The position numbers and the translations under genes are program-made. A DNA stretch of 64,000 nt, taken from contig NZ_LXKA01000254.1 in the NCBI RefSeq assembly GCF_001645125.1, positions 32,268 through 96,267 of the forward strand. The letters run 5' to 3'. The first letter of the stretch is position 1; each line of letters begins with the position of its first letter. Under the pieces are notes generated by a model. The model was not told the origin of the DNA, did not search any database, and saw nothing but the letters and a program-made list of their open reading frames with translations. Of this stretch, positions 1-64,000 are shown piece after piece. The DNA comes from Paraburkholderia ginsengiterrae. GTDB taxonomy: Bacteria; Pseudomonadota; Gammaproteobacteria; Burkholderiales; Burkholderiaceae.

Positions 1-1184
1 GTTCCAGCAGCGCGGCCAACTCCGGCAACTCCACCGGCACCTCGGCCGGCCCCACGGTGACCAATACGGCGCCTTCGACGCAGGCGTTAGCCGCGAACGC
101 GGTGCGCGTAACAGTCGATTCCGGCGTGAGCGACGTGCCGAACATGCCGTTCGTCAGCATCACGATTTGCGCGCCCGGCACCACGCAGTGCCAAACCATC
201 GCTCACGTGCTGGTCGACACCGGCTCGTGGGGCGTGCGCGTGTTCGCGTCGCAACTGCCGGCTTCCATGACGCTGCCGCAACAGAAGGACGCTGCGGGCA
301 ATCAGGTGGCCGAATGCATGCAGTTCTTCGACGGCTACACGTGGGGGCCGGTGAAGCTCGCCGATTTGCAGATTGCCGGTGAAAAGGCTTCCTCACTGCC
401 GATTCAGGTGATCGACCCGAACTACGCGTCGCTGCCGTCGGATTGCGCGAGCGTCGGCGCGTCGCGCAACACGCCGGGCGCGCTGCAGGCCAATGGCATT
501 CTCGGGATCGGGGTGTTCAAGCACGACTGCGGCGCGAATTGCGTGCAGCAGGCGCTGGCCGGCACGTACTACGGTTGCAACGCTACGCCGTGTACGTCGA
601 TTCCCATGGCTGAGTCACTTCAGGTTGCCAATCCGATTCCGTACTTCGCTACCGACAACAACGGCTCGATGCTGAGCCTGCCGACGGTCTCCGGCGGTGC
701 GCAGTCCGTCAACGGGCAACTGGTGTTCGGCATCGGCACGCAGGCCAACAACGCGCTGGGCAGTGCGCAGGTGATCGGCGTGAGTCCGTCGAACGGGACC
801 TTCACGACGGTGCAGAACGGCACCACGTATTCGAGCAGTATTCTGGACAGCGGCTCGACGGGCCTGTTCTTCCAGACGAGCGCACTGCCGGTATGCGCCA
901 GCCCGAACAGTGCGTACTACTGCCCGGTTTCTACCCAGCAACTCAGCGCCATGATCCAGGGGGCGAACGGAACGACGAGCGCCGTGAGCTTCAGTGTCGG
1001 CAACGCTTCCGCGATCTCGCAGACATACAGCGGTGATTCCGCGCTGCCGCTGCTGGCGGGGCCGGCTTTCGTCAGGTCGTCGATATTCGACTGGGGATTG
1101 CCGTTCTTCTATGGCCGCAATGTGTACGCTGCTGTCGAGCAGCAGTCGACGCCGGGCGGCACCGGACCTTACGTCGCCTATTGA
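1..1184 (+). CDS. DUF3443 family secreted protein, pepsin-like aspartic protease motifs (5' partial)
   Basis: The reading frame is open from base 3, so the start and signal peptide lie outside the window. The first visible residues are a Ser/Gly/Thr-rich linker, as in secreted or lipid-anchored members of DUF3443. Counting from the GTG at 57, an N-terminal VDTGS has its Asp at 54, GILGIG lies at 147-152, a second LDSGS has its Asp at 264, and LLAGPAFVR followed by FD lies at 332-345. This order (DTGS, GILG, second D-S-G-S, hydrophobic-G-x-x-F-x-R-x-x-x-x-F-D) is that of bilobed pepsin-like aspartic proteases. Ten cysteines are visible, which suits an exported, disulfide-bonded protein. DUF3443 membership comes from recognition of the family; the protease role is inferred. 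In Burkholderia these genes often follow a DUF2844 gene, which would lie upstream of the window. Confidence 0.8.
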   Translation, partial: SSSAANSGNSTGTSAGPTVTNTAPSTQALAANAVRVTVDSGVSDVPNMPFVSITICAPGTTQCQTIAHVLVDTGSWGVRVFASQLPASMTLPQQKDAAGNQVAECMQFFDGYTWGPVKLADLQIAGEKASSLPIQVIDPNYASLPSDCASVGASRNTPGALQANGILGIGVFKHDCGANCVQQALAGTYYGCNATPCTSIPMAESLQVANPIPYFATDNNGSMLSLPTVSGGAQSVNGQLVFGIGTQANNALGSAQVIGVSPSNGTFTTVQNGTTYSSSILDSGSTGLFFQTSALPVCASPNSAYYCPVSTQQLSAMIQGANGTTSAVSFSVGNASAISQTYSGDSALPLLAGPAFVRSSIFDWGLPFFYGRNVYAAVEQQSTPGGTGPYVAY

Positions 1185-1216
1185 GCTTCAGCAACAACCG
1201 AACTCGCGTGATGTGA

Positions 1217-1256
1217 AAACGGGCCGCGCTGGAACATATTCCGGCGCGGCCCGTTT
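1217..1256. terminator. Bidirectional stem-loop between convergent genes
   Basis: Perfect 13-bp arms (1217-1229 and 1244-1256) are GC-rich inside and end in AAA/TTT. They lie between the ends of the DUF3443 gene and the converging glycosyltransferase gene, and probably terminate both transcripts. Confidence 0.75.
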
Positions 1257-1279
1257 GCCAATGTGGCGCGGTTTTCCGA

Positions 1280-3127
1280 CTAGATCGTGTCGAGACCGTT
1301 CAACAATTTCAGCACGCCTTGGCCAAACACTTCCGGCCGTCCTTTGAAAATGCGTTCGACAGCTTTTTCATCGATCAAACGTTGACGCAGCGCCTCGCGT
1401 TCCTCGTGCTGTTCGGCGAGGCGCACGGCGGCCTGAATGTATTCGCCGGTCGAGTGAGCCGTCAGCCACGAGGGCAGCCCCGCGCGCTCGAACAGGCCGC
1501 TGTCGATATGCTCGAAGACCTCTCGCCCGCACAGGTTGACGCCGGGCAGACCCATGGTGAACGAATCGACAATGCCGTTCGTGTTGCCGAAAGGGAACGG
1601 ACTGATGAACATGTCCATCGTGTTGAGGATCTTCAGATAGGTCGGATAGCTGAGCGAGCCGTACACATCCACGTACGATTGCGGCAGCGTGGCGTAAATC
1701 GACTTTCTGACGTACGCCAGATCCATGCCCTCGCGCCAGGCGGTCATGAAATGAAACCGCACCGGCACACGAGCGGTGTGTGAGATTGCTTTGCATGCCT
1801 CAAGAAAATTCGGGTTGATTTTCATCGCACTCGCCGTCACCGCGATATGGACGACCGCGCGTCGTTTCGGCACAGATGGGACGATCTCAGTGAGCAATTT
1901 CGACGGCACGTACGGTTGGCCGTCTTTCGGCAAACGCAGCATTTTCTCGCTGAAGCATGCCGGGTCGCCGACGAAATCGTCTTCGACGCTCACGTAGTCC
2001 ATGTGAGCGGCGTGCATGGTGGCTGGGTGTCCGAGACCCGCGATCTGCAGCGGAGCCACGCGCAGATTCGACAGAAAGATCGTGTGCGAGAACATGCCGA
2101 CGCTCGGCATATAGAGCACATCCGGCTTCTCACGCGTGGCGAATTCCTGGATCTGGCGGATGCAGTCACCAATGTATTCCGGATGATCGAACTCAATAAA
2201 GCAGTCGAAAATCGCACGTCCCGTTGCGTCGACATGCTGCGCCTCGCCGAACGCGACCACTTCGAAATGCTTGCGCGCGGCGAGCAGGGTGCGCGAATGG
2301 GTCCGGTAGATCGAGTGGCCGCCTGTGAACCATTCGAGGACCACGAGCATCACCGGCTTGCGGCCCTTCACACGGGTTCGCGCGACTTTGGCCTCATGCT
2401 CGAGCAGGCCTAGTGTTCCCAGCTTCTTGCGGACTAACTTGCTGATGCTGCGCTTGATTGCGTGCCGCTCAGGAGAGGTCGAATAGCTGCAGTGCATGTA
2501 GGCACCGCACACGGCAGACGTCGGCAAATCGTCGAGGTCTTCAATAGTGTCCAGAGCGCCTGGCAGCCATTCGAGCAGCCGCTCGCGCTTTTCATGCGCG
2601 GTAGGCGTAATGTGCACAGCGGCGCTGACGATCGAAACGCCGAGGCTCGCGGCGAGCGCCGGGTCGCAACGGTGAAGCGCGTCGAAATCGATGTCGTATT
2701 GCGAGCCCGATGTATAAAGCACCAACTGCTTGCGCGTGATGGCATCGTGGGCGGCTTTGTCGTGGCGAGCCTGCGTTTGATCGAGAAGCGTGCGGACGAT
2801 GTGATCCGTCGATCCATACGAGGTCACCGCAAAGATCATATTGATCCACGGCCGCCCCCAGAACATGACGTTCATCTTTTTCGCCGGGAGTGTGTATTCG
2901 GGTGCCGACAAGAGCGCCGTGAATCCGTCGGCAATGCGCTGCAAAGTCTGCATCGATTGTTCGTTATCCGGAGCGTTCGGATCGGTCCGCGCAAAGCGTT
3001 CGTCGCCGAGCGTGCCACGGTCTTTCGAAAGTTTGAGGAGCAGTGCGGTGAATTCTTCGTGGGCGGCGTCGTAGTCGCGGGACTGGAGCTGGGATTCGAA
3101 GCGATCGAGGGAGAAGGATGAACTCAT
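1280..3127 (-). CDS. HMW1C/NGT-like cytoplasmic N-glycosyltransferase (GT41 family)
   Basis: This 615-residue protein resembles HMW1C of Haemophilus and NGT of Actinobacillus, soluble enzymes that transfer hexose from UDP- or GDP-sugars to Asn in N-X-S/T sequons of proteins before export. It has an N-terminal alpha-helical domain (about 1-250) and then the GT-B catalytic part. Family landmarks are GHSIYRTHS (270-278), GHPATMH (366-372), LRLPKD, MKINP with Lys436 at the position of the NGT nucleotide-binding Lys441, and PFPFGNTNGI (510-519) followed by Asp521. The length matches the family (about 620). I chose the ATG at 3127, which removes 41 residues of atypical N-terminal sequence; an ATG at 3175 and a TTG at 3250 are alternatives and none has a clear ribosome site. 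No adhesin or TpsB transporter gene lies nearby, unlike the hmw loci. The metallopeptidase gene 211 bp upstream reads the same way and may be cotranscribed. Confidence 0.85.
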   Translation of the reverse strand: MSSSFSLDRFESQLQSRDYDAAHEEFTALLLKLSKDRGTLGDERFARTDPNAPDNEQSMQTLQRIADGFTALLSAPEYTLPAKKMNVMFWGRPWINMIFAVTSYGSTDHIVRTLLDQTQARHDKAAHDAITRKQLVLYTSGSQYDIDFDALHRCDPALAASLGVSIVSAAVHITPTAHEKRERLLEWLPGALDTIEDLDDLPTSAVCGAYMHCSYSTSPERHAIKRSISKLVRKKLGTLGLLEHEAKVARTRVKGRKPVMLVVLEWFTGGHSIYRTHSRTLLAARKHFEVVAFGEAQHVDATGRAIFDCFIEFDHPEYIGDCIRQIQEFATREKPDVLYMPSVGMFSHTIFLSNLRVAPLQIAGLGHPATMHAAHMDYVSVEDDFVGDPACFSEKMLRLPKDGQPYVPSKLLTEIVPSVPKRRAVVHIAVTASAMKINPNFLEACKAISHTARVPVRFHFMTAWREGMDLAYVRKSIYATLPQSYVDVYGSLSYPTYLKILNTMDMFISPFPFGNTNGIVDSFTMGLPGVNLCGREVFEHIDSGLFERAGLPSWLTAHSTGEYIQAAVRLAEQHEEREALRQRLIDEKAVERIFKGRPEVFGQGVLKLLNGLDTI

Positions 3128-3338
3128 GGCCGTGGTCGTTGGTGAACCGCATGCGTCGGTCTGCATGCGCGTCATGGTCAGTGACAGGGAGGCGAACGGT
3201 GCGGCGCGTAACCTGCGGCAGGTCGCCACGCGTCGTTGCGGGTGCGTCAAACAGGCTGAGGACCGCTTGCGCTTCCCGCGTTTCGCCGAATGAAGACAAT
3301 TGTCAAAGAATTCGACCAGGATGAATCTAGGAGGAGTC

Positions 3339-4424
3339 TTATTTTGAGAGAGGCTTTTGGCCAGGCTTGCCGGCCTGCGCGATCACGCGATGCACGAAGC
3401 GCAGCTTGTCCACCACCGGCGCGGCCAGCGCGAACGGATAGCCGTCCGCCATGCCGAGGCTGCGGTTCAGGCTGTTCAACGCGTACGTGAGCGGAAACCA
3501 CCGCTTCATCAGATTTTCGAAGCTCGCGTCTTCCACCGGCGTCTGGTCGGTCAGCGTCGGTTCGCCCGGATCGTCGGGCAGCAGCGCGAGGCCGTACGAG
3601 GTGGACGTGTCCAGCACGTCGACGATCAGCAGGTAATGCGCCCACGTCTCGGCCCAGTCTTCCAGGGGATGCATCGCGGCATATGCGCTGACATGCGAGG
3701 CCTGCCAATCGGCGGGCGCGCCGTTGCGATAGTGGGCGATCAGCGCCTCGCCGTAGTCGGCGCGTTCGTCGCCGAATAGCTTGCGGAACGGCTCGAGCCA
3801 GCGCGGGTTATTCGCGATCAACTGGCTGAAGTAGTAGTGGCCCGTCTCGTGGCGGAAGTGGCCGAGCAGGGTCCGGTAGGGCTCGCCCATGGCGGTGCGC
3901 ACTTTCTCGCGATGAGCGTCGTCCGCTTCAGCGATGTTCAGCGTGATGAGGCCCTTGTCGTGGCCGGTCATGACGGGCGAGCCGTCGTCGCTGTCCTCGA
4001 GGAACTCGAACTCCAGGCCATGCTCCGGATCGGCCTCACGCGAGTGAACGTCGAAACCGAACCCGGCCAGCGTGTACAGGAGGCGCCGTTTGGCCACTTC
4101 CAGCCGGTACCAGTAGAGCCGGTTGTCCGGCACCCCCAGATTCGGAATCGTGCAGGTCAGCTGGCAGGCGCGGCACAGCGGGCTGGGCGAGTCGTCGGGG
4201 ATCATCCAGTTGCAGACGTTTTCGACCGCGTAGTTGTGGCATTGACGAAACAGCGCGCCTTCGGCACCCGGGTGCAGGCTGCGCCAGCGCCCTTTGCCGG
4301 CGTCTTCAAAGGCGCTGATTTCCGCCAGTTCGGGCACATAGCCGAGCAACGACTCGCAGCGTTCGCAGCGCACGTTTTCGTAGAACACAACGTGCGAACA
4401 GCGGTTGCAATGGAAGGTTTTCAT
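3339..4424 (-). CDS. Zinc-ribbon protein with putative zinc-binding metallopeptidase domain
   Basis: A 361-residue protein. The N-terminus holds a zinc ribbon made of two CxxC knuckles (CNRC and CERC, residues 6-24), and further cysteine pairs follow around residues 62-91. The catalytic HETGH (192-196) sits in HFRHETGHYY, typical of the family annotated as putative zinc-binding metallopeptidase. No signal peptide is visible, so it is probably cytoplasmic. The ATG at 4424 was chosen because it places the zinc ribbon at the N-terminus as in relatives; the upstream extension lacks similarity. It is transcribed away from amidoligase locus 1, 335 bp off, and towards the N-glycosyltransferase gene. 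The substrate is unknown; a role in processing products of the neighbouring ATP-grasp/transglutaminase genes is only a guess. Confidence 0.8.
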   Translation of the reverse strand: MKTFHCNRCSHVVFYENVRCERCESLLGYVPELAEISAFEDAGKGRWRSLHPGAEGALFRQCHNYAVENVCNWMIPDDSPSPLCRACQLTCTIPNLGVPDNRLYWYRLEVAKRRLLYTLAGFGFDVHSREADPEHGLEFEFLEDSDDGSPVMTGHDKGLITLNIAEADDAHREKVRTAMGEPYRTLLGHFRHETGHYYFSQLIANNPRWLEPFRKLFGDERADYGEALIAHYRNGAPADWQASHVSAYAAMHPLEDWAETWAHYLLIVDVLDTSTSYGLALLPDDPGEPTLTDQTPVEDASFENLMKRWFPLTYALNSLNRSLGMADGYPFALAAPVVDKLRFVHRVIAQAGKPGQKPLSK

Positions 4425-4759
4425 TGATCGTGCCTGGGTGGTGAGGGGGGCCGTCAAAGGCGTACATCCTCCGCAATCTTCATGCCGCATTTGCCAGCCG
4501 TCACTGGTTTAACGCACATTACGTGCATGATCGTGCACGGGCGCTGCGCCGCTTTGGTGCGTGGCGGCGGGAAAGGCGGAACAGGCGGTGAAAGCGCGCG
4601 CTGTCCAATCGACCGGACGCTTGGCAAGCGTGGCACACTTCGCAGTGGTCGGTGATCCGGGCTGTTGCTCCAGTCCACGTGTTTTTTTTCGCGCTGGTTA
4701 AATCAACGGCATGAAGCTTGCTTTTTGGCGGGCTGCCATCCTTCGTCCAGGAGTCCGGT
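4425..4759. promoter_or_regulatory. Divergent intergenic region of amidoligase locus 1
   Basis: This gap carries the 5' ends of the leftward metallopeptidase gene and the rightward transglutaminase-DUF2126 gene. It holds one notable dyad, CGTGCA-6 nt-TGCACG (4522-4539), which could be a regulator site. Open frames here are short antisense or overlapping frames without recognisable content. AGGAG at 4749-4753 is the ribosome site of the next gene. Confidence 0.5.
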
Positions 4760-7700
4760 GTGTCCATACGCGTCGCGTTGCATCACGTCACACATTACCG
4801 CTACGACAGGCTGGTTTCGCTGTCGCCCCAGGTCGTGCGTCTGCGGCCGGCGCCGCATTGCCGGACCCCGATCCTGTCGTATTCCATGCGGGTCGAGCCG
4901 GCCCAGCACTTCGTCAACTGGCAGCAGGACGCCTTCGCCAACTATCAGGCGCGCCTCGTATTCCCGGAGAAGACCCGCGAATTCAAGGTGACGGTGGATC
5001 TGATCGCCGAGATGGCGGTCTACAACCCGTTCGATTTCTTTCTAGAACCCTCGGCCGAGCAATTCCCCTTCGAGTATTCGTCGGACCTCGCGCTGGAGCT
5101 CGCCCCGTACCGCATCAAGCGGCCGATGACGCCGCGCTTCGCCGAGTTCGTGGCGAGTATCGACCGTACGCCCGCTCGCACCTCCGACTTCCTCGTCGCG
5201 CTGAATCAGCGGCTGCAACATGAGATCCGCTACCTGATCCGGATGGAGCCGGGGGTGCAGACGCCCGAGGAAACGCTGGTGAACGCCTCGGGCTCGTGCC
5301 GCGACTCGGGCTGGCTGCTGGTCGAGACCTTGCGGCAATTGGGGCTCGCCGCGCGCTTCGTGTCCGGCTACCTGCTGCAGCTTGCGCCCGACGTCAAATC
5401 CATCGACGGCCCGAGCGGCACGGAGGTCGATTTCACCGACCTGCACGCGTGGTGCGAGGTGTACCTGCCGGGCGCCGGCTGGATCGGCTTCGATCCGACT
5501 TCGGGCCTGCTGGCGGGAGAAGGGCATATCCCCGTCGCCTGCACGCCGGAGCCGGGCAGTGCAGCGCCGATCTCCGGCGCCGTCGACGAGTCCGAGGTCG
5601 AGTTCGCGCACACCATGTCGATCGAACGGATCCTGGAGACGCCGCGCGTCACCAAGCCGTATAGCGAGGAGGCATGGGCCGATGTGCTCAAAATGGGCGC
5701 GCAGGTCGACCAGCAGCTCGCCGGCATGGACGTGCGCCTGACCATGGGCGGCGAGCCGACCTTCGTCTCGGTGCGCGACCGCGACGCCGCCGAATGGAAC
5801 ACCGACGCGCTCGGCCCGACCAAACGCGGCTACGCGGTGGCGCTGATGGACAAGCTGCGCTCGCGCTACGGCGCGAACGGCTTCCTGCATATCGGCCAGG
5901 GCAAGTGGTATCCCGGCGAGCAATTGCCGCGCTGGGCGATGTCGCTGTACTGGCGCGCCGATGGCGAGCCGTGCTGGCACAACCCGGCGCTCTTCGGCGA
6001 CGAACGCGAGCCCGGCAACTACACCGCCGCCGACGCCCAGCGTTTCATCGCGCATCTCGCGACCAAACTGGCGCTCGACACGGACTGCATCCAGCCCGGT
6101 TTCGAGGACGTCTGGTACTACCTGTGGCGCGAGCGCCGCCTGCCCGTCAACGTCGATCCATTCGACGCCCGGCTCGACGACGAACTCGAGCGCGTGCGTC
6201 TGCGTCGCGTGTTCGACGCGGGCCTCTCGCAAGCAACCGGTTATGTGCTGCCGCTCGCACGCGAACGCGACGTGCCGCACCAGTCGCCGAAGTGGGTCAG
6301 CGGCCGCTGGTTCTTCCGCGACGAGCGCATGTATCTGATTCCGGGCGATTCGCCGATGGGTTATCGCCTGCCGCTCGACACGCTGCCCTGGGTGTCGAAG
6401 ACCGACTACCCGTATCAGCACGCGCATGATCCGTTCGCGCCGCCCGTGCCCTTGCGATCGGCCGCACAGTTGCGCCTGCAATACGACGGCGCGCCGCAGA
6501 CGGTGAGCCCGGCCGATGCACGGCGGGCGGCGGCGTTGTCTTCCTCGGCGGCGGACTTGCTGAGCGGCATGCCGGGCGCCGGCGTGCTTGCCTTTGCGCC
6601 GCAGCGTGGCGACGGCGAGGCGCCGGCGCGCGGCCAATCGTCGAAGGAAACGATCCGCACGGCGATTTGCGTCGAAGCGCGCGACCCCAAGCGCGCCGCC
6701 GGCCCGAAGGCCGAAACGGCGGCGTTCGGCAGCGGCCGCACGCTGCTGCATGTGTTCATGCCGCCGCTCACGGAACTCGACGACTATCTCGAACTGCTCG
6801 CGGCGGTCGAAGCGACGGCGGCCGAGTTGCGCATGCAGGTGGTGCTCGAAGGCTATCCGCCGCCGCGCGATGCGCGCCTCAAAATGTTGCAGGTGACGCC
6901 GGACCCCGGTGTGATCGAAGTGAACATTCACCCGGCGGCGAATTGGGATCAACTGGTCGATCACACGGAGTATCTGTACCAGTCGGCGCATGAAAGCTAT
7001 CTCAGCAGCGAGAAGTTCATGACCGACGGCCGGCACACCGGCACCGGCGGCGGCAATCACTTCGTGCTCGGCGGCGCGACACCCGCCGACAGCCCGTTCC
7101 TGCGCCGCCCCGATCTGCTCGCCAGCCTGCTCGCGTACTGGCACAACCATCCTTCACTGTCGTACCTGTTCTCGGGCCTGTTCATCGGACCGACCAGCCA
7201 GGCGCCGCGGATCGACGAAGCCCGCAACGATCAGGTCTATGAGCTCGAAGTGGCGTTGCGCGAATTGCAGCGGCAGATCGACCTGCTCGGCGGCCGCGAT
7301 AGCGCGAGCCTGCCGGCCTGGATGATCGACCGCTCGTTGCGCAACATCCTGATCGACGTGACGGGCAATACGCACCGCGCCGAGTTCTGCATCGACAAAC
7401 TCTATTCGCCCGATGGTCCTACCGGCCGTCTCGGCCTGCTCGAACTGCGCGGTTTCGAAATGCCGCCGCACGCGCGCATGAGTCTCGTGCAGCAACTGTT
7501 GCTGCGCGCGCTGGTGGCGCGCTTCTGGCATACGCCGTACACGCAGCGGCTCACGCGTTGGGGCACCGAACTGCACGACCGCTTCCTGCTCGGCACTTTC
7601 GTCAAGATGGATTTCGACGACGTGCTCGGCGAGTTGAACCGCGCGGGCTTCGCGTTCGACAGCAGCTGGTTCGCGCCGCACTTCGAATTCCGTTTCCCGC

Positions 7701-8233
7701 TGGTTGGCGAGGTCTCGGTGAACGGCATCGAGCTGACGATCCGCAGCGCCCTCGAACCGTGGCACGTGATGGGCGAGGAAGGCTCCCCGGGCGGCACGGT
7801 GCGTTACGTGGATTCATCGGTGGAACGGCTCGAAGTGCGCGCGCTGGGCCTGAACGGCAACCGCCACGTAGTGACCGTCAACGGGGTGCCGGTGCCGTTG
7901 CAGCCGACCGGCCGCGTCAGCGAATATGTGGCCGGTGTGCGTTTTCGCGCGTGGTCGCAGCCGTCGGCGCTGCATCCGACCATCGGCGTGGACGCGCCAC
8001 TCACTTTCGATCTGGTCGATACATGGACTGCCCGCTCGGTGGGCGGATGCCAGTATCATGTCGCTCATCCGGGCGGGCGCAGTTACGACACCTTCCCGGT
8101 CAACGCCTACGAGGCTGAAAGCCGGCGGCGCGCGCGTTTCTACGCGTCGGGACATACGCCGGGGCCGCTCACGGTCGATGAGCCGCAGCGCGGTCTCGAG
8201 TTTCCGTTCACGCTGGACCTGCGCTACTGGTAA
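4760..8233 (+). CDS. Transglutaminase-like/DUF2126 multidomain protein (amidoligase locus 1)
   Basis: A 1157-residue protein. The N-terminal third is a bacterial transglutaminase-like module: the N-terminal beta domain (about 1-85), then the Cys-His-Asp triad at Cys180 (GSCRDSG), His229 (LHAW) and Asp245 (GFDPTSG). From about residue 320 to the end is DUF2126, with conserved stretches such as MGGEPTFVS, IGQGKWYPGEQ, IEVNIHP, TGTGGGNHF and RIDEARND. The E-x-N and GGGNH-type motifs resemble glutamine-synthetase/GCS-like amidoligases, so DUF2126 may form amide bonds; that is inference. The GTG start at 4760 is favoured by AGGAG six bases upstream and because it begins at the family N-terminus (VALHHVTHYRY after it). 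It starts a three-gene set with the ATP-grasp/alpha-E fusion 39 bp downstream. Physiological role and substrate are unknown. Confidence 0.88.
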   Translation: MSIRVALHHVTHYRYDRLVSLSPQVVRLRPAPHCRTPILSYSMRVEPAQHFVNWQQDAFANYQARLVFPEKTREFKVTVDLIAEMAVYNPFDFFLEPSAEQFPFEYSSDLALELAPYRIKRPMTPRFAEFVASIDRTPARTSDFLVALNQRLQHEIRYLIRMEPGVQTPEETLVNASGSCRDSGWLLVETLRQLGLAARFVSGYLLQLAPDVKSIDGPSGTEVDFTDLHAWCEVYLPGAGWIGFDPTSGLLAGEGHIPVACTPEPGSAAPISGAVDESEVEFAHTMSIERILETPRVTKPYSEEAWADVLKMGAQVDQQLAGMDVRLTMGGEPTFVSVRDRDAAEWNTDALGPTKRGYAVALMDKLRSRYGANGFLHIGQGKWYPGEQLPRWAMSLYWRADGEPCWHNPALFGDEREPGNYTAADAQRFIAHLATKLALDTDCIQPGFEDVWYYLWRERRLPVNVDPFDARLDDELERVRLRRVFDAGLSQATGYVLPLARERDVPHQSPKWVSGRWFFRDERMYLIPGDSPMGYRLPLDTLPWVSKTDYPYQHAHDPFAPPVPLRSAAQLRLQYDGAPQTVSPADARRAAALSSSAADLLSGMPGAGVLAFAPQRGDGEAPARGQSSKETIRTAICVEARDPKRAAGPKAETAAFGSGRTLLHVFMPPLTELDDYLELLAAVEATAAELRMQVVLEGYPPPRDARLKMLQVTPDPGVIEVNIHPAANWDQLVDHTEYLYQSAHESYLSSEKFMTDGRHTGTGGGNHFVLGGATPADSPFLRRPDLLASLLAYWHNHPSLSYLFSGLFIGPTSQAPRIDEARNDQVYELEVALRELQRQIDLLGGRDSASLPAWMIDRSLRNILIDVTGNTHRAEFCIDKLYSPDGPTGRLGLLELRGFEMPPHARMSLVQQLLLRALVARFWHTPYTQRLTRWGTELHDRFLLGTFVKMDFDDVLGELNRAGFAFDSSWFAPHFEFRFPLVGEVSVNGIELTIRSALEPWHVMGEEGSPGGTVRYVDSSVERLEVRALGLNGNRHVVTVNGVPVPLQPTGRVSEYVAGVRFRAWSQPSALHPTIGVDAPLTFDLVDTWTARSVGGCQYHVAHPGGRSYDTFPVNAYEAESRRRARFYASGHTPGPLTVDEPQRGLEFPFTLDLRYW

Positions 8234-8272
8234 AACTGTTAAAACGCTGCACACGCTTAAAACGACATAACC

Positions 8273-10960
8273 TTGGCTTTCCAATCGACTTTTCCCTTCG
8301 AAACGTCCGCGGCTCGCGCGGACGCTTCGTCCTTGTTGCGCCTTTTGCCGGCCTACGAGGGACACTGGGACGAGTTGCGCGACGCCTCGGGCGCATTGCG
8401 CGAACCATGGCGGGAGTTTTTCGAGCGCCTCGGCGACGTCGGCATCGCGCGGCTCGAGGATCACCGCGCATCGCTCGCGCAGCAGATTCGCGATAACGAC
8501 ATCAGCTACAACGTCTACGCCGATAAGGGCGTGCCGCGGCCGTGGGCGCTCGACCTGCTGCCGTTCCTGATCAGCGAGGCCGAGTGGGCGCATATCGAGC
8601 GGGGCGTGACGCAGCGCGCGCATCTGCTCAACGCGATCGTCGCCGATGTTTACGGGCCGCAGACCTTGCTGCAACGCGGGCAATTGCCGCCCGCGCTGGT
8701 GTTCGGGCATCCCGGCTATCTGCGCCCGGTGAAGGGCTACACGCCGCCTGGCGGTCAATTCCTGCAGGTGGTCGCGGTCGATCTGGCGCGCACGCCCGGC
8801 GGCGACTGGACGGTGATGGCGCACCGCACCGAGGCGCCGTCCGGTCTCGGGTATGCGCTGGAAAACCGCCTGATCGTGTCGGCGCTATTCGCGGATCCGT
8901 TCCGCGCCTTGCGCGTGAGCCGCCTCGCGCCGACCTATTCGCAGCTGATCGCGACGCTCGTGCAGGCGGCGCAGGCCACCATGCGGCATGACAGCGAGGG
9001 GGCGGACAGGTCGCCGCATATCGCCTTGCTCACGCCGGGGCCGTTCAGCGAAACCTACTTCGAACATGTGTTCCTCGCGCGCTATCTCGGCGTCACGCTG
9101 GTCGAAGGCAAAGACCTGACCGTTCGCGACGACAAGCTCTATCTGAAGACACTCGGCGGTCTCGAACGCGTGCACGTGGTGCTGCGCCGTCTCGACGACG
9201 CCTTCTGCGACCCGGTCGAACTGCGGGCCGATTCCAGCATCGGCGTGCCCGGTTTGCTGCAGGTGATGCGCGCGGGCAATGTGATCGTCTCGAACGTGCC
9301 GGGCTCGGGCTTCGTCGAATCGCCGGCGCTGCACGGTTTTCTGCCGGGCATCGCCGAAGTGCTGCTCGAGGAAGATCTCGTGCTGCCGAGCGTGGCCACG
9401 TGGTGGTGCGTCCGGCAGACGGCGGTCGGGCACGCATTCGCGCGGATGGACGACGCGTTCATCGTGCCGACATGGCCGGTGGCCGCCCGCGACGCGCCAC
9501 CCGGCGTGGAGCAGGGCCGGCAGCGGCTGGCGGCGTGGCGTGAGCGCATCGAGGCGATGCCCGACACCTTCACGATCCAGCAGGCGCTGCGCTTTTCCTG
9601 CACGCCGCGTTACGAAGAAGGCACGATTGGCCGTCGCCCCTCGGTACTGCGCGTCTACGCGATTGCCGATGCCAGCGGCGGCTGGCATGTCATGCCGGGC
9701 GGCTTCACGCGCATGGCGGCGGAGCGCCAGGCCACAGTGTCAATGCAGTACGGCGGCAGCAGCGTCGACACGTGGGTGCTGTCGAGCCAGCCGACGTCGA
9801 CCTTCACGCTGCTGCCCTCGCCGATCCAGCCGGCCGACCTCGCGCGCAAGCATCGCACCGTGTCGAGCCGTGCGGCGGAAAACCTGTTCTGGGCCGGACG
9901 CTACGGCGAACGCGCCGAAAACAACGTGCGCCTGTTGCGCCTGATTCTCGGCTCGCTGGAAGGCAACGATGCCGAGGCCATGTTCCCGACCCTGGTCGAA
10001 CTTGCGCTGTACTGCGGCCTCGTGCAGTCCGGCGACATGTCCGCGCCGCATTCGCCGCAAGCCTTCGAGCGCGCGCTGGTCGCGAACCTGAGCGAGAGCA
10101 CCGGCACTGCGAGCATCGGCCAGAATCTGAGCGCGCAGGCGCGCTCGAACGGCGAAGTGCGCGGGCGGCTCTCGAACGATCACTGGCGCATGATTCTCGC
10201 GGCCCGCAACGACTTCCGCGATGCGTTGCAGGAGTTGATGCCGGCTCCGGGTGTTGGCGGCGCGGCATCGCCAGGCGAGGGCAACGGAATTGCCGGCACC
10301 AATCGCAACGACCGCAGCAACGGCAGCGGCAACGCCAATGGCGCCACGAATTGCTGCGGCGAACGCTACGACCGTCTCACGCTGATGGACGCGCTCGAAC
10401 ACCTGTCGGTGCAGCTATCGGCGATCAGCGGCGCCCAGGGCGACCGCATGACGCGCGACGAAGCGTGGCGGCTGCTTTTCGTGGGACGGCACATCGAACG
10501 TGTGTCGGCCATGACCTCCATTTTGCGCATCGTCGCGGATCACGGACAGCTTGCCACGCCCGCCGGATTCGACCTGCTGCTGCAACTGTTCGACAGCACG
10601 CTGACCTATCGCGCGCTCTATCCGGGCCGCTTCGAAGTGCCTGCCTTGCTCGACCTGCTCGTGATCGAACCGACCAATCCGCGCGGCGTTTACGGCGTGT
10701 ACGAACGGTTGCGCAAAAAGCTCGACGAGATCGCGGTGGCGGCGGGCAGTACGCGGCATCGTCCGTTCGCCGAACTGATGGCGCCCGTCGCTTCTCTGCC
10801 GACGCTCGAATCGCTGTGCACCGTCGACGAAAGCAAGGACTACGGCAATCTGATGGCGGTATGCGATCAGATCGGCACGTATGCCGGCGCGGCCGCGCAT
10901 GAAATCAGCGCGCGCTATTTCAGTCACGCCAGCACGATTGCCTCGCAGGTGTGGTCATGA
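8273..10960 (+). CDS. Circularly permuted ATP-grasp / alpha-E fusion protein (amidoligase locus 1)
   Basis: An 895-residue protein joining two modules that are separate genes in locus 2. Residues about 20-500 are a circularly permuted ATP-grasp domain (COG2308 type), with motifs such as NDISYNVYADKG, FLQVVAVD, VEGKDLTVRDDKLY and VPGLLQVMRAGNVIVSN. From about 530, beginning ENLFWAGRYGERAENN, is an alpha-E domain (COG2307, DUF403). A Gly/Asn/Ser-rich insert at about 660-695 interrupts the alpha-E part. ATP-grasp enzymes ligate a carboxylate to an amine through an acyl-phosphate; the alpha-E domain is of unknown activity. The TTG at 8273 is the first usable start, but no strong ribosome site is visible and a later start is possible. 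The downstream transglutaminase gene overlaps its stop (ATGA), so the two are translationally coupled. Confidence 0.88.
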   Translation: MAFQSTFPFETSAARADASSLLRLLPAYEGHWDELRDASGALREPWREFFERLGDVGIARLEDHRASLAQQIRDNDISYNVYADKGVPRPWALDLLPFLISEAEWAHIERGVTQRAHLLNAIVADVYGPQTLLQRGQLPPALVFGHPGYLRPVKGYTPPGGQFLQVVAVDLARTPGGDWTVMAHRTEAPSGLGYALENRLIVSALFADPFRALRVSRLAPTYSQLIATLVQAAQATMRHDSEGADRSPHIALLTPGPFSETYFEHVFLARYLGVTLVEGKDLTVRDDKLYLKTLGGLERVHVVLRRLDDAFCDPVELRADSSIGVPGLLQVMRAGNVIVSNVPGSGFVESPALHGFLPGIAEVLLEEDLVLPSVATWWCVRQTAVGHAFARMDDAFIVPTWPVAARDAPPGVEQGRQRLAAWRERIEAMPDTFTIQQALRFSCTPRYEEGTIGRRPSVLRVYAIADASGGWHVMPGGFTRMAAERQATVSMQYGGSSVDTWVLSSQPTSTFTLLPSPIQPADLARKHRTVSSRAAENLFWAGRYGERAENNVRLLRLILGSLEGNDAEAMFPTLVELALYCGLVQSGDMSAPHSPQAFERALVANLSESTGTASIGQNLSAQARSNGEVRGRLSNDHWRMILAARNDFRDALQELMPAPGVGGAASPGEGNGIAGTNRNDRSNGSGNANGATNCCGERYDRLTLMDALEHLSVQLSAISGAQGDRMTRDEAWRLLFVGRHIERVSAMTSILRIVADHGQLATPAGFDLLLQLFDSTLTYRALYPGRFEVPALLDLLVIEPTNPRGVYGVYERLRKKLDEIAVAAGSTRHRPFAELMAPVASLPTLESLCTVDESKDYGNLMAVCDQIGTYAGAAAHEISARYFSHASTIASQVWS

Positions 10961-11847
10961 AGCACGCGCCGACCGTGCTGTCCGTTTCGCATCGCACGAC
11001 CTATCACTACTCCACGTATGTGGAAACCGCGCAGCATCTCGCCACGATCCGGCCGATCGCCTGCGCGTGGCAGCGTGTGGTCTCGCACGGCGAGAAGATC
11101 GAGCCGGAGCCTTCGTATCTGAACAGCCGTATCGACGCGTTCGGCAACGATGTGCTGTATTTCGCGCTCGATGCGCCGCACGAACGCCTGCAACTGGTCA
11201 GCGAAACCATCGTGGCGCTCACGCCGCGCTGGACCGACCTCGACCCGGACGCGACCCCGGCATGGGACGAACTGGCCGAGGCGCTGCGCTTTAGCGTCGG
11301 TGGAAAGTTCCGGCCCGAAGTGGAGTTCTGTTTCGCGTCGCCGAACATCGTGCCGCGCCCGTCGCTGCGCGACTATGCGGAACCGAGCTTTCCGCCCGGC
11401 GTACCGGTCGCCGCGGGCGCGATCGATCTGATGCACCGCATTCATGCGGACTTTGAGTACAAGCCTTCGGCGACGATGTTCGACACGCCTGCCGAGCGCG
11501 CCTTCGAATTGAAGAGCGGCGTCTGCCAGGACTTCGCGCAGGTGATGATCGGCTGTTTGCGCTCGCTGGGTTTGCCGGCGCGCTATGTGAGCGGTTATCT
11601 GCGCAACGATCCGCCGCCCGGCCAGCCGCGTCTGATCGGCGCGGACGCGTCGCATGCGTGGGTGTCGGTGCATTGTCCCGGCAGTGGCTGGATCGATCTC
11701 GACCCGACCAACGACGTGCTCGCCGATACGGACCACGTGACGCTCGCCATTGGGCGCGACTACAGCGACGTGTCCTTGCTGCGCGGCATGATTCTCGGCG
11801 GCGGCGCGCATCGGGTGGAAGTGGGCGTCACGGTGCTTGCGCTTTAA
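10957..11847 (+). CDS. Transglutaminase-like cysteine peptidase family protein (amidoligase locus 1)
   Basis: A 296-residue protein of the COG1305 type: an N-terminal beta domain (SHRTTYHYS near the start) followed by the papain-like core with Cys in GVCQDF, His in SHAW and Asp in IDLDPTND. These proteins can cleave or form amide/isopeptide bonds. No signal peptide is seen. The ATG at 10957 overlaps the stop of the ATP-grasp/alpha-E gene (ATGA) and is preferred over the GTG two codons earlier. It is the third module of locus 1 and parallels the gene at 54599-55426 in locus 2. Confidence 0.88.
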   Translation: MKHAPTVLSVSHRTTYHYSTYVETAQHLATIRPIACAWQRVVSHGEKIEPEPSYLNSRIDAFGNDVLYFALDAPHERLQLVSETIVALTPRWTDLDPDATPAWDELAEALRFSVGGKFRPEVEFCFASPNIVPRPSLRDYAEPSFPPGVPVAAGAIDLMHRIHADFEYKPSATMFDTPAERAFELKSGVCQDFAQVMIGCLRSLGLPARYVSGYLRNDPPPGQPRLIGADASHAWVSVHCPGSGWIDLDPTNDVLADTDHVTLAIGRDYSDVSLLRGMILGGGAHRVEVGVTVLAL

Positions 11848-11967
11848 GCCTTCCAGCAAGTGTTTTTCTAGTCAGACGAATGCCGGCGGCGTGCCGCGCA
11901 TCGGCCGCCGCACGTTCATTGATCCCGGCTCGGGGAAAACCCTCTCCATCAATTCCCATTGAGCGAG

Positions 11968-11997
11968 AATTCAATTTTTGAATTTTGAGAACGTTCT
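11968..11997. promoter_or_regulatory. Two adjacent palindromes before an IclR-type regulator gene
   Basis: AATTCAA-TTT-TTGAATT (11968-11984) is a perfect dyad with 7-bp arms, followed three bases later by the perfect palindrome AGAACGTTCT (11988-11997). They end 39 bp before the start of the IclR gene in an AT-rich stretch, which suits an operator used for autoregulation or control of the ABC/hutG operon. Seen directly; the function is inferred. Confidence 0.5.
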
Positions 11998-12036
11998 GGC
12001 ATGCTGAACGCATGATTAGTTGCGGGTCGTGTCATC

Positions 12037-12786
12037 GTGAATGCGGAACAGGGTGTAACAGGGGCTGAGCGGGTACTGCTGGTGCTGGCGGCGCTTGCCA
12101 GTCACGGCAAGGCCATGTCGGTGAAGGATCTGCTGGCGGTGACCGGACTCGCGCAAAGCACGTTGTACCGGCAGATCGCCTTGCTCAAGCGCTGGGGTTT
12201 CGTCGCGGAAAACGCCGGACATTACGCACCGGGTCCGATCAGCTTGCAGCTTGCGCTCGGCTTCGACGTGAACTCGCTGCTCGTTGAAGCGAGCCGCAGC
12301 GAGATGCAGCAGCTCGCGCGCGCCTCGCAGGAAAGCATCGGGCTGGTGGTGGCTGTCAAGCATCAGGTCATGTGTCTCGAGATGGTCGACAGCCAGCACT
12401 CGCTGCGCTGCTCATTCGAGAAGGGCCGCGCGGTGCCGCTCAAGGCGGGTGCGTCGGCGAAATCGCTGCTCGCCTTCATGGCCGACAAGGCACGCACCGA
12501 AGTACTCGATAACGTGTTCGCCAACGATCCGGCCGGCCGCGCCGCGATTGAAGCCGAACTCGAACAGATTCGCGCCCAGGGTTACGCCGTCAGCGACAGC
12601 GAGGTGGACCCTGGCGTGTGGGGCGTGAGCGCCCCGATCTTTCACCGCAGCGGACGCGGCGCCGGCTGCAGCGCATCGATCACGCTGATGGCGCCGTCCA
12701 CGCGCGCTATCGGCCGCGAAAGCCAATTCATCGACGGGACGCTACGTACGGCCCGCGCTATTTCCGAGCATTTGCAAACCGATTGA
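12037..12786 (+). CDS. IclR-family transcriptional regulator
   Basis: A 249-residue regulator with an N-terminal winged HTH (about 5-65; ERVLLVLAALASHG, SVKDLLAVTGLAQSTLYRQ) and a C-terminal IclR effector domain (LKAGASAKSLLAFM, ISEHL near the end). It starts with GTG. It precedes, on the same strand, an amino acid ABC importer and a formimidoylglutamase gene, so it probably senses the transported compound or a derivative. Two palindromes lie just upstream of its start. Confidence 0.85.
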   Translation: MNAEQGVTGAERVLLVLAALASHGKAMSVKDLLAVTGLAQSTLYRQIALLKRWGFVAENAGHYAPGPISLQLALGFDVNSLLVEASRSEMQQLARASQESIGLVVAVKHQVMCLEMVDSQHSLRCSFEKGRAVPLKAGASAKSLLAFMADKARTEVLDNVFANDPAGRAAIEAELEQIRAQGYAVSDSEVDPGVWGVSAPIFHRSGRGAGCSASITLMAPSTRAIGRESQFIDGTLRTARAISEHLQTD

Positions 12787-12863
12787 ACGGACTTGACCAA
12801 ACTGATTCAATCCGGATTCCGAACGAATTGAGTCAGCCAAACGAACCACAAGGAGGCTACCCC

Positions 12864-13619
12864 ATGAAACTGCAACGACTGTTGTCTCTCGCCTGCGTGA
12901 CCTTTGCAGTGACTTTCGCCGGATTCACCGGCGCCGCTTCAGCACAAACGCCGGACGTGCTGAACGTCGCCACCGACGCCACCTTCCCGCCGATGGAGTA
13001 CACCGAGAACGGCGCGCACACCGGCTTCGACGTCGACATGATGAATGCGCTCGCCAAGGCGATGGGCAAGCGCGTGCAATGGACCGACATCGACTTCAAA
13101 GGGCTGATTCCGGGCTTGATCGCGCATCGCTTCGATGTCGCCATCTCCGGCATCTACATCACGGATGAGCGCGCGAAAGTGGTCGATTTCACCGACTCGT
13201 ATTACGCGGGCGGCCTCGTCGCACTGGTGAAGGCCGATTCGCCGATCAAGTCGGTCGCGGAGTTGAACGGCAAGAAAGTCTCGGTTCAGGTGGGCACGAA
13301 GTCGGTGAACTTCCTGCGCGACAACTTCCCGCAGATCAATCGCGTTGAAGTGGAAAAGAACCAGGAAATGTTCGACCTCGTGGGCATTGGCCGCGCCGAT
13401 GCCGCCGTGACCGGCAAGCCTGCCGCGTATCAGCTCGTGCGCACGCGCGGCGGTTTCCGCGTGCTCGAAAAGCCGCTGACGACCGAAGCCTACGGCATTG
13501 CCGTGCGCAAGGACGAGCCGCAACTGAAAGCCGCGCTCAATACCGCGCTCGCGAAGATCAAGGCCGACGGCACGTATGCGGCGATCGTCAAGAAGTGGTT
13601 TGGTCCGAGCGCGCAATAA
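12864..13619 (+). CDS. Polar amino acid ABC transporter, periplasmic substrate-binding protein
   Basis: A 251-residue protein with a cleavable signal peptide (MKLQRLLSLACVTFAV; cleavage near ASA-QT) and the SBP family 3 fold: DATFPPMEY, GFDVDMMNALAKAMG, FKGLIPGLIAHRFDV and a late GPSAQ terminus. This family binds His, Gln, Arg, opines or related polar amino acids. The start is fixed by AAGGAGG at 12850-12856, seven bases ahead of the ATG; the longer open frame lacks this. First gene of a four-gene set with permease, ATPase and formimidoylglutamase, whose last three members overlap. Confidence 0.9.
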   Translation: MKLQRLLSLACVTFAVTFAGFTGAASAQTPDVLNVATDATFPPMEYTENGAHTGFDVDMMNALAKAMGKRVQWTDIDFKGLIPGLIAHRFDVAISGIYITDERAKVVDFTDSYYAGGLVALVKADSPIKSVAELNGKKVSVQVGTKSVNFLRDNFPQINRVEVEKNQEMFDLVGIGRADAAVTGKPAAYQLVRTRGGFRVLEKPLTTEAYGIAVRKDEPQLKAALNTALAKIKADGTYAAIVKKWFGPSAQ

Positions 13620-13636
13620 TAGGCAGAGCAAACCAA

Positions 13637-14305
13637 ATGGAACTCGATTTTTCGCCGGTGATTGCCGGCTTGCCGGACATCATGCATGGCGCGGTGGTGA
13701 CGGTCGAAGTGACCGCCGCCTCGCTCGCGCTGAGCTGTCTGCTTGGCCTGTTGATCGGCATTGGCCGGCTCTCGCCGCAGCGGCGCGTGGTGTACGGCTT
13801 GTGTACCGCCTATCTGACGTTCTTCCGCGGCACGCCGTTGCTCGTGCAACTCTTTCTCCTGTTCTTCGGCTTGCCGCAATTCGGCATTCTGCTGCCGGCG
13901 TTCGTGTGCGGCATGCTCGGGCTCGGTTTCTATTCCGCGGCCTACGTGTCGGAGATCGTGCGTGGTGCGATCCAGTCGGTGGATCGCGGGCAGATGGAAG
14001 CGGCGCGTTCGATCGGCATGTCGTCGGGGCAGGCCATGCGCGCGATTATTCTGCCGCAAGCCATCGTTCGGATGATCCCGCCGCTTGGCAACGAGTTCAT
14101 CGCGCTGATCAAGAACTCCGCGCTGGTGTCGCTGCTGACGATCGACGATCTGATGCATGAAGGGCAGAAGATTATCAGCGTGTCGTACCGTTCACTCGAA
14201 GTGTATCTGGCGATTGCGCTGGTCTATCTGGTGTTGACGCAGGCGACCAATTACGCACTGCATCGTGTCGAGCGCCGTTTGCGTGCAGGAGGGATGGTGC
14301 AATGA
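13637..14305 (+). CDS. Polar amino acid ABC transporter permease
   Basis: A 222-residue inner-membrane protein of the HisM/GlnP type. It has about five hydrophobic segments and the permease loop containing [22 protein letters not shown], where it contacts the ATPase (the EAA motif). The ATG at 13637 gives an N-terminus typical of the family. Its stop overlaps the ATPase start (ATGA). It works with the binding protein just upstream and with the ATPase at 14302. Confidence 0.9.
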
Positions 14306-15078
14306 ATACCGTGGCCAATGGTAATGGACCTATTGTCAGCATCCGCGGGCTGACCAAATCGTTCGGCTCGCATACGGTGCTCAACGGCATCGACTTCGAC
14401 ATCCAGCCGCAGCAGGTCGTGGTGGTGATCGGGCCGAGCGGCTCGGGCAAGAGCACGTTCCTGCGCTGCTGCAACGGCCTCGAGCAGGCCGAAGGCGGCA
14501 CGATCGATATCTGCGGGCATCGGCTGGTCGATCACGGCGCGATGCTCAAGGAGCGTTCGCTGAATGCGCTGCGCACCGAGGTCGGCATGGTGTTTCAGTC
14601 GTTCAATCTGTTTCCGCATCTGTCGGTGCTGCATAACATCACCGTCGGGCCGCGTATGCTGCGCGGCGCCAGCAAGGCAGAGGCCGAAGCGGCCGCGCTC
14701 GCGTTGCTGGAAAAGGTCGGGCTCGCGCACAAGGCGCATGTCATGCCGGCGAGCCTCTCAGGCGGGCAGAAGCAACGGGTGGCGATTGCCCGGGCGCTCG
14801 CCATGCAACCGCGCGTGATGCTGTTCGACGAACCGACCTCCGCGCTCGATCCGGAACTCGTCGGCGAGGTGCTGCAGGTCATGAAGCTGCTCGCCAGCGA
14901 GGGCATGACGATGGTGGTCGTCACGCACGAAATGGGTTTCGCGAAAGAAGTCGCCGACGTGGTGGTGGTGATGGACGGCGGCGTGATCGTCGAGGCGGGA
15001 CCGCCGGCCGAGATTTTCTCGGCGCCTTCGCAGCCGCGCACGCGGGCATTCTTGCAGGCGGTGTTGTCGCGCGCATGA
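14302..15078 (+). CDS. Polar amino acid ABC transporter ATP-binding protein
   Basis: A 258-residue ABC ATPase of the GlnQ/HisP type. It shows Walker A (GPSGSGKST), Q-loop ([10 protein letters not shown]), signature (LSGGQKQR), Walker B ([12 protein letters not shown]) and the switch His (VTHEMGFA). The start overlaps the permease stop and the stop overlaps the hydrolase start (ATGA in both), showing tight translational coupling through to the formimidoylglutamase gene. Confidence 0.93.
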
Positions 15079-16043
15079 GAGTTCCATTCGATGACAAGGT
15101 GTGGGCCGGCCGTTCCGACGACGGCGAGCCCGGCGACACGCGGCGCATTTTCAATCAGGTCGCGCCGTTCGGCACGGCGCAGCGGCTGCAAGGCGAAACG
15201 CCGGTGATCGTCGGGTTTGGATCAGATGAAGGCGTGCGCCGCAATCAGGGCCGCGTTGGCGCGGCACACGCACCGAAGGAGTTGCGGCGCGCGCTGGCGG
15301 GCTTGCCGGCCAAGGCCAACATGGCGTCGCTCACCGACGCGGGCGACGTGGTGTGCGACGACGGCGATCTCGAAAGCGCGCAGCTGGAACTGGCCAACGT
15401 GGTGAGCGAGGTACTGGCGAGCGGCGGCCGTCCGTTGGTTTTTGGCGGCGGACATGAGGTGGCGTGGGGCACTTATAGCGGCTGGCGTCTGCATCAGGCG
15501 GGTGAGGCCGCTGGGGCGACCGAATCGGCCACGTCGCGCAAGCTGCTGATCATCAACTTCGACGCGCACTTCGACTTGCGCCAGAAGCGTCCGGCGAACT
15601 CAGGCACGCCGTTTGACCAGATTGCGAACGACTGTGCGCAACGAGGCGTACCGTTCGACTATATCTGTTTCGGTGTCAGCGATCTGGGTAACACAGCTTC
15701 GCTGTTCGCGCACGCCGAGCGGCTCGGCGTGCGCTATCTGCTCGATGCAGACATGCAGGAGAACCAGTTGCCGCAGCGCCTGCGCGAGCTTGAACAGTGG
15801 CTGGAGGCGGTGGACGACGTCTATCTGACCATTGATCTCGACGTGCTGCCGGCTGCCACGGCGCCAGGGGTGTCGGCGCCTGCGGCATTAGGTGTGCCGT
15901 TGTCGGTGGTCGAGGCGATGGTGCGATGCGTGCGCGAATCAGGCAAGCTGCGCGTGGCGGATATCGCCGAGTACAATCCTTCACTCGATCAGGACAGGCG
16001 CACCGCGATGGCGGCCGCCCGGCTGGCTTACCGTTTGTTGTAG
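15075..16043 (+). CDS. hutG: Formimidoylglutamase (ureohydrolase/arginase family)
   Basis: A 322-residue protein of the arginase/agmatinase fold. The manganese-site motifs are GGGHE, NFDAHFD and [13 protein letters not shown]; the last form, with DLDVLPA, is characteristic of HutG-type formimidoylglutamases, which hydrolyse N-formimidoyl-L-glutamate to glutamate and formamide. The substrate is assigned from these motifs and is less certain than the fold. It overlaps the ABC ATPase gene, so importer and enzyme are made together; no other histidine-utilisation gene is in the window. That suggests uptake of a formimidoyl or guanidino-type amino acid for direct hydrolysis. Confidence 0.82.
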
Positions 16044-16159
16044 CCAGGCCGGCGCGCTTTGCGCCACCGGCAAACACGCCCGGCTCGCCGGATTGGTCCA
16101 GCAGGCCGGGTTCCTCCCTGCGGCAGATTTCGTAATACACTCTCCAAAAGCAGATAAAC

Positions 16160-16188
16160 TTGACAGTGTGCGTATGCACATATAGACT
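16160..16188 (+). promoter_or_regulatory. Promoter with an operator-like dyad before the first marR gene
   Basis: A consensus -35 TTGACA (16160-16165) stands 17 bp from TAGACT (16183-16188). The spacer contains TGTGC-GTAT-GCACA (16167-16180), a 5-bp-arm dyad. A repressor bound there would cover the promoter. The 12-base core GTGCGTATGCAC recurs at 16666 and, with one change and inverted, at 17191. Confidence 0.65.
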
Positions 16189-16195
16189 GCGTTTT

Positions 16196-16618
16196 ATGAC
16201 CCGACCTCTCTCTTACGACGAATGTAACTGCTTCGCGCTGCGTCAGGCGGCGCGTCGCGTCACGCAGATCTACGAACGCCATCTCGGCGCCGTAGGGCTG
16301 ACGGCCGCGCAGTTCACGATTCTCGCCAAGCTCGCGCGCACGCCGAACCAGCCCATGGCGGATCTGGCGGATTCCATGGTAATGGAGCGCACCACGCTGG
16401 TTCGCGCCATGAAACCCTTGCAGCGCGACGGTCTGGTGGTTGCGGAGCAGGCAGAGCATGACAGCCGCACGCTTCTGTTCAGTCTGACGGATCAGGGCGA
16501 AGCGACGTTCGATCAGGCGGCAATCGCATGGCGTGCCGCGCAGAATGAGTTTGAGAAGAAGTTCGGCCATGCGCGCGCCAAAACGCTGCGCGCCGAGCTG
16601 TTCAGCATTACCGCTTAG
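16196..16618 (+). CDS. MarR-family transcriptional regulator (first of two)
   Basis: A 140-residue winged-helix protein. Helical N-terminus CFALRQAARRVTQIYERHL, recognition region around MADLADSMVMERTTLVRAMKPLQRDGLV, wing EQAEHDSRTLLFSLTDQG. The ATG at 16196 is chosen over a start 12 codons upstream that would lie inside the promoter. It is a close paralogue of the next gene (same C-F-A-x-R-Q-A-A-R and RTTLVR patterns), pointing to a local duplication. It lies upstream of an EmrAB-type efflux system and probably represses it and itself. Confidence 0.85.
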   Translation: MTRPLSYDECNCFALRQAARRVTQIYERHLGAVGLTAAQFTILAKLARTPNQPMADLADSMVMERTTLVRAMKPLQRDGLVVAEQAEHDSRTLLFSLTDQGEATFDQAAIAWRAAQNEFEKKFGHARAKTLRAELFSITA

Positions 16619-16665
16619 TTGAGGTGTAGAGGCCCGTTTCGGCGGGTACACATGCGTCATTTGAT

Positions 16666-16677
16666 GTGCGTATGCAC
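16666..16677. promoter_or_regulatory. Operator-like dyad before the second marR gene
   Basis: GTGC-GTAT-GCAC, identical over 12 bases to the core found in the promoter of the first marR gene. It ends 22 bp before the start of the second marR gene. Confidence 0.6.
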
Positions 16678-16699
16678 TAATGAGTAAGGAAGCGCAGCA

Positions 16700-17116
16700 A
16701 TGGAAGGACTTTTCGACGACGACTGCTTCGCCATCCGCCAGGCCGCCCGTCATGTCTCGCAACTTTATGATCGCCATCTGGCGAAGGTCGGACTGACCAT
16801 TACGCAATTTTCGTTGCTCAGGCGGCTGAGCCGCACCGGGCCGATGACGATGAAGCAGATCGCGGAAGCCATGCGCATGGATCGCACCACGCTGGTCCGT
16901 ACGATCCAGCCGCTGCGTCGCAATGGTCTGGTATTGAGCGAGGCGCGCGGCGCGGATGTGCGGGCGCTGTCGATTTCGCTCACGGCCGCGGGTGAAGCGC
17001 GGCTGGCGGCAAGCCGTGAGCATTGGAAAGCGGCGCAAACCGAGTTCGAGCATCGTTTCGGCAAGCAACGCGCGGCCGCGCTGCGTGGCGAGTTGCTTGC
17101 CATCACACAGGACTGA
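16700..17116 (+). CDS. MarR-family transcriptional regulator (second of two)
   Basis: A 138-residue winged-helix regulator: CFAIRQAARHVSQLYDRHL, then the HTH IAEAMRMDRTTLVRTIQPLRRNGLV and a wing with RALSISLTAAG. It is a paralogue of the regulator 81 bp upstream. It lies directly ahead of the EmrA gene. The two regulators may act on the same 12-bp operator, as homodimers or heterodimers; which one controls the pump cannot be told from sequence. Confidence 0.85.
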   Translation: MEGLFDDDCFAIRQAARHVSQLYDRHLAKVGLTITQFSLLRRLSRTGPMTMKQIAEAMRMDRTTLVRTIQPLRRNGLVLSEARGADVRALSISLTAAGEARLAASREHWKAAQTEFEHRFGKQRAAALRGELLAITQD

Positions 17117-17190
17117 ATCTGAATCTGACGCTGCGCGTGCAGCGAAGCATCGGCGCCGCAGTATCACGCGCTTTTTTTGTAACGTAACGA

Positions 17191-17202
17191 GTGCATACAC
17201 AC
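17191..17202. promoter_or_regulatory. Operator-like site just before the emrA-type gene
   Basis: GTGCATACACAC matches the reverse complement of the marR operator core at 11 of 12 positions. It ends 11 bp before the ATG of the membrane fusion protein gene, so it overlaps the translation-start region. Confidence 0.5.
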
Positions 17203-17213
17203 ATACAGACATC

Positions 17214-18314
17214 ATGTCCACTACACCTTCGACTATCGCACCGCCGAGCGCGGAGCATATTGCCAAACCGGCAAGGCGCGTGCCCTGGATGCAGCTCGCG
17301 ATTATCTCGGTCCTAGCCGTGCTGGCGCTTGCGGCGTCGTACTGGTTCTTTGTTGGCCGCTTCATCGAAACGACCGACGACGCGTACGTAGGCGGCGATG
17401 TCACCGTGATGGCGCCCAAGGTGAACGGTTTCGTTACGGACGTGCTCGTGCAGGACAACCAGTTCGTCCACGCGAATCAGGTCTTGATCCGGCTCGATGC
17501 GCGCGACTACGACGCGCGTCTCGCACAGGCCACCGCCGAAGTGCAGAGCGCACAGGCCGCGGTGACCGAGTTGCAGGCGAAAAAGTCCCTGCAGCTTGCC
17601 ACCATCAACGAGCAGGCCGCGGAGGTTCGTGCCTCCGGCGCCGAACTGACGCGCAGCGCCGCCGATCAGACGCGCTACCGTCAACTGGTGAAGGACGACG
17701 CGGTATCGAACCAGGTGGTCGAGCGCGCCGACGCCGATCTGACGAAGGCTCATGCCGCGGTGGATCGCAGCAGTGCCGCGCTGATTGCCGCGCAACGCCA
17801 GATTGCGGTGCTCGACGCACAGATCGGCGACGCCGAGGCGCGCATTGCGACGGCTCAGGCTGCCCAGCGCGTCGCGGCGCTGAACGTCGAATACACGACG
17901 ATTCGCTCGCCGATCGACGGTTATGTCGGCAATCGCACCGCGCGGGTCGGCCTGCTGGCGAACACGGGGGTGTCGCTGCTGACCGTGGTGCCGTCGAGCG
18001 GATTGTGGATCGACGCCAACTTCAAGGAAGACCAGTTGAAGAAGATGCACGTCGGTGACCGGGTCGACGTCGATCTCGACGCTTCGAGCAAGCGCATCAG
18101 CGGTGTAGTGGAAAGCCTCGCGCCCGCCACCGGTGCGACTTTCAGCGTGCTGCCCGCCGAAAACGCCACGGGCAACTTCACGAAGATCGTGCAGCGCGTG
18201 CCGGTGCGTGTGCGTCTCGACGTGCCGAAGGACATGCAAGGCGTGCTGCGTCCGGGCCTCTCGGCCACGGTGAAAGTTCATGTCGACGGCGAAAACACGC
18301 CGGCCCGCGGATAA
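17214..18314 (+). CDS. EmrA-type membrane fusion protein (HlyD family)
   Basis: A 366-residue periplasmic adaptor anchored by one N-terminal membrane helix (about 22-42, LAIISVLAVLALAASYWFF). It has the biotinyl-lipoyl halves (TTDDAYVGGDVTVMAPKVNGFV and AALNVEYTTIRSPIDGYVGN) around a long alpha-helical hairpin rich in Ala/Gln (about 100-225). It bridges the EmrB-type pump encoded next to an outer-membrane channel. The ATG at 17214 is the start that puts the anchor helix near the N-terminus; a longer frame reaches back into the marR gene and is not used. Confidence 0.88.
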   Translation: MSTTPSTIAPPSAEHIAKPARRVPWMQLAIISVLAVLALAASYWFFVGRFIETTDDAYVGGDVTVMAPKVNGFVTDVLVQDNQFVHANQVLIRLDARDYDARLAQATAEVQSAQAAVTELQAKKSLQLATINEQAAEVRASGAELTRSAADQTRYRQLVKDDAVSNQVVERADADLTKAHAAVDRSSAALIAAQRQIAVLDAQIGDAEARIATAQAAQRVAALNVEYTTIRSPIDGYVGNRTARVGLLANTGVSLLTVVPSSGLWIDANFKEDQLKKMHVGDRVDVDLDASSKRISGVVESLAPATGATFSVLPAENATGNFTKIVQRVPVRVRLDVPKDMQGVLRPGLSATVKVHVDGENTPARG

Positions 18315-18321
18315 ACCGACC

Positions 18322-19893
18322 ATGACCGAAGTCCTTGACAACCCCGCCGACCTGCCACAGCGCATCAAGGTTTTCGCCTTTTCGCTGATGTGCCTTGGCT
18401 TTTTCATGGCGACGCTCGATATCCAGATCGTGGCATCGTCGCTCAGAGACATCGGCGGCGGCCTGTCCGCGAGCCAGGACGAACTCTCGTGGGTGCAGAC
18501 GTCGTATCTGATCGCGGAAATTCTGGTGATTCCGATGTCCGGCTGGCTCACCCGCGTGTTCTCCACGCGCTGGGTGTTCGCGTTCTCCGCGCTCGGCTTT
18601 ACGATCACCAGCATGTTGTGCGGTTTGGCGTGGGACATCAACTCGATGATCCTGTTCCGCGGTTTGCAGGGCGCGCTCGGCGCCGCGATGATCCCGACGG
18701 TGTTCACCACGGCGTTCGTGCTGTTTCCCGGCAAGGAGCGCCTGATCGCGTCCACGACCATCAGCGCGCTCGCCACGCTCGCTCCGACCATCGGCCCCGT
18801 GATAGGCGGCTGGATCACCTCGCAATGGTCGTGGCACTGGCTGTTCTATCTGAACCTGGTGCCAGGCGCCGCCGTCACGCTGCTGGTGCCGAAGTACGTG
18901 CACTTCGACAAGGTCGATCTGTCATTGCTGAAAAAAGGCGACTATCTCGGCATCCTGCTGATGTCCGGTTTTCTGGGTTGCCTGGAATACGTGCTGGAGG
19001 AAGGACCGCGCAAGAACTGGTTCGGCGACGACGTGATCATCGCTTGCACGTGGGTGGCGGCGATCTGCGGATTCCTGTTCATCGTGCATGCGTTCACCGC
19101 GAAAGAGCCGATCGTCGATCTGCGCGCAATGGCGATCCGCAACTTCGGTATCGGCAGTCTGCTGTCGTTCATTACCGGGATCGGGATTTTCTGCGCAGTG
19201 TTCCTGACGCCGGTATTTCTGGCGCGTGTGCGCGGCTTCGATTCGTTGCAGATCGGTGTGGCGCTGTTGTCGGTCGGGTGTTTTCAATTGGTCGCGATGG
19301 TGGCCTATTCGTTCCTCGCACGCGTCGTCGACATGCGGGTGCTGCTGGTGTTCGGGCTGGTGCTGTTCGGCGTCGGCTGCTATCTGTATGTACCCCTGAC
19401 CAATCAGTGGGGCTGGCAGGAGTTGCTAATCCCGCAGGCGTTGCGCGGCATCGGCCAGCAGTTCTGCATTCCGCCCATTGTGACGATGGCGCTGGGCTCA
19501 TTGCCGATGTCGAGATTGCGATCGGCGAGCGGCCTTTTTAACCTGATGCGCAATCTTGGTGGCGCTATCGGCATTGCAGTGAGCAGCACGATGCTCAATG
19601 ACCGTTTGAACCTTCACTACGAGCGGCTCGATGAACACCTGAGCGCCGGCCGTCCGGTGGTCGAATCGATCTTGCAGCAGCAGAGCGCGCATTTCGCGGC
19701 GGTGGGCGGAGACGTGCTGAACGCGGCCGGCGCCGGACTCGGCGCGTTGCACGAGGTGTTGATGCGCGAAGCACTCGTGCTGACATTCTCCGACACGTTT
19801 TTCGCGCTGTCGCTCTGTTTCCTGGTCGGTTTGCTGAGCGTGCTGTTCTCGCGCCCGTTTGGCAACACCGCGCCGCCGCCTGATGCTCATTGA
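18322..19893 (+). CDS. EmrB/QacA-type MFS multidrug transporter (DHA2 family)
   Basis: A 523-residue inner-membrane drug/proton antiporter with about 14 hydrophobic segments. Family motifs are LDIQIVASSLRDIGG in helix 1, the motif A-like turn WLTRVFSTRWVF, and motif C in helix 5 (ATLAPTIGPVIGGWI). It starts 7 bp after the EmrA-type gene. The three genes encode a tripartite exporter for hydrophobic compounds, though the outer-membrane gene that follows is interrupted. Confidence 0.9.
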   Translation: MTEVLDNPADLPQRIKVFAFSLMCLGFFMATLDIQIVASSLRDIGGGLSASQDELSWVQTSYLIAEILVIPMSGWLTRVFSTRWVFAFSALGFTITSMLCGLAWDINSMILFRGLQGALGAAMIPTVFTTAFVLFPGKERLIASTTISALATLAPTIGPVIGGWITSQWSWHWLFYLNLVPGAAVTLLVPKYVHFDKVDLSLLKKGDYLGILLMSGFLGCLEYVLEEGPRKNWFGDDVIIACTWVAAICGFLFIVHAFTAKEPIVDLRAMAIRNFGIGSLLSFITGIGIFCAVFLTPVFLARVRGFDSLQIGVALLSVGCFQLVAMVAYSFLARVVDMRVLLVFGLVLFGVGCYLYVPLTNQWGWQELLIPQALRGIGQQFCIPPIVTMALGSLPMSRLRSASGLFNLMRNLGGAIGIAVSSTMLNDRLNLHYERLDEHLSAGRPVVESILQQQSAHFAAVGGDVLNAAGAGLGALHEVLMREALVLTFSDTFFALSLCFLVGLLSVLFSRPFGNTAPPPDAH

Positions 19894-19903
19894 GAAATTC
19901 AAC

Positions 19904-21337
19904 ATGAAACCGATTTTTCTGAAAGTACTGGCGAGCGCCGCGTTGCTGACGCTGGCGGCGTGCGCGGTGCAACCGGCCACGCATGCCGATTTGCCGCAGA
20001 CCGTAAAAACCGTCGCACCCGCGGCATGGAGCGTCGACGCACCGCAGGACAGCGTGAATGCGCGCGCGTGGTGGGACCAATTCGGCGACCCGGTGATGCA
20101 TCAGCTGGTCGAATCCGTGTTGACCAGCAATCTCGACGTGCAGGCAGCGGTGGAGCGCGTCAAGCAGGCGCAGGATATCGTCACGCAGAATCACGCGGCT
20201 TTGCTGCCCGAGTTGAACGCGAGTGCAACCGCGTCCGACTCGCGTCAGAACACGCCGCCACCGCTCGGCTATGTGCGCCAGGCCGGAGCAGGTTTGACGG
20301 CAAGCTGGACGCCCGATGTATTCGGCGGTGAGCGTCTTGCCGTACTGGCCGCGCAGGCGCAAGTGTCGGGACGTCAGTCGGCCTTGAACGAGGTGCGGCT
20401 CGCGCTCGCGGCCAACACCGCAGCGGCGTATATCGATCTGCGTTGGGCGCAATCGCAACTGCAGATTCTCAACGACAACGAGCAGATCCGCGCGCGCGCG
20501 CTGAAGCTCACGCAGGAGCGATTGCATTACGGACTGTCGACGCAGCTCGACGTCGCTCGCGCGCAGAACCAGTTGGAAGACTTGCAGGCGTAGATTCCGC
20601 GCGTGCAGTCGGCCGTGCAGCATCAATTGAGTCTGATTGCGGTGTATTCGGGGCGTACGCCGGAGAGCGTCGACAGTTTGCTGCTGACCGCTGCGCGTGA
20701 GATTCCGGTGCCCGCACAAAGCGTGCCGCAGACGCTGCCGTCCGAAGCGCTATTGCAGCGGCCCGACGTGCGCACGGCGTACGCCACGGTCGAACAGCGC
20801 GCGGCGGAAGTGGGTGTGTCGAATGCGCAGCGCTATCCGCAGTTCAAGCTCAATCTCGCCGATGGCCTGCTCGCTTCGTCTTACCTCGGCCTGCCGACGC
20901 TTACCGACAATCTCTTTAGCGCAGCGTTGAGCGCGACGAGTCCGATCTTCAATGCCGGCCGCATTACCGCGAATATCGACGCGAGCGAAAGCCGCATGCG
21001 CGAATCGCAACTCGGCCTGCAGCAAACCATGCTGCAGGCGTTGAAGGAAATCGAAGACAACCGCAGCGATCTGGTGAGCGGCGCGGTTCAGGTGCAGCGT
21101 CTGGGCGGTGCGCTCGATGCATCGAGCCAGGCGCTGCGTCTGTCGACCGAACTCTACAAGGGCGGCGCGTCGAGCTTCCTCGACGTGCTCGCCGCGCAGG
21201 AGGCGTATCTGCTCGACTCGGAATCGTTGAATCAGGCCAAACGTGAGCATGCGCTCTCGGCGGTCGCGTTGTACCGGTCGCTTGGCGGCGGCTGGGATGT
21301 CCCTGAAACGGCCACGGCGTTGTCAGCGAATAACTGA
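19904..21337 (+). pseudogene. NodT/OprM-type outer-membrane efflux lipoprotein, interrupted by in-frame TAG
   Basis: Read through, this is a 477-codon outer-membrane factor for the EmrAB-type pump: a lipoprotein signal with lipobox LAAC (Cys20), ARAWWDQFGDPVM, two outer-membrane efflux repeats, then SSFLDVLAAQEAYL near the end. Codon 230 (20591-20593) is TAG, and translation would stop after EDLQA. The same frame continues without a shift and is fully family-like (IPRVQSAVQHQLSLIAVYSG). Relatives tend to have Gln here (QAQIPR), so a single C-to-T change of CAG explains the stop. A restart at GTG 20603 would lack a signal peptide and half the barrel/tunnel. It may be a real null mutation, strain variation or a sequencing error. 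Confidence 0.85.
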
Positions 21338-21382
21338 CCTACGGCGTGGCAAAGGCAGTGATGAACCAACTGGAGAGAAGTG

Positions 21383-22570
21383 ATGGCGAGTACACGTGAA
21401 GTAGTGATCTGCAATCCGGTGAGAACACCGGTCGGCGCATTCGGCGGATCGCTGAAAGAAGTACCGGCGACCGAACTCGGCGCCGTGGCCGTGCGTGAGA
21501 CGCTCAAGCGCAGCGGTCTCGACGGGGCCGCGCTGGCGTCGGTGGTCATGGGCAATGTGATTCAGGCCGGCAACAAGATGAATCCCGCACGTCAGGCGTC
21601 GATCGGCGGCGGTGTGCCGGTGGCCGTGCCGGCGTTGACGGTCAATCGCGTGTGCGGCTCGGGTGCTCAGGCCATCGCTTCGGCAGCGCAGGAAATCCTG
21701 CTGGGTCTCGGCGATGCCGCCGTGGCAGGCGGCATGGAGAACATGGACCGCGCGCCGTATCTGCTCGACGGCGGCCGTTGGGGCTACCGCATGGGCAACG
21801 CGCAGATTCATGACAGCCTGCTGCGCGATGGCCTCGTCGACGCGTTCTCGAACGAGCATTCCGGCTGGCATACCGAAGACCTCGTGGCGCAATTCGACCT
21901 CACGCGTGAAACGCAGGACCGTTGGGCCGCCCGCTCGCAACAGCGATTCGCGGAAGCGCAGGCGCGCGGCGATTTCGACGCCGAACTGGCCGCGGTTGAA
22001 ATCGCGAGCCGCAAGGGTCCGCAGCAGTTCACGCGGGATGAACAGCCGCGCCCCGACACGACGGTGGAAACGCTGGCCAAACTGCGTCCGGCATTCCGTC
22101 CGGATGGCACGATTACCGCCGGCAATGCCCCTGGCCTGAACGCCGGCGCCGCGGCAATGCTGGTGGCCGAGCGCGGTTTCGCGGAAGCACGCGGCATCGC
22201 GCCGGCGGCGCGGCTCGTAGCCTATGGTGTCGCGGCGGTGGAACCCGGCATGTTCGGCTTGGGTCCGGTGCCCGCCGTGCAGATGGCGCTGGCGCGAGCC
22301 GGCTGGCAATTGAGCGATGTCGAGCGTTTCGAAATCAATGAAGCGTTCGCGGCCGTGCCTCTCGCCGTTGCGCGCAGTCTCAACATCGCGGAAGAATTGA
22401 TCAACGTGCAAGGCGGCGCGATTGCGCACGGCCATCCCATCGGCGCAACGGGTGCCGTGCTGACCACGCGGCTCATCCATTCGATGCGGCGCGACGGTCT
22501 GAAGCGCGGCATCGTCACGCTGTGCATCGGCGGCGGGCAGGGGATCGCGCTGGCACTGGAAACGCTGTAA
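21383..22570 (+). CDS. Acetyl-CoA C-acetyltransferase (thiolase)
   Basis: A 395-residue thiolase. The nucleophilic Cys lies in RVCGSGAQA (about residue 89), the catalytic His in GGAIAHGHPIGATGA, and the acid-base Cys381 in LCIGGGQG. NEAFAAVPLAV is the conserved NEAFA motif. It condenses two acetyl-CoA to acetoacetyl-CoA or cleaves 3-ketoacyl-CoA. The ATG at 21383 is preferred to the GTG one codon earlier. It has no obvious functional link to its neighbours, and a strong hairpin follows it. Confidence 0.9.
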   Translation: MASTREVVICNPVRTPVGAFGGSLKEVPATELGAVAVRETLKRSGLDGAALASVVMGNVIQAGNKMNPARQASIGGGVPVAVPALTVNRVCGSGAQAIASAAQEILLGLGDAAVAGGMENMDRAPYLLDGGRWGYRMGNAQIHDSLLRDGLVDAFSNEHSGWHTEDLVAQFDLTRETQDRWAARSQQRFAEAQARGDFDAELAAVEIASRKGPQQFTRDEQPRPDTTVETLAKLRPAFRPDGTITAGNAPGLNAGAAAMLVAERGFAEARGIAPAARLVAYGVAAVEPGMFGLGPVPAVQMALARAGWQLSDVERFEINEAFAAVPLAVARSLNIAEELINVQGGAIAHGHPIGATGAVLTTRLIHSMRRDGLKRGIVTLCIGGGQGIALALETL

Positions 22571-22583
22571 CTATCGGGGAAAA

Positions 22584-22628
22584 GCGGCAGGTGCATCGGC
22601 GTGCGAAATACGCCGGTGCACCTGCCGC
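22584..22628 (+). terminator. Strong hairpin after the thiolase gene
   Basis: Eighteen-bp arms (22584-22601 and 22611-22628) differ at one position and enclose a 9-nt loop. They start 13 bp after the thiolase stop. No T-run follows, so it may act with Rho or stabilise the 3' end. Confidence 0.6.
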
Positions 22629-22775
22629 ATCGTTATGGATTGAAGCGGCGCAATGCGCGGCGCATCAAACGTCGCGCATTCTCAGGTAATCGAACGCGAT
22701 CTCGCATTTAAAGTTTTTCCTCCAGCATCCGTTTCGTTTAGCATCAGTACCACTTTCACAAGAACGTCACGAGAC

Positions 22776-24053
22776 ATGGCACTGATCGCACGAAACGCAC
22801 TCGGTATTGCTGTCCTGCTGCTCATCGCTTTCATCTTTTCAACCAATCGCCGCGCCATCCGCTTACGGACCGTAATCAGCGCGCTGCTGGCGCAGATCGG
22901 TATCGGCGCATTCATTCTTTTCGTGCCGGTCGGCAAGTCGATCCTCGCGGCCGCCGCGGCGGGCGTCAATGACGTGCTCGGCTACGGCAACGCGGGCATC
23001 GAGTTCCTGTTCGGCGGCCTCGTGCAGGCGAAGATGTTCCAGGTCTTCGGCGACGGCGGATTCGTGTTCGCCGTGCGTGTGCTGCCGGCCATCATCTTCG
23101 TGACGGCGCTGATCTCCGTGCTGTACTACATCGGCGTTATGCGCTGGATCGTGATCGTGCTTGGCACGGTGTTCCAGAAGCTGCTGGGCGTGTCGAAGAT
23201 CGAATCGTTTTCGGCGGTCACCACGATCTTCCTCGGTCAAAGCGAAATGCCCGCGGTGGTCAAACCGTTTACGCGCGACATGACCGGCGCAGAACTGTTC
23301 GCCGTGATGTCGAGCGGCATGGCGGCGGTGGCCGGCTCGGTGCTGGCGGGTTACGCCGGGCTCGGCGTGCGCATCGAATATCTGCTGGCTGCGTCGTTCA
23401 TGGCGGTGCCGGGCGGCCTGCTGTTCGCGAAGATCATTCACCCGACCACCGAGTCGAGCCGCGTGCATCTCGAGAACCTCAACTTCGACGAGAAGCGCCC
23501 CGCCAACGTGATCGAGGCCGCGAGTTCCGGCGCGACGGTGGGCCTGAAAATCGCCGTGATGGTCGGCGCGATGCTGATTGCGTTCGTCGGGCTGATTGCG
23601 CTGCTCAACGGGGTGGTGGGCGGTATTGGCGGCTGGTTCGGCCATCCGCAACTGTCCATGCAATCGGTGCTCGGCGTCGTGTTCGCGCCGCTCGCGTATC
23701 TGATCGGCGTGCCGTGGCACGAAGCCGCGATCGCCGGCAACTTCCTCGGGCAGAAGATCATTCTCAATGAGTTCGTCGCCTATGCGTCGCTGTCGCCGTA
23801 TCTGAAAGACGCGGCGAGCGTGAGCGCGGCCGGCTTGCAGGTGCTCGATCCGCGCACCCTTGCTATCCTCTCGTTTGCATTGTGCGGCTTCGCGAATTTT
23901 GCGTCGATTGCGGTGCTGACGGGCGGCTTTAGCGCCGTCGCGCCCGAACGCCGCTCCGAGGTTGCGCGCTACGGCCTGCGTGTCGTGCTTGCAGCGACGC
24001 TCTCGAACCTGATGAGCGCCACGATTGCGGGCATGTTCCTTACGCTGAACTGA
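22776..24053 (+). CDS. NupC-type concentrative nucleoside transporter
   Basis: A 425-residue inner-membrane protein of the CNT family. It has an N-terminal helix set (ALIARNALGIAVLLLIAF), then GNAGIEFLFGGL, GQSEMPAVVKPF and LGQKIILNEFVAY, which are nucleoside/sodium-or-proton binding segments of CNTs, and the late CGFANFASIAV. It imports nucleosides with a cation. The ATG at 22776 places the first helix at the N-terminus. Cytidine deaminase and nucleoside hydrolase genes follow, so the cassette imports and breaks down nucleosides. Confidence 0.9.
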   Translation: MALIARNALGIAVLLLIAFIFSTNRRAIRLRTVISALLAQIGIGAFILFVPVGKSILAAAAAGVNDVLGYGNAGIEFLFGGLVQAKMFQVFGDGGFVFAVRVLPAIIFVTALISVLYYIGVMRWIVIVLGTVFQKLLGVSKIESFSAVTTIFLGQSEMPAVVKPFTRDMTGAELFAVMSSGMAAVAGSVLAGYAGLGVRIEYLLAASFMAVPGGLLFAKIIHPTTESSRVHLENLNFDEKRPANVIEAASSGATVGLKIAVMVGAMLIAFVGLIALLNGVVGGIGGWFGHPQLSMQSVLGVVFAPLAYLIGVPWHEAAIAGNFLGQKIILNEFVAYASLSPYLKDAASVSAAGLQVLDPRTLAILSFALCGFANFASIAVLTGGFSAVAPERRSEVARYGLRVVLAATLSNLMSATIAGMFLTLN

Positions 24054-24068
24054 ATCGGGGATCGTTGT

Positions 24069-24458
24069 ATGACCATGGAACAACTGTTGGAACGCGCGGG
24101 CGTGGCGCGAGAGAAGGCCTATGCGCCGTATTCGAAATTCAAGGTCGGCGCGGCGCTGCTGACGAAAGACGGGCAGGTATTCGACGGCTGCAACGTCGAG
24201 AATGCTTCGTATGGCTTGTGCAATTGTGCGGAGCGGACGGCGTTTTTCAGCGCCATTGCCGCGGGCTACCAGCGCGACCAGTTCGCCGCGCTCGCGGTAA
24301 TCGGCGATACGGACGGCCCGATTGCACCGTGCGGCGCGTGCCGCCAGGTGATCATCGAACTGGGCGGCCCCGATTTGCCGATTCGCCTCGGCAATCTGCA
24401 TGGCGCGACGCGCGACACCACCGCGCGTGAACAACTGCCGGACGCGTTCTACCTATGA
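24069..24458 (+). CDS. cdd: Cytidine deaminase
   Basis: A 129-residue homotetrameric-type cytidine deaminase. The zinc site is formed by CAE in NVENASYGLCNCAERTAF and by PCGACRQ; FKVGAALL and NVENA contact the nucleoside. It converts cytidine or deoxycytidine to uridine or deoxyuridine. It follows the NupC-type transporter by 15 bp and overlaps the next gene (ATGA). Confidence 0.93.
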   Translation: MTMEQLLERAGVAREKAYAPYSKFKVGAALLTKDGQVFDGCNVENASYGLCNCAERTAFFSAIAAGYQRDQFAALAVIGDTDGPIAPCGACRQVIIELGGPDLPIRLGNLHGATRDTTAREQLPDAFYL

Positions 24459-25420
24459 GCAAGCACAAGGTCATTTACGACACCGATCCCGGTGTGGACG
24501 ATGCCATGGCGCTGGTTTTCCAGACACTGCATCCGGATATCGAACTGCTGGGTGTAACCAGCGTATTCGGCAACGCAACCATCGAGACGACCACGCGCAA
24601 CGCGCGCTATCTGGCCGGACGGTTCACCGCGGGCGTGCCGGTCGCTCAGGGCGCGGCCGCGCCGCTCAAACGCGCCGCGCCCGAGCCGCTCGCGTGGATT
24701 CACGGCGACAACGGGCTCGGCAATATCGCGTTGGATATCACGGAGCAGGCCGCGCTCGACCCGCGCCCCGCCCACCGCTTTATCGTCGACACGGTGCGCG
24801 CGCATCCCGGCGAAGTCACGCTGATCGCAGTGGGGCCGCTCACGAACCTCGCTCTCGCGCTCGCCGAGGATCCGCAGATTGCTGCGCTCGTCAAACAGGT
24901 GGTGCTCATGGGCGGCGCGTTCGGCACGGACGGTGTGCTCGGCAACGTCACGCCCGCGGCGGAGGCTAACATTCTGTGCGACCCGGATGCGGCCGATATC
25001 GTGTTCGGCGCGGCCTGGCCGGTCGTGATCGTCGGTCTCGACGTCACGCAACGCACCATCATGAGCCGCGACTATATGGCAACGCTGCGGGATCGCGGCG
25101 GCGCGGCAGGCCGGTTCGTGTGGGACGTCTCGCGCCACTACGAGGCTTTTCACGAGCAAAGCGCGCAGCTTGCGGGTATCTACGTGCACGATTCGTCGGC
25201 GGTTGCCTATGTGCTCGCACCGCATCTCTTTACGACCCGCAGCGGCCCCGTGCGCGTGCTGACCGACGGAATCGCGGTGGGCCAAACCATTCAGAAGCCA
25301 TCGGACATGCCCGTGCCCGCGCCGGACTGGGATAGCCGGCCCGAATGCAAAGTCTGTCTGGACGTGGACGTGCCGGGCATGCTCGCGCTCTACGAGCACA
25401 CTATCTGCGGCACGCTTTGA
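24455..25420 (+). CDS. Nucleoside hydrolase (IunH family)
   Basis: A 321-residue N-ribohydrolase. The calcium-binding signature DTDPGVDDAMAL is at 9-20, with VTSVFGN and GPLTNLALAL later in the protein. It splits nucleosides into base and ribose. It overlaps the cytidine deaminase stop, so uptake, deamination and hydrolysis are encoded together. Whether pyrimidine or purine nucleosides are preferred cannot be told; the neighbours favour pyrimidines. Confidence 0.92.
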   Translation: MSKHKVIYDTDPGVDDAMALVFQTLHPDIELLGVTSVFGNATIETTTRNARYLAGRFTAGVPVAQGAAAPLKRAAPEPLAWIHGDNGLGNIALDITEQAALDPRPAHRFIVDTVRAHPGEVTLIAVGPLTNLALALAEDPQIAALVKQVVLMGGAFGTDGVLGNVTPAAEANILCDPDAADIVFGAAWPVVIVGLDVTQRTIMSRDYMATLRDRGGAAGRFVWDVSRHYEAFHEQSAQLAGIYVHDSSAVAYVLAPHLFTTRSGPVRVLTDGIAVGQTIQKPSDMPVPAPDWDSRPECKVCLDVDVPGMLALYEHTICGTL

Positions 25421-25653
25421 AAGACCTGGCGCCGCCCACGCGTTAAGCTCGCTGAAACGCTAAGGCGGCCGCCATGGCACGCGAATTGATCTGACGTATA
25501 TGGCGCTGCATTGCAGCACACCGGTTCTGTCATCGTGGCCGGTGCCGATCTTCAATCTTTGCTACATTTCTCCACAAGTACTGTCTATGCGTTCCCTGAA
25601 GCTCCTGCTCATGGACGCGGCGCGTGTGAACGAAATCTATCAAGAGGCCAAAG

Positions 25654-26589
25654 ATGCGAATTCTAGTAGTGGGGGCAGGCGCCGTGGGCGGCTACTTCGG
25701 CGGGCGTCTCGCAGCGGTGGATCAGGACGTGACCTTCCTTGTGCGCCCTGGCCGTGCGGAAAAGCTTCGGCGTGACGGGCTGGTCGTTAGCAGTGTGCGG
25801 GGCGACCTCACGCTGCACGACCCCAAAACGATACTCGCCGGTGTCAACGCGGAGCCGTTCGATCTGGTGCTGCTGAGCTGCAAAGCCTACAGCCTCGATG
25901 ACGCCATCGACTCCTTCGCGCCGCTCGTCGGCGAGTCGACGACGATTCTGCCGCTGCTTAACGGCATGGGCCATATGGACGTGCTCACGAGCAAGTTCGG
26001 CGCGGCGCGCGTGCTCGGCGGGCAATGCGTGATCGCCGCCACGCTCGACGCCGGGCAACGCATCGTGCATCTGAACGACTCGCATACGATCACCTTCGGC
26101 GAAACGGCCGGCGGCGTGTCGGAACGTGTGCAGGCGATCGAGGAGGCGATGGCCGGCGCGAACTTCGACGCGGTGGTCAGCGACAACATTCTGCTGCGCA
26201 TGTGGGAGAAGTGGGTGTTCCTGGCCACATTGGCGGCCGGTACCTGCTTGATGCGCGGTTCGGTCGGCGATATTCTGGCTGCGCCGGACGGCAAACGCGT
26301 GATCGAAAATCTGCTGGGCGAGTGCCGCGCGGTGGCCGAGCACAACGGCTTCACCATGGGGCCTGATTTCGACGCGCGCGCCACGCAGACGCTGTTGACG
26401 CCTTCGCCGCTCACCGCGTCGATGCTGCGGGATGTGGAAAACCACTCGCATACCGAGGCGGACCACATTTTCGGCGATCTGATTGCACGTGGCGGCGATG
26501 CGCAAAAGGGCGAGCACGGCTTGTCGCTGCTGCGCATTGCCTATAGCCATCTGAAGACGTATGAAGCGAGGCAGACCCGCACGTCCTGA
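25654..26589 (+). CDS. 2-dehydropantoate 2-reductase family protein
   Basis: A 311-residue ApbA/PanE-type NADP-dependent oxidoreductase. Rossmann motif GAGAVGGYFGG begins at residue 7; the C-terminal helical domain contains MWEKWVFLATLAAGTCLMRG, with the conserved Lys of the family, and SSM-like SMLRDVENH. The founding member reduces ketopantoate in pantothenate synthesis, but the family has many paralogues of unknown substrate, so I leave the symbol empty. It is preceded by a 233-bp gap with no convincing gene. Confidence 0.85.
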   Translation: MRILVVGAGAVGGYFGGRLAAVDQDVTFLVRPGRAEKLRRDGLVVSSVRGDLTLHDPKTILAGVNAEPFDLVLLSCKAYSLDDAIDSFAPLVGESTTILPLLNGMGHMDVLTSKFGAARVLGGQCVIAATLDAGQRIVHLNDSHTITFGETAGGVSERVQAIEEAMAGANFDAVVSDNILLRMWEKWVFLATLAAGTCLMRGSVGDILAAPDGKRVIENLLGECRAVAEHNGFTMGPDFDARATQTLLTPSPLTASMLRDVENHSHTEADHIFGDLIARGGDAQKGEHGLSLLRIAYSHLKTYEARQTRTS

Positions 26590-26623
26590 GCGAGGCTACG
26601 GCAGGCGCTGGGTCGAAGCAGGC

Positions 26624-26647
26624 CTGTCATGACAGCCTAACGTTAGG
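26624..26647. promoter_or_regulatory. Two abutting perfect 12-bp palindromes before a small membrane protein gene
   Basis: CTGTCATGACAG (26624-26635) is followed with no gap by CCTAACGTTAGG (26636-26647). The second overlaps the ribosome site TAGGAGG (26644-26650) of the next gene. Each is fully symmetric. They could bind dimeric repressors or fold in the mRNA to hide the ribosome site. Confidence 0.45.
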
Positions 26648-26656
26648 AGGTGAAGC

Positions 26657-26956
26657 ATGCCGAGTCCAACCGGGTCGGTGGTCGCGATTAGTGGCGCCTC
26701 GGCAACGATCTTCTCGATCGGCATTGTCTTTCTCGGCTACTGGGGCTTGTATGAGCCGACGAAATGGCGCGTCTCCGACATCTTCGTTTTTGGATTCGCG
26801 CTGTTCGGCTTCGCCTGCCTCGGGCTTGTGCCATGGATGGCGACAAGTTCCGTCGAGCCGGAAAACAGCGACGCCGGCATTCGCCGGGCGCGCCGTCTGT
26901 TTCTCGCCGGCGCGCCGGCGATCTGGCTGGCGGTGGCAATTTCCGTGATCTTCTGA
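26657..26956 (+). CDS. Small membrane protein of unknown function
   Basis: A 99-residue protein with three predicted membrane segments (ATIFSIGIVFLGYWGLY; IFVFGFALFGFACLGLVPW; LFLAGAPAIWLAVAISVIF). It is supported as a real gene by a strong TAGGAGG ribosome site six bases before the ATG and by its hydrophobic periodicity. I do not recognise a family. Two palindromes abut its ribosome site and a terminator follows. Confidence 0.7.
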   Translation: MPSPTGSVVAISGASATIFSIGIVFLGYWGLYEPTKWRVSDIFVFGFALFGFACLGLVPWMATSSVEPENSDAGIRRARRLFLAGAPAIWLAVAISVIF

Positions 26957-26960
26957 AACG

Positions 26961-26990
26961 ACACGCGCCTTGCGGCAGCAAGGCGCGTGT
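26961..26990. terminator. Bidirectional terminator hairpin
   Basis: Perfect 13-bp arms ACACGCGCCTTGC/GCAAGGCGCGTGT with a 4-nt loop between the small membrane protein gene and the end of the converging importer/dehydrogenase operon. There is no long T-run on either side. Confidence 0.65.
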
Positions 26991-27011
26991 TGACGTGGAC
27001 GTGATCGGCGC

Positions 27012-28058
27012 TTAGCGCTCGATCTGCTGGTTCCAGCGCGTGTCCCATTGCGCGCGGTGTGCGTTGATCGTATCCCAATCCACCACGGTCACCTTGCGTA
27101 CCAGATCGTCGACATTGCCGAGACTTTGCTGCATCGGCGGCGTCATCTTCGCGAGCCGGTTGGTCGGAATCTGCCGGCCGGCCTCGGCGGCTTTGGTCTG
27201 CGCCGGCGCGGACAGCAGGAACTGCGCGAGTTTCTGCGCCAGTTGCGGATCGGGGTTGTTGTTGACCACGCACAGATCGACCAGCAGCAGCACCGGACCT
27301 TCCTTCGGATTCACATAGCCGACAGGAATGCCCTTGTCGGCCAGATCGCCCACGGCGGTCGGCGTCAGCGGGAACAGGCCCGCCTCGCCGGTCTGGACCA
27401 TTTCGGAAATCTTCGCCGAATTCGGCACGTACTCGACCACATTCGGCCCCACTGTGCTGGCCCATTTCGTGAAGCCCGGCTCGACGTTCTGCTCGCTGCC
27501 GCCCATCAAGCGGTTGATCGCGAGAAAGCCGTGCAGGCCGAAGGTGCTGCTCGATGCCGACTGGAACACCACTTTGCCCTTGTACTTGGGATCGGCGAAA
27601 TCCATCCACGAGGTCGGCGGCGCCCAGCCTTTTTCAGCGAACAGCTTCTTGTTGTAAGCGATCCCGGTCATGCCGAGCTGCACGCCCGCGCCCATATCAT
27701 CCTTCATGCGCGCGAACGGATAGAGTTCCTTGAGCACCGGCGAGTCATCGAGCTTCTTGCACACACCCATGCTGACCGCGCGCGCCATCACGCCGTCGTC
27801 GAGAAACACCACGTGAATCTGCGGACTGGCCTTGTTGGCGAGCAGCTTGGCGAGAATGTCCGACGACGTGCCCGGCACCACCACCACCTTCACGTTGTTG
27901 GCTTTCTCGAAGTCAGGCAGCACCTGACTCGTATAGGCCTTTTCCATCGGACCGCCATTCATGCCGATATAGATGGTTTTCGTTTGCGACCATGCCGGCG
28001 CGGCCGCCCCGAATGCACACAATGCGGCGAGCGCCGCGAACGTCTTGAACAGTTTCAT
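27012..28058 (-). CDS. PotD/AfuA-like ABC transporter substrate-binding protein
   Basis: A 348-residue periplasmic binding protein with a signal peptide (MKLFKTFAALAALCAFG; cleavage near AWS-QT). It belongs to the spermidine/putrescine/iron-type SBP group: LPDFEKANNVKVVVVPGTS, VVFLDDGVMA, GMTGIAYNKKLF. GGAGA-like sequence (AGGAGA) lies seven bases before the ATG at 28058. It is the last gene of a seven-gene operon whose ATPase and two permeases lie at the front. The substrate is unknown. Confidence 0.88.
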   Translation of the reverse strand: MKLFKTFAALAALCAFGAAAPAWSQTKTIYIGMNGGPMEKAYTSQVLPDFEKANNVKVVVVPGTSSDILAKLLANKASPQIHVVFLDDGVMARAVSMGVCKKLDDSPVLKELYPFARMKDDMGAGVQLGMTGIAYNKKLFAEKGWAPPTSWMDFADPKYKGKVVFQSASSSTFGLHGFLAINRLMGGSEQNVEPGFTKWASTVGPNVVEYVPNSAKISEMVQTGEAGLFPLTPTAVGDLADKGIPVGYVNPKEGPVLLLVDLCVVNNNPDPQLAQKLAQFLLSAPAQTKAAEAGRQIPTNRLAKMTPPMQQSLGNVDDLVRKVTVVDWDTINAHRAQWDTRWNQQIER

Positions 28059-28099
28059 TGCAGGTCTCCTGAGTATCACTAAATAGCGGATTACGCGAG

Positions 28100-29227
28100 C
28101 TAGGCGAACGATCGGGCCGCAACAGCGGCAAAGCGGCTAATCGAAAAGGCATCGAGTGGCGTGGCGGTGGTGCCGTCCGCGACGAGATCGGCAAGAACTT
28201 CGCCGACGCCCGGCGCGAGCAGAAAGCCGCCACCTGAAAAACCGAATGCATGCAACAGACGCGGCACGGTCCGGCTCGCGCCGATGACCGGGTTGTTGTC
28301 GGGCGTCTCGCCTTCCACGCCGCTCCACGTGCGGATCAGCAGCGCCTCGCGCAACGCGGGGAGCAGCGCGCACGCGTCGCGCATCACGGCGCGCGTGGTT
28401 TCTGTCGACGGCTGGCCGTATTCGCCGTCGCCGTGTCCGCGTCCACCGCCGATTACGCAATTGCCGCGCGCCACCTGCCGCGCGTAGATGCCGCCGCCGT
28501 AGACGCCGAGGTTGTGCGTGATGAACAGCGGCAGGGGTTCGGTGACCCACATGTTCGGGTAGATCGGTTTCATCGGCACGGTCTCGCCGAAGTAGCCGGC
28601 CACGGTATTCGCCCACGCGCCGGCGGAATTGATCAGCCAGTCCGCGCTGATGCGCGTGTCGCCGGCGCGCAACTGGAAGCGCGTGCCGTCGTGATGAATG
28701 TCGGTCAGCTCGGTTTGTTCGCGCACGTCGGCGCCCGCGGCGCGCGCGGCACGCGCGAACGCCGGCGACACCAGACGCGGATTCGCATGACCATCCGTCG
28801 CGCACAGCGAGCCGCCGACCGCCGCTGCGCCGAGCCACGGGTAGCGCTCGCGGAACGCCGCGCCGCTGATCAGTTGCGCGTGCACGCCATGGTCACGCGC
28901 CATCTCGGCCCATGTTTGCAGCGCGGCCAGATCGCTTTCGCTGCGGGCGAGGCGTAAATGGCCCGACATCGTGAATTCGCCGTCGATGCCGATCAACTCC
29001 GGCAAGCGGTCCCAGACACGTCGCGCGCGGACCGCTAGCGGCATCTGTTCGACGGGGCGTCCCTGGCAGCGCACGCCACCGTAGTTGACGCCGCTCGCCT
29101 GCGCGCCGCAATAGCGCCGCTCGAACAGACCCACGCGCAGGCCGCGCCGGGCCAGCGCCAAAGCGGCCGATGAGCCGACCAGGCCGCCGCCCGCAATCGC
29201 GACGTCGTAGTGGAGCGTGTCACTCAT
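28100..29227 (-). CDS. FAD-dependent amino acid dehydrogenase beta subunit (DAO family)
   Basis: A 375-residue flavoprotein with the FAD Rossmann motif GGGLVGSSAALALARRG near the N-terminus and a C-terminal GFSGGGFLLAPGVGEVLADL typical of DAO-family oxidases. With the next two genes it forms a three-component enzyme like opine oxidases, HcnABC or D-hydroxyproline dehydrogenase, in which this subunit oxidises the amine. The ATG at 29227 is chosen by family N-terminus; it overlaps the alpha subunit stop by eight bases. The substrate cannot be read from sequence. Confidence 0.85.
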   Translation of the reverse strand: MSDTLHYDVAIAGGGLVGSSAALALARRGLRVGLFERRYCGAQASGVNYGGVRCQGRPVEQMPLAVRARRVWDRLPELIGIDGEFTMSGHLRLARSESDLAALQTWAEMARDHGVHAQLISGAAFRERYPWLGAAAVGGSLCATDGHANPRLVSPAFARAARAAGADVREQTELTDIHHDGTRFQLRAGDTRISADWLINSAGAWANTVAGYFGETVPMKPIYPNMWVTEPLPLFITHNLGVYGGGIYARQVARGNCVIGGGRGHGDGEYGQPSTETTRAVMRDACALLPALREALLIRTWSGVEGETPDNNPVIGASRTVPRLLHAFGFSGGGFLLAPGVGEVLADLVADGTTATPLDAFSISRFAAVAARSFA

Positions 29228-30653
29228 CGCGGGCCTCCACGGGGATGTCGACGACATCGTCGGCATACATTGCTGGTGAGAGCGGGATCGGCTTGACGGG
29301 CGGCTGGCTGCGCAAGCGGCCCACCGTTTCGAGGGGCTTGCCGGTTTCTTCCGCCAGCAGATTCAGCGCGGCTTCGCCGCACATGCGGCCCTGGCAGCGG
29401 CCCATGCCGACGCGAGTGAGCGCCTTGAGACGGTTGATCTCATTCGCTTCGCCGCCACGGATGCAGCGTCGCAAAGTACCGGCGTCGATCTCTTCGCAGC
29501 GGCACACGGTCATGTCGTCGGGCCATTGTGAGGCGCACCGGACGGGCGGCGCGAAAGCCGTCTCGATGCCCTCGCGAAACACCGCGATGCGTTTCAGGCC
29601 GCGTTCGAGCGCAGCAACGTCGAGCATGCCTGGCCCGCGTGGATGCGCGATGCCGAGATCGTCGAGCAAGGCCAACGCCGCGCGCCGGCCGGCCAGTTCG
29701 GCAGCGTCCGCGCCGGCAATGGCCGCACCGTCGCCGGCGAGATAGAGGCCGGGCACGGAACTGCGTCCTGCCGGGTCGAGCTCGGGCAGCCAGCCACGTT
29801 GGGTCGCGTCGAACCGGAAGCGGCAGCCCGCTAGGTCGGCGAGCTGGGTTTCGGGTTTCAGGCCGAAGCTGATACCAACTGCATCGCAGGCGATGGTTTC
29901 GGTTACCGAGCCAATGCTCGAAGCGCGCCATTCGATGGCTTCCACACCCTCGGCGCCACGCATGCCCACCACGGTCACATCGCGCTCGATTCGCACGCCA
30001 TGCGTTTTCAGCCAGCCGACGTAGTACAGGCCTTTCGCGAACGTCGAGGGCAAGCGTGCGAGTTTCGGCGCCGCGGCGATCTGTTGCGACAGCGGACTCG
30101 TGTCGAGCACGGCTGCGACCTGCGCGCCGGCTTTCACGTACTGATACGCCACCAGATACAACAGCGGTCCGGTGCCGGCCAGCACGACGCGCCGGCCGAT
30201 TGCGCAACCTTGTGCCTTCAGCGCGACCTGGGCCGCACCGAGCGTGTAGACGCCGGGCAGGGTCCAGCCCGGGACCGGCAGTACGCGGTCGGTCGCGCCG
30301 CTTGCGATGATCAGATGCGTGAACGGCATACGAACCTCGCGCCCCGCCTGCAAGGTGTCCAACCGGCCCGCTTCGCAAGCCCATGCGAGTGTGTCGGGGC
30401 GATAGTCGAGGTGAGGCACGAGCGCGGCCATGGTCGAATGCAAGGCCTCGGCCTTGTGCGCTTCGAAACCGTAGAGCGTTTTTTTCGTGCGCTGGAAGCC
30501 GCCGTGTGCCGGCGGCTGCCGGTAAATCTGACCACCCCAGCGCGCGTTTTCATCGATCACCACGGGCTTGAGGCCGGCGGCGACCAGGACTTCGGCGGCG
30601 CGCACGCCGGCCGGTCCCGCGCCGACGATCACGATGCGGCGTTCGTCGCTCAT
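29220..30653 (-). CDS. FAD/NAD(P)-binding dehydrogenase alpha subunit with C-terminal 2Fe-2S domain
   Basis: A 477-residue flavoprotein: FAD motif GAGPAGVRAAEVL at the N-terminus, second nucleotide motif around VVLAGTGPLLYLVAYQY, FAD-closing LYLAGDGAAIAGADAA, and a C-terminal BFD-like [2Fe-2S] segment with CRCEE and GMGRCQGRMC. This is the architecture of HcnB and opine oxidase subunit A. It overlaps both neighbours (4 bp with the ferredoxin-like gene, 8 bp with the beta subunit), so the three subunits are coupled. Confidence 0.88.
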   Translation of the reverse strand: MSDERRIVIVGAGPAGVRAAEVLVAAGLKPVVIDENARWGGQIYRQPPAHGGFQRTKKTLYGFEAHKAEALHSTMAALVPHLDYRPDTLAWACEAGRLDTLQAGREVRMPFTHLIIASGATDRVLPVPGWTLPGVYTLGAAQVALKAQGCAIGRRVVLAGTGPLLYLVAYQYVKAGAQVAAVLDTSPLSQQIAAAPKLARLPSTFAKGLYYVGWLKTHGVRIERDVTVVGMRGAEGVEAIEWRASSIGSVTETIACDAVGISFGLKPETQLADLAGCRFRFDATQRGWLPELDPAGRSSVPGLYLAGDGAAIAGADAAELAGRRAALALLDDLGIAHPRGPGMLDVAALERGLKRIAVFREGIETAFAPPVRCASQWPDDMTVCRCEEIDAGTLRRCIRGGEANEINRLKALTRVGMGRCQGRMCGEAALNLLAEETGKPLETVGRLRSQPPVKPIPLSPAMYADDVVDIPVEARDE

Positions 30654-31030
30654 CGCGCCTCTCCCTGGCCGGCCGAGGCGTCGGCAAACCGCGTGAGAAC
30701 ACGCATCCCTTCGGTCACGAGTGTCGAGCACGCGCGCAAACGCCGGCCGTCTTCAGTACGCATCCAGCAGTCCTGGCATGCACCGATCAGACAGAAGCCG
30801 GCGCGCGGCGCACCGCTGAATTCGCTGTCGCGCACGCGACGTTGCTGCATCAGCACGGCGGTCAACAGCGTGTCGCCTTGCAACGCGGTGACTTCATGGC
30901 CGTCGAGAAAGAAGCGAAGCGGGGCGCGCTGCGTTTCCGCAACGCGCATGAATTGCGGCTCGCGGCGCGGCGCGGCGGCAGGAGTGGACGGCAAGCTGGA
31001 CGGCATGGGCGAGTAGGCGGAAGGGGACAT
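30650..31030 (-). CDS. Plant-type (2Fe-2S)-binding subunit (HcnA-like)
   Basis: A 126-residue protein whose core starts near RFFLDGHEVTALQGDTLLTAVL. The cluster ligands are Cys-x4-Cys-x2-Cys (FCLIGACQDC) and a distal Cys in RACST, a compact ferredoxin fold without the first half of larger domains. The N-terminal 30 residues are Pro/Ala/Ser-rich and variable. The ATG at 31030 shares its A with the permease stop (TGATG). It is the gamma-like subunit of the three-component dehydrogenase. Confidence 0.83.
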   Translation of the reverse strand: MSPSAYSPMPSSLPSTPAAAPRREPQFMRVAETQRAPLRFFLDGHEVTALQGDTLLTAVLMQQRRVRDSEFSGAPRAGFCLIGACQDCWMRTEDGRRLRACSTLVTEGMRVLTRFADASAGQGEAR

Positions 31031-31824
31031 CAATGCTGGCCAATCAGAATGCGGTTGAGTCCATACACGCGATCGAGCAGCAGCATCGCGCCGCCGGTGA
31101 TGAAGATCACCAGCGCGGACACGGATGCCATCATCGGGTCGATCGATTCGGTGGCGTACATGTACATGCGCACTGGCAGCGTGACGGTTTGCGGCGAGGT
31201 GACGAAGATCGACATCGTCAGTTCATCGAAGCTGTTGATGAAAGCCAGCAGCCAGCCGCCGGTAATGCCCGGCAGAATCATCGGCAACGTGATGCGGCGA
31301 AACGTGGTCCAGGGATCAGCGCCGAGCGAGTGCGCGGCGTGCTCGACGCTGCGATCCAGCCCGCTTACCGAAGCGAGCACGAGGCGCATGACGAACGGCG
31401 TAATGATGATCATGTGTGCGAGCACTAGCCACGCGAACGAACCGGTCGCGCCGATCAGCGCGAAGAAGCGCAGCAGCGCAATGCCGAGCACGAGACCGGG
31501 AATCACCAGCGGCGAGAGCAGCAGGCCATTGAGAAAGCCACGACCCGGAAAGCGTGCGCGGCCGATGGCGAGCGCGGCGGGCAGCGCGACGATCAGGGAC
31601 AGCGTCGCCGAAGCGAACGCGAGCTTCAGGCTATTGAAAAACGCGCTGATGAAATCAGGGTAATTGAGGATCGCGCGGAACCAGCGCAGCGAGACGCCGT
31701 GCGTGGGCAGCGTGAGCGTTTCGTCGGGTGTGAAGGCGACCAGCACGACGATCACGAGCGGCGCGAGCACGAACGCAATGACGAGCGTGTGGAAAATCAG
31801 CGCGATGGGGCCGTTCTTTCTCAT
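31030..31824 (-). CDS. PotC-like ABC transporter permease
   Basis: A 264-residue inner-membrane permease with six hydrophobic segments and the EAA-type loop (EHAAHSLGADPWTTFRRITLPMI). It pairs with the PotB-like permease encoded 27 bp upstream. Its stop overlaps the start of the 2Fe-2S subunit, physically linking uptake and oxidation genes. Confidence 0.9.
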   Translation of the reverse strand: MRKNGPIALIFHTLVIAFVLAPLVIVVLVAFTPDETLTLPTHGVSLRWFRAILNYPDFISAFFNSLKLAFASATLSLIVALPAALAIGRARFPGRGFLNGLLLSPLVIPGLVLGIALLRFFALIGATGSFAWLVLAHMIIITPFVMRLVLASVSGLDRSVEHAAHSLGADPWTTFRRITLPMILPGITGGWLLAFINSFDELTMSIFVTSPQTVTLPVRMYMYATESIDPMMASVSALVIFITGGAMLLLDRVYGLNRILIGQH

Positions 31825-31851
31825 GATGATGTCACTCAGTGAGCCGATGGA

Positions 31852-32766
31852 TTAGCCGAGGCTTCTGGCGTACTTGCGTTCCAGAACCCGGTAGTACGTG
31901 AGCATCACGATCAGGTTCGCGGCCAGCAACAGGAGCGCGATGGTCGCGCCGAGCGGCCAGTTCAGCGAGCCGAGGAATTCGTCGTAGACGGCGGTGGCGG
32001 CGACTTTCAGACGCCGGCCGCCGAGCAGCCCGGGAATCGCAAAGGCGCTCGCCGACAAGCCGAACACCATCAGGCTGCCCGACAGAATGCCCGGCGTCAG
32101 TTGCGGCAACACAATGCGGCGCAGCGTGGTGGCAGGCGACGCCATCAACGAAAGCGCGGCGTTTTCCGTTTGCGGGTCGAGCTTCTGCAACGCTGTCCAA
32201 ACCGGAATCACCATGAACGGCAGCATCACGTGCACTAATGCAATGACGATTGCGAATGTGGTGTACTCGAGCTTGTACGGCCCGAGTCCGACGAGGCCGA
32301 ATGCCTGATTCACGAGGCCGCTGGTGTTGAGCAGCATGCTCCAGCCGAAGGCGCGCACCACCACGGAAACGAGCAGGGGCGCGAGAATCACCAGCAGGAA
32401 CATCGAGCGATACGGATCGCGCATGCGCGACAACACATAAGCCTCAGGCGCGCCGATGGCGATGCACAGCAACGTGACCAGAAACGCGATGCCGAAGGTG
32501 CGCAGGAAGATGGTGTGGTAATACGACGAGCTCAGCACTTGCGCGTAGTTGCCGAACTGGAAGGCGGCGAGCGGCCCGCCGGCCGGATCGAAGCGGTAGA
32601 AGGTCAGCACCAGCGTCATGACGAGCGGCACCAGCACGAGTGCCACGAACAGCAGAAAGGCGGGCGCGCACATCAGCCACAGCGGCAGGAACGAATGCCA
32701 GGGCGCACGCCGCGCGTGGCTGGTTTTCAGGTTGCGATTGTCCATTGCGGGCAGCGTGCTAGCCAT
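31852..32766 (-). CDS. PotB-like ABC transporter permease
   Basis: A 304-residue inner-membrane permease with six main hydrophobic segments (FLPLWLMCAPAFLLFVALVL at the first) and an EAA-type loop (ENAALSLMASPATTLRRIVLPQL). The ATG at 32766 gives a normal short cytoplasmic N-terminus and overlaps the ATPase stop by eight bases; the longer frame runs back into the ATPase gene. Confidence 0.9.
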   Translation of the reverse strand: MASTLPAMDNRNLKTSHARRAPWHSFLPLWLMCAPAFLLFVALVLVPLVMTLVLTFYRFDPAGGPLAAFQFGNYAQVLSSSYYHTIFLRTFGIAFLVTLLCIAIGAPEAYVLSRMRDPYRSMFLLVILAPLLVSVVVRAFGWSMLLNTSGLVNQAFGLVGLGPYKLEYTTFAIVIALVHVMLPFMVIPVWTALQKLDPQTENAALSLMASPATTLRRIVLPQLTPGILSGSLMVFGLSASAFAIPGLLGGRRLKVAATAVYDEFLGSLNWPLGATIALLLLAANLIVMLTYYRVLERKYARSLG

Positions 32767-33850
32767 GATGCGCGTCCCGTTGAATGAAGCGGATCGCCTC
32801 GCTGCTCCAGTCGACGCCGACCGGCGCCCCCTCCGCAAGCGGCTCGGTGCCTTCGTTCTGGCAGCACACCAGCACCTCGCCGAGCCGGCTGTCGAGCCGG
32901 TATAGCCATTGGCTGCCGAGGAAGAAGCGGCTCGTCACGGTCGCCGGCACGCGTCCCGTGTTCGGTGCGCACAGGCGCAGCTTTTCCGGGCGGATGCACA
33001 GCGTCACCGCGTCGCCGACGCCGATCACGCGCTCGCGCTCCGGCAACTGCGCGGTGTAGCCGGTTTCTGCGAGATCATGGCCGAGGTCGATGCGGATCGC
33101 GTCGCCGTCGCGCGCCACCACGGTGCCCGGCAGCATGTTGGCCTTGCCGATGAACTGCGACACGAAACGGTTTTCGGGGCGCTCGTACGCTTCGTACGGC
33201 GTGTCGATCTGCGTGATCCGGCCGGCCTCCATCACCACCACGCGATCGCTGATCGACAGTGCTTCCGACTGGTCGTGCGTCACCATGATGGTGGTCGTGC
33301 CGATTTTGCGTTGAATGCCGCGCAGTTCGAACTGCATGTCTTCGCGCAGCTTGGCGTCGAGGTTCGACATCGGCTCGTCGAGCAGCAACACCGGCGGCGC
33401 GATCACGATGGCGCGGGCAATCGCCACGCGCTGCCGCTGACCGCCGGAGAGTTCGCGCGGGAAACGATGCGCGAGCGTGTCGAGACGCACCAGCGCCAGC
33501 GCCTCGCGGATGCGCTCCTTGCGCTCGGCCTTGTCGACGTTGCGCATCTCCAGCCCGAAGCCGACGTTGTCGGCGACGCTCATATGCGGAAACAGCGCGT
33601 AGCTCTGGAATACGATGCCGAGGCCGCGCTTGTTCGGTTTCATGTGCGTGATGTCGCGGCCGTCGAGCGTGATGCGCCCGCGCGTCGTTTCGACGAAGCC
33701 GGCGATCATTTGCAAGGTGGTGGTCTTACCGCAGCCGGACGGCCCGAGCAACGAAACGAACTCGCCTTTTTCCACCGACAGGTTGACGTCGGCGACGGCC
33801 TGCAGATCGCCAAACGATTTCGCTACGTCCGTGAGTGTGAGAAACGACAT
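32759..33850 (-). CDS. PotA-like ABC transporter ATP-binding protein
   Basis: A 363-residue ABC ATPase: Walker A GPSGCGKTT, Q-loop VFQSYALFPH, signature LSGGQRQR, Walker B LLLDEPMSNLD, and a C-terminal TOBE domain (about 285-355) as in polyamine and iron importers. First gene of the operon running to 27012 and divergent from an IclR-type regulator gene 303 bp away. Confidence 0.93.
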   Translation of the reverse strand: MSFLTLTDVAKSFGDLQAVADVNLSVEKGEFVSLLGPSGCGKTTTLQMIAGFVETTRGRITLDGRDITHMKPNKRGLGIVFQSYALFPHMSVADNVGFGLEMRNVDKAERKERIREALALVRLDTLAHRFPRELSGGQRQRVAIARAIVIAPPVLLLDEPMSNLDAKLREDMQFELRGIQRKIGTTTIMVTHDQSEALSISDRVVVMEAGRITQIDTPYEAYERPENRFVSQFIGKANMLPGTVVARDGDAIRIDLGHDLAETGYTAQLPERERVIGVGDAVTLCIRPEKLRLCAPNTGRVPATVTSRFFLGSQWLYRLDSRLGEVLVCCQNEGTEPLAEGAPVGVDWSSEAIRFIQRDAHHG

Positions 33851-34153
33851 GATCTGACCTTTGGATGATTCGGCGCCGGTTCAATCGATTACTGCCTCGA
33901 TGACGCCGACTCTAGCCAGCCAAATTACAGTCAGTCAATTTCAAATTCCGTTTGCCGGTACGAGATTGAAAAAAATTCCATTGAACGGAAGATATTGGGA
34001 TCTGGCAATCAGAACTGTTCCACTGCGTGACGTACGGAAAACCCCTATGAATCATTGGCGCAACGTATTCGCTAACGGACCCGGTCGGGATTCCGCTCCT
34101 GGATAAAACGCTTTATAGTGTTCCGGTCAATGAAATAATTGTGGACCTTCAAG
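33851..34153. promoter_or_regulatory. Divergent control region of the importer/dehydrogenase operon and its IclR regulator
   Basis: A relatively AT-rich 303-bp gap with no gene. TTCC-N7-GGAA at 33976-33990 is a dyad spaced like regulator sites of the IclR class, and TTTCAA and TTGAAA elements flank it. It should carry promoters for both directions; I cannot place them with confidence. Confidence 0.5.
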
Positions 34154-35032
34154 ATGAATGCTGCCGCCAAACGAGATACCGATATCGCGCCGGCCGAGGC
34201 GAACGGCGCGCCCGGCCCCGGCATGCTGGAACGCGCGTTTGCGGTAATCCGGGCGCTCTCCGAATTGCAGTCCGAGGGCGGCCGCGTTACGCGCCTGGCG
34301 AAGGCAGTGGGTCTGACGCAAGGCACCGTGCATCGCATCCTGCACGCGCTGATTGCGGAGGGCATCGTCGAACAGGACGAAAGCTCGAAGCTGTACCGGC
34401 TGAGTGTCGATTTCTTCGCGCTCGCGGCGCAGGCCGGCAACCCGAGCGGCATGCGCACGCTGTGCCGTCCCGCGTTGCTGCGGCTATGCGCCAGTCTCGG
34501 CGACACGATCTTTCTGCTGGTCAAGAGCAGTTTCGACGCGGTGTGCCTGGACATCTGCGAAGGGCCGTTTCCGATTCGCTCGTTTACCGGCGACATTGGC
34601 GGGCGCGTGGCGCTGGGTGTGGGACAGGGGAGCCTCGCGATTCTCGCGTTTTTGCCCGAGGCGGAGCGCGAGGAGATCATTCGCTTCAACGTGCCGCGAA
34701 TTCGTGGCTACGGCGTGCTCGACGAGGTGTATCTGCGCACCGAGATTGAACGCGTGCGGAAATTGGGCTACGCGGGGCGCAATAGCGGCGTGCTCGACGG
34801 CATGGCCGGCGTAGCGGTGCCGATTCTGGACCGCGCCGGTGTGGCGGTGGCGGCCCTGAGCGTGGGCACGCTCGCGGCGCGTCTCGGCGACGACCGCTTG
34901 CCGATGGTGGTCGAGTTGTTGCGGCGCCAGGCCGACGCGATCGGCCCGCAAACCAATCCGTTCGATGTTGCGTTGCGCCGGCCGATGCACGGCCTGTCGC
35001 GCGCCATGACCACCGAGCGGATCACGGGATAA
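34154..35032 (+). CDS. IclR-family transcriptional regulator
   Basis: A 292-residue regulator: HTH with RVTRLAKAVGLTQGTVHRILHALIAEGIV (about 40-75) and an IclR effector domain (GVGQGSLAILAFLPEAE; GMAGVAVPILDRAGVAVAALSVG). The first 20 residues are polar and variable; the ATG at 34154 is used, with a TTG five codons earlier as an alternative. It is divergent from the Pot-like importer/dehydrogenase operon and is its likely regulator. Confidence 0.87.
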   Translation: MNAAAKRDTDIAPAEANGAPGPGMLERAFAVIRALSELQSEGGRVTRLAKAVGLTQGTVHRILHALIAEGIVEQDESSKLYRLSVDFFALAAQAGNPSGMRTLCRPALLRLCASLGDTIFLLVKSSFDAVCLDICEGPFPIRSFTGDIGGRVALGVGQGSLAILAFLPEAEREEIIRFNVPRIRGYGVLDEVYLRTEIERVRKLGYAGRNSGVLDGMAGVAVPILDRAGVAVAALSVGTLAARLGDDRLPMVVELLRRQADAIGPQTNPFDVALRRPMHGLSRAMTTERITG

Positions 35033-35046
35033 GGCGGGGCGGAGCA

Positions 35047-35077
35047 GGCGCCACGTCGAGCACGAGCACGTGGCGCC
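35047..35077. terminator. Bidirectional hairpin between iclR and porin genes
   Basis: Perfect 10-bp arms GGCGCCACGT/ACGTGGCGCC with an 11-nt loop, between the stops of the IclR-type gene and the converging OprD-type porin gene. Confidence 0.6.
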
Positions 35078-35105
35078 GTTCGCCATTGCGCGACAAGCGC
35101 TTCAA

Positions 35106-36659
35106 CTAGAACGCTTTTATCGGCACGTTCACCAGCAGCCGGTATTCCATGTTGTTACCGTCTGAGTAGTGGTACTGACTGTTGTGCCACATTGCCATCA
35201 ACGTGATCTTCGTATCCTTGAAGCGCCCGCTTTGCAGCGTATAGCTGGGAATGAAGCCGAACTCATGGTGATGCCCGTGCACCGGCTCGCCGTTCTTCCA
35301 ATAAAGATCGTGCAGCGGCGCCGAGGGCGAGGCGTTCGCCGCCGCCCCGGCCGAGGCGTCCGCCCCCCAGCCGTATCCCCCCCAGAACGTCGCCTTGAGA
35401 CCCGGCACGCCGGCGTACTTGCCGTCGAACGTATAACGCAACTGCAGCGACTGCTCGTGCGGCGCGTTGTAGTCCACGTCCATCGAGTTGGTCAGGTAAT
35501 TGCCGTTGGTTTCGTTGACGTAGTCGAAGAACTGGTCGCCGAGCACCTGCTGGTAACCAAGCAGAAGTCCGTGGGGACCGTGTTGCGCGGAGACCGACAG
35601 GCTGTAGGCGTTACTGTTGATGGGCCCCTGACGAGCAGCGCCGGTGTCGCGCGTCGAGTAGATATTGGCGAGTCCGCTCCATTTGATCGTGGCCGGATCG
35701 CCGAACGACTGCGCCACGGAACCGTAGTACTGGCGCCAGACGTCATCGGCCTGATCGGCATAGAGCGACATCTCGCCGTTTTCTGAGTAGTGCCAGGTGC
35801 CGCCCACATACGTGAGGCGGTCGATCCGCGTACCGCCATACGAGGTGGTCAGATTGCTCAGGTTTGTGTGGCCGCGCGCGTCGACTTTGGTGAAGCTGCC
35901 GGCCTGAAGTGTGGTGTGCGCGAGATCGTCGCTGGCGAGGGACACGCCGAGAAAGGTGGGCGGCAGCGCGCGGTTGTCGTGCGGTTCGAGGAACGGGTTG
36001 GTGACGTCCTGCAGGCCGTACTTCACGACCGTTTCCGAAATGCGCGCCTTCATGTCGTACACGCCCGGATAGGCCCACGCGAGCTGGTTCGAACCGCCGC
36101 CGCCCTTCGCCACGTGCACCATGTTGCCCGCACCGTTGCCGCCGTCGAGTTTGAGCGCGCCGAACAGCGACACGTCAGCGCCGAGGCCGATCAGGCCCTG
36201 CGTGTAGCCGGACTCGAAGTTGACTTGCGCGCCCTGAACCCAGGCGTGGCGGTAGATCGTATCCGGTGCCTGGAAGTAGTCGGCGTAGTTGCGAAACTCA
36301 AGTTTCAGATGGCTGTCGGCGATGAAGCCCTTGCTCGCCGCCTGGCTCGACGGGGGCGCCGGCTGCGTAACGGCCTGCTCGGCTTCGGCGTTGACGATGG
36401 CGTTGGTGGTGTCGGGCTGATCGTTGCGCACCTCGCCGCCCTGTTCCGCCCGGCGCTTGCCGGATTGACTGCTTTGAGCAGGATTCGCAAACGTTTGCGC
36501 GAACGTGCGAGTTCGCGACGTTTCGGAATTGGACTCCACTGCGCTGTCGTCGGCGTTGGCATTCGCGGCTAGCACGAATGCGGGCAGCGTAAACGCGCAG
36601 TAGAAGAAGGTCGCGGTGCCGGATCTTTTTGTCCGGTTTTTTGATCGACTATGGTTCAT
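35106..36659 (-). CDS. OprD-family outer-membrane porin with an N-terminal extension
   Basis: A 517-residue porin with a signal peptide ending near ANA-DD (residue 37). The OprD barrel begins at about 111 (GFIADSHLKLEFRNY), ends with the beta strand EYRLLVNVPIKAF and a terminal Phe, and has OprD-like repeats in between. Between signal and barrel lie about 73 polar residues, rich in Ser, Gln, Ala and Pro, which typical OprD proteins lack. GGGAG lies upstream of the ATG at 36659. It follows the oligopeptide ABC operon on the same strand with a 151-bp gap. Pseudomonas has a peptide porin (OpdP) in a dpp locus, so a role in peptide uptake is likely but inferred. Confidence 0.87.
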   Translation of the reverse strand: MNHSRSKNRTKRSGTATFFYCAFTLPAFVLAANANADDSAVESNSETSRTRTFAQTFANPAQSSQSGKRRAEQGGEVRNDQPDTTNAIVNAEAEQAVTQPAPPSSQAASKGFIADSHLKLEFRNYADYFQAPDTIYRHAWVQGAQVNFESGYTQGLIGLGADVSLFGALKLDGGNGAGNMVHVAKGGGGSNQLAWAYPGVYDMKARISETVVKYGLQDVTNPFLEPHDNRALPPTFLGVSLASDDLAHTTLQAGSFTKVDARGHTNLSNLTTSYGGTRIDRLTYVGGTWHYSENGEMSLYADQADDVWRQYYGSVAQSFGDPATIKWSGLANIYSTRDTGAARQGPINSNAYSLSVSAQHGPHGLLLGYQQVLGDQFFDYVNETNGNYLTNSMDVDYNAPHEQSLQLRYTFDGKYAGVPGLKATFWGGYGWGADASAGAAANASPSAPLHDLYWKNGEPVHGHHHEFGFIPSYTLQSGRFKDTKITLMAMWHNSQYHYSDGNNMEYRLLVNVPIKAF

Positions 36660-36810
36660 TGAAAAGCTCCCTGATTATTGTGATGATTCTTGGGCTGGCG
36701 GTTGGCCAGTCCAGGCCTGTCGTCCTCCTGCCGGGGCAGAGCGAACGAATCCACCAGCGCGATGGCCTATCGCGCCGGGGAATACGGTCGGACTTCTCAG
36801 GTTCCTTGCA

Positions 36811-37857
36811 TTAGCGCCCGCTCAAGGACGCTTCCTTCATCATGTCCCCCACGCGAATGCACGCGACGCGGGTTGCGTTTGCACCGTGCGTGATTGCCTG
36901 CGGAACATCCTGGGCGCACGCTTCGATCGCATCCGGGCAACGCGTGCGGAACGCGCAGCCGGAGGGCGGATTGAGTGGCGAGGCAATCTCGCCGCGCAAC
37001 AGCAGATGACGGCGCGCGCGCTCCACGACCGGATCGGGCACCGGTACGGCGGAAAGCAACGCGCGCGTGTACGGGTGGCGCGGCGTGCCGTACACGTCGC
37101 GCTTGTCGCCGAACTCCATCACCCGTCCCAGATACATCACCAGCACGCGATGGCTGATCGCTTTGACTACAGCCAGATCGTGTGCCACGAACAGCAGCGA
37201 GAGCGACAGCTCACGTTGCAGATCGCGCAGCAGGTTGACGATCTGTGCCTGGATCGACACATCGAGTGCCGATACCGGCTCGTCGCAGATCACCAGTTGC
37301 GGTTCGCCGATCAGCGCGCGTGCGATGCCGACGCGCTGGCACTGGCCGCCCGAAAATTCGTGCGGATAGCGGCGCAAATGTTGCGCGTTGAGGCCGACGC
37401 GTTCGAGCATGGTCAGCACGCGCCGCTGCACGTCGGCGCGCGCGATGTCCTGGCCGTGCGTCGTCAGCGGCTCGGCGACGATCTGTTCGATCGTCATGCG
37501 CGGGTCGAGCGAGGCGAGCGGGTCCTGGAAAATCATCTGCACGTCGCGGCGCAAACGCGAGGTGTCGCGGCGCGCGCCCGGCAGCACGGTTTCGTCGCCG
37601 AGCCAGCGCACGCTGCCGTCCGCCACCGGTGCCAGCCCGATGATGGCGCGCGCCAGCGTGGACTTGCCGCAACCCGATTCGCCGACGAGCCCCACGGTCT
37701 CGCCGCGCCGCACGTTGAATGACACGCCGTCCACGGCACGCAGCATGGTTTTGCCGGACCACGGAAAGCCGCCGCGCGGCACGCCGAACTGCACCTTGAG
37801 ATTGTCGACGCGCAGCAGCGTGGCCGCGTCCTGGCTTGAATGTGCGGTGTTTGTCAT
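36811..37857 (-). CDS. Oligopeptide/dipeptide ABC transporter ATP-binding protein (DppF/OppF type)
   Basis: A 348-residue ABC ATPase: Walker A GESGCGKST, signature FSGGQCQR, Walker B VICDEPVSALD, and the C-terminal oligopeptide-type domain with FRTRCPDAIEAC. The ATG at 37857 overlaps the stop of the partner ATPase (ATGA). A longer open frame into that gene is ignored. The last gene of the five-gene peptide importer operon. Confidence 0.92.
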   Translation of the reverse strand: MTNTAHSSQDAATLLRVDNLKVQFGVPRGGFPWSGKTMLRAVDGVSFNVRRGETVGLVGESGCGKSTLARAIIGLAPVADGSVRWLGDETVLPGARRDTSRLRRDVQMIFQDPLASLDPRMTIEQIVAEPLTTHGQDIARADVQRRVLTMLERVGLNAQHLRRYPHEFSGGQCQRVGIARALIGEPQLVICDEPVSALDVSIQAQIVNLLRDLQRELSLSLLFVAHDLAVVKAISHRVLVMYLGRVMEFGDKRDVYGTPRHPYTRALLSAVPVPDPVVERARRHLLLRGEIASPLNPPSGCAFRTRCPDAIEACAQDVPQAITHGANATRVACIRVGDMMKEASLSGR

Positions 37858-38849
37858 GCGTGTTGTGCCTCGAGGATTTCCGTCACCGGCCGATGACACG
37901 CGCGCAGGGCACCCGCGCTGCTTTCGGTGACGGACAGCGGCGGGCGCGATTCGCGGCAGCGGTCGCTGCAATACGCGCAGCGGGGCGCGAAGGCGCATCC
38001 CGTGCCGGCCTCGCCGGGCAGCGGCGGATTGCCGGGAATGGTTTGCAACGGACGGTCGTCGTCGTCGGTCAGACGGGGCAGGGCATTCAGCAGGCCGAGC
38101 GTGTACGGATGCGTCGGCGCGGCGAACAGCGCGGCGGCATTCGCCTGCTCGACGGTCTGGCCGGCGTACATCACCATCACGTCGTCGCACAGGCCGGCCA
38201 CCACGCCCATGTCGTGCGTGATCAGAATGATCGCCGTGCCGCGTTCGCTGTTCAGCTCGCGCAGCAATTCGATGATCTGCGCCTGCACGGTCACGTCGAG
38301 CGCGGTGGTGGGTTCGTCGGCGATCAGGATTTCGGGCTCGGAGAGGAGCGCCATTGCGATCATCACGCGTTGCCGCATGCCGCCGGAAAATTCATGCGGA
38401 TACATGTTGATGCGCCGCGCGGCATCCGGAATGCGCACCGATTCCAGCGTTTCGATCGCACGGCGGCGCGCTTCGCGGCGCGACATCTTGCGGTGCAGCT
38501 GAAGCGTCTCGGTCATCTGCCGCTCGATCGTGAGGAACGGGTTGAGCGAGGTCATCGGGTCCTGAAAGATCATGCCGATCCGGTCGCCGCGAATCTGGTT
38601 CAGCGCCGCTTCGTTCATGGTCAGCAGGTTTTCGCCGCGATAGAGCGCGCTGCCCGACACCCTGCCGTTGCCGGCCAGCAGGCCCAGCAGCGCCATCACG
38701 GTCTGGCTCTTGCCCGAGCCCGACTCGCCGACAATCCCGAGCGTGCGGCCGGCTTCCAGTGAAAACGACACGCCTTGCACCGCGTCGACGGGGGCGCCTT
38801 CGCGGCGCGTAAAGCGCACGCTGAGGTCTTTGACTTCGAGTAGCGGCAT
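37854..38849 (-). CDS. Oligopeptide/dipeptide ABC transporter ATP-binding protein (DppD/OppD type)
   Basis: A 331-residue ABC ATPase: Walker A GESGSGKSQ, signature FSGGMRQR, Walker B ILIADEPTTALD, and the C-terminal Cys-rich oligopeptide signature (GCAFAPRCAYCSDRC). Note Gln instead of the usual Thr/Ser directly after the Walker A Ser, which is common in OppD-type subunits. Start at 38849 with AAGGA upstream, one base from the permease stop. Confidence 0.92.
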   Translation of the reverse strand: MPLLEVKDLSVRFTRREGAPVDAVQGVSFSLEAGRTLGIVGESGSGKSQTVMALLGLLAGNGRVSGSALYRGENLLTMNEAALNQIRGDRIGMIFQDPMTSLNPFLTIERQMTETLQLHRKMSRREARRRAIETLESVRIPDAARRINMYPHEFSGGMRQRVMIAMALLSEPEILIADEPTTALDVTVQAQIIELLRELNSERGTAIILITHDMGVVAGLCDDVMVMYAGQTVEQANAAALFAAPTHPYTLGLLNALPRLTDDDDRPLQTIPGNPPLPGEAGTGCAFAPRCAYCSDRCRESRPPLSVTESSAGALRACHRPVTEILEAQHA

Positions 38850-38850
38850 G

Positions 38851-39765
38851 TCAGCGGTCCTTCGGGTCGAATGCATCGCGCAAACCGTCGCCGACGAAGT
38901 TCACGCAATACAGCGTGGCGCACAGCATCACGGCGGGGCACAGCAGCAGCCAGGGCATCGATTCGAGCTTCTGCGCGCCGTCCTGAATCAGCACGCCCCA
39001 GCTCGTCATCGGCTCCTGCACGCCGAGGCCGAGGAACGACAGCACCGATTCGGTCAGCACGATGTTCGGCACCGTCACGCTGGCGTACACCACGACCACA
39101 CCCAACAGATTCGGCACGACGTGGCGCGCGATGATCGAGCCGGAACTCACGCCGATTGCGCGGGCGGCGTCGATGAATTCGCGCGAACGCAGCGACAGCG
39201 TCTGGCCGCGCACCACGCGCGCCATGTCGAGCCACGAGAATGCGCTGATGGTGAGCACGACCAGGTAGAACGCGCGGCCGAACATCGTCATCATCAGGAT
39301 CGCGATCAGCATGTAGGGGATCGCGTACATCATGTCGACGATACGCATCATCACCGCGTCGACGCGGCCGCCCAGATAGCCCGCGGTCGCGCCGTACGCA
39401 ACGCCGATCAGCCCGGACACGAGCGTGCCGAGCAGGCCGACTTCGAGCGACACACGCCCGCCTTCCAGCGTGCGCGCGAGCAGGTCGCGGCCGAGTTCGT
39501 CGGTGCCGAACCAGTGCATGTTCTGCAGGGTGGGCGGCAGGCTGATGGCGCTCCAGTCGCTATCGATCGGACCGTTCGGCAGGAACCACGGACCGGCCAC
39601 GCAGGCAATCACGATCAGCAGCAAGACGACGAGGCCGGAAAACGCCGCGCGGTTGCGCACGAAACGCCACGCGGCGGTGGCGAGCGGGCCGCGCGAACGG
39701 GGCGCCTTCGCGATGGCCGCGAGCGGATCGAGCGCCGCGGCAGTCGATTGAAGAGAGCGGGGCAT
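38851..39765 (-). CDS. Oligopeptide/dipeptide ABC transporter permease (DppC/OppC type)
   Basis: A 304-residue inner-membrane permease with the N-terminal OppC segment (NRAAFSGLVVLLLIVIACV), then HWFGTDELGRDLLAR, which is diagnostic of the DppC/OppC group, and the EAA loop (DAARAIGVSSGSIIARHVVPN). It pairs with the DppB-type permease 3 bp upstream. Confidence 0.93.
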   Translation of the reverse strand: MPRSLQSTAAALDPLAAIAKAPRSRGPLATAAWRFVRNRAAFSGLVVLLLIVIACVAGPWFLPNGPIDSDWSAISLPPTLQNMHWFGTDELGRDLLARTLEGGRVSLEVGLLGTLVSGLIGVAYGATAGYLGGRVDAVMMRIVDMMYAIPYMLIAILMMTMFGRAFYLVVLTISAFSWLDMARVVRGQTLSLRSREFIDAARAIGVSSGSIIARHVVPNLLGVVVVYASVTVPNIVLTESVLSFLGLGVQEPMTSWGVLIQDGAQKLESMPWLLLCPAVMLCATLYCVNFVGDGLRDAFDPKDR

Positions 39766-39768
39766 GGA

Positions 39769-40707
39769 TCAGTACCGGATGCGCGGATCGAGCCACGCAT
39801 ACGCGAGGTCGACCAGCAGGTTGAACAGCACGGCGACGGCGGTGGTCAGCACGACGAGGCCGAGTACAAGCGTGTAGTCGCGATTGATCGCGCCGTTGAC
39901 GACCAGTTGGCCGAGGCCCGGCAGCGCGAATACCGATTCGGTGACCACAGCCGCGGTGATCGACGAGATGCAGATCGAGCCGAGCAGCGACACCACCGGC
40001 ATCAGCGCGGGCTTCATGGCGTGGCGCAGCACAATCGTGCGGCCCGGCAAGCCCTTCGCGCGCGCGGTGCGGATGAAGTTGCCCGACAGCACTTCGATCA
40101 TGCTGCCGCGCATCACGCGGGCAATCGCGGCGACGTTGATGATGGTGAGCAGCACGATTGGCAGCACGCGATAGCGCCACTCGCCTTCGCCCCAGCCGCC
40201 GGCGGGCAGCCAGCCGTGTCCTTCGGAGGTCTTCAGCAGGATCGCGAAGATCCACACCAGCACCGGACCCAGCACGAACGGCGGCACCACGTTGCCGATA
40301 TTGCCGAGCACCATGACGAAGTGATCGACGAAGCGGTCGCGCCGCACGGCGGCCACCGTGCCGAGCGCGACGCCGATCACGAGCGCGATCGGCACCGACA
40401 CGCCGCCCACGCCGAGGCTTACCGGCAGCGCTTTCCACACCAGATCGTTGACGGTCCAGTCGGCGTAGCGGAACGACGGCCCGAGATCGCCGTGCAGCAG
40501 CGCGCCGAGGTAGTGGAGGTACTGCAGCCACAACGGTTCGTCGAGGTGGTATTTGGCATTGAGGTTCGCCATCACGGCCGCCGACAGGTGCTTCTCGGTG
40601 TCGAACGGTCCGCCCGGGGTGAGGTGCAGCAGCAGGTAGCACGCGGTGATCACGGCGAGAATCGTCGGGATCGCCCAGAGCGTGCGGCGCAGCGTATAGG
40701 CCAGCAT
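39769..40707 (-). CDS. Oligopeptide/dipeptide ABC transporter permease (DppB/OppB type)
   Basis: A 312-residue permease opening with MLAYTLRRTLWAIPTILAVI and PGGPFD, both typical of DppB/OppB, with the EAA loop near TARAKGLPGRTIVLRHAMKPAL. It follows the binding-protein gene by 16 bp. Confidence 0.93.
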   Translation of the reverse strand: MLAYTLRRTLWAIPTILAVITACYLLLHLTPGGPFDTEKHLSAAVMANLNAKYHLDEPLWLQYLHYLGALLHGDLGPSFRYADWTVNDLVWKALPVSLGVGGVSVPIALVIGVALGTVAAVRRDRFVDHFVMVLGNIGNVVPPFVLGPVLVWIFAILLKTSEGHGWLPAGGWGEGEWRYRVLPIVLLTIINVAAIARVMRGSMIEVLSGNFIRTARAKGLPGRTIVLRHAMKPALMPVVSLLGSICISSITAAVVTESVFALPGLGQLVVNGAINRDYTLVLGLVVLTTAVAVLFNLLVDLAYAWLDPRIRY

Positions 40708-40723
40708 GACGGTGCTCCCGCGC

Positions 40724-42340
40724 TTAGTGCTTGATCAGATACATGTCTTGCGTGGCGCGCTGGTCGACGTAGTTGGTCGACGTGTAGCCACCCACATACG
40801 GCTTGACCAGCCGGTCCGCCGAATACTGGAACAGCGGCACCATCGGGTAGTCGTTCATGATCATGTCGTGGGCCTGCGTGAGCATGGCGGTGCGCTTGGC
40901 GTCGTCGAGCTGCTGGTTCGCCTGCTCGACCAGCTTGTCGGCTTGCGGGTTGCAGTTGTGCTGATCGTTCTGCAAGCTGTTGCAGCGGATCAGATCGAAA
41001 TACGACATGGCGTCGTTGTAGTCGACGAACCAGCCGTCGCGCGAAGCCTGCACCTTGCCGTCGTGGCGCTGCTTGAGAAGCACCTTGTATTCGACGTTTT
41101 CCAGCTTGGCGGTCACGCCGAGCTTGGTGCGCCATTCGGAGGCCGTGAACAGCGCGACCTTCTTATGCAGGTCGTTGGTGTTGTAGGTGAGCGTGAAAGT
41201 CAGCGGCTTCGTATCAGAGTAGCCTGCCTCCTTCAGCAGGTTGCGCGCGTAGTCCACGCGCTTGCCCATCGGCCAGCCGGCCCAGTCGGGCTTGAAGACG
41301 GCCGCGCCTTGCGTGCCCTTGGCGATCAGGCCGTACATCGGCAGTTCGCCGTCCGCGGTCAGGCGCTGGGTCAGCAGGTCGCGGTCGAGCACCATCGAGA
41401 GGGCCTGGCGTACGCGCTTGTCCTTGAAGGCCGGGTCGTCGTTGTTCAGGCTGTAGTAATACGTGGCGATCTGCAGGCCGGTTTTCAGCTCGGAACCGAA
41501 CTGCTTGCTCACCTGCGCATAGATGCCCGACGGGATCTGATAGGTGTAGTCGAACTGGCCTGCCTGGTACATGCGCATCGCCGTTTCGTCGTTTTCGATC
41601 GGCAGGTAGGTCACTTTCGTGATCACCACGTTGCCTGCATTCCAGTACGTCTTGCTCTTCGTGCCTACGATGCGGTTGCCCGGCTGCCAGTCGGCCAGCG
41701 CGTAGGGCCCGTTGCCGACGAAGTTGCCCGGGCGGGTCCATTCGCCGCCGAACTTCGCGACCACGTCGCGATTGACCGGCGCCATGCTAGGCATGGCCAC
41801 CAGTTGCGGGAAGAAGGCGGCGGGCGCCTCGGTCTTGACTTCCAGCGTATAAGGATCGACTGCGCGAACGCCAAGGCTCGTCAGCGGCGCCTTGCCGGCG
41901 AGAATCGCCTTGGCGTTCTTTACGAACTCGACCAGGATGGTGTACTTCGAACCGGTTTTCGGATCGATCACGCGCTGCCATGAATAGATGAAGTCCGCTG
42001 CCGTGACCGGCTGGCCGTTGCTCCAGCGCGCATCGTGACGCAGCTTGAACACCCACGTATCCGGCGCGGTGCGCGTCCACGACTGCGCGACGCCCGGCAC
42101 GATTGCCCCCGCCGCGTCGATGCGCGTCAGCCCTTCGAACAGGTCGAGCGCAATGGTATCGCCGGTCCACGATTCGATGTGCGCGGGATCGAGCGATTCG
42201 GTTTCGGCCGGCACCTGGCGGGTGATTTCCTGGGTGGCGGCGAGCGTGACGCCGGGCGGCACGGTGACGGCGAAGGCGGACGGGGCAAATGCAAGGACGA
42301 GCGCGGTCAGCGCCGTTGCATGGACAAACGGGATTTTCAT
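40724..42340 (-). CDS. Oligopeptide ABC transporter substrate-binding protein (OppA/MppA type)
   Basis: A 538-residue periplasmic SBP family 5 protein. Signal peptide MKIPFVHATALTALVLAFA, cleavage near AFA-VT; then AETESLDPAHIESWTGDTIALDLFEGL, FKLRHDARWSNGQPVTAADF and WFVDYNDAMSYFDL, as in OppA. The ATG at 42340 is the only start giving a signal peptide. It heads the peptide importer operon that runs to 36811, and lies downstream of an XRE-cupin regulator gene on the same strand. Confidence 0.92.
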   Translation of the reverse strand: MKIPFVHATALTALVLAFAPSAFAVTVPPGVTLAATQEITRQVPAETESLDPAHIESWTGDTIALDLFEGLTRIDAAGAIVPGVAQSWTRTAPDTWVFKLRHDARWSNGQPVTAADFIYSWQRVIDPKTGSKYTILVEFVKNAKAILAGKAPLTSLGVRAVDPYTLEVKTEAPAAFFPQLVAMPSMAPVNRDVVAKFGGEWTRPGNFVGNGPYALADWQPGNRIVGTKSKTYWNAGNVVITKVTYLPIENDETAMRMYQAGQFDYTYQIPSGIYAQVSKQFGSELKTGLQIATYYYSLNNDDPAFKDKRVRQALSMVLDRDLLTQRLTADGELPMYGLIAKGTQGAAVFKPDWAGWPMGKRVDYARNLLKEAGYSDTKPLTFTLTYNTNDLHKKVALFTASEWRTKLGVTAKLENVEYKVLLKQRHDGKVQASRDGWFVDYNDAMSYFDLIRCNSLQNDQHNCNPQADKLVEQANQQLDDAKRTAMLTQAHDMIMNDYPMVPLFQYSADRLVKPYVGGYTSTNYVDQRATQDMYLIKH

Positions 42341-42514
42341 CGGTTGAGATCGCAGGAAAGGTCGAGAAGGAAACGCGCTGGCGCTAAAGCGCCGGGTTAG
42401 CTGCGTTGCCCGGGCCATGGCGGCCCTTGTTGCTTGTGTCTGACATGCAGGATTCCTTACATTCAGTAATGCAGGCAATCCCTCGCCGGATCGACCGGAT
42501 AAGGCGCCTGCTTT

Positions 42515-43087
42515 TTAGAACAGCCTCGGTGTGCCCACCCAGACGACCACCGACTCGACGCGCGCGGTGTTCAACCAGCTGTGCGGCACCGTCGATTCGT
42601 AATGCGCGCTGTCTCCTGCGTGCAGCACGAACGTCTTGCCTTCCAGCGTCAACGACACTTCGCCGTCGATCACATACATAAACTCTTCCCCGGCATGCGT
42701 GGTGACTTCGGAGCGCTTCTGCCCGGGCGGCATCCTCACCAGGATCGCTTCGAGCTGACGGCCCCCGGTCACGTTGGTCAGCCGCGCGAACAGATTGGCC
42801 GAATCCGCAAAACCGAAAAACTTCAACTGATCGCCGCGGCTCACGCAGCGTTCTTCGCTGGGTGTGTCGACGAAATACTGCACTGTTACCCCGAGTGCGT
42901 GGGCGATCCCGGCCAGCGACGTGATGGACGGTGACGCCAGGCCACGCTCTACCTGCGACAGAAACGGCTTGGAAATCCCCGCCGCCGTTGCTGTGTCATC
43001 CAGCGTGCGCTTGAGCCGCTGCCGCAGCGCGCGGATCTTGCTGCCGATTTCAAGTGCCGGATTGCTCTTTTGAATTGTTGTGACCAT
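42515..43087 (-). CDS. XRE-family regulator with C-terminal cupin domain
   Basis: A 190-residue protein. An N-terminal HTH (about 15-70; IRALRQRLKRTLDDTATAAGISKPFLSQVERGLASPS) is joined to a cupin (about 115-185; GQKRSEVTTHAGEEFMYVIDGEVSL, HAGDSAHYESTVPHSW). Such regulators (PuuR, SutR type) often control transport or catabolism of amino compounds. It precedes the peptide ABC operon on the same strand (175 bp gap). Its upstream DNA has AT-rich dyads; no good ribosome site is visible at 43087. Confidence 0.88.
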   Translation of the reverse strand: MVTTIQKSNPALEIGSKIRALRQRLKRTLDDTATAAGISKPFLSQVERGLASPSITSLAGIAHALGVTVQYFVDTPSEERCVSRGDQLKFFGFADSANLFARLTNVTGGRQLEAILVRMPPGQKRSEVTTHAGEEFMYVIDGEVSLTLEGKTFVLHAGDSAHYESTVPHSWLNTARVESVVVWVGTPRLF

Positions 43088-44026
43088 ATCAGGAGGAAAT
43101 TAGCCCGTCAAAATTTGTTTGATACACGCAAATATGTTTTGATCGTGGTCGAGGATGGGGGCGTCGGGCCTTTAGTCCCCGGTGATGCAACGGACCACAT
43201 TTCGAGACAACACTCTATGTTGCCAGAACCGAAATAGGTACCAGCCAAATTGACCGTTTATTTCCAAAAACGATGTGTCCATGCCGTAATTGCTGCAGTG
43301 TGCCGCCGGTTGGTGTGCTTATGCAGATTGAGTATCGGTGAATAGAGGTACGACACCAAAGGCCATGCACGACGGCAGGCACCGTCGCGGTGCGCAGTTT
43401 GGGCGGGCAGGGACTGAAATCAACGCGGGGTCAGTGGATTCCCTGGGTGACTAAGCAGGTTTCTATTTGCAGAATCAGGCCCGCTTGCGGAGGGGCGCTC
43501 GTGTATCCATCACGCGCGAATCCCGCCGCTGTTTTTCATTCCGCCCGTAGCGATCCTGCGTGGCGGAGCACACCCCGAAGGAAGCCCCTCGGGGGATTGT
43601 CCGGCGCGTTCCATCCGAGCGGCCGCCGGCGTAAGGACACGACTATCACTACCGATTTTTCCCGCCGCGGGCTTGCCGCCCGGCGCCACCTGAGACCGCC
43701 GCCCTTTGCCGGCCTCGGAATCCCTGTTCTCCGCGATGCTTTATCATTGAGCCCGTTCCGCATGCCGGAACCCGAGCCCAAGGTGGCGCAGCGCCCTTCA
43801 GGAAGACTTCCTTCGGAGCGCATCGCGAGGCGGGCACCTGCCCCAATCCCCGGTTTTTCTGCTGACAGTGGCGTTTTGGCGCGCGAATGAGTGCGCCGAT
43901 GAACATGCCCACGCGAATGCCCATGCGCAACGGCGCATGCTTCGCCGAATGTCGTTCCAGATCCCGTTTTACGCACTGCGCGGCCAGTCCGCGCGGCGCC
44001 GCAACCGTTTGAACAAGAGGTACACG
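43088..44026. other. Gene-poor divergent region with an operator-like dyad and a dispersed-repeat-like segment
   Basis: This 939-bp gap separates the XRE-cupin gene from the POT transporter gene. Near its left end, TCAAA-N5-TTTGA (43108-43122) and repeats of TTTGA up to 43143 could be autoregulatory sites. CCCCGA...TCGGGG (43573-43594) is a hairpin. Positions 43801-43837 resemble 51832-51868 and share the core GCGCATCGCG. Open frames of about 165-180 residues on both strands here have no recognisable domain and look like chance frames in GC-rich DNA. Confidence 0.5.
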
Positions 44027-45568
44027 ATGAATCCATCCAATCCGGCGGGCGCGCACGTCTCGCAGACCCGTTCATTTTCGACGGTCTTTCTGATCGAAAT
44101 GTGGGAGCGCTTCGGCTACTACGGCATGGCGGCGCTGCTCGTGCTGTTCATGATCGACAAGCTGCAGTTCACCGACAGCCACGCCACGCTCACCTGGGGC
44201 GCGTTTACGGCGCTGGTGTACGCGTCGCCCTCGATCGGCGGCTGGATCGGCGACAAGATTCTGGGCGCGCGCCGCACGATGATCTTCGGCGCCGTGGTGC
44301 TCTCGGCCGGCTATTTCATGCTGGCGCTGCCCAATGATCAGCTCGCCTATATGTACGCGTCGCTGGGCGTGATCGTGGTGGGCAACGGCCTTTTCAAGGC
44401 GAATGCGGCGAACCTCGTGCGCCGTATCTATGAAGGCGACGACGCGCGCATCGACAGCGCGTTCACGATTTACTACATGGCGGTCAATATCGGTTCGACG
44501 GTGTCGATGCTCGCCACGCCGTGGATCAAGGACCATTGGGGTTGGCACACAGCCTTCGCGGTCTGCTGCGCGGGCATGCTGCTGTCGCTGCTGAACTACT
44601 TCGTCATGTTCCGCACGCTCGCGCATATCGGTTCCGCGCCGGACGCGCAACCGGTGCGCTGGCAGCGCGTCGGCGCAGTGGCGCTGGGCGGCCTCGTGCT
44701 CGGCACGGTGACCATGTTCGTGCTGCAGCACAAGGCGATCGCGGTGGCTTGTGTGTACACGGCGGGCGTCGCCATTCTGGCGATTTTTGGCTACATGCTG
44801 GTGAAATGCGAACGCTCCGAGCGCTCGGGCCTCGTGGCCGCGCTGATCCTGACCGCGCAAGTGATTCTGTTCTTCGTGTTCTACGTGCAGATGTCCACGT
44901 CGCTCACGCTGTTCGCGCTGCGCAACGTCGATCCGCGTTTCATGCTGTTTGGCGAGACCTTGTTCACCTGGAGCGCGGCGCAGTTCCAGGCGCTCAACCC
45001 GATCTGGATCATGATGCTGAGCCCGGTGCTTGCGCTGCTATACACGAAGCTCGCAAAGAGCGGCAAGGACGTGCCGGTGGCCGTGAAGTACGCATTCGGT
45101 TTCGCGGTGGTGGCGGCCGGCTTCTTCGTCTATGCGGCGAGCGGCAACTATGCGGTGAACGGGCGCGTGTCGTCCTGGTTCATGGTGGGCGGCTACGGGC
45201 TGTACTCGCTCGGCGAACTGCTGGTGAGCGGGCTGGGGCTCGCGATGATCGCGCGTTACGTGCCGGCTCGCATGAGCGGCTTCATGATGGGCGCTTACTT
45301 TGTGGCAACCGGCGTGTCGCAGTATCTGGGCAGCGTGGTCGCGAATTTCGCGCAAATGCCGGCGGGCGATATGGATCCGCTCGAATCGTTGCCGCTCTAC
45401 ACCAAGCTGTTTACCGGCTTGGGCTGGCTCGCGGCAGTGGGCGCGCTGGTGGCGGTTCTGCTGTTGCCGCTGATGCGCAAGCTGTCGCGCGAACATCAGC
45501 GCTGCAGCGACGAAGCGCGTGAGAATGCCCGGCAAGGCGCCGCGCTGAATGGCGCGCTGCCGGAATAA
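44027..45568 (+). CDS. POT-family proton-dependent oligopeptide transporter
   Basis: A 513-residue, roughly 14-helix inner-membrane symporter. The POT signature ExxERFxYYG appears as IEMWERFGYYGM near residue 28, with WGAFTALVYASPSIGGWIGD and the second POT motif around GNGLFKANAANLV. It imports di- and tripeptides with protons. AGAGG six bases upstream supports the ATG at 44027; a longer frame has an atypical His-rich leader. It extends the peptide-uptake island formed by the ABC operon and OprD porin. Confidence 0.92.
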   Translation: MNPSNPAGAHVSQTRSFSTVFLIEMWERFGYYGMAALLVLFMIDKLQFTDSHATLTWGAFTALVYASPSIGGWIGDKILGARRTMIFGAVVLSAGYFMLALPNDQLAYMYASLGVIVVGNGLFKANAANLVRRIYEGDDARIDSAFTIYYMAVNIGSTVSMLATPWIKDHWGWHTAFAVCCAGMLLSLLNYFVMFRTLAHIGSAPDAQPVRWQRVGAVALGGLVLGTVTMFVLQHKAIAVACVYTAGVAILAIFGYMLVKCERSERSGLVAALILTAQVILFFVFYVQMSTSLTLFALRNVDPRFMLFGETLFTWSAAQFQALNPIWIMMLSPVLALLYTKLAKSGKDVPVAVKYAFGFAVVAAGFFVYAASGNYAVNGRVSSWFMVGGYGLYSLGELLVSGLGLAMIARYVPARMSGFMMGAYFVATGVSQYLGSVVANFAQMPAGDMDPLESLPLYTKLFTGLGWLAAVGALVAVLLLPLMRKLSREHQRCSDEARENARQGAALNGALPE

Positions 45569-45635
45569 TCGGCTGAAACGATAACAACGATGACCGCGGC
45601 GCCGGCCACGCGATAGTGCGCCGCGGCGGAGCAAA

Positions 45636-45672
45636 AAAATGGCGCGCCCCGTTGCACGGAGCGCGCCATTTT
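45636..45672. terminator. Bidirectional rho-independent-type terminator
   Basis: Twelve-bp arms AAAATGGCGCGC/GCGCGCCATTTT, with an inner CCGT/ACGG extension, lie between the POT transporter gene and the end of the converging AhpD-like gene. An A-run precedes and a T-run closes the stem, so it fits termination both ways. Confidence 0.8.
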
Positions 45673-45706
45673 GCATTCTGATCCCCGGCGCCTGACGGCT
45701 ACGCCG

Positions 45707-46144
45707 TTACTCCGGCATCTTCCTGAACGACACCGCAATGCGGTTCCAGCCGTTGATCGCGATGATCAGCAACGTCAGATCGGCGATTTCCTGCTCGGTG
45801 AAGTGCGGCTTCACCACCTCCCACACCGCGTCCGGCACATGCGTTTGCGCGATCAGCGTGACCGCTTCAGTCCATTCGAGTGCCGCGCGCTCGCGTTCGG
45901 TGAAGAACGGTGCTTCGCGCCATGCCGCGATGGTGGCGAGACGCCGCTGGCTTTCGCCATGCTTGATGGCGTCCGTCACGTGCATGTCGAGGCAGAACGC
46001 GCAGCCGTTCAGTTGCGACGCGCGGATACGCACCAGTTCCGCGAGCGTCTTGTCGATCCCGCTTTTACCGATGGTTTCTTCGAGCGCGAGCATTGCGCGC
46101 GTGCCGCTCGGGCTGGCCTTGTAGAAGTCGAGACGTGCTTGCAT
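45707..46144 (-). CDS. Carboxymuconolactone decarboxylase/AhpD-like protein
   Basis: A 145-residue all-helical protein with the redox CxxC and His of AhpD-like peroxidase-related proteins (GCAFCLDMHVTDAIKHGE). Small members commonly act in peroxide or organic-hydroperoxide defence; a decarboxylase role is less likely given the CxxC. GAGGAA precedes the start at 46144. It is divergent from a MocR-type regulator gene, which probably controls it. Confidence 0.87.
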   Translation of the reverse strand: MQARLDFYKASPSGTRAMLALEETIGKSGIDKTLAELVRIRASQLNGCAFCLDMHVTDAIKHGESQRRLATIAAWREAPFFTERERAALEWTEAVTLIAQTHVPDAVWEVVKPHFTEQEIADLTLLIIAINGWNRIAVSFRKMPE

Positions 46145-46222
46145 GCGAGGTTCCTCTTCATCAATGTCCGCGCAAATGGCGGCGACAGAGGTAAGCTTAC
46201 GATTGGCCTTGGTCTTTCGAAA

Positions 46223-46252
46223 TAACCATTTCCCGGATATTTGAGGTAACCA
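46223..46252. promoter_or_regulatory. Direct repeats between mocR-type and ahpD-like genes
   Basis: TAACCA occurs at 46223-46228 and 46247-46252, 24 bp apart, just before the MocR-type start. MocR regulators such as PdxR bind tandem direct repeats in divergent promoters, so these are candidate sites. Confidence 0.4.
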
Positions 46253-46257
46253 CTCAG

Positions 46258-47736
46258 ATGGAAATTCATATCGCGGTCGAGGGGCATCACGATCTGTCCG
46301 GACAGATCTATCGCCAGTTGCGCGCGGGCATACTCGAAGGGCGCCTGACGGGCGGCACGCGGCTGCCGTCCACGCGCGATCTGGCCACGCAACTGGGCGT
46401 GTCGCGCAAGACTACGCTCGACGTGTTCGAGCGGCTGCTCTCTGAGGGTTATCTGAGCGCGCGTGGCGGTTCGGGCACCTTCGTCGCGGATGGGCTGGAG
46501 CGTCTGCCGGTGGAGCGCTCCTCGCATGCGCGGGCTGCCGAATCGTCCCGAGAAGGGGCGAAGGCCAAAGCCAGGGCCGCCGCGCGCGCCCAGCCGCTGT
46601 GGGAGGAGATGCCCGAGCGCATGCCGATGCCACGTCCTACGGTGCCCTCGCCGCAGGATTTCATTGGCGGTGCGATCGAGAAGTCGCTGTTTCCATTCGA
46701 CGTCTGGCGCCGCTGCGTGAATCACGCGCTGCGCGCGCAGGCGCGCGGTCCCGGCACGTATCGAGACCCGGCCGGCGAGCAGGAACTGCGTCTCGCGATC
46801 TCGCGCTACCTCGCGTTCAACCGCGCGGTGGCAAGCAACTGGGAAGACGTGATCGTGACGCAAGGCGCGCAGAACGCGCTCGATCTGCTGGCGCGCATCA
46901 CGTTGCGCCCGGGCGACGTCGCGGCGATCGAAGACCCCGGCTATCCGCCGGCCCATGCGTGCCTGCATGCCACCGGCGCGCGCGTGGTGCCGGTGCCGGT
47001 GGATGCCGAAGGCCTGATCGTCAGCAAGCTGCCGGACAAGGCGCGGCTCGTCTACGTGACGCCCTCGCATCAGTTTCCACTCGGCATGCCGATGAGCCTC
47101 GAACGCCGCGTCGAACTGCTCGAATGGGCGCAGCAGCGCGGCGCGGTGATCATCGAAGACGACTACGACTGCGAGTACCGCTTCGAAGGCCGGCCCATGG
47201 AACCGCTGAAAAGCCTCGATCGCGCCGGGCTCGTGGCCTACGTGGGCACGTTTTCGAAGACGATCTTTCCCGAACTGCGCGTCGGCTACGTGGTGCCGCC
47301 GGCCTCGCTCTACGGCCCGCTCCTCAAGGCGCGCCAGATTTCCGACTGGCATGGCTGCACGCTCACGCAAACCGCGCTGGCGACCTTCATGCTCAACGGC
47401 GATTTCGCCAAGCACCTGCGGCGCATGCACAAAACGTATGCGACGCGGCGAGCGATGCTGCTCGACCATCTGCACGGCGCTCTCGCACCCTGGTTCGAGC
47501 CGATTGTGCCGACAGCCGGCATCCACATGGCGGCGCGTCTGAAAGCGCCGCTGACGGAGGAGGCCGTGGTGAGCGCGGCGCGCGAGGCATCGATCGGCCT
47601 GTATGGACTCGCGCCGTTTCATCTGCGTACGAAGGCTCAGCCGGGCCTGATCTTCGGCTACGGCAATATCGCGGTCGAGCACATCGACGCCGCTCTGACG
47701 AAGCTCGCGGACGTCTTGCCGCGTCTCACGAAATAG
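46258..47736 (+). CDS. MocR-family regulator (GntR HTH fused to PLP aminotransferase domain)
   Basis: A 492-residue fusion. N-terminal GntR winged helix (about 10-80; LRAGILEGRLTGGTRLPSTRDLA, SRKTTLDVFERLLSEGYL), a linker rich in Ala/Lys/Arg (about 83-118), and a fold-type I aminotransferase domain with VTQGAQNALDLLARI, EDPGYPPA and the PLP-lysine segment TFSKTIFPELRVGYV. PdxR-type members sense PLP; others sense amino compounds. Divergent from the AhpD-like gene, 113 bp away. Confidence 0.92.
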   Translation: MEIHIAVEGHHDLSGQIYRQLRAGILEGRLTGGTRLPSTRDLATQLGVSRKTTLDVFERLLSEGYLSARGGSGTFVADGLERLPVERSSHARAAESSREGAKAKARAAARAQPLWEEMPERMPMPRPTVPSPQDFIGGAIEKSLFPFDVWRRCVNHALRAQARGPGTYRDPAGEQELRLAISRYLAFNRAVASNWEDVIVTQGAQNALDLLARITLRPGDVAAIEDPGYPPAHACLHATGARVVPVPVDAEGLIVSKLPDKARLVYVTPSHQFPLGMPMSLERRVELLEWAQQRGAVIIEDDYDCEYRFEGRPMEPLKSLDRAGLVAYVGTFSKTIFPELRVGYVVPPASLYGPLLKARQISDWHGCTLTQTALATFMLNGDFAKHLRRMHKTYATRRAMLLDHLHGALAPWFEPIVPTAGIHMAARLKAPLTEEAVVSAAREASIGLYGLAPFHLRTKAQPGLIFGYGNIAVEHIDAALTKLADVLPRLTK

Positions 47737-47891
47737 CACGCGAGGCAAACGGAAGTTTACTTATGCCTATCTAATTCCATACAAATCAGTGTCATAAAGC
47801 AGCCGTACTCTTGCGCCTCTGTAATTGTTTGTAATGCGAAACCGGCCCGGCGGGCCGGCACGACAACACGACAAACCGGAGGGCAGTAAGG

Positions 47892-49982
47892 ATGCGAGTG
47901 ACGTCAAAGGCAAAAAAGCGGCTGCGCGCGCGTGGCGCGATCGGCGGATTGGGTGGATTGGGCGCCTTGGGTGCGCTGGGCGTAATCGGAATAACAGCAG
48001 GTATGACGGCGTGCAGCAGCAGTGTCGACACGCCGGCGCCACAGGTGGCGAACGGCACGACAGCGACGCTCGCCTTGCTGGAAACCACCGACATCCACAC
48101 CAATCTGCTGAGCTACGACTACTACAAGCTCGCGGAAGACAAGTCGCTCGGTCTGGAGCGCACCGCCACGCTGATCGCCGCGGCGCGCAAGGAGTTCCCG
48201 AATACCCTGTTGCTCGACGACGGCGACACGATCCAGGGCACCGCGCTCGCCGACTATCAGGCGCAGGTTGCGCCGATCGATTGCAAGACCACGCTGGGCG
48301 TCTACAAGGTGATGAACCTGCTGAAGTACGACGCGGGCACCATCGGCAATCACGAGTTCAATTACGGCCTGCCGTTTCTCGCGCAAGTCACCGGCAGCGC
48401 GTTCGACGTGCCGAACATGAGTCCGGTGGCATCGCAGCCGGCGTGCGCGGGGCCGAACTTTCCTCTGGTGCTCTCGAACGTGCTCGGCGCGAAATCGCAG
48501 CAGCCGATTTTCAAACCGTACACGATCCTCGAACGCACGCTGAGCGCCACCACGCCCGACGGCAAGACTGTCACCGCGCCGGTCAAGATCGGTGTGATCG
48601 GCTTCACGCCGCCGGCGATCATGGCGTGGGACAAGCGCTGGCTGGACGGTAACGTCTATACGCAAGGGCTGGTGGAAAGCGCGTCGAAGTACGTGCCGGA
48701 AATGAAGGCGAAGGGCGCGCAGATCATCGTGGCGATGTCGCATGGCGGGCTCGACAACTCGGCCTATTCGCCTTCGATGGAAAACGGCAGCTACTACCTG
48801 TCCAAAGTGCCCGGCGTCGACGCGATGCTGATCGGCCACTCGCATCAGGTGTTCCCCGACAAGAACAGCACGGTCACGCAATTCAACCTGCCGGGCGTCG
48901 ACAAAGTGAAGGGCACCGTCAACGGCGTGCCGACCGTGATGGCGAATTTCTGGGGCAAGCACCTCGGCGTGATCAAGCTCGCATTGAACTACACGAACGG
49001 CACGTGGACGGTGGACCGCAACGCGAGCACAGCGGAAGCCCGTTCGATCCAGAACGCGGATAACAGCTACGTGGCCGTCGATCCGGCGATCTCGCAGGCG
49101 ATCGCGGCCGAACACGCGGCGACCATCAACTACGTGAAAACGCCGATCGGCACGACCGATTTCCGCATGACCACCTACTTCGCCGATGTGGGCGACGTGT
49201 CGGCCATCGAGATCGTCAACCAGGCGCAGGCGGCCTACGTGCAGGACTACATCAACGCGAATCTGCCGCAATATGCGGGCATTCCGGTGCTGTCGGTCAG
49301 CGCGCCGTTCAAGAGCGGCTTTGGCGGCGGCAACGATTTCACCGACGTCGCACAAGGTAACGTTGCGATCAACAACGCCGCGGACCTCTACCTGTACCCG
49401 AACACGATCTACGCGGTGAAGGTGACCGGCGCCGATCTGAAGGCCTGGCTCGAAACCGCGGCGAAGCGTTTCAACAAGATCGATCCGGCCAACACGGCGG
49501 CGCAGGCGCTGGTCAGCACCTATCCGGGTTACAACTTCGACATGGTCACGTCGAAGGATTTCAGCTATGAAATCGACGTGACGCAGGCCGTCGGCAGCCG
49601 GATCCGCAACCTGAAATACCAGGGCGCGGCGATTTCGGATACGCAGTCGTTCATTGTCGCGACCAACAACTATCGCGCGAGCGGCGGCGGCAACTTCCCG
49701 GGCCTCGACGGCAGCAAGACGATTTATGCGTCGCCGGATGCAAGCCGCGATGTGCTGATCGCCTATATCAAGAAGGTGCAGGCCATCAAGGCGGCAAGCA
49801 ACGGCAGCGACCGGAGCTGGCGCTTTACGAAGGTGGCGACCGCGGGCCCGGTGACGTTCAAGGCGGCGCCGAACCTGGGGGCGCTCGCGCAGGCCAACGG
49901 CATCACCAACGTCAGCCAGCTGCAGGCCGACGACGGCACCGGCAAGGGACTCGCGGTCTACGCCGTGAACCTCAACCAATGA
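47892..49982 (+). CDS. CpdB-like 2',3'-cyclic-nucleotide phosphodiesterase/3'-nucleotidase, putative lipoprotein
   Basis: A 696-residue exported metallophosphoesterase. Metal-site motifs: TTDIHTN (near 68), DDGDTIQG, GNHEFNYG, MSHGGLD and IGHSHQVF; the C-terminal 5'-nucleotidase domain follows from about 390. The form ETTDIHTNLLSYDYY is that of CpdB rather than UshA. The N-terminus is unusual: a basic stretch, a Gly/Leu-rich hydrophobic segment and GMTAC with Cys41 as probable lipobox. It would release nucleosides from nucleotides in the periplasm. It overlaps the next gene (ATGA). Confidence 0.9.
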   Translation: MRVTSKAKKRLRARGAIGGLGGLGALGALGVIGITAGMTACSSSVDTPAPQVANGTTATLALLETTDIHTNLLSYDYYKLAEDKSLGLERTATLIAAARKEFPNTLLLDDGDTIQGTALADYQAQVAPIDCKTTLGVYKVMNLLKYDAGTIGNHEFNYGLPFLAQVTGSAFDVPNMSPVASQPACAGPNFPLVLSNVLGAKSQQPIFKPYTILERTLSATTPDGKTVTAPVKIGVIGFTPPAIMAWDKRWLDGNVYTQGLVESASKYVPEMKAKGAQIIVAMSHGGLDNSAYSPSMENGSYYLSKVPGVDAMLIGHSHQVFPDKNSTVTQFNLPGVDKVKGTVNGVPTVMANFWGKHLGVIKLALNYTNGTWTVDRNASTAEARSIQNADNSYVAVDPAISQAIAAEHAATINYVKTPIGTTDFRMTTYFADVGDVSAIEIVNQAQAAYVQDYINANLPQYAGIPVLSVSAPFKSGFGGGNDFTDVAQGNVAINNAADLYLYPNTIYAVKVTGADLKAWLETAAKRFNKIDPANTAAQALVSTYPGYNFDMVTSKDFSYEIDVTQAVGSRIRNLKYQGAAISDTQSFIVATNNYRASGGGNFPGLDGSKTIYASPDASRDVLIAYIKKVQAIKAASNGSDRSWRFTKVATAGPVTFKAAPNLGALAQANGITNVSQLQADDGTGKGLAVYAVNLNQ

Positions 49983-50725
49983 ACCTGCGCCTGTCTCTCG
50001 CGGTGGCGGCGGCCGTGGCCATCTCGGCAGGCACGCTTGCCACGGTGGCCGCCACGCGCGTCTCCGACGTGCAGATCGACGACTGGCAGATGCAGGGTAC
50101 GTCAACGCACGCGTCGTGGCCGGTGTGGCAGTTGCGTCTGACGGCGGCGTTCGGCAACGCGTCGGCGCGCGAGGCGCTCGCCGACGTGCTGGTGAGTTCG
50201 GCACAGCTCGACGACGTGCGCGACGGCGTCGAGCTCTACCGGCAGCTTGCGCTCGACGGCGCGCCGCGCGCGCAGGCCACGCTCGGGCATTTGCTCTTGC
50301 GCGGCCTGCCGGGCATCGAGCCGGACTATGCGCAAAGCCGCCAATGGCTGACGCTCGCGGCATCGCGCGATACCGGCGATGCCCAGGCCGCCTACGATCT
50401 GGCGACGCTCTATCGCAATGGCTACGGCGTGACGCGTGACGCCGGATTGGCGATTCGCTGGCTCGAACAGGCGGCGCACGCAGGTTTGCCGCTCGCGCAA
50501 TTCCAGCTCGCCAACGAATACCGTTTCGGCACGACACTGCCGCACGACGATGCGTTGGCGCTGCATTGGCTCACGCGCGCGGCCAATGCGGAATTACCCG
50601 AGGCCAACCTCGCGCTGGCGATCGCCTATCGCAACGGCGAGCTCGGCATGGCGCGCGACGAAAGCGAGTATTGGGCTCACGTGAAGGAGAGCGAGCACGA
50701 TCTGAAACACGTCAGCCGGCAGTAA
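49979..50725 (+). CDS. Sel1-like repeat protein with signal sequence
   Basis: A 248-residue protein with an N-terminal hydrophobic signal (LSLAVAAAVAISAGTLATVAA) and four or five Sel1/TPR-like helical repeats, for example AQATLGHLLLRGLPG, AAYDLATLYRNGYGV, AQFQLANEYRFGTTL and ANLALAIAYRNGELG. Such repeats bind proteins. It is coupled to the CpdB-like gene by ATGA, implying joint expression and perhaps assembly in the periplasm. The function is unknown. Confidence 0.85.
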   Translation: MNLRLSLAVAAAVAISAGTLATVAATRVSDVQIDDWQMQGTSTHASWPVWQLRLTAAFGNASAREALADVLVSSAQLDDVRDGVELYRQLALDGAPRAQATLGHLLLRGLPGIEPDYAQSRQWLTLAASRDTGDAQAAYDLATLYRNGYGVTRDAGLAIRWLEQAAHAGLPLAQFQLANEYRFGTTLPHDDALALHWLTRAANAELPEANLALAIAYRNGELGMARDESEYWAHVKESEHDLKHVSRQ

Positions 50726-51188
50726 ACGTGCGCTGAAACCGCCCTGCGATTCTCTGTCGCGCAGCAACGTTAGCCGCCCCCTGCAGCGTTTTGCGCTGCA
50801 GGGGGCGCTGTTTTTCTGCCTCGTGAAGGGTCACTGAGGTCTGACTGAGGCGCATCTGAAGCGCGAGGCGAGCGTCGCGGCGGCGATCTTTTTGAGATGT
50901 TCCGGCGGCTAGCCGGCTGACGTTGCACGCGGAAAGTACCTTTATTTGCGCGTCGAAATGGCTTGTAACGTGCGTTACGTGTTGGTGTTGCGGGGCCCGT
51001 CAATGCAGTTTTACCCGCTAAAACAAGCATCAAAACGTGTTGCGCAGTCTGCGCCACGCAACAAACCTTCGCTGTTATACACAAAAGATTCGCGCAAACT
51101 GTATTAGCGCTTGTAGAATCCGGCGTTGAAGCGTGCACATGTCGTGTGCGCTTCGTGCAATTCACTGACCACAACAGGTAGGAGAAAC
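50726..51188. promoter_or_regulatory. Intergenic region ahead of the HU-family gene
   Basis: Holds the terminator at 50775-50815, the dyad GTAACG-TG-CGTTAC (50965-50978), and a 7-bp-arm hairpin TGTTGCG...CGCAACA (51049-51074). An AT-rich stretch follows (about 51060-51110) and probably carries the HU promoter, with TTATAC a possible -10. No gene is seen. Confidence 0.5.
50775..50815 (+). terminator. Rho-independent terminator of the cpdB-like operon
   Basis: Perfect 14-bp GC-rich arms (50775-50788 and 50794-50807) with a 5-nt loop, followed by CTG and TTTTT, 49 bp after the Sel1-protein stop. Confidence 0.88.
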
Positions 51189-51641
51189 ATGCCGACTTCC
51201 GCAAAAAAGGTGGCCAAGAAGGCTGCTGCCCCGGTACCGACCAAGAAGGTTGCTGCAAAGAAAGTTCCTGCGAAGAAAGCTGTCGCAGCTAAGAAGGTCG
51301 CCGTGAAGGCGTCCAGCGCACCGTCGCCGATCAAGGACACCTTCACGAAGGCCTCGCTGGCTGCACACGTCGCAGAACGCGCCGCTGTGGAACCGAAGAC
51401 CGCCAAGGCCGTGCTGGCCGCGCTCGAAGACACGATCCTCGGCGCTGTGCACAAGAAGGGCGCTGGCGAATTCACGCTGTCGGGTCTTCTGAAGATCGTC
51501 GTGCAAGCTGTGCCGGCGAAGAAGAAGCGCTTCGGCAAAGACCCGTTCTCGGGCGAAGAGCGTTGGTTCCCGGCCAAGCCGGCTAGCGTGCGCATCAAGG
51601 CACGTCCGCTGAAGAAGCTGAAGGACGCTGCTGCAGCCTGA
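51189..51641 (+). CDS. HU-family nucleoid protein with histone H1-like Lys/Ala tail
   Basis: A 150-residue basic protein. Residues 1-46 are a Lys/Ala/Pro/Val-rich tail with repeated AKK and KKV units, like eukaryotic H1 tails and Alg/HC1-type bacterial histones. Residues about 47-150 are an HU/IHF-type domain (TKASLAAHVAERAAVEPKTAKAVL; GEFTLSGLL; FGKDPFSGEERW, the DNA-bending arm). It probably compacts or bends DNA. The ATG at 51189 has GGAG six bases upstream. A strong terminator follows. Confidence 0.88.
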   Translation: MPTSAKKVAKKAAAPVPTKKVAAKKVPAKKAVAAKKVAVKASSAPSPIKDTFTKASLAAHVAERAAVEPKTAKAVLAALEDTILGAVHKKGAGEFTLSGLLKIVVQAVPAKKKRFGKDPFSGEERWFPAKPASVRIKARPLKKLKDAAAA

Positions 51642-52063
51642 TCGCGCTTCGGGCGTTAGCTGCTGTTTTTAACAATGGCTGACGCTTGAGATGCCCTGAA
51701 GGACATCCCTTCAGGGGCGACCCGCAGTGCAAGTTGTCTGAATCCCCGTGGATGCGAATCCACGGGGATTTTTTTATGCGCCGCTTTTTAGGCGGTTTCG
51801 CAGCGGATCGCGGATCCTGCGCTGCACCCAAAGAGACATCTTTCGAGGCGCATCGCGGTGCCAGGCACGCACCGTACTGGCGCATCATGAGCCGCCGCAG
51901 TACGATGGCAGCGAAACCATGCTGGCCGGGATGCGCTGTTTGCGTGCATGCAATGTCTGTCGCGCGCGAAAAATCCAATGGCATAGCGCTTGCTTGAACG
52001 ATTGTCGAACACCGAATGCGCAGCGCATTCGCCTTCTATCCGACAACAAGAGCGGGGCGTGAC
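51642..52063. other. Intergenic region before amidoligase locus 2
   Basis: Holds a 9-bp-arm hairpin CCCTGAAGG/CCTTCAGGG (51694-51716), the strong terminator at 51741-51775, and at 51832-51868 a copy of the dispersed-repeat-like element also seen at 43801-43837. The promoter for locus 2 must lie in the remaining stretch (about 51870-52060), but I cannot place it. Short open frames here have no recognisable content. Confidence 0.5.
51741..51775 (+). terminator. Rho-independent terminator of the HU gene
   Basis: Perfect 12-bp arms AATCCCCGTGGA/TCCACGGGGATT with a 6-nt loop and a seven-T run overlapping the stem end, about 100 bp after the HU stop. Confidence 0.92.
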
Positions 52064-53473
52064 ATGCGATGCTATGACGAGATGCGTCATCACGACGATG
52101 CCGTGCGGCCACATTACGCACGCTTTGAGCGGTGGCTGGTGAAGCAGGGTAACGAGGCGATCGCGCGTAAACGCGCGGAAGCCGACCTGCTGTTTCGCCG
52201 GGTCGGTATCACCTTCGCGGTGAACGGCGACCTGTCGGGCACCGAGCGGCTGATTCCATTCGATCTGATTCCGCGCATCATTCCGCGCGGCGAATGGCAG
52301 ACGCTGGAGGCGGGTTTGCGTCAGCGGGTGCAGGCGCTCAATCTGTTTATCCACGACGTCTACCACGATCGCAATATCGTGCGCGCCGGTATCGTGCCGG
52401 CCGAGCAGGTCTATACCAACGCGCAGTACCGGCCCGAAATGCAGGGCGTGAATGTGCCACTCGGTGTTTACGCGCATATCGCTGGTGTCGACGTGGTGCG
52501 CGCGGGCGACGCAGGCGAGTTCTACGTGCTCGAAGACAACCTGCGGGTGCCCTCAGGCGTGTCCTATATGCTCGAAAACCGCAAGATGATGATGCGGCTT
52601 TTCCCCGAGCTGTTCGTGCAGAACCGCATCGCGCCGGTCGCGCATTATCCCGATCTGCTGCTCGACATGCTGCGTTCGGTCGCGCCCGAGGGCGTGGACG
52701 ATCCGGTCGTGGTGGTGCTCACGCCGGGCATGTACAACTCCGCGTATTTCGAGCACACCTTCCTCGCGCAGCAAATGGGCGTGGAGCTGGTGGAAGGCAA
52801 GGATCTATTCGTCGACGACAACTATGTGTTCATGCGCACCACGCAGGGACCGAAGCGCGTCGACGTGATCTACCGTCGTGTGGACGACGATTTTCTCGAT
52901 CCGCTCGCCTTCCGAAACGATTCGGCGCTGGGCGTGCCGGGTCTCCTGACCGCGTATCGCGCCGGACGCGTGGCGCTCGCCAACGCCATGGGCACCGGCA
53001 TCGCCGACGACAAATCGATCTATCCGTACGTGCCGGACATGATCGAGTTTTACCTCGGCGAGAAGCCGATCCTCAATAACGTACCCACGTTCCAGTGCCG
53101 CAAGGCTGACGACCTGGCGTACACGCTCGCGCATTTGCCGGAGCTGGTGGTCAAGGAAGTGCACGGCGCGGGTGGCTACGGCATGCTCGTCGGACCGGCT
53201 TCGACGAAAGCCGAAATCGAATCGTTCCGCGAGCGGTTGATCGCGCGGCCCGCGGGCTATATCGCGCAGCCCACGCTGGCGCTCTCCGCGTGTCCGACGT
53301 TCGTCGAGTCCGGTATTGCGCCGCGCCATATCGACCTGCGGCCATTCGTGCTGTCGGGCAAAACCGTCACGATGGTGGCGGGCGGTCTCACGCGCGTGGC
53401 GTTGCAGGAGGGTTCGCTTGTCGTCAATTCGTCACAGGGAGGCGGGACCAAAGATACCTGGATGGTCGACTGA
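52064..53473 (+). CDS. Circularly permuted ATP-grasp protein (amidoligase locus 2)
   Basis: A 469-residue COG2308-type protein, the stand-alone counterpart of the N-terminal part of the 8273-10960 fusion. Motifs: PFDLIPRIIPRGEW, LNLFIHDVYHDRNI, VLEDNLRVPSGVSYM, GVELVEGKDLFVDDNYVFM, and VPGLLTAYRAGRVALANAMG, with C-terminal QPTLALSACPTF. It is expected to activate a carboxylate with ATP for amide ligation. The ATG at 52064 (MRCYDEM) is the usual family start; a frame 16 codons longer exists. First gene of a four-gene set with alpha-E, transglutaminase and Anbu. Confidence 0.9.
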   Translation: MRCYDEMRHHDDAVRPHYARFERWLVKQGNEAIARKRAEADLLFRRVGITFAVNGDLSGTERLIPFDLIPRIIPRGEWQTLEAGLRQRVQALNLFIHDVYHDRNIVRAGIVPAEQVYTNAQYRPEMQGVNVPLGVYAHIAGVDVVRAGDAGEFYVLEDNLRVPSGVSYMLENRKMMMRLFPELFVQNRIAPVAHYPDLLLDMLRSVAPEGVDDPVVVVLTPGMYNSAYFEHTFLAQQMGVELVEGKDLFVDDNYVFMRTTQGPKRVDVIYRRVDDDFLDPLAFRNDSALGVPGLLTAYRAGRVALANAMGTGIADDKSIYPYVPDMIEFYLGEKPILNNVPTFQCRKADDLAYTLAHLPELVVKEVHGAGGYGMLVGPASTKAEIESFRERLIARPAGYIAQPTLALSACPTFVESGIAPRHIDLRPFVLSGKTVTMVAGGLTRVALQEGSLVVNSSQGGGTKDTWMVD

Positions 53474-53573
53474 CGCGGTTGCCGATGCGGTTGCAGAGGT
53501 CTCACTTGACGCAACCGCCCGCAACCTGGCGCACCGGGGCAGTATGCAGCCTGCCACCGGCGCACACGGATAA

Positions 53574-53589
53574 CCCGCGCGGGCTTTTT
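53574..53589 (+). terminator. Weak terminator-like palindrome inside locus 2
   Basis: CCCGCGCGGG (53574-53583) followed by CTTTTT, in the 163-bp gap between ATP-grasp and alpha-E genes. The stem is only three base pairs around a GCGC loop, so at most it would attenuate transcription. Confidence 0.35.
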
Positions 53590-53636
53590 ACCTTGCCTTC
53601 GACAAGGCCTCGCGTCATCAGATACGGAATGCCGTC

Positions 53637-54587
53637 ATGCTAAGCCGAACCGCCGATCACCTTTTCTGGATGGCCCGCTATATGGAGCGCGCGGAGAACA
53701 CCGCCCGCATGCTCGACATCAACCTGAAGGCGCTGCTGTTGCCGCAGACGCCTGAGCAGGAAGCTCGCGCGCAACGTTCGGTGTTGCGCATCTCCGAACT
53801 CGAAACCGCGTTCGCGCAGCGCTACGACGAACCGACCCGTGAAAACGTGCTCGATTTCATGGTGGCGGATGCGACCAATCCGTCGAGCATTCACTCGTGT
53901 TTGCAGGCCGCGAGAGAAAACGCCCGCGCCGTGCGCGGCACCTTGACGACCGAGTGGTGGGAAACCATCAACGATACGTGGCTCGAGTTCAACGAGCGCA
54001 TCTCGTCCGGCCAGGCCGGGGCCAATCCGGGCGCGCTGTTCGAATGGGTGAAGTTCCGCTCGCATCTCTCGCGCGGCGTGACGATCGGCACCGCGCTGCA
54101 GGACGATGCGTTCTTCTTCACGCAGCTTGGCACCTTTCTGGAGCGGGCCGACAACACCGCGCGGATTCTCGACGTGCGCTTTGCCGACGTCGAACCGAAT
54201 TCGCGCGACGCCGCGCGCCAGCTCGAAGATTTCTACTACTGGACCTCGATTCTGAGTTCGGTGTCGGCGCTGGAGATCTATCGCAAGGTGTATCGCGATG
54301 TCGTCACGCCGGCGCGTGTGGTCGAACTGATGATCCTGAACCAGCAGATGCCGCGTTCGCTGCTGGCGTCGCTCGAAGGTGTCTGCGCGAATCTGGCGAT
54401 GCTGCGCACCTCGGGCTCGAACCAGTGCGAGCGTTTCGCCGGCAAGCTGCGCGCCGAGCTCGTGTACTCCGACATCCGGCAGATTTTCGAAGCCGGCCTG
54501 CACGCCTATCTGACGCAGTTCCTTGCTCGCGTGTTCGAGCTAGGCAATCTGGTTGCGCGTACCTATCTGATGCTGCCAGTCGCCTGA
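53637..54587 (+). CDS. Alpha-E domain protein (DUF403; amidoligase locus 2)
   Basis: A 316-residue all-helical protein beginning MLSRTADHLFWMARYMERAENTARMLD, the signature start of COG2307. It corresponds to the C-terminal part of the 8273-10960 fusion. Later motifs are VTIGTALQDDAFFFTQLGTFLERADNTARILDVR and MLNQQMPRSL-like ILNQQMPRSLL. The biochemical role is unknown; the constant pairing with ATP-grasp suggests it completes or positions that enzyme. Confidence 0.9.
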   Translation: MLSRTADHLFWMARYMERAENTARMLDINLKALLLPQTPEQEARAQRSVLRISELETAFAQRYDEPTRENVLDFMVADATNPSSIHSCLQAARENARAVRGTLTTEWWETINDTWLEFNERISSGQAGANPGALFEWVKFRSHLSRGVTIGTALQDDAFFFTQLGTFLERADNTARILDVRFADVEPNSRDAARQLEDFYYWTSILSSVSALEIYRKVYRDVVTPARVVELMILNQQMPRSLLASLEGVCANLAMLRTSGSNQCERFAGKLRAELVYSDIRQIFEAGLHAYLTQFLARVFELGNLVARTYLMLPVA

Positions 54588-54598
54588 CGGAGTTTCCC

Positions 54599-55426
54599 AT
54601 GTACCTGACGATCCGCCACGACACGTCCTATCGCTACGAAGCGACTGTCCATTATTCAATCCAGCAATTGCGTCTGACGCCCGCAAGCGGTGCGTCCCAG
54701 GTGGTGCGGCGCTGGGGCATCGACGCGCCGGGCAAGCTCGACTCGACCTTCGACGCTTACGGCAACGTGCTGCACACGCTGGTCATCAACAAGCCGCATA
54801 GCGAGATTCGTCTGCAGGTGACCGGCGAGGTCGAGACGATTCCGTTGGTCGACGGTCATTTGCGCGACGGCGTCGGCCCGATTCCGCTCGAGCATTTCAC
54901 CTGCTCGACCCGGCTGACCGAAGCCGACGCGGCGATCCGCGAACTGGCCGCGTCGGTGCCGGCACTGTCGAGTTCGGCCCATCTGATCCAGCTGTCGGAG
55001 CAGATCGTGCAGCGCGTGAAGTACACCTCAGGTGTGACTGAGGTCACCAGCACGGCGGCTCAGGCGCTCGCGCTCGGCAACGGCGTGTGTCAGGATCATG
55101 CGCATCTGATGCTCGCGTGCTGCCGCGCGCGCCGCGTCCCGGCGCGCTATGTGAGCGGCTATATCGAGCCGGGCGAAGGGCGGGCCGAGGGAAGCCCCGC
55201 TGAGGATTCGCACGGCGCGAGCCATGCATGGGTCGACGTGTGGCTGGAGGGCACAGGCTGGATTTCCGTCGACGTCACGCACGCGGCGTTTGCCAGCGAA
55301 ATCTATTGCCGGCTCGCCGTCGCACGGGATTATGAAGCCGCCGCGCCGGTGCGCGGCAGGCGAATCGGCGGGCTGGAGGAGCAGCTGAAAGTGTCGGTGA
55401 CGGTCAGCGCCCAGCTGTCGCAATAG
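54599..55426 (+). CDS. Transglutaminase-like protein (amidoligase locus 2)
   Basis: A 275-residue COG1305-type protein. N-terminal beta domain (IRHDTSYRYEATVHYSIQ), then the core with Cys in GVCQDHAH, His in ASHAWVDVW and Asp in SVDVTHA. It is a paralogue of the protein at 10957-11847. The ATG at 54599 lies 11 bp after the alpha-E stop. No signal peptide, so it acts in the cytoplasm. Expected activity is cleavage or transfer at amide bonds. Confidence 0.9.
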   Translation: MYLTIRHDTSYRYEATVHYSIQQLRLTPASGASQVVRRWGIDAPGKLDSTFDAYGNVLHTLVINKPHSEIRLQVTGEVETIPLVDGHLRDGVGPIPLEHFTCSTRLTEADAAIRELAASVPALSSSAHLIQLSEQIVQRVKYTSGVTEVTSTAAQALALGNGVCQDHAHLMLACCRARRVPARYVSGYIEPGEGRAEGSPAEDSHGASHAWVDVWLEGTGWISVDVTHAAFASEIYCRLAVARDYEAAAPVRGRRIGGLEEQLKVSVTVSAQLSQ

Positions 55427-55576
55427 AGGACGAAGGCGGGCCGCCAGAGGCGCCAGCGAGCGCCAGCCCTCATAACCATTCAGGTTAAGCCCGCAACGGC
55501 CGTCATACAGCGTAGCGGGGCAGGGGCGCCGCATTACAATAGCCCCGTTCAGTCGTTTTTGCGGGACCTTTTCCTT

Positions 55577-56449
55577 ATGACTTACTGTGTCGCGATGTCC
55601 GTCGACGACGGGCTCGTGTTCCTCTCGGACACGCGCACGAATGCCGGCGTCGATCACATCAGCACCGCGCGCAAGATGTCGGTGTTCGAACAGCCGGGCG
55701 AACGCATGCTCGTACTGCTGGGCGCCGGCAATCTGTCGCTCACGCAAGCGGTGCTGCATGAGTTGTCCGAGCCCGCTGATGCTTCCCAGCCCACGCTCTG
55801 GAACGTGCCCACCATGGCCGACGCGGCCCGGGCAATCGGCCGTGCGGTGCGCGCCGTGCATCAGCGCGAGGCGGCGGCCTTGCAGGAATTCGGCGTCGAC
55901 TTCAATTGCAGCTTCATTCTGGGTGGGCAAATCGCCGGCAACCGGACGCGCCTGTTCATGATCTACGCGGCGGGCAACTTCATCGAAGCATCGGCGGTGA
56001 ACCCGTATTTCCAGATCGGCGAGGCCAAGTACGGCAAGCCGATCATCGATCGGGTCCTGACGCCCTCCACGCCGCTTGACGAGGCCGCCAAGTGCGCGTT
56101 GATCTCCATGGATTCGACGCTGCGCTCGAACCTGTCGGTCGGCTTGCCGCTCGATCTGCTGGTCTACGAGAAAGACGCGCTGCGCGTCACGCGCTTCGTC
56201 TCGATCGATCACGACAATACCTACTTCGAGATGATTCACCGCACATGGGGCGAGCGGCTGCGCCAGGTGTTCGGCGAAATTCCGGATCCGGACTGGCGGG
56301 ATTCGCCCGATGTGCCGTTGCTGCAGCGCGAGCGGATGCTGGTGTTGCACCGCGCGCCGGTCGGCGCCGACGGCATCGAGCACGAACTCGACGCGCGGCC
56401 CGCGCAGACGTTGGCGCAGGCGGATAAGGGCAAAGCGCAGCGAAAGTAG
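55577..56449 (+). CDS. Anbu proteasome-like peptidase (amidoligase locus 2)
   Basis: A 290-residue Ntn-hydrolase of the Anbu group, bacterial relatives of proteasome beta subunits and HslV. The start MTYCVAM puts Thr directly after Met, so it becomes Thr1 once Met is removed. SDTRTNAGVD provides the catalytic Asp17, and Lys32 sits where proteasomes have Lys33. The ATG at 55577 is therefore preferred over a start six codons upstream. GAGNLSLTQAVL and SFILGGQIAG are typical. Anbu is known to form open helical or ring assemblies and is found in conserved clusters with transglutaminase, alpha-E and ATP-grasp genes; its substrate is not known. Confidence 0.93.
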   Translation: MTYCVAMSVDDGLVFLSDTRTNAGVDHISTARKMSVFEQPGERMLVLLGAGNLSLTQAVLHELSEPADASQPTLWNVPTMADAARAIGRAVRAVHQREAAALQEFGVDFNCSFILGGQIAGNRTRLFMIYAAGNFIEASAVNPYFQIGEAKYGKPIIDRVLTPSTPLDEAAKCALISMDSTLRSNLSVGLPLDLLVYEKDALRVTRFVSIDHDNTYFEMIHRTWGERLRQVFGEIPDPDWRDSPDVPLLQRERMLVLHRAPVGADGIEHELDARPAQTLAQADKGKAQRK

Positions 56450-56506
56450 TGTGCGTGTGGCGCCGTCCTGGCGGCGCGTTCTAACTTAATCCAGAACCAC
56501 AGGGCG

Positions 56507-56545
56507 AAAAAAAACCAGCCACCGGCTTTCGCCCGTGGCTGGTTT
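56507..56545 (-). terminator. Rho-independent terminator of the porin gene
   Basis: Eleven-bp arms AAACCAGCCAC/GTGGCTGGTTT (56512-56522 and 56535-56545) with an A-run at 56507-56514 that reads as a T-run on the minus strand. It starts about 36 bp past the porin stop and may also stop transcripts from the Anbu gene. Confidence 0.88.
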
Positions 56546-56581
56546 CAACTGCGTATTGCTTCAGCAGTCGGTCAAGCTCGA

Positions 56582-57766
56582 TTAGAACTTGTGGCGAATG
56601 CCCAGGCTGACGATCTCTTGCGAGCTCGAAGCCGAGTTGTAGCCGTACGAACCGATTGCTGCGCCTGCTGTGACCAGATTGCCGCTTGCGTTACGCTGCT
56701 CGCCGCTGGCGTGCTGATATGCGCCAACCAGGTAGATGTCCGTGCGCTTCGACAGGTTGTAGTCGCCGCCCAGCGAAACCTGGTGGTACGTTGCGCTCGC
56801 GTCGCCGGTAGCCTTCGTGTAGATGTAGCCCACGCCAACCAGGATTGCCGGCGTTGCCTGGTAGCCCAGGTATGCGCCACCGACGTTGTACTTCTGCGTC
56901 GAGGTGAAGCCCGATTGTGCGTCCGGCTTGTACTGTGCGTTGCTGTAACGCAGGTTAGCCGTGAACGGACCCGTTACGTATTGAACAGCAACCGAAGCGA
57001 TGCCGATCGACTTTGCGCCCTGGTATGCCAGGTTAGCGACGTCGCCGCCGTTGACCTGGTTGTCGAACGTGCCGTCCGACGTGCCGCCCCACGTGCTGCG
57101 CGTCGGCGCCGTGCCGTGCGGGTTTTCAGCGCGGAAGTAGCCAGCAGCGACGCTGAACGGACCCGTTGCGTACGTTGCAGCGCCCGACCACGTTTGGCCC
57201 GAACCCGTCGAACCAGCCACGCCGCCGAATGCGTACATGCCTTCGAACTGGAAGCCGCTCCACACCGGCGAGGTGTACTTGACAGCGCTGTTCGTACGCG
57301 AGGAGTTGTCGTTGTTATCGACGTCGCCCGGCGTGGTGAAGGTGGAACCGAAGTAGTTGTCAGCCGTCAGCGGCTGAACCAGGTCGACCAGCGGGTCGTA
57401 CTGACGACCCAGCGTGACCGTACCATACTGATCGTGCTCCAGGCCGACGTAGGCTTGACGGCCGAACATGCGGCCGCCTTGATTCAGCTTGCCGGTGTTG
57501 ACGTCGAAGCCGTTTTCAATCTGGAAAATCGCCTTCAGGCCGCCGCCGAGGTCTTCCGTGCCTTTCAGGCCGAAACGATCACCTTGCAGGTTGCCGGCAA
57601 CCAGGCCAACTTGGTTTGCGTTGTGGCCGCTTGCGTCTTTCGTGTTGTGTGCGTACTGGATCGATTCGTCGATCAAACCGTACAGGGTAACGCTGCTTTG
57701 AGCATGTGCCACGCCAGTGACGCCGAGGAGCGCCAGCGAGAGGGTAGACAGTGCGACTCGTTTCAT
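56582..57766 (-). CDS. Gram-negative general porin (OmpC-like, Burkholderia type)
   Basis: A 394-residue outer-membrane trimeric porin. Signal peptide MKRVALSTLSLALLGVTGVAHA, mature start QSSVTLYGLIDESI, loop motif FGRQAYVGLEHDQYGTVTLGRQYD, and the C-terminal strand SLGIRHKF ending in Phe. The ATG at 57766 has GGAG upstream and is the only start giving a normal signal; a longer frame extends 32 residues. A strong terminator follows. The AT-rich region before it suggests a highly expressed, regulated promoter. Confidence 0.93.
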   Translation of the reverse strand: MKRVALSTLSLALLGVTGVAHAQSSVTLYGLIDESIQYAHNTKDASGHNANQVGLVAGNLQGDRFGLKGTEDLGGGLKAIFQIENGFDVNTGKLNQGGRMFGRQAYVGLEHDQYGTVTLGRQYDPLVDLVQPLTADNYFGSTFTTPGDVDNNDNSSRTNSAVKYTSPVWSGFQFEGMYAFGGVAGSTGSGQTWSGAATYATGPFSVAAGYFRAENPHGTAPTRSTWGGTSDGTFDNQVNGGDVANLAYQGAKSIGIASVAVQYVTGPFTANLRYSNAQYKPDAQSGFTSTQKYNVGGAYLGYQATPAILVGVGYIYTKATGDASATYHQVSLGGDYNLSKRTDIYLVGAYQHASGEQRNASGNLVTAGAAIGSYGYNSASSSQEIVSLGIRHKF

Positions 57767-58185
57767 CCTTTTCTCCACGCAGATGATTAGTTTGTTGTTG
57801 CGGAAAGGAGAATAGCTCAGTGGGTCGGCCTGTAAGAACAGGAAAAAAAAGACTGTCTCCAAAAACTGACAAACCGCGCAAGGCCTTGTATTTAAAGCAC
57901 GTAAACGATTGTTTCTATTTTCGCAATATTTATTCGTTGACTGGTCATTATTGTTGTTTTGTTGACGATGACGGGTTCAGTCCATGCATTTCAGGTACTT
58001 ATTTGAATGGTCGTTGTAATCTAGTCGTCTAGATTACTTGCCTGTTCTGAAGTGAATTCATAAAAATTGAGACGTGTTCCGCTCGCCAGGTGGTCTAGAC
58101 AGGACTTTGGCGTTGTGAGCAGGCGCAACCGGATAAAGCCGGCCGGTGCGGCCGGGATCGAAGATCAGGTTGCAACGTGGTCCCG
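57767..58185. promoter_or_regulatory. AT-rich porin promoter region with a perfect hairpin
   Basis: This 419-bp gap carries the porin upstream region and the 3' flank of the YihY-type gene. Bases about 57840-58070 are clearly AT-richer than the surroundings, as expected of a strong porin promoter. GTAATCTAG-TCGT-CTAGATTAC lies at 58016-58037. No gene is seen. Confidence 0.55.
58016..58037. repeat. Perfect 9-bp inverted repeat in AT-rich gap
   Basis: GTAATCTAG, 4-nt spacer TCGT, then CTAGATTAC. It is fully symmetric over 18 paired bases. It lies about 250 bp upstream of the porin gene and 150 bp beyond the YihY-type stop. There is no T-run, so an operator or an RNA structure is more likely than a simple terminator. 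Confidence 0.6.
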
Positions 58186-59496
58186 CTAGCGGTTCGACTC
58201 GATGTCTACCGCGTTGCGGCGCGCTACGGTTGCCGCGACCAGACCGGCGGCCGCCGCGACGAGCACAGACGTCCACGGATGCCGCTTGACGTAGCGGTCG
58301 GCCGCCACGGCTTTGCGGCCGGCCCCGGCCAGCGTGACGGCGGCGATGCGGGTGGCTTGGGCTTCGGCCATCGCCACGGTACGGCCGACCTCGATCGCGG
58401 TGGCGCGCGCCGACATCTTCGTCCTCGCTTGCGCCGGAATGCCTGCTCCCGCCGGCGCATCGCCGAGCGGGCCGGCCGATGCATCGAGCGCGGCGCTGGC
58501 GTCGCGGATCGCGGCATCCGCATGCGGCTGGCTATCCATAACCAGCGTCGATGCCGCCAGTACCGAAGCAAGCTTGGCGCGGCTGCCCGGCGGCGTGTCT
58601 TCCTGCATGCCCCAGCCGCCGCGCGGATCGTGCATGCGCCCGCGAGCAGCCGAAAATTCCGCGCCGAGCAGCAGGACCGAAGCCGAGAAGTACAGCCACA
58701 TCAGCAGTACGGCGAGCGAACCCGCGGCACCGAACGAGCTGGCCATTCCAGCGTGCGCAATATATAGAGCGAAGAGTTTCTTTCCTGCCGAGAACAGCAC
58801 GGCTGCGACGATCCCGCCAACCAGCGCATCGCGCCAGTGCACGCGGGCGTCGGGCAGAAACTTGAGCAGGCCGGCAAAGGCGAACGCCAGCACCAGCAGA
58901 CCGACACCGAGTTGCAACAGGTTGCCTATCACCACGTAGGGCGAGTTGCCCCACAGCCATTTGCCGATGAAGGTAATGACCGTATCCAGCACCAGCGAGA
59001 CGATCAGCAGGAACGCGACCCCGAGCACCAACCCGAAAGAGATCAGGCGCACCCGCACCAGCGCGAGCACGCTCGACGAGCGCGGGCCGGTATTCGGCCA
59101 GACCATATTGAGTGCGCTGTTGAGCGACGAGAAGGTGGCCGACGCGCCGATCGCCAGCATCGAAAACGAAATGATCGCCGCGACGCCGCCCGCGCTGCCG
59201 CTGTGATGAGCGTTCTCGACGATGGTTTGCACGCCCGCGGCGGCTTGGTCGCCGAGCAGTCCATGAATGTGCGTGAACAGTTCGCCGCGCGCGGCCGCGG
59301 CGCCGAAGAACCAGCCCGCCACCGCGATCACCATCACCAGCGTGGGCGCGAGCGAGAACGCCGCATAGAAGGCGATGCTGGCGGCCATGGCCGCGCAGCG
59401 GTTTTCGCCAAACTGCCTGAAGGCGCTGATTGCCCAGCTGGCCTGCTTGCGGGCTGCCTCCTGAAGGTTCGCGGCAGAAAGCGTGTCGATGTCCAT
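58186..59496 (-). CDS. YihY/BrkB-family membrane protein with ElaB/YqjD-like C-terminal tail
   Basis: A 436-residue protein. The N-terminal two thirds are a YihY/BrkB (UPF0761) domain with six hydrophobic segments (CAAMAASIAFYAAFSLAPTLVMV; SFSMLAIGASATFSSL; LLMWLYFSASVLLLGAEF). From about 370, an amphipathic Ala-rich helix leads into VKRHPWTSVLVAAAAGLVAATVARR, which looks like the C-terminal membrane anchor of ElaB/YqjD (DUF883) ribosome-associated proteins. The ATG at 59496 is family-like; a longer frame adds an Arg-rich stretch. The function is unknown for both parts. Confidence 0.85.
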   Translation of the reverse strand: MDIDTLSAANLQEAARKQASWAISAFRQFGENRCAAMAASIAFYAAFSLAPTLVMVIAVAGWFFGAAAARGELFTHIHGLLGDQAAAGVQTIVENAHHSGSAGGVAAIISFSMLAIGASATFSSLNSALNMVWPNTGPRSSSVLALVRVRLISFGLVLGVAFLLIVSLVLDTVITFIGKWLWGNSPYVVIGNLLQLGVGLLVLAFAFAGLLKFLPDARVHWRDALVGGIVAAVLFSAGKKLFALYIAHAGMASSFGAAGSLAVLLMWLYFSASVLLLGAEFSAARGRMHDPRGGWGMQEDTPPGSRAKLASVLAASTLVMDSQPHADAAIRDASAALDASAGPLGDAPAGAGIPAQARTKMSARATAIEVGRTVAMAEAQATRIAAVTLAGAGRKAVAADRYVKRHPWTSVLVAAAAGLVAATVARRNAVDIESNR

Positions 59497-59712
59497 GGTC
59501 GTGTTTCCCAATGGGGGCGGGCGCCGTGCGGCCAATGCGATGCGCGTCGTGCGAGCCCTTCGAGCCGGCCTCGCCACGTTCCTCGCATGCATGCCTTCCG
59601 CAAGCGGGGTGCCTGTCACTATAACAAGCGCGGCTCGTGTACGCGCCGGCCAAGCGTCGAGCGCGCGAGGTGCCGTTAGAATGCCGATGGACTCTCAAAC
59701 TCCTGGCTCACT

Positions 59713-60255
59713 ATGCACTCGCACGAACTTGTACAGCAGTTGGACGTCTTGCCGGCGGATCAATGGGGCGCGCACCTACCTGCGCATGTCGTCGCGCAAT
59801 TGCCGGTGCGCGGCGTGACGGTGTTCTCCGTCGCCGACGACGCTTCGGACACCGTCGAATTCAGCGCGCGCTATGGCTTCGGTCTGGAAGACTGCGCGAA
59901 CACCATCGTGATCCGCTACAAGAAAGACGGCGCCGAGCACTACGCGGCGCTCGTCTCGCTGGGGTCGCTGCGGCTCGACATCAACGGAGCGGTGAAGGCT
60001 GCGCTGGGCGCGCAGCGGCTGTCGTTCGCCAAGCGCGAGGCGGCGGTCGAGCACAGCGGGATGGAGTTTGGCGGTATCACGGCTTTCGGTTTGCCCGACG
60101 ACTGGCGCATTCTTATCGACGCGGCCGTGATGGAACGCGCCCAGATCGTGATGGGCGCGGGTGTGCGGGCGGCCAAGCTGTTGCTGGCGCCCGACGTGTT
60201 GCGGCAGTGGCCGCGTTGTGAAATTGCCGCCCTCACACTGCCGGCTGTCCAATAG
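59713..60255 (+). CDS. YbaK/EbsC-like aminoacyl-tRNA deacylase domain protein
   Basis: A 180-residue protein with the YbaK fold: NTIVIRYKKDGAEHYAALVSLGSLRLDINGAVK, LSFAKREAAVEHSGMEFGGITAFGLPD and IVMGAGVRAAKLLLAP. The Lys of YKKDG corresponds to the catalytic/binding Lys of the family. Members hydrolyse mischarged tRNAs such as Cys-tRNA(Pro) or Ala-tRNA(Pro); the target here is not certain. A 216-bp gap separates it from the divergent YihY gene. Confidence 0.85.
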   Translation: MHSHELVQQLDVLPADQWGAHLPAHVVAQLPVRGVTVFSVADDASDTVEFSARYGFGLEDCANTIVIRYKKDGAEHYAALVSLGSLRLDINGAVKAALGAQRLSFAKREAAVEHSGMEFGGITAFGLPDDWRILIDAAVMERAQIVMGAGVRAAKLLLAPDVLRQWPRCEIAALTLPAVQ

Positions 60256-60273
60256 CCGGTAACGTTCGACGAA

Positions 60274-60300
60274 GCGCGGCGGACGGCAAGTCCGCCGCGC
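60274..60300. terminator. Bidirectional hairpin between convergent genes
   Basis: Perfect 11-bp arms GCGCGGCGGAC/GTCCGCCGCGC with a 5-nt loop, between the ends of the YbaK-like and SYLF lipoprotein genes. It has no long T-run. Confidence 0.65.
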
Positions 60301-60318
60301 GGCAATGAGCGCGTTCGC

Positions 60319-60909
60319 TCAGATGATCAGCCGGGAGACCTTGGTGCCCTCGAGCGAGACGCCGGCCATCAGGCCGCCGTTTGTCAAGACGAAGGCTTCG
60401 ACCGGACTGGTGGCCGTCGAGGTATCGACCGCGCCGTTCGCGCCCACCTTCAGCACGGCGACGGTGGCATCCGCGCCTGCTGCCCACCCCTGGCTGCCGA
60501 GGAACTTGTCGAGCGCCTCTTGCGTCATGAACAGGAACACGAGCGCCTTCGACTGTGCGCCGATCTGCAAACCGAACGAACCCGCCACGGTGCTGTAGTA
60601 GCCCGCCGTGCGGCCGGCCACGCGCAGTGCGCCCTCGCCGTATTGCCCGCCGACCCAGAAGCCCGCCGAAATCACGGACGGGAACACCAGAACGCCGCGC
60701 GCTTTGCCGACCAGTTCGCGCGAACCGGTGACGTTCGCGTAGAGGCGCTCCAGCGTGGAATCGACCCCCGCGTTGATCGTGTCGCGCTTGCCGGCGTTCG
60801 CGGATGCCGATGCACTCGAGGACGGCGACGTGGTCGTGCAGCCGGCAAGGCCGAAACCGGCGGTAGCCAGCGCCGCGCTGGTGGTCATGATGAATTGTCG
60901 TCTTAGCAT
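60319..60909 (-). CDS. SYLF/YSC84-domain lipoprotein
   Basis: A 196-residue protein. The N-terminus LRRQFIMTTSAALATAGFGLAGC combines a twin-Arg-like RRQFI with a lipobox LAGC (Cys24). After a Ser/Ala linker comes the lipid-binding SYLF (YSC84) domain: RELVGKARGVLVFPSV, GGQYGEGALRV, GYYSTVAGSFGLQIGAQSKALVFLFM and GGLMAGVSLEG. In Burkholderia, proteins of this type are common small surface or periplasmic lipoproteins. The role is unknown. Transcribed leftward, convergent with the YbaK-like gene. Confidence 0.9.
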   Translation of the reverse strand: MLRRQFIMTTSAALATAGFGLAGCTTTSPSSSASASANAGKRDTINAGVDSTLERLYANVTGSRELVGKARGVLVFPSVISAGFWVGGQYGEGALRVAGRTAGYYSTVAGSFGLQIGAQSKALVFLFMTQEALDKFLGSQGWAAGADATVAVLKVGANGAVDTSTATSPVEAFVLTNGGLMAGVSLEGTKVSRLII

Positions 60910-61116
60910 GATGGTTGTCCTTGTACGTTATTGACTGAATGAAAACGGTGTTTGCCGCTTCCATTCGAGCCGGCCTGCCGGGATGCGGGCCAGCCTGCTG
61001 GTCGATTATTCATCAGCATTCGGTATGCCCGGCTCCCGCCGCCTGAGTTGAATGGCGGCGGAATAACCGGGCGTGGGCGGAGACGCTTCAGGTTGAATGG
61101 CCCGTTGCCCCGCTGT

Positions 61117-62511
61117 CTATGACTGCACGGACGGGCGGATGTTCTGGTTGTGATGAAACAGATTGCGTGGATCGTAACGATTTTTTACCGCGACGAGCCG
61201 TTCGAAGTTCGGCCCGTACGCATCCGCGACGCGGCCGCCTTCTTCCTGGGTCATGAAGTTGACGTAGACGCTGCCCAGCGCGAAGGGCGCCGCCGCCTCG
61301 AAAAACGCGCGAGCCCAGTCGACGCAGCGGGTGTCGTCGCTTGCGTCGTCCCAGCGGCTGTGCACGTTCATCGCATACACCGTGTCGCGGCTCGAATAGG
61401 CGGTGGCATCGACTGGGACACGCTGCGTTTGCGCGCCGATTTGTCCGAAGAAAATCTCGCATTGCGGTGACGGCAGATTGCCGATTGCCTGAAGCAGCGC
61501 GTCGATGAGTCCGTCGTTTATTTCGGCGAGATTGTGCGATTTCCAATAGTTGCGCGCGCCCGGCGCGAGCAGCGGGTCGAACGCCTGTTGCCACATGACG
61601 TATGGCATCGGGCCAAGGTGTTCACCGAGCGGCGTTCCGAAAGTGCGCACGCTTGCCACCGCGGACGGCCCGTTTTCGACGGGACCGGTGTAGCACATCG
61701 CGAACACGATCACCGGCTTGCCGTGTGTCTCGGGCGGCAGGAACGGTAGCGGCGGCGCGAGGCGCAGCACCGCCCACGCGCTCAGTTCTTCCGGCATGCT
61801 CGGGGCCGCGGCGCGATACTTGATCAGCGCGTCCTTCGCCTGGTCGAGCGGCAGGACGACCAGGCCGCCGTAGACCATCGGCCCGACCGGATGCAGCGCG
61901 AACTCGAAGCGCGTGACGACACCGAAATTGCCGCCGCCGCCGCGAATGGCCCAGAACAGATCGTCATGCGATTCGGCGCTCGCGCGGAGCAATTCGCCGT
62001 CGGCGGTGACGACGTCCGCGGCAATCAGATTGTCCACAGTCATGCCGAATCTACGGCTCAGCCAGCCGAAACCGCCGCCTAGCGTCAGGCCCGCAACCCC
62101 GGTAGTCGAGTTGATGCCGAGCGGCGTGGCGAGGCCGAACGCCTGCGCTTCATGGTCGAAATCGTGCAGCGTCGCACCCGGTTCGACGTGTGCGCGCCGT
62201 GCGGCCGGATCGATACACACCGATTTCATCTGCGACAGGTCGAGCACGATGCCGTTGTCGCACAATGCGCTGCCGCCAATGTTGTGGCCGCCGCCGCGAA
62301 TCGCGAGCGGCAGGCCGCTGTCGCGGGCGAATGCCACGCCTTGACGCACGTCGGCGACGCCGGCGCACCGCAGGATCATGGCCGGTTGCCGGTCGATCAT
62401 CGCGTTCCAGATGCTGCGGGCTCCCTCGAAGTTCGGGTCGCCGGGCAAAAAGACCTGCCCCCGGATCACGTTTTTCAGTTCGTCGACGGCGCTGCTGGAC
62501 ACGTTAACCAT
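61117..62511 (-). CDS. FAD-binding oxidoreductase, berberine-bridge-enzyme type
   Basis: A 464-residue flavoprotein of the PCMH/BBE type. The FAD segment has IRGGGHNIGG, whose His is the usual 8-alpha-histidyl FAD attachment site, then GVAGLTLGGGFGWLSRRFG and GGGGNFGVVTRFEF. The C-terminal BBE motif reads RYDPRNLFHHNQNI. At the position where bicovalent BBE enzymes have a Cys (C-x-x-x-G before the GGG loop), this protein has Asn or Ser in GINSTTGVAG, so FAD is probably held by one covalent bond. The substrate is unknown. Expressed alone; the next kilobase upstream is gene-poor. Confidence 0.9.
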   Translation of the reverse strand: MVNVSSSAVDELKNVIRGQVFLPGDPNFEGARSIWNAMIDRQPAMILRCAGVADVRQGVAFARDSGLPLAIRGGGHNIGGSALCDNGIVLDLSQMKSVCIDPAARRAHVEPGATLHDFDHEAQAFGLATPLGINSTTGVAGLTLGGGFGWLSRRFGMTVDNLIAADVVTADGELLRASAESHDDLFWAIRGGGGNFGVVTRFEFALHPVGPMVYGGLVVLPLDQAKDALIKYRAAAPSMPEELSAWAVLRLAPPLPFLPPETHGKPVIVFAMCYTGPVENGPSAVASVRTFGTPLGEHLGPMPYVMWQQAFDPLLAPGARNYWKSHNLAEINDGLIDALLQAIGNLPSPQCEIFFGQIGAQTQRVPVDATAYSSRDTVYAMNVHSRWDDASDDTRCVDWARAFFEAAAPFALGSVYVNFMTQEEGGRVADAYGPNFERLVAVKNRYDPRNLFHHNQNIRPSVQS

Positions 62512-63566
62512 GGCTCTCTCCTGAGATTGTGAAGGATGCTCTCAGAGCACTATTCAGCTGAACAAAGCAAATAGGAAGTGTTCTGAAAGGTTGTGGTGCG
62601 TCCAGTAAACGAGCCGGTTCGACTAAGTCAAACAAAGGTATACCCGCGCATTTTGCCGATAGCGTGCAAGCGCTCGCGCGGCAGGCGTCCGCAAGACGCT
62701 TTGTCGAAATTGACGCGCGACCGCGCCGCGGATGATGGAAATGCTTTTGGAAAAGATACCGTCAAGAAGTGTTGGGTGTGCAACGGCGTGGTGGTTGTGC
62801 CGCGACACTTTCATCGTGACGCCGCGCGCCGGCGCGGAACTGGCAATGAGAGCAGAGCCGGATTTCTGAGCATCCACCTTCGCGCCTTCGTGAACTGGAA
62901 AATTTCGGTGACGGCAGTGCTGTTATTCACCTGACGTTTCACGCCTCGCTGAAAAGGCACTGTGCTCGTGATGCAGAGTAGGACTGCATGGTTTGAATTG
63001 TCTGTTTGATGCCGCTCACTCCCGTCTTGCAAGTTGCTCTTCGTGTGTTCGGTTAAACACGTACAGGAAGAGTGGGCGATCAATGTTGCCCATGCGGCCG
63101 AGAAAAATCCATTCGTTTCGGGTCGTATTTGTCTGAAGACAATGGTTGAAGGCGATTTGGCAATAATAGTTTGGACTGCATATCTAAATAAAAAATGCGT
63201 CGATTAATACGAACTCTAGTTGACTATTTTTGACGGTTTATGTGTGGAGGACATCGAAAAAACCTTGGTGATATCGCACTACGTGCTCTAGCGCACGGTC
63301 AGCGAATGATGCTCCGCATAACTTCATCTTCCATAAGACCCGGCAATGACGTTCTAAAAAACCAAGTTTGCGCACTGCCGGTCATCTCTCTCAAATCACG
63401 TCGATTCAGACCGGGGATTCTCGCGAGACAGATGCCGGACGTCATGCCTGTTTGGGCGTGACGCGAGGTCGCGTCTGCTGAGCGTTGACGTTTCATTTTT
63501 GACGGCGAACGGAGATCAGCTCGTTATTCAGGACGGGTTTTCTGGGGATATGTTTAGGAGAATGAA
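62512..63566. other. Gene-poor kilobase between the FAD oxidoreductase and the last gene
   Basis: About 1055 bp with no supportable gene. Open frames at 62593-62934 and 63240-63461 on the plus strand have no ribosome site, domain or codon pattern like the neighbours. Parts, notably 63170-63240, are AT-rich and include a TTGACTATTTTTGACGG stretch that could hold a promoter for the gene at 63567. Degraded coding sequence cannot be excluded. Confidence 0.5.
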
Positions 63567-63899
63567 ATGAAAAAGCAAAACGGGGACGCGCTGGCGATGG
63601 GGACGCGCCGGGCGGTATTGGCGGCTGCAGTGAGTTTGTATGCCGCGATGGCGGGTGCGCAGACAAATCCGGCCACGCCGGCTGCACTGTATGACAGTTC
63701 GGCCAGGCTGGTGATTGCACAGGCGTTGCCGTTTGATTGTCCGTCGTGGGACACGCTTAATTGCAGGCGGGACATTAGCGGGCCGGTAATACGGGGTGGA
63801 TTCGGGGTTGCCGCGGCTGCGGGTGGTCTTGGATCGACGTCGTCCTCGGGTTCGCAAGGCAGCGGCAACGGGACGTCGTCGGCGGGAGGTTCAGGGTAG
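63567..63899 (+). CDS. Secreted protein with Gly/Ser-rich C-terminus, possibly interrupted
   Basis: A 110-residue protein as read to TAG at 63897. AGGAG six bases before the ATG marks the start. A signal peptide (AVLAAAVSLYAAMAGA, cleavage near AGA-QT) is followed by LPFDCPSWDTLNCRRDISGPVIRGGFG, then a Gly/Ser run. After the TAG the same frame continues with Gly/Ser/Thr codons for at least 33 more codons to the window edge with no further stop, so the gene may be longer and broken by a nonsense change, or simply end there. I do not recognise a family. Confidence 0.6.
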   Translation: MKKQNGDALAMGTRRAVLAAAVSLYAAMAGAQTNPATPAALYDSSARLVIAQALPFDCPSWDTLNCRRDISGPVIRGGFGVAAAAGGLGSTSSSGSQGSGNGTSSAGGSG

Positions 63900-64000
63900 G
63901 GGAGCAGCAGCGGCACCGGCGGCAGCGGGGTGAGTGGCGGAACCAGCACCAGCTCCTCGGGACTGGGTGCGGGGAGTACCGCTGGTGCTGGTAATAGTAG

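Follow-up and report, generated by a model that had tools for sequence, protein, structure and literature searches.

Only one of the two ATP-grasps in the window (the whole 64-kb stretch of DNA analysed here) retains the residues of an ATP/metal site. We consider it rather likely that the two loci carrying them, although 40 kb apart, form one nitrogen-starvation amide-conjugation/recycling system in which two ligases that differ in fold work with a single non-catalytic ATP-grasp/alpha-E partner; the chemistry and the substrate are the weak steps of this proposal. Its computed basis comprises the loss of residues from a predicted fold that is retained, a single split between the two types in the tree, purifying selection on the fused gene, the co-occurrence and adjacency of the genes, and sigma-54-type sites; which proteins bind each other, the chemistry, the direction, the substrate and the control by nitrogen in the window strain are what we infer. 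Both the Anbu operon and this set of modules are already known (Iyer et al., 2009, as quoted in the available parts of other papers), and new here is probably, as judged from sequence, an inactive fused twin of a known module family. In the literature searched, Iyer et al. (2009) not being among it, we found no account of a fused paralogue whose ATP site is lost; the accessible portions of PMC8305402 and PMC13207237 name unspecific ATP-grasp genes.

Gene layout of the two loci

Pfam profile scans of the proteins of both loci, matches to solved structures and the inspection of upstream regions described below gave the following features (coordinates are positions in the 64-kb window).

4707..4722, + strand: CGGCATGAAGCTTGCT, a -24/-12 promoter of sigma-54 type directly upstream of locus 1, with one mismatch to TGGCRYN5TTGCW
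4760..8233, + strand: TG-DUF2126 gene of locus 1 (Pfam Bact_transglu_N, Transglut_core and DUF2126; DUF2126 1314 bits)
8273..10960, + strand: fused CP-ATP-grasp/alpha-E gene of locus 1, a predicted pseudo-ATP-grasp (CP_ATPgrasp_2 446 bits, Alpha-E 182 bits)
10951..11847, + strand: transglutaminase-like cysteine peptidase/transferase gene of locus 1 (Pfam; Cys, His and Asp motifs present)
51979..51994, + strand: TGGCATAGCGCTTGCT, a -24/-12 promoter of sigma-54 type directly upstream of locus 2, the sole perfect TGGCRYN5TTGCW match in the 64-kb window
52014..52030, no strand: 17-bp palindrome GAATGCGCAGCGCATTC, just past the expected locus-2 transcription start
52064..53473, + strand: stand-alone CP-ATP-grasp gene of locus 2 (CP_ATPgrasp_2 556 bits; 7/7 core residues intact)
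53637..54587, + strand: stand-alone alpha-E gene of locus 2 (Pfam Alpha-E 321 bits)
54599..55426, + strand: transglutaminase-like gene of locus 2 (Pfam; Cys, His and Asp motifs)
55577..56449, + strand: Anbu gene of locus 2, a proteasome-like Ntn-hydrolase homologue (match to solved Anbu structures)

Pfam and the Anbu structure matches confirm the original prediction of two loci with CP-ATP-grasp, alpha-E and transglutaminase-like modules at these positions. They also bear out its description of locus 1, where ATP-grasp and alpha-E share one protein and DUF2126 sits on another transglutaminase protein, and of locus 2 as separate genes ending in Anbu, to which we add the transglutaminase-like gene between alpha-E and Anbu. 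Upstream alignment of relatives favoured the start codons originally chosen over the longest frames; GGAG precedes GTG 4760 in most aligned relatives, and a longer start at 52016 is unlikely because of a one-base gap in one relative. Both CP proteins cover positions 1-374 of 374 of the CP_ATPgrasp_2 profile (PF14403). Family searches of the genome (8.5 Mb, 393 contigs) counted two CP_ATPgrasp_2, two Alpha-E, three Bact_transglu_N, one DUF2126 and one Anbu, all inside the window, with no extra copy of these families outside it. Over the best segments, the TG-DUF2126 protein is 94% identical with that of Paraburkholderia sp. BL9I2N2 and 91% with that of P. fungorum. NCBIfam assigned a family to none of the six proteins scanned, and Rfam gave 0 matches within the window.

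The Anbu gene product matches solved structures with E-values of 2.3e-95 (designed Anbu 5loy) and 3.9e-81 (5nyw), and scores 21.7 bits against Pfam Proteasome, under the cut-off of 22.4. Its translation has Thr1, Asp17 and Lys32; a candidate catalytic set of Thr1, Asp17 and Lys32/33 is given in the available part of PMC6376114. According to the same part of that paper, none of the Anbu proteins tested in vitro cleaved the tested peptides, and the stand-alone ATP-grasp of Y. bercovieri releases phosphate from ATP. This lack of Anbu peptidase activity argues against a pupylation- or proteasome-like tagging pathway, in which the ligases would add a tag and Anbu would degrade the tagged proteins. 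Nor does Dop outscore ordinary glutamine synthetases, and we regard such a pathway as unlikely. As a separate observation, a Y. bercovieri Anbu bait detected no specific interaction with other operon proteins (PMC6376114, in the portion available), a result that counts against reading the loci as one system.

The two ATP-grasps and the second candidate ligase

The sole significant PDB sequence match for both CP proteins is 3N6X, the solved putative glutathionylspermidine synthase of Methylobacillus flagellatus. The locus-2 ATP-grasp aligns with it over nearly its full length (E 8e-220) with all motifs in place, whereas the fused locus-1 protein, at ~30% identity, is without the residues of its motifs E-D-N, K..GGYG, D-L-R-P-F and V-N-S-S-Q. 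In the alignment A-H-R stands at E-D-N, a loop without glycines at K..GGYG, V-L-R-V-Y at D-L-R-P-F and V-S-M-Q-Y-G-G at V-N-S-S-Q-G-G.

These losses extend to the whole fused type. We surveyed 112 fused and 54 other CP rows, taken from the window and 120 loci (L063-L182), for seven core residues that make up the ATP/metal-site set (E-x-N, Lys and the Gly-rich loop, Asp and Asn). Full-length stand-alone homologues, the type found in locus 2, have 7/7 in 53 of 53 rows; the 54th 'stand-alone' row (L108, 13508-14767), truncated at the end of its contig and carrying the fused-type motif, was set aside from the residue counts. Fused homologues have 0, 1 or 2 of the seven residues in 32, 69 and 11 rows, respectively, and none of the 112, the window copy included, has more than two; one fused row (L067) is aligned without the C-terminal third of the CP domain. 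An earlier, smaller sample of 38 fused and 16 stand-alone rows gave the same pattern. Other positions are kept in both types, namely the Gly of P-S-G and both Gly of G-V-P-G (112/112 fused rows each), the Arg of E-N-R (112/112; its Glu 97/112), and the Arg of D-L-R-P-F and the Trp of K-D-T-W (111/112 each). The lost E-x-N and Lys we take to be Mg and ATP ligands, as in glutathione and glutathionylspermidine synthetases, with E330, N332 and K533 read off E. coli glutathionylspermidine synthetase (Gss). The link to the E. coli enzyme holds by predicted fold only, the stand-alone ATP-grasp profile giving no alignment with Gss (hhalign probability 0.1).

The phylogeny of both ATP-grasp copies, called for when the loci were first described, was built from 194 rows thinned to 78 at 72% identity, and in it the fused and stand-alone types part on one branch. 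The fused clade covers many Pseudomonadota families together with a Verrucomicrobiota MAG and an Acidobacteriota MAG, which rules out an oddity confined to Paraburkholderia. Likewise, a decaying pseudogene is ruled out by full-length frames and a dN/dS well below 1, which places the fused gene under purifying selection. The fused ATP-grasp keeps its fold in the predicted model, where the top fold match is again 3N6X. Absence of the ATP and metal residues on alignment had been named at the outset as grounds for refuting the original view; it applies to locus 1, as to the fused homologues examined, and does not apply to locus 2, where all seven are present.

Purifying selection and the fold retained in the model would equally suit a fused ATP-grasp that is still an enzyme, with a rearranged nucleotide/phosphoryl site or a pre-activated substrate. 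So would the new residues. Of the 112 fused rows, 108 show N to R, 96 R to Q, 94 N to S and 96 S to M, and this near-fixation marks a conserved change and not noise; a conserved Arg-Thr-Gln replaces Asn-Leu-Arg, and Ser-Met-Gln-Arg-Gly-Gly replaces Asn-Ser-Ser-Gln-Gly-Gly. A Lys is retained at the aligned position in 67 of 112 fused copies, in a loop that aligns poorly. Against this, the aligned stretches show no alternative conserved Glu/Asn pair or Gly-rich loop, and the loop itself varies greatly across the family, so that we judge continued catalysis improbable. The fused ATP-grasp/alpha-E protein is, instead, probably a non-catalytic partner of the other ATP-grasp.

Since the fused type has at most two of the seven ATP/metal residues and the stand-alone type all seven, and the types split on one branch, the candidates for an active ligase are the ATP-grasp of locus 2 and the DUF2126 domain of locus 1. 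The catalytic domain of the latter is predicted from its model to have a glutamine-synthetase-like fold. E346, E734, H781, E909 and R911 are invariant in 24 and 49 sequences, and may correspond to the active-site Glu, His and Glu-x-Arg of glutamine synthetase. In searches against solved structures, the single DUF2126 sequence gave a best E of 0.079, and the profile matched with its transglutaminase part alone below E 0.01. Foldseek alone likewise found the transglutaminase part alone at E below 0.001, and not the glutamine synthetase superfamily. No paper with 'DUF2126' or 'COG4196' was present in the literature searched.

Linkage and promoters of the two loci

Of the Pseudomonadota genomes sampled, 299 in all, 84 carry DUF2126, 161 carry CP_ATPgrasp_2 (157 above the Pfam cut-off) and 102 carry Anbu. 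As originally predicted, the modules are conserved and associated: CP_ATPgrasp_2 is present in 84 of 84 DUF2126 genomes against 161/299 overall (Fisher p 4e-29, a guide only as the genomes are related), and in 101 of the 102 Anbu genomes. The pairing of DUF2126 with CP_ATPgrasp_2 is not by chance. DUF2126 and Anbu are uncorrelated among CP genomes (51/84 vs 50/77, p 0.63), and therefore not every part is needed everywhere; this independence speaks against a machine that strictly requires all four parts.

A complete fused frame was found in at least 86 genomes and, among the matches listed, a stand-alone CP gene accompanies it in 85 of the 86, the sole exception being a 74%-complete assembly. 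Eleven of the 86 (again among the matches listed) have no DUF2126, which rules it out as an obligate partner of the fused gene. Conversely, a complete fused frame was not found, among the matches listed, in nine DUF2126 genomes. Contig ends may explain four of these, as two (G085 and G153) have a second CP beside DUF2126 that is cut by a contig end, and two (G049 and G097) have DUF2126 itself at a contig end; the remainder are four genomes of one family (G036, G064, G076 and G212, family f32) and G267.

In at least 38 of the 84 genomes, no more than 15 kb separates the stand-alone CP gene from DUF2126; for Anbu and DUF2126 this holds in 16 (0.9-9.9 kb, start to start). Within the genus, 53 of 59 genomes have CP and 52 the fused form, the stand-alone CP being present in all 52. 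For 49 fused frames a stand-alone CP lies on the same contig; of these, 15 are compact (6.3-7.6 kb, fused gene downstream), 33 dispersed (13.6-64.2 kb, same strand, fused gene upstream, as in the window) and one has the pair 712 kb apart on opposite strands. As both compact and dispersed layouts exist in the genus, the 40-kb gap seen here represents one state of a linked locus. The sequences behind all these counts are related, and the counts are not independent events.

Both loci begin at the sigma-54-type sites listed above. In the whole window, matches with at most one mismatch (16 vs 11.8 expected) are not above chance, and hence the argument rests on position and conservation. The GG and GC of the locus-1 promoter, and the locus-2 site, are kept in the window and in 10/10 further genus members fetched, where the flanks of both sites have diverged. 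Upstream of homologues, a site (at least 9/11, GG and GC fixed) was found for 44/78 DUF2126 genes and 26/40 stand-alone CP genes (a set that keeps the contig-cut, fused-type L108 row and the partial L117 row), against 5/75 for the internal fused gene and 131/1620 for random stretches. The palindrome GAATGCGCAGCGCATTC is likewise found in the window and in 10/10 fetched genus upstream regions, and a 25-bp extended form of it is unique in the genome; the locus-2 5' leader folds no better than shuffles (z -0.04).

NtrC-like dyads lie upstream of both loci and, their window total being at chance level, are suggestive only as to NtrC control, which we infer for the window strain. Published nitrogen-dependent expression of relatives is in line with sigma-54-type promoters at both loci. 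In the table available from PMC5491218, B. cenocepacia H111 I35_5080-83 have values of -8.2, -9.4, -9.4 and -6.0 in an ntrC mutant. The excerpted P. putida data give 4.44 for Anbu (PP_2685) and 3.99 for CP-ATP-grasp (PP_2688) on nitrate vs ammonium (PMC8050072).

In the original reading, the loci are two amidoligase systems that work in parallel and independently, both have a functional ATP-grasp ligase, and their products are related. The modules common to both loci, their conservation and their association stand; parallel ligases are not supported, as the locus-1 ATP/metal residues (E-x-N, Gly-rich loop, Asp, Asn) are lost in the fused copies and the loci are linked. Separate systems would fit the many genomes in which DUF2126 is far from the stand-alone CP gene (in several by 1.4-3.8 Mb on one contig), and the single match in 68 of the 156 genomes hit by the fused protein (among the matches listed). 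They fit poorly with adjacency in so many genomes, a common promoter type and a stand-alone partner for nearly every fused gene; for these same three reasons the loci are better read as one system, and two independent ones appear very unlikely.

A proposed system and its known relatives

If the loci do form one system, low nitrogen would activate NtrC, which with sigma-54 RNA polymerase would transcribe both. The locus-2 ATP-grasp would activate a carboxylate with ATP and couple it to an amine, and the glutamine-synthetase-like DUF2126 domain of locus 1 would perform a second ligation of similar chemistry. The fused ATP-grasp/alpha-E protein would not bind Mg-ATP and could serve as substrate holder, scaffold or regulator; its presence depends on that of the active paralogue, which would be its most likely partner. 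Transfer or cleavage of the amide products might then fall to Anbu and the cysteine enzymes of transglutaminase-like type, allowing units that carry nitrogen to be stored or recycled. As the nearest solved folds include glutathionylspermidine and trypanothione synthetases, which join peptides to amines, peptide-amine or peptide-amino acid conjugates would by analogy be the first candidates for products. A more specific history is put forward tentatively, and we hold it to be possible rather than likely: that loss of ATP binding by the fused ATP-grasp was a single early event, after which the protein was retained as an obligate partner, itself non-catalytic, of the active ATP-grasp. It would link the chemically different ligases of ATP-grasp and glutamine-synthetase type and, where present, Anbu in one such machine, and would be a pseudo-ligase throughout the sampled Pseudomonadota.

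Given the promoter type at both loci, nitrogen starvation is the condition in which to look for activity of the system. The stand-alone ATP-grasp and DUF2126 are the proteins to assay, and the fused protein is the one to treat as a binding partner. It offers a clean example of one old paralogue of an enzyme family that is without its catalytic site and still retained over a phylum.

Parts of this arrangement have known counterparts. Compared with the glutamine synthetase superfamily (glutamine synthetase, GmaS, glutamate-cysteine ligase, YbdK and Dop), the DUF2126 protein has large extra regions and carries an N-terminal transglutaminase-like domain. Locus 2 (52064-56449, all + strand) has the same order, CP-ATP-grasp, alpha-E, transglutaminase-like and Anbu, as the Anbu operon in the available part of PMC6376114, an operon predicted to be a peptide-synthesis/modification system (Iyer et al., 2009, as quoted in the parts at hand of PMC6376114, PMC5666114 and PMC3597751). 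In contrast to that operon, it co-exists here with TG-DUF2126 and a fused ATP-grasp/alpha-E protein of lost ATP site, which adjoin it in many relatives. The NtrC/sigma-54 regulon cluster I35_5080-83 of B. cenocepacia H111 (PMC5491218, as far as available) has CP-ATP-grasp (DUF404/407), alpha-E (DUF403), transglutaminase-like and large transglutaminase-like genes in common with the window, the last of which would, from its description and place, correspond to TG-DUF2126; there they form one cluster, whereas in the window they are divided between two loci 40 kb apart.

A palindrome at the expected start of locus 2 transcription

A short symmetrical element, which may be an operator or a leader element, sits where transcription of locus 2 (the stand-alone ATP-grasp, alpha-E, transglutaminase-like and Anbu genes) is expected to begin:

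52014-52030: perfect 17-bp palindrome, GAATGCGCAGCGCATTC

The same sequence is present in the window and in 10/10 fetched members of the genus, and the 25-bp extension of the palindrome occurs once genome-wide.

Variation in the fused ATP-grasp/alpha-E form

Genome G076, which belongs to family f32, has TG-DUF2126 immediately next to Anbu and a stand-alone circularly permuted ATP-grasp/alpha-E set (homologous region L080, 2952-11451), and a fused ATP-grasp was found neither in this region nor among the two circularly permuted ATP-grasp matches of the genome. The fused protein of another homologous region (L096, 5893-8418) sits on an exceptionally long branch of the tree, at 2.4 changes per column, and its function there may be shifted or relaxed.

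Genes flanking locus 1

1280-3175, minus strand: N-glycosyltransferase-like protein, with HMW1C-type N-terminal and HMW1 domain 2 matches
3339-4424, minus strand: zinc ribbon and Peptidase_Mx gene (putative zinc metallopeptidase), adjoining locus 1 divergently
12082-16043, plus strand: IclR-type regulator, family-3 ABC transporter binding protein and arginase-family enzyme, directly 3′ of locus 1

Since homologues of the Peptidase_Mx gene are found in 17 of the 120 fetched DUF2126 regions, the proposed amide-bond system may include this gene as an accessory. The three downstream genes possibly form a further nitrogen-scavenging unit. The 1280-3175 product also has a weak Glyco_transf_41 match.
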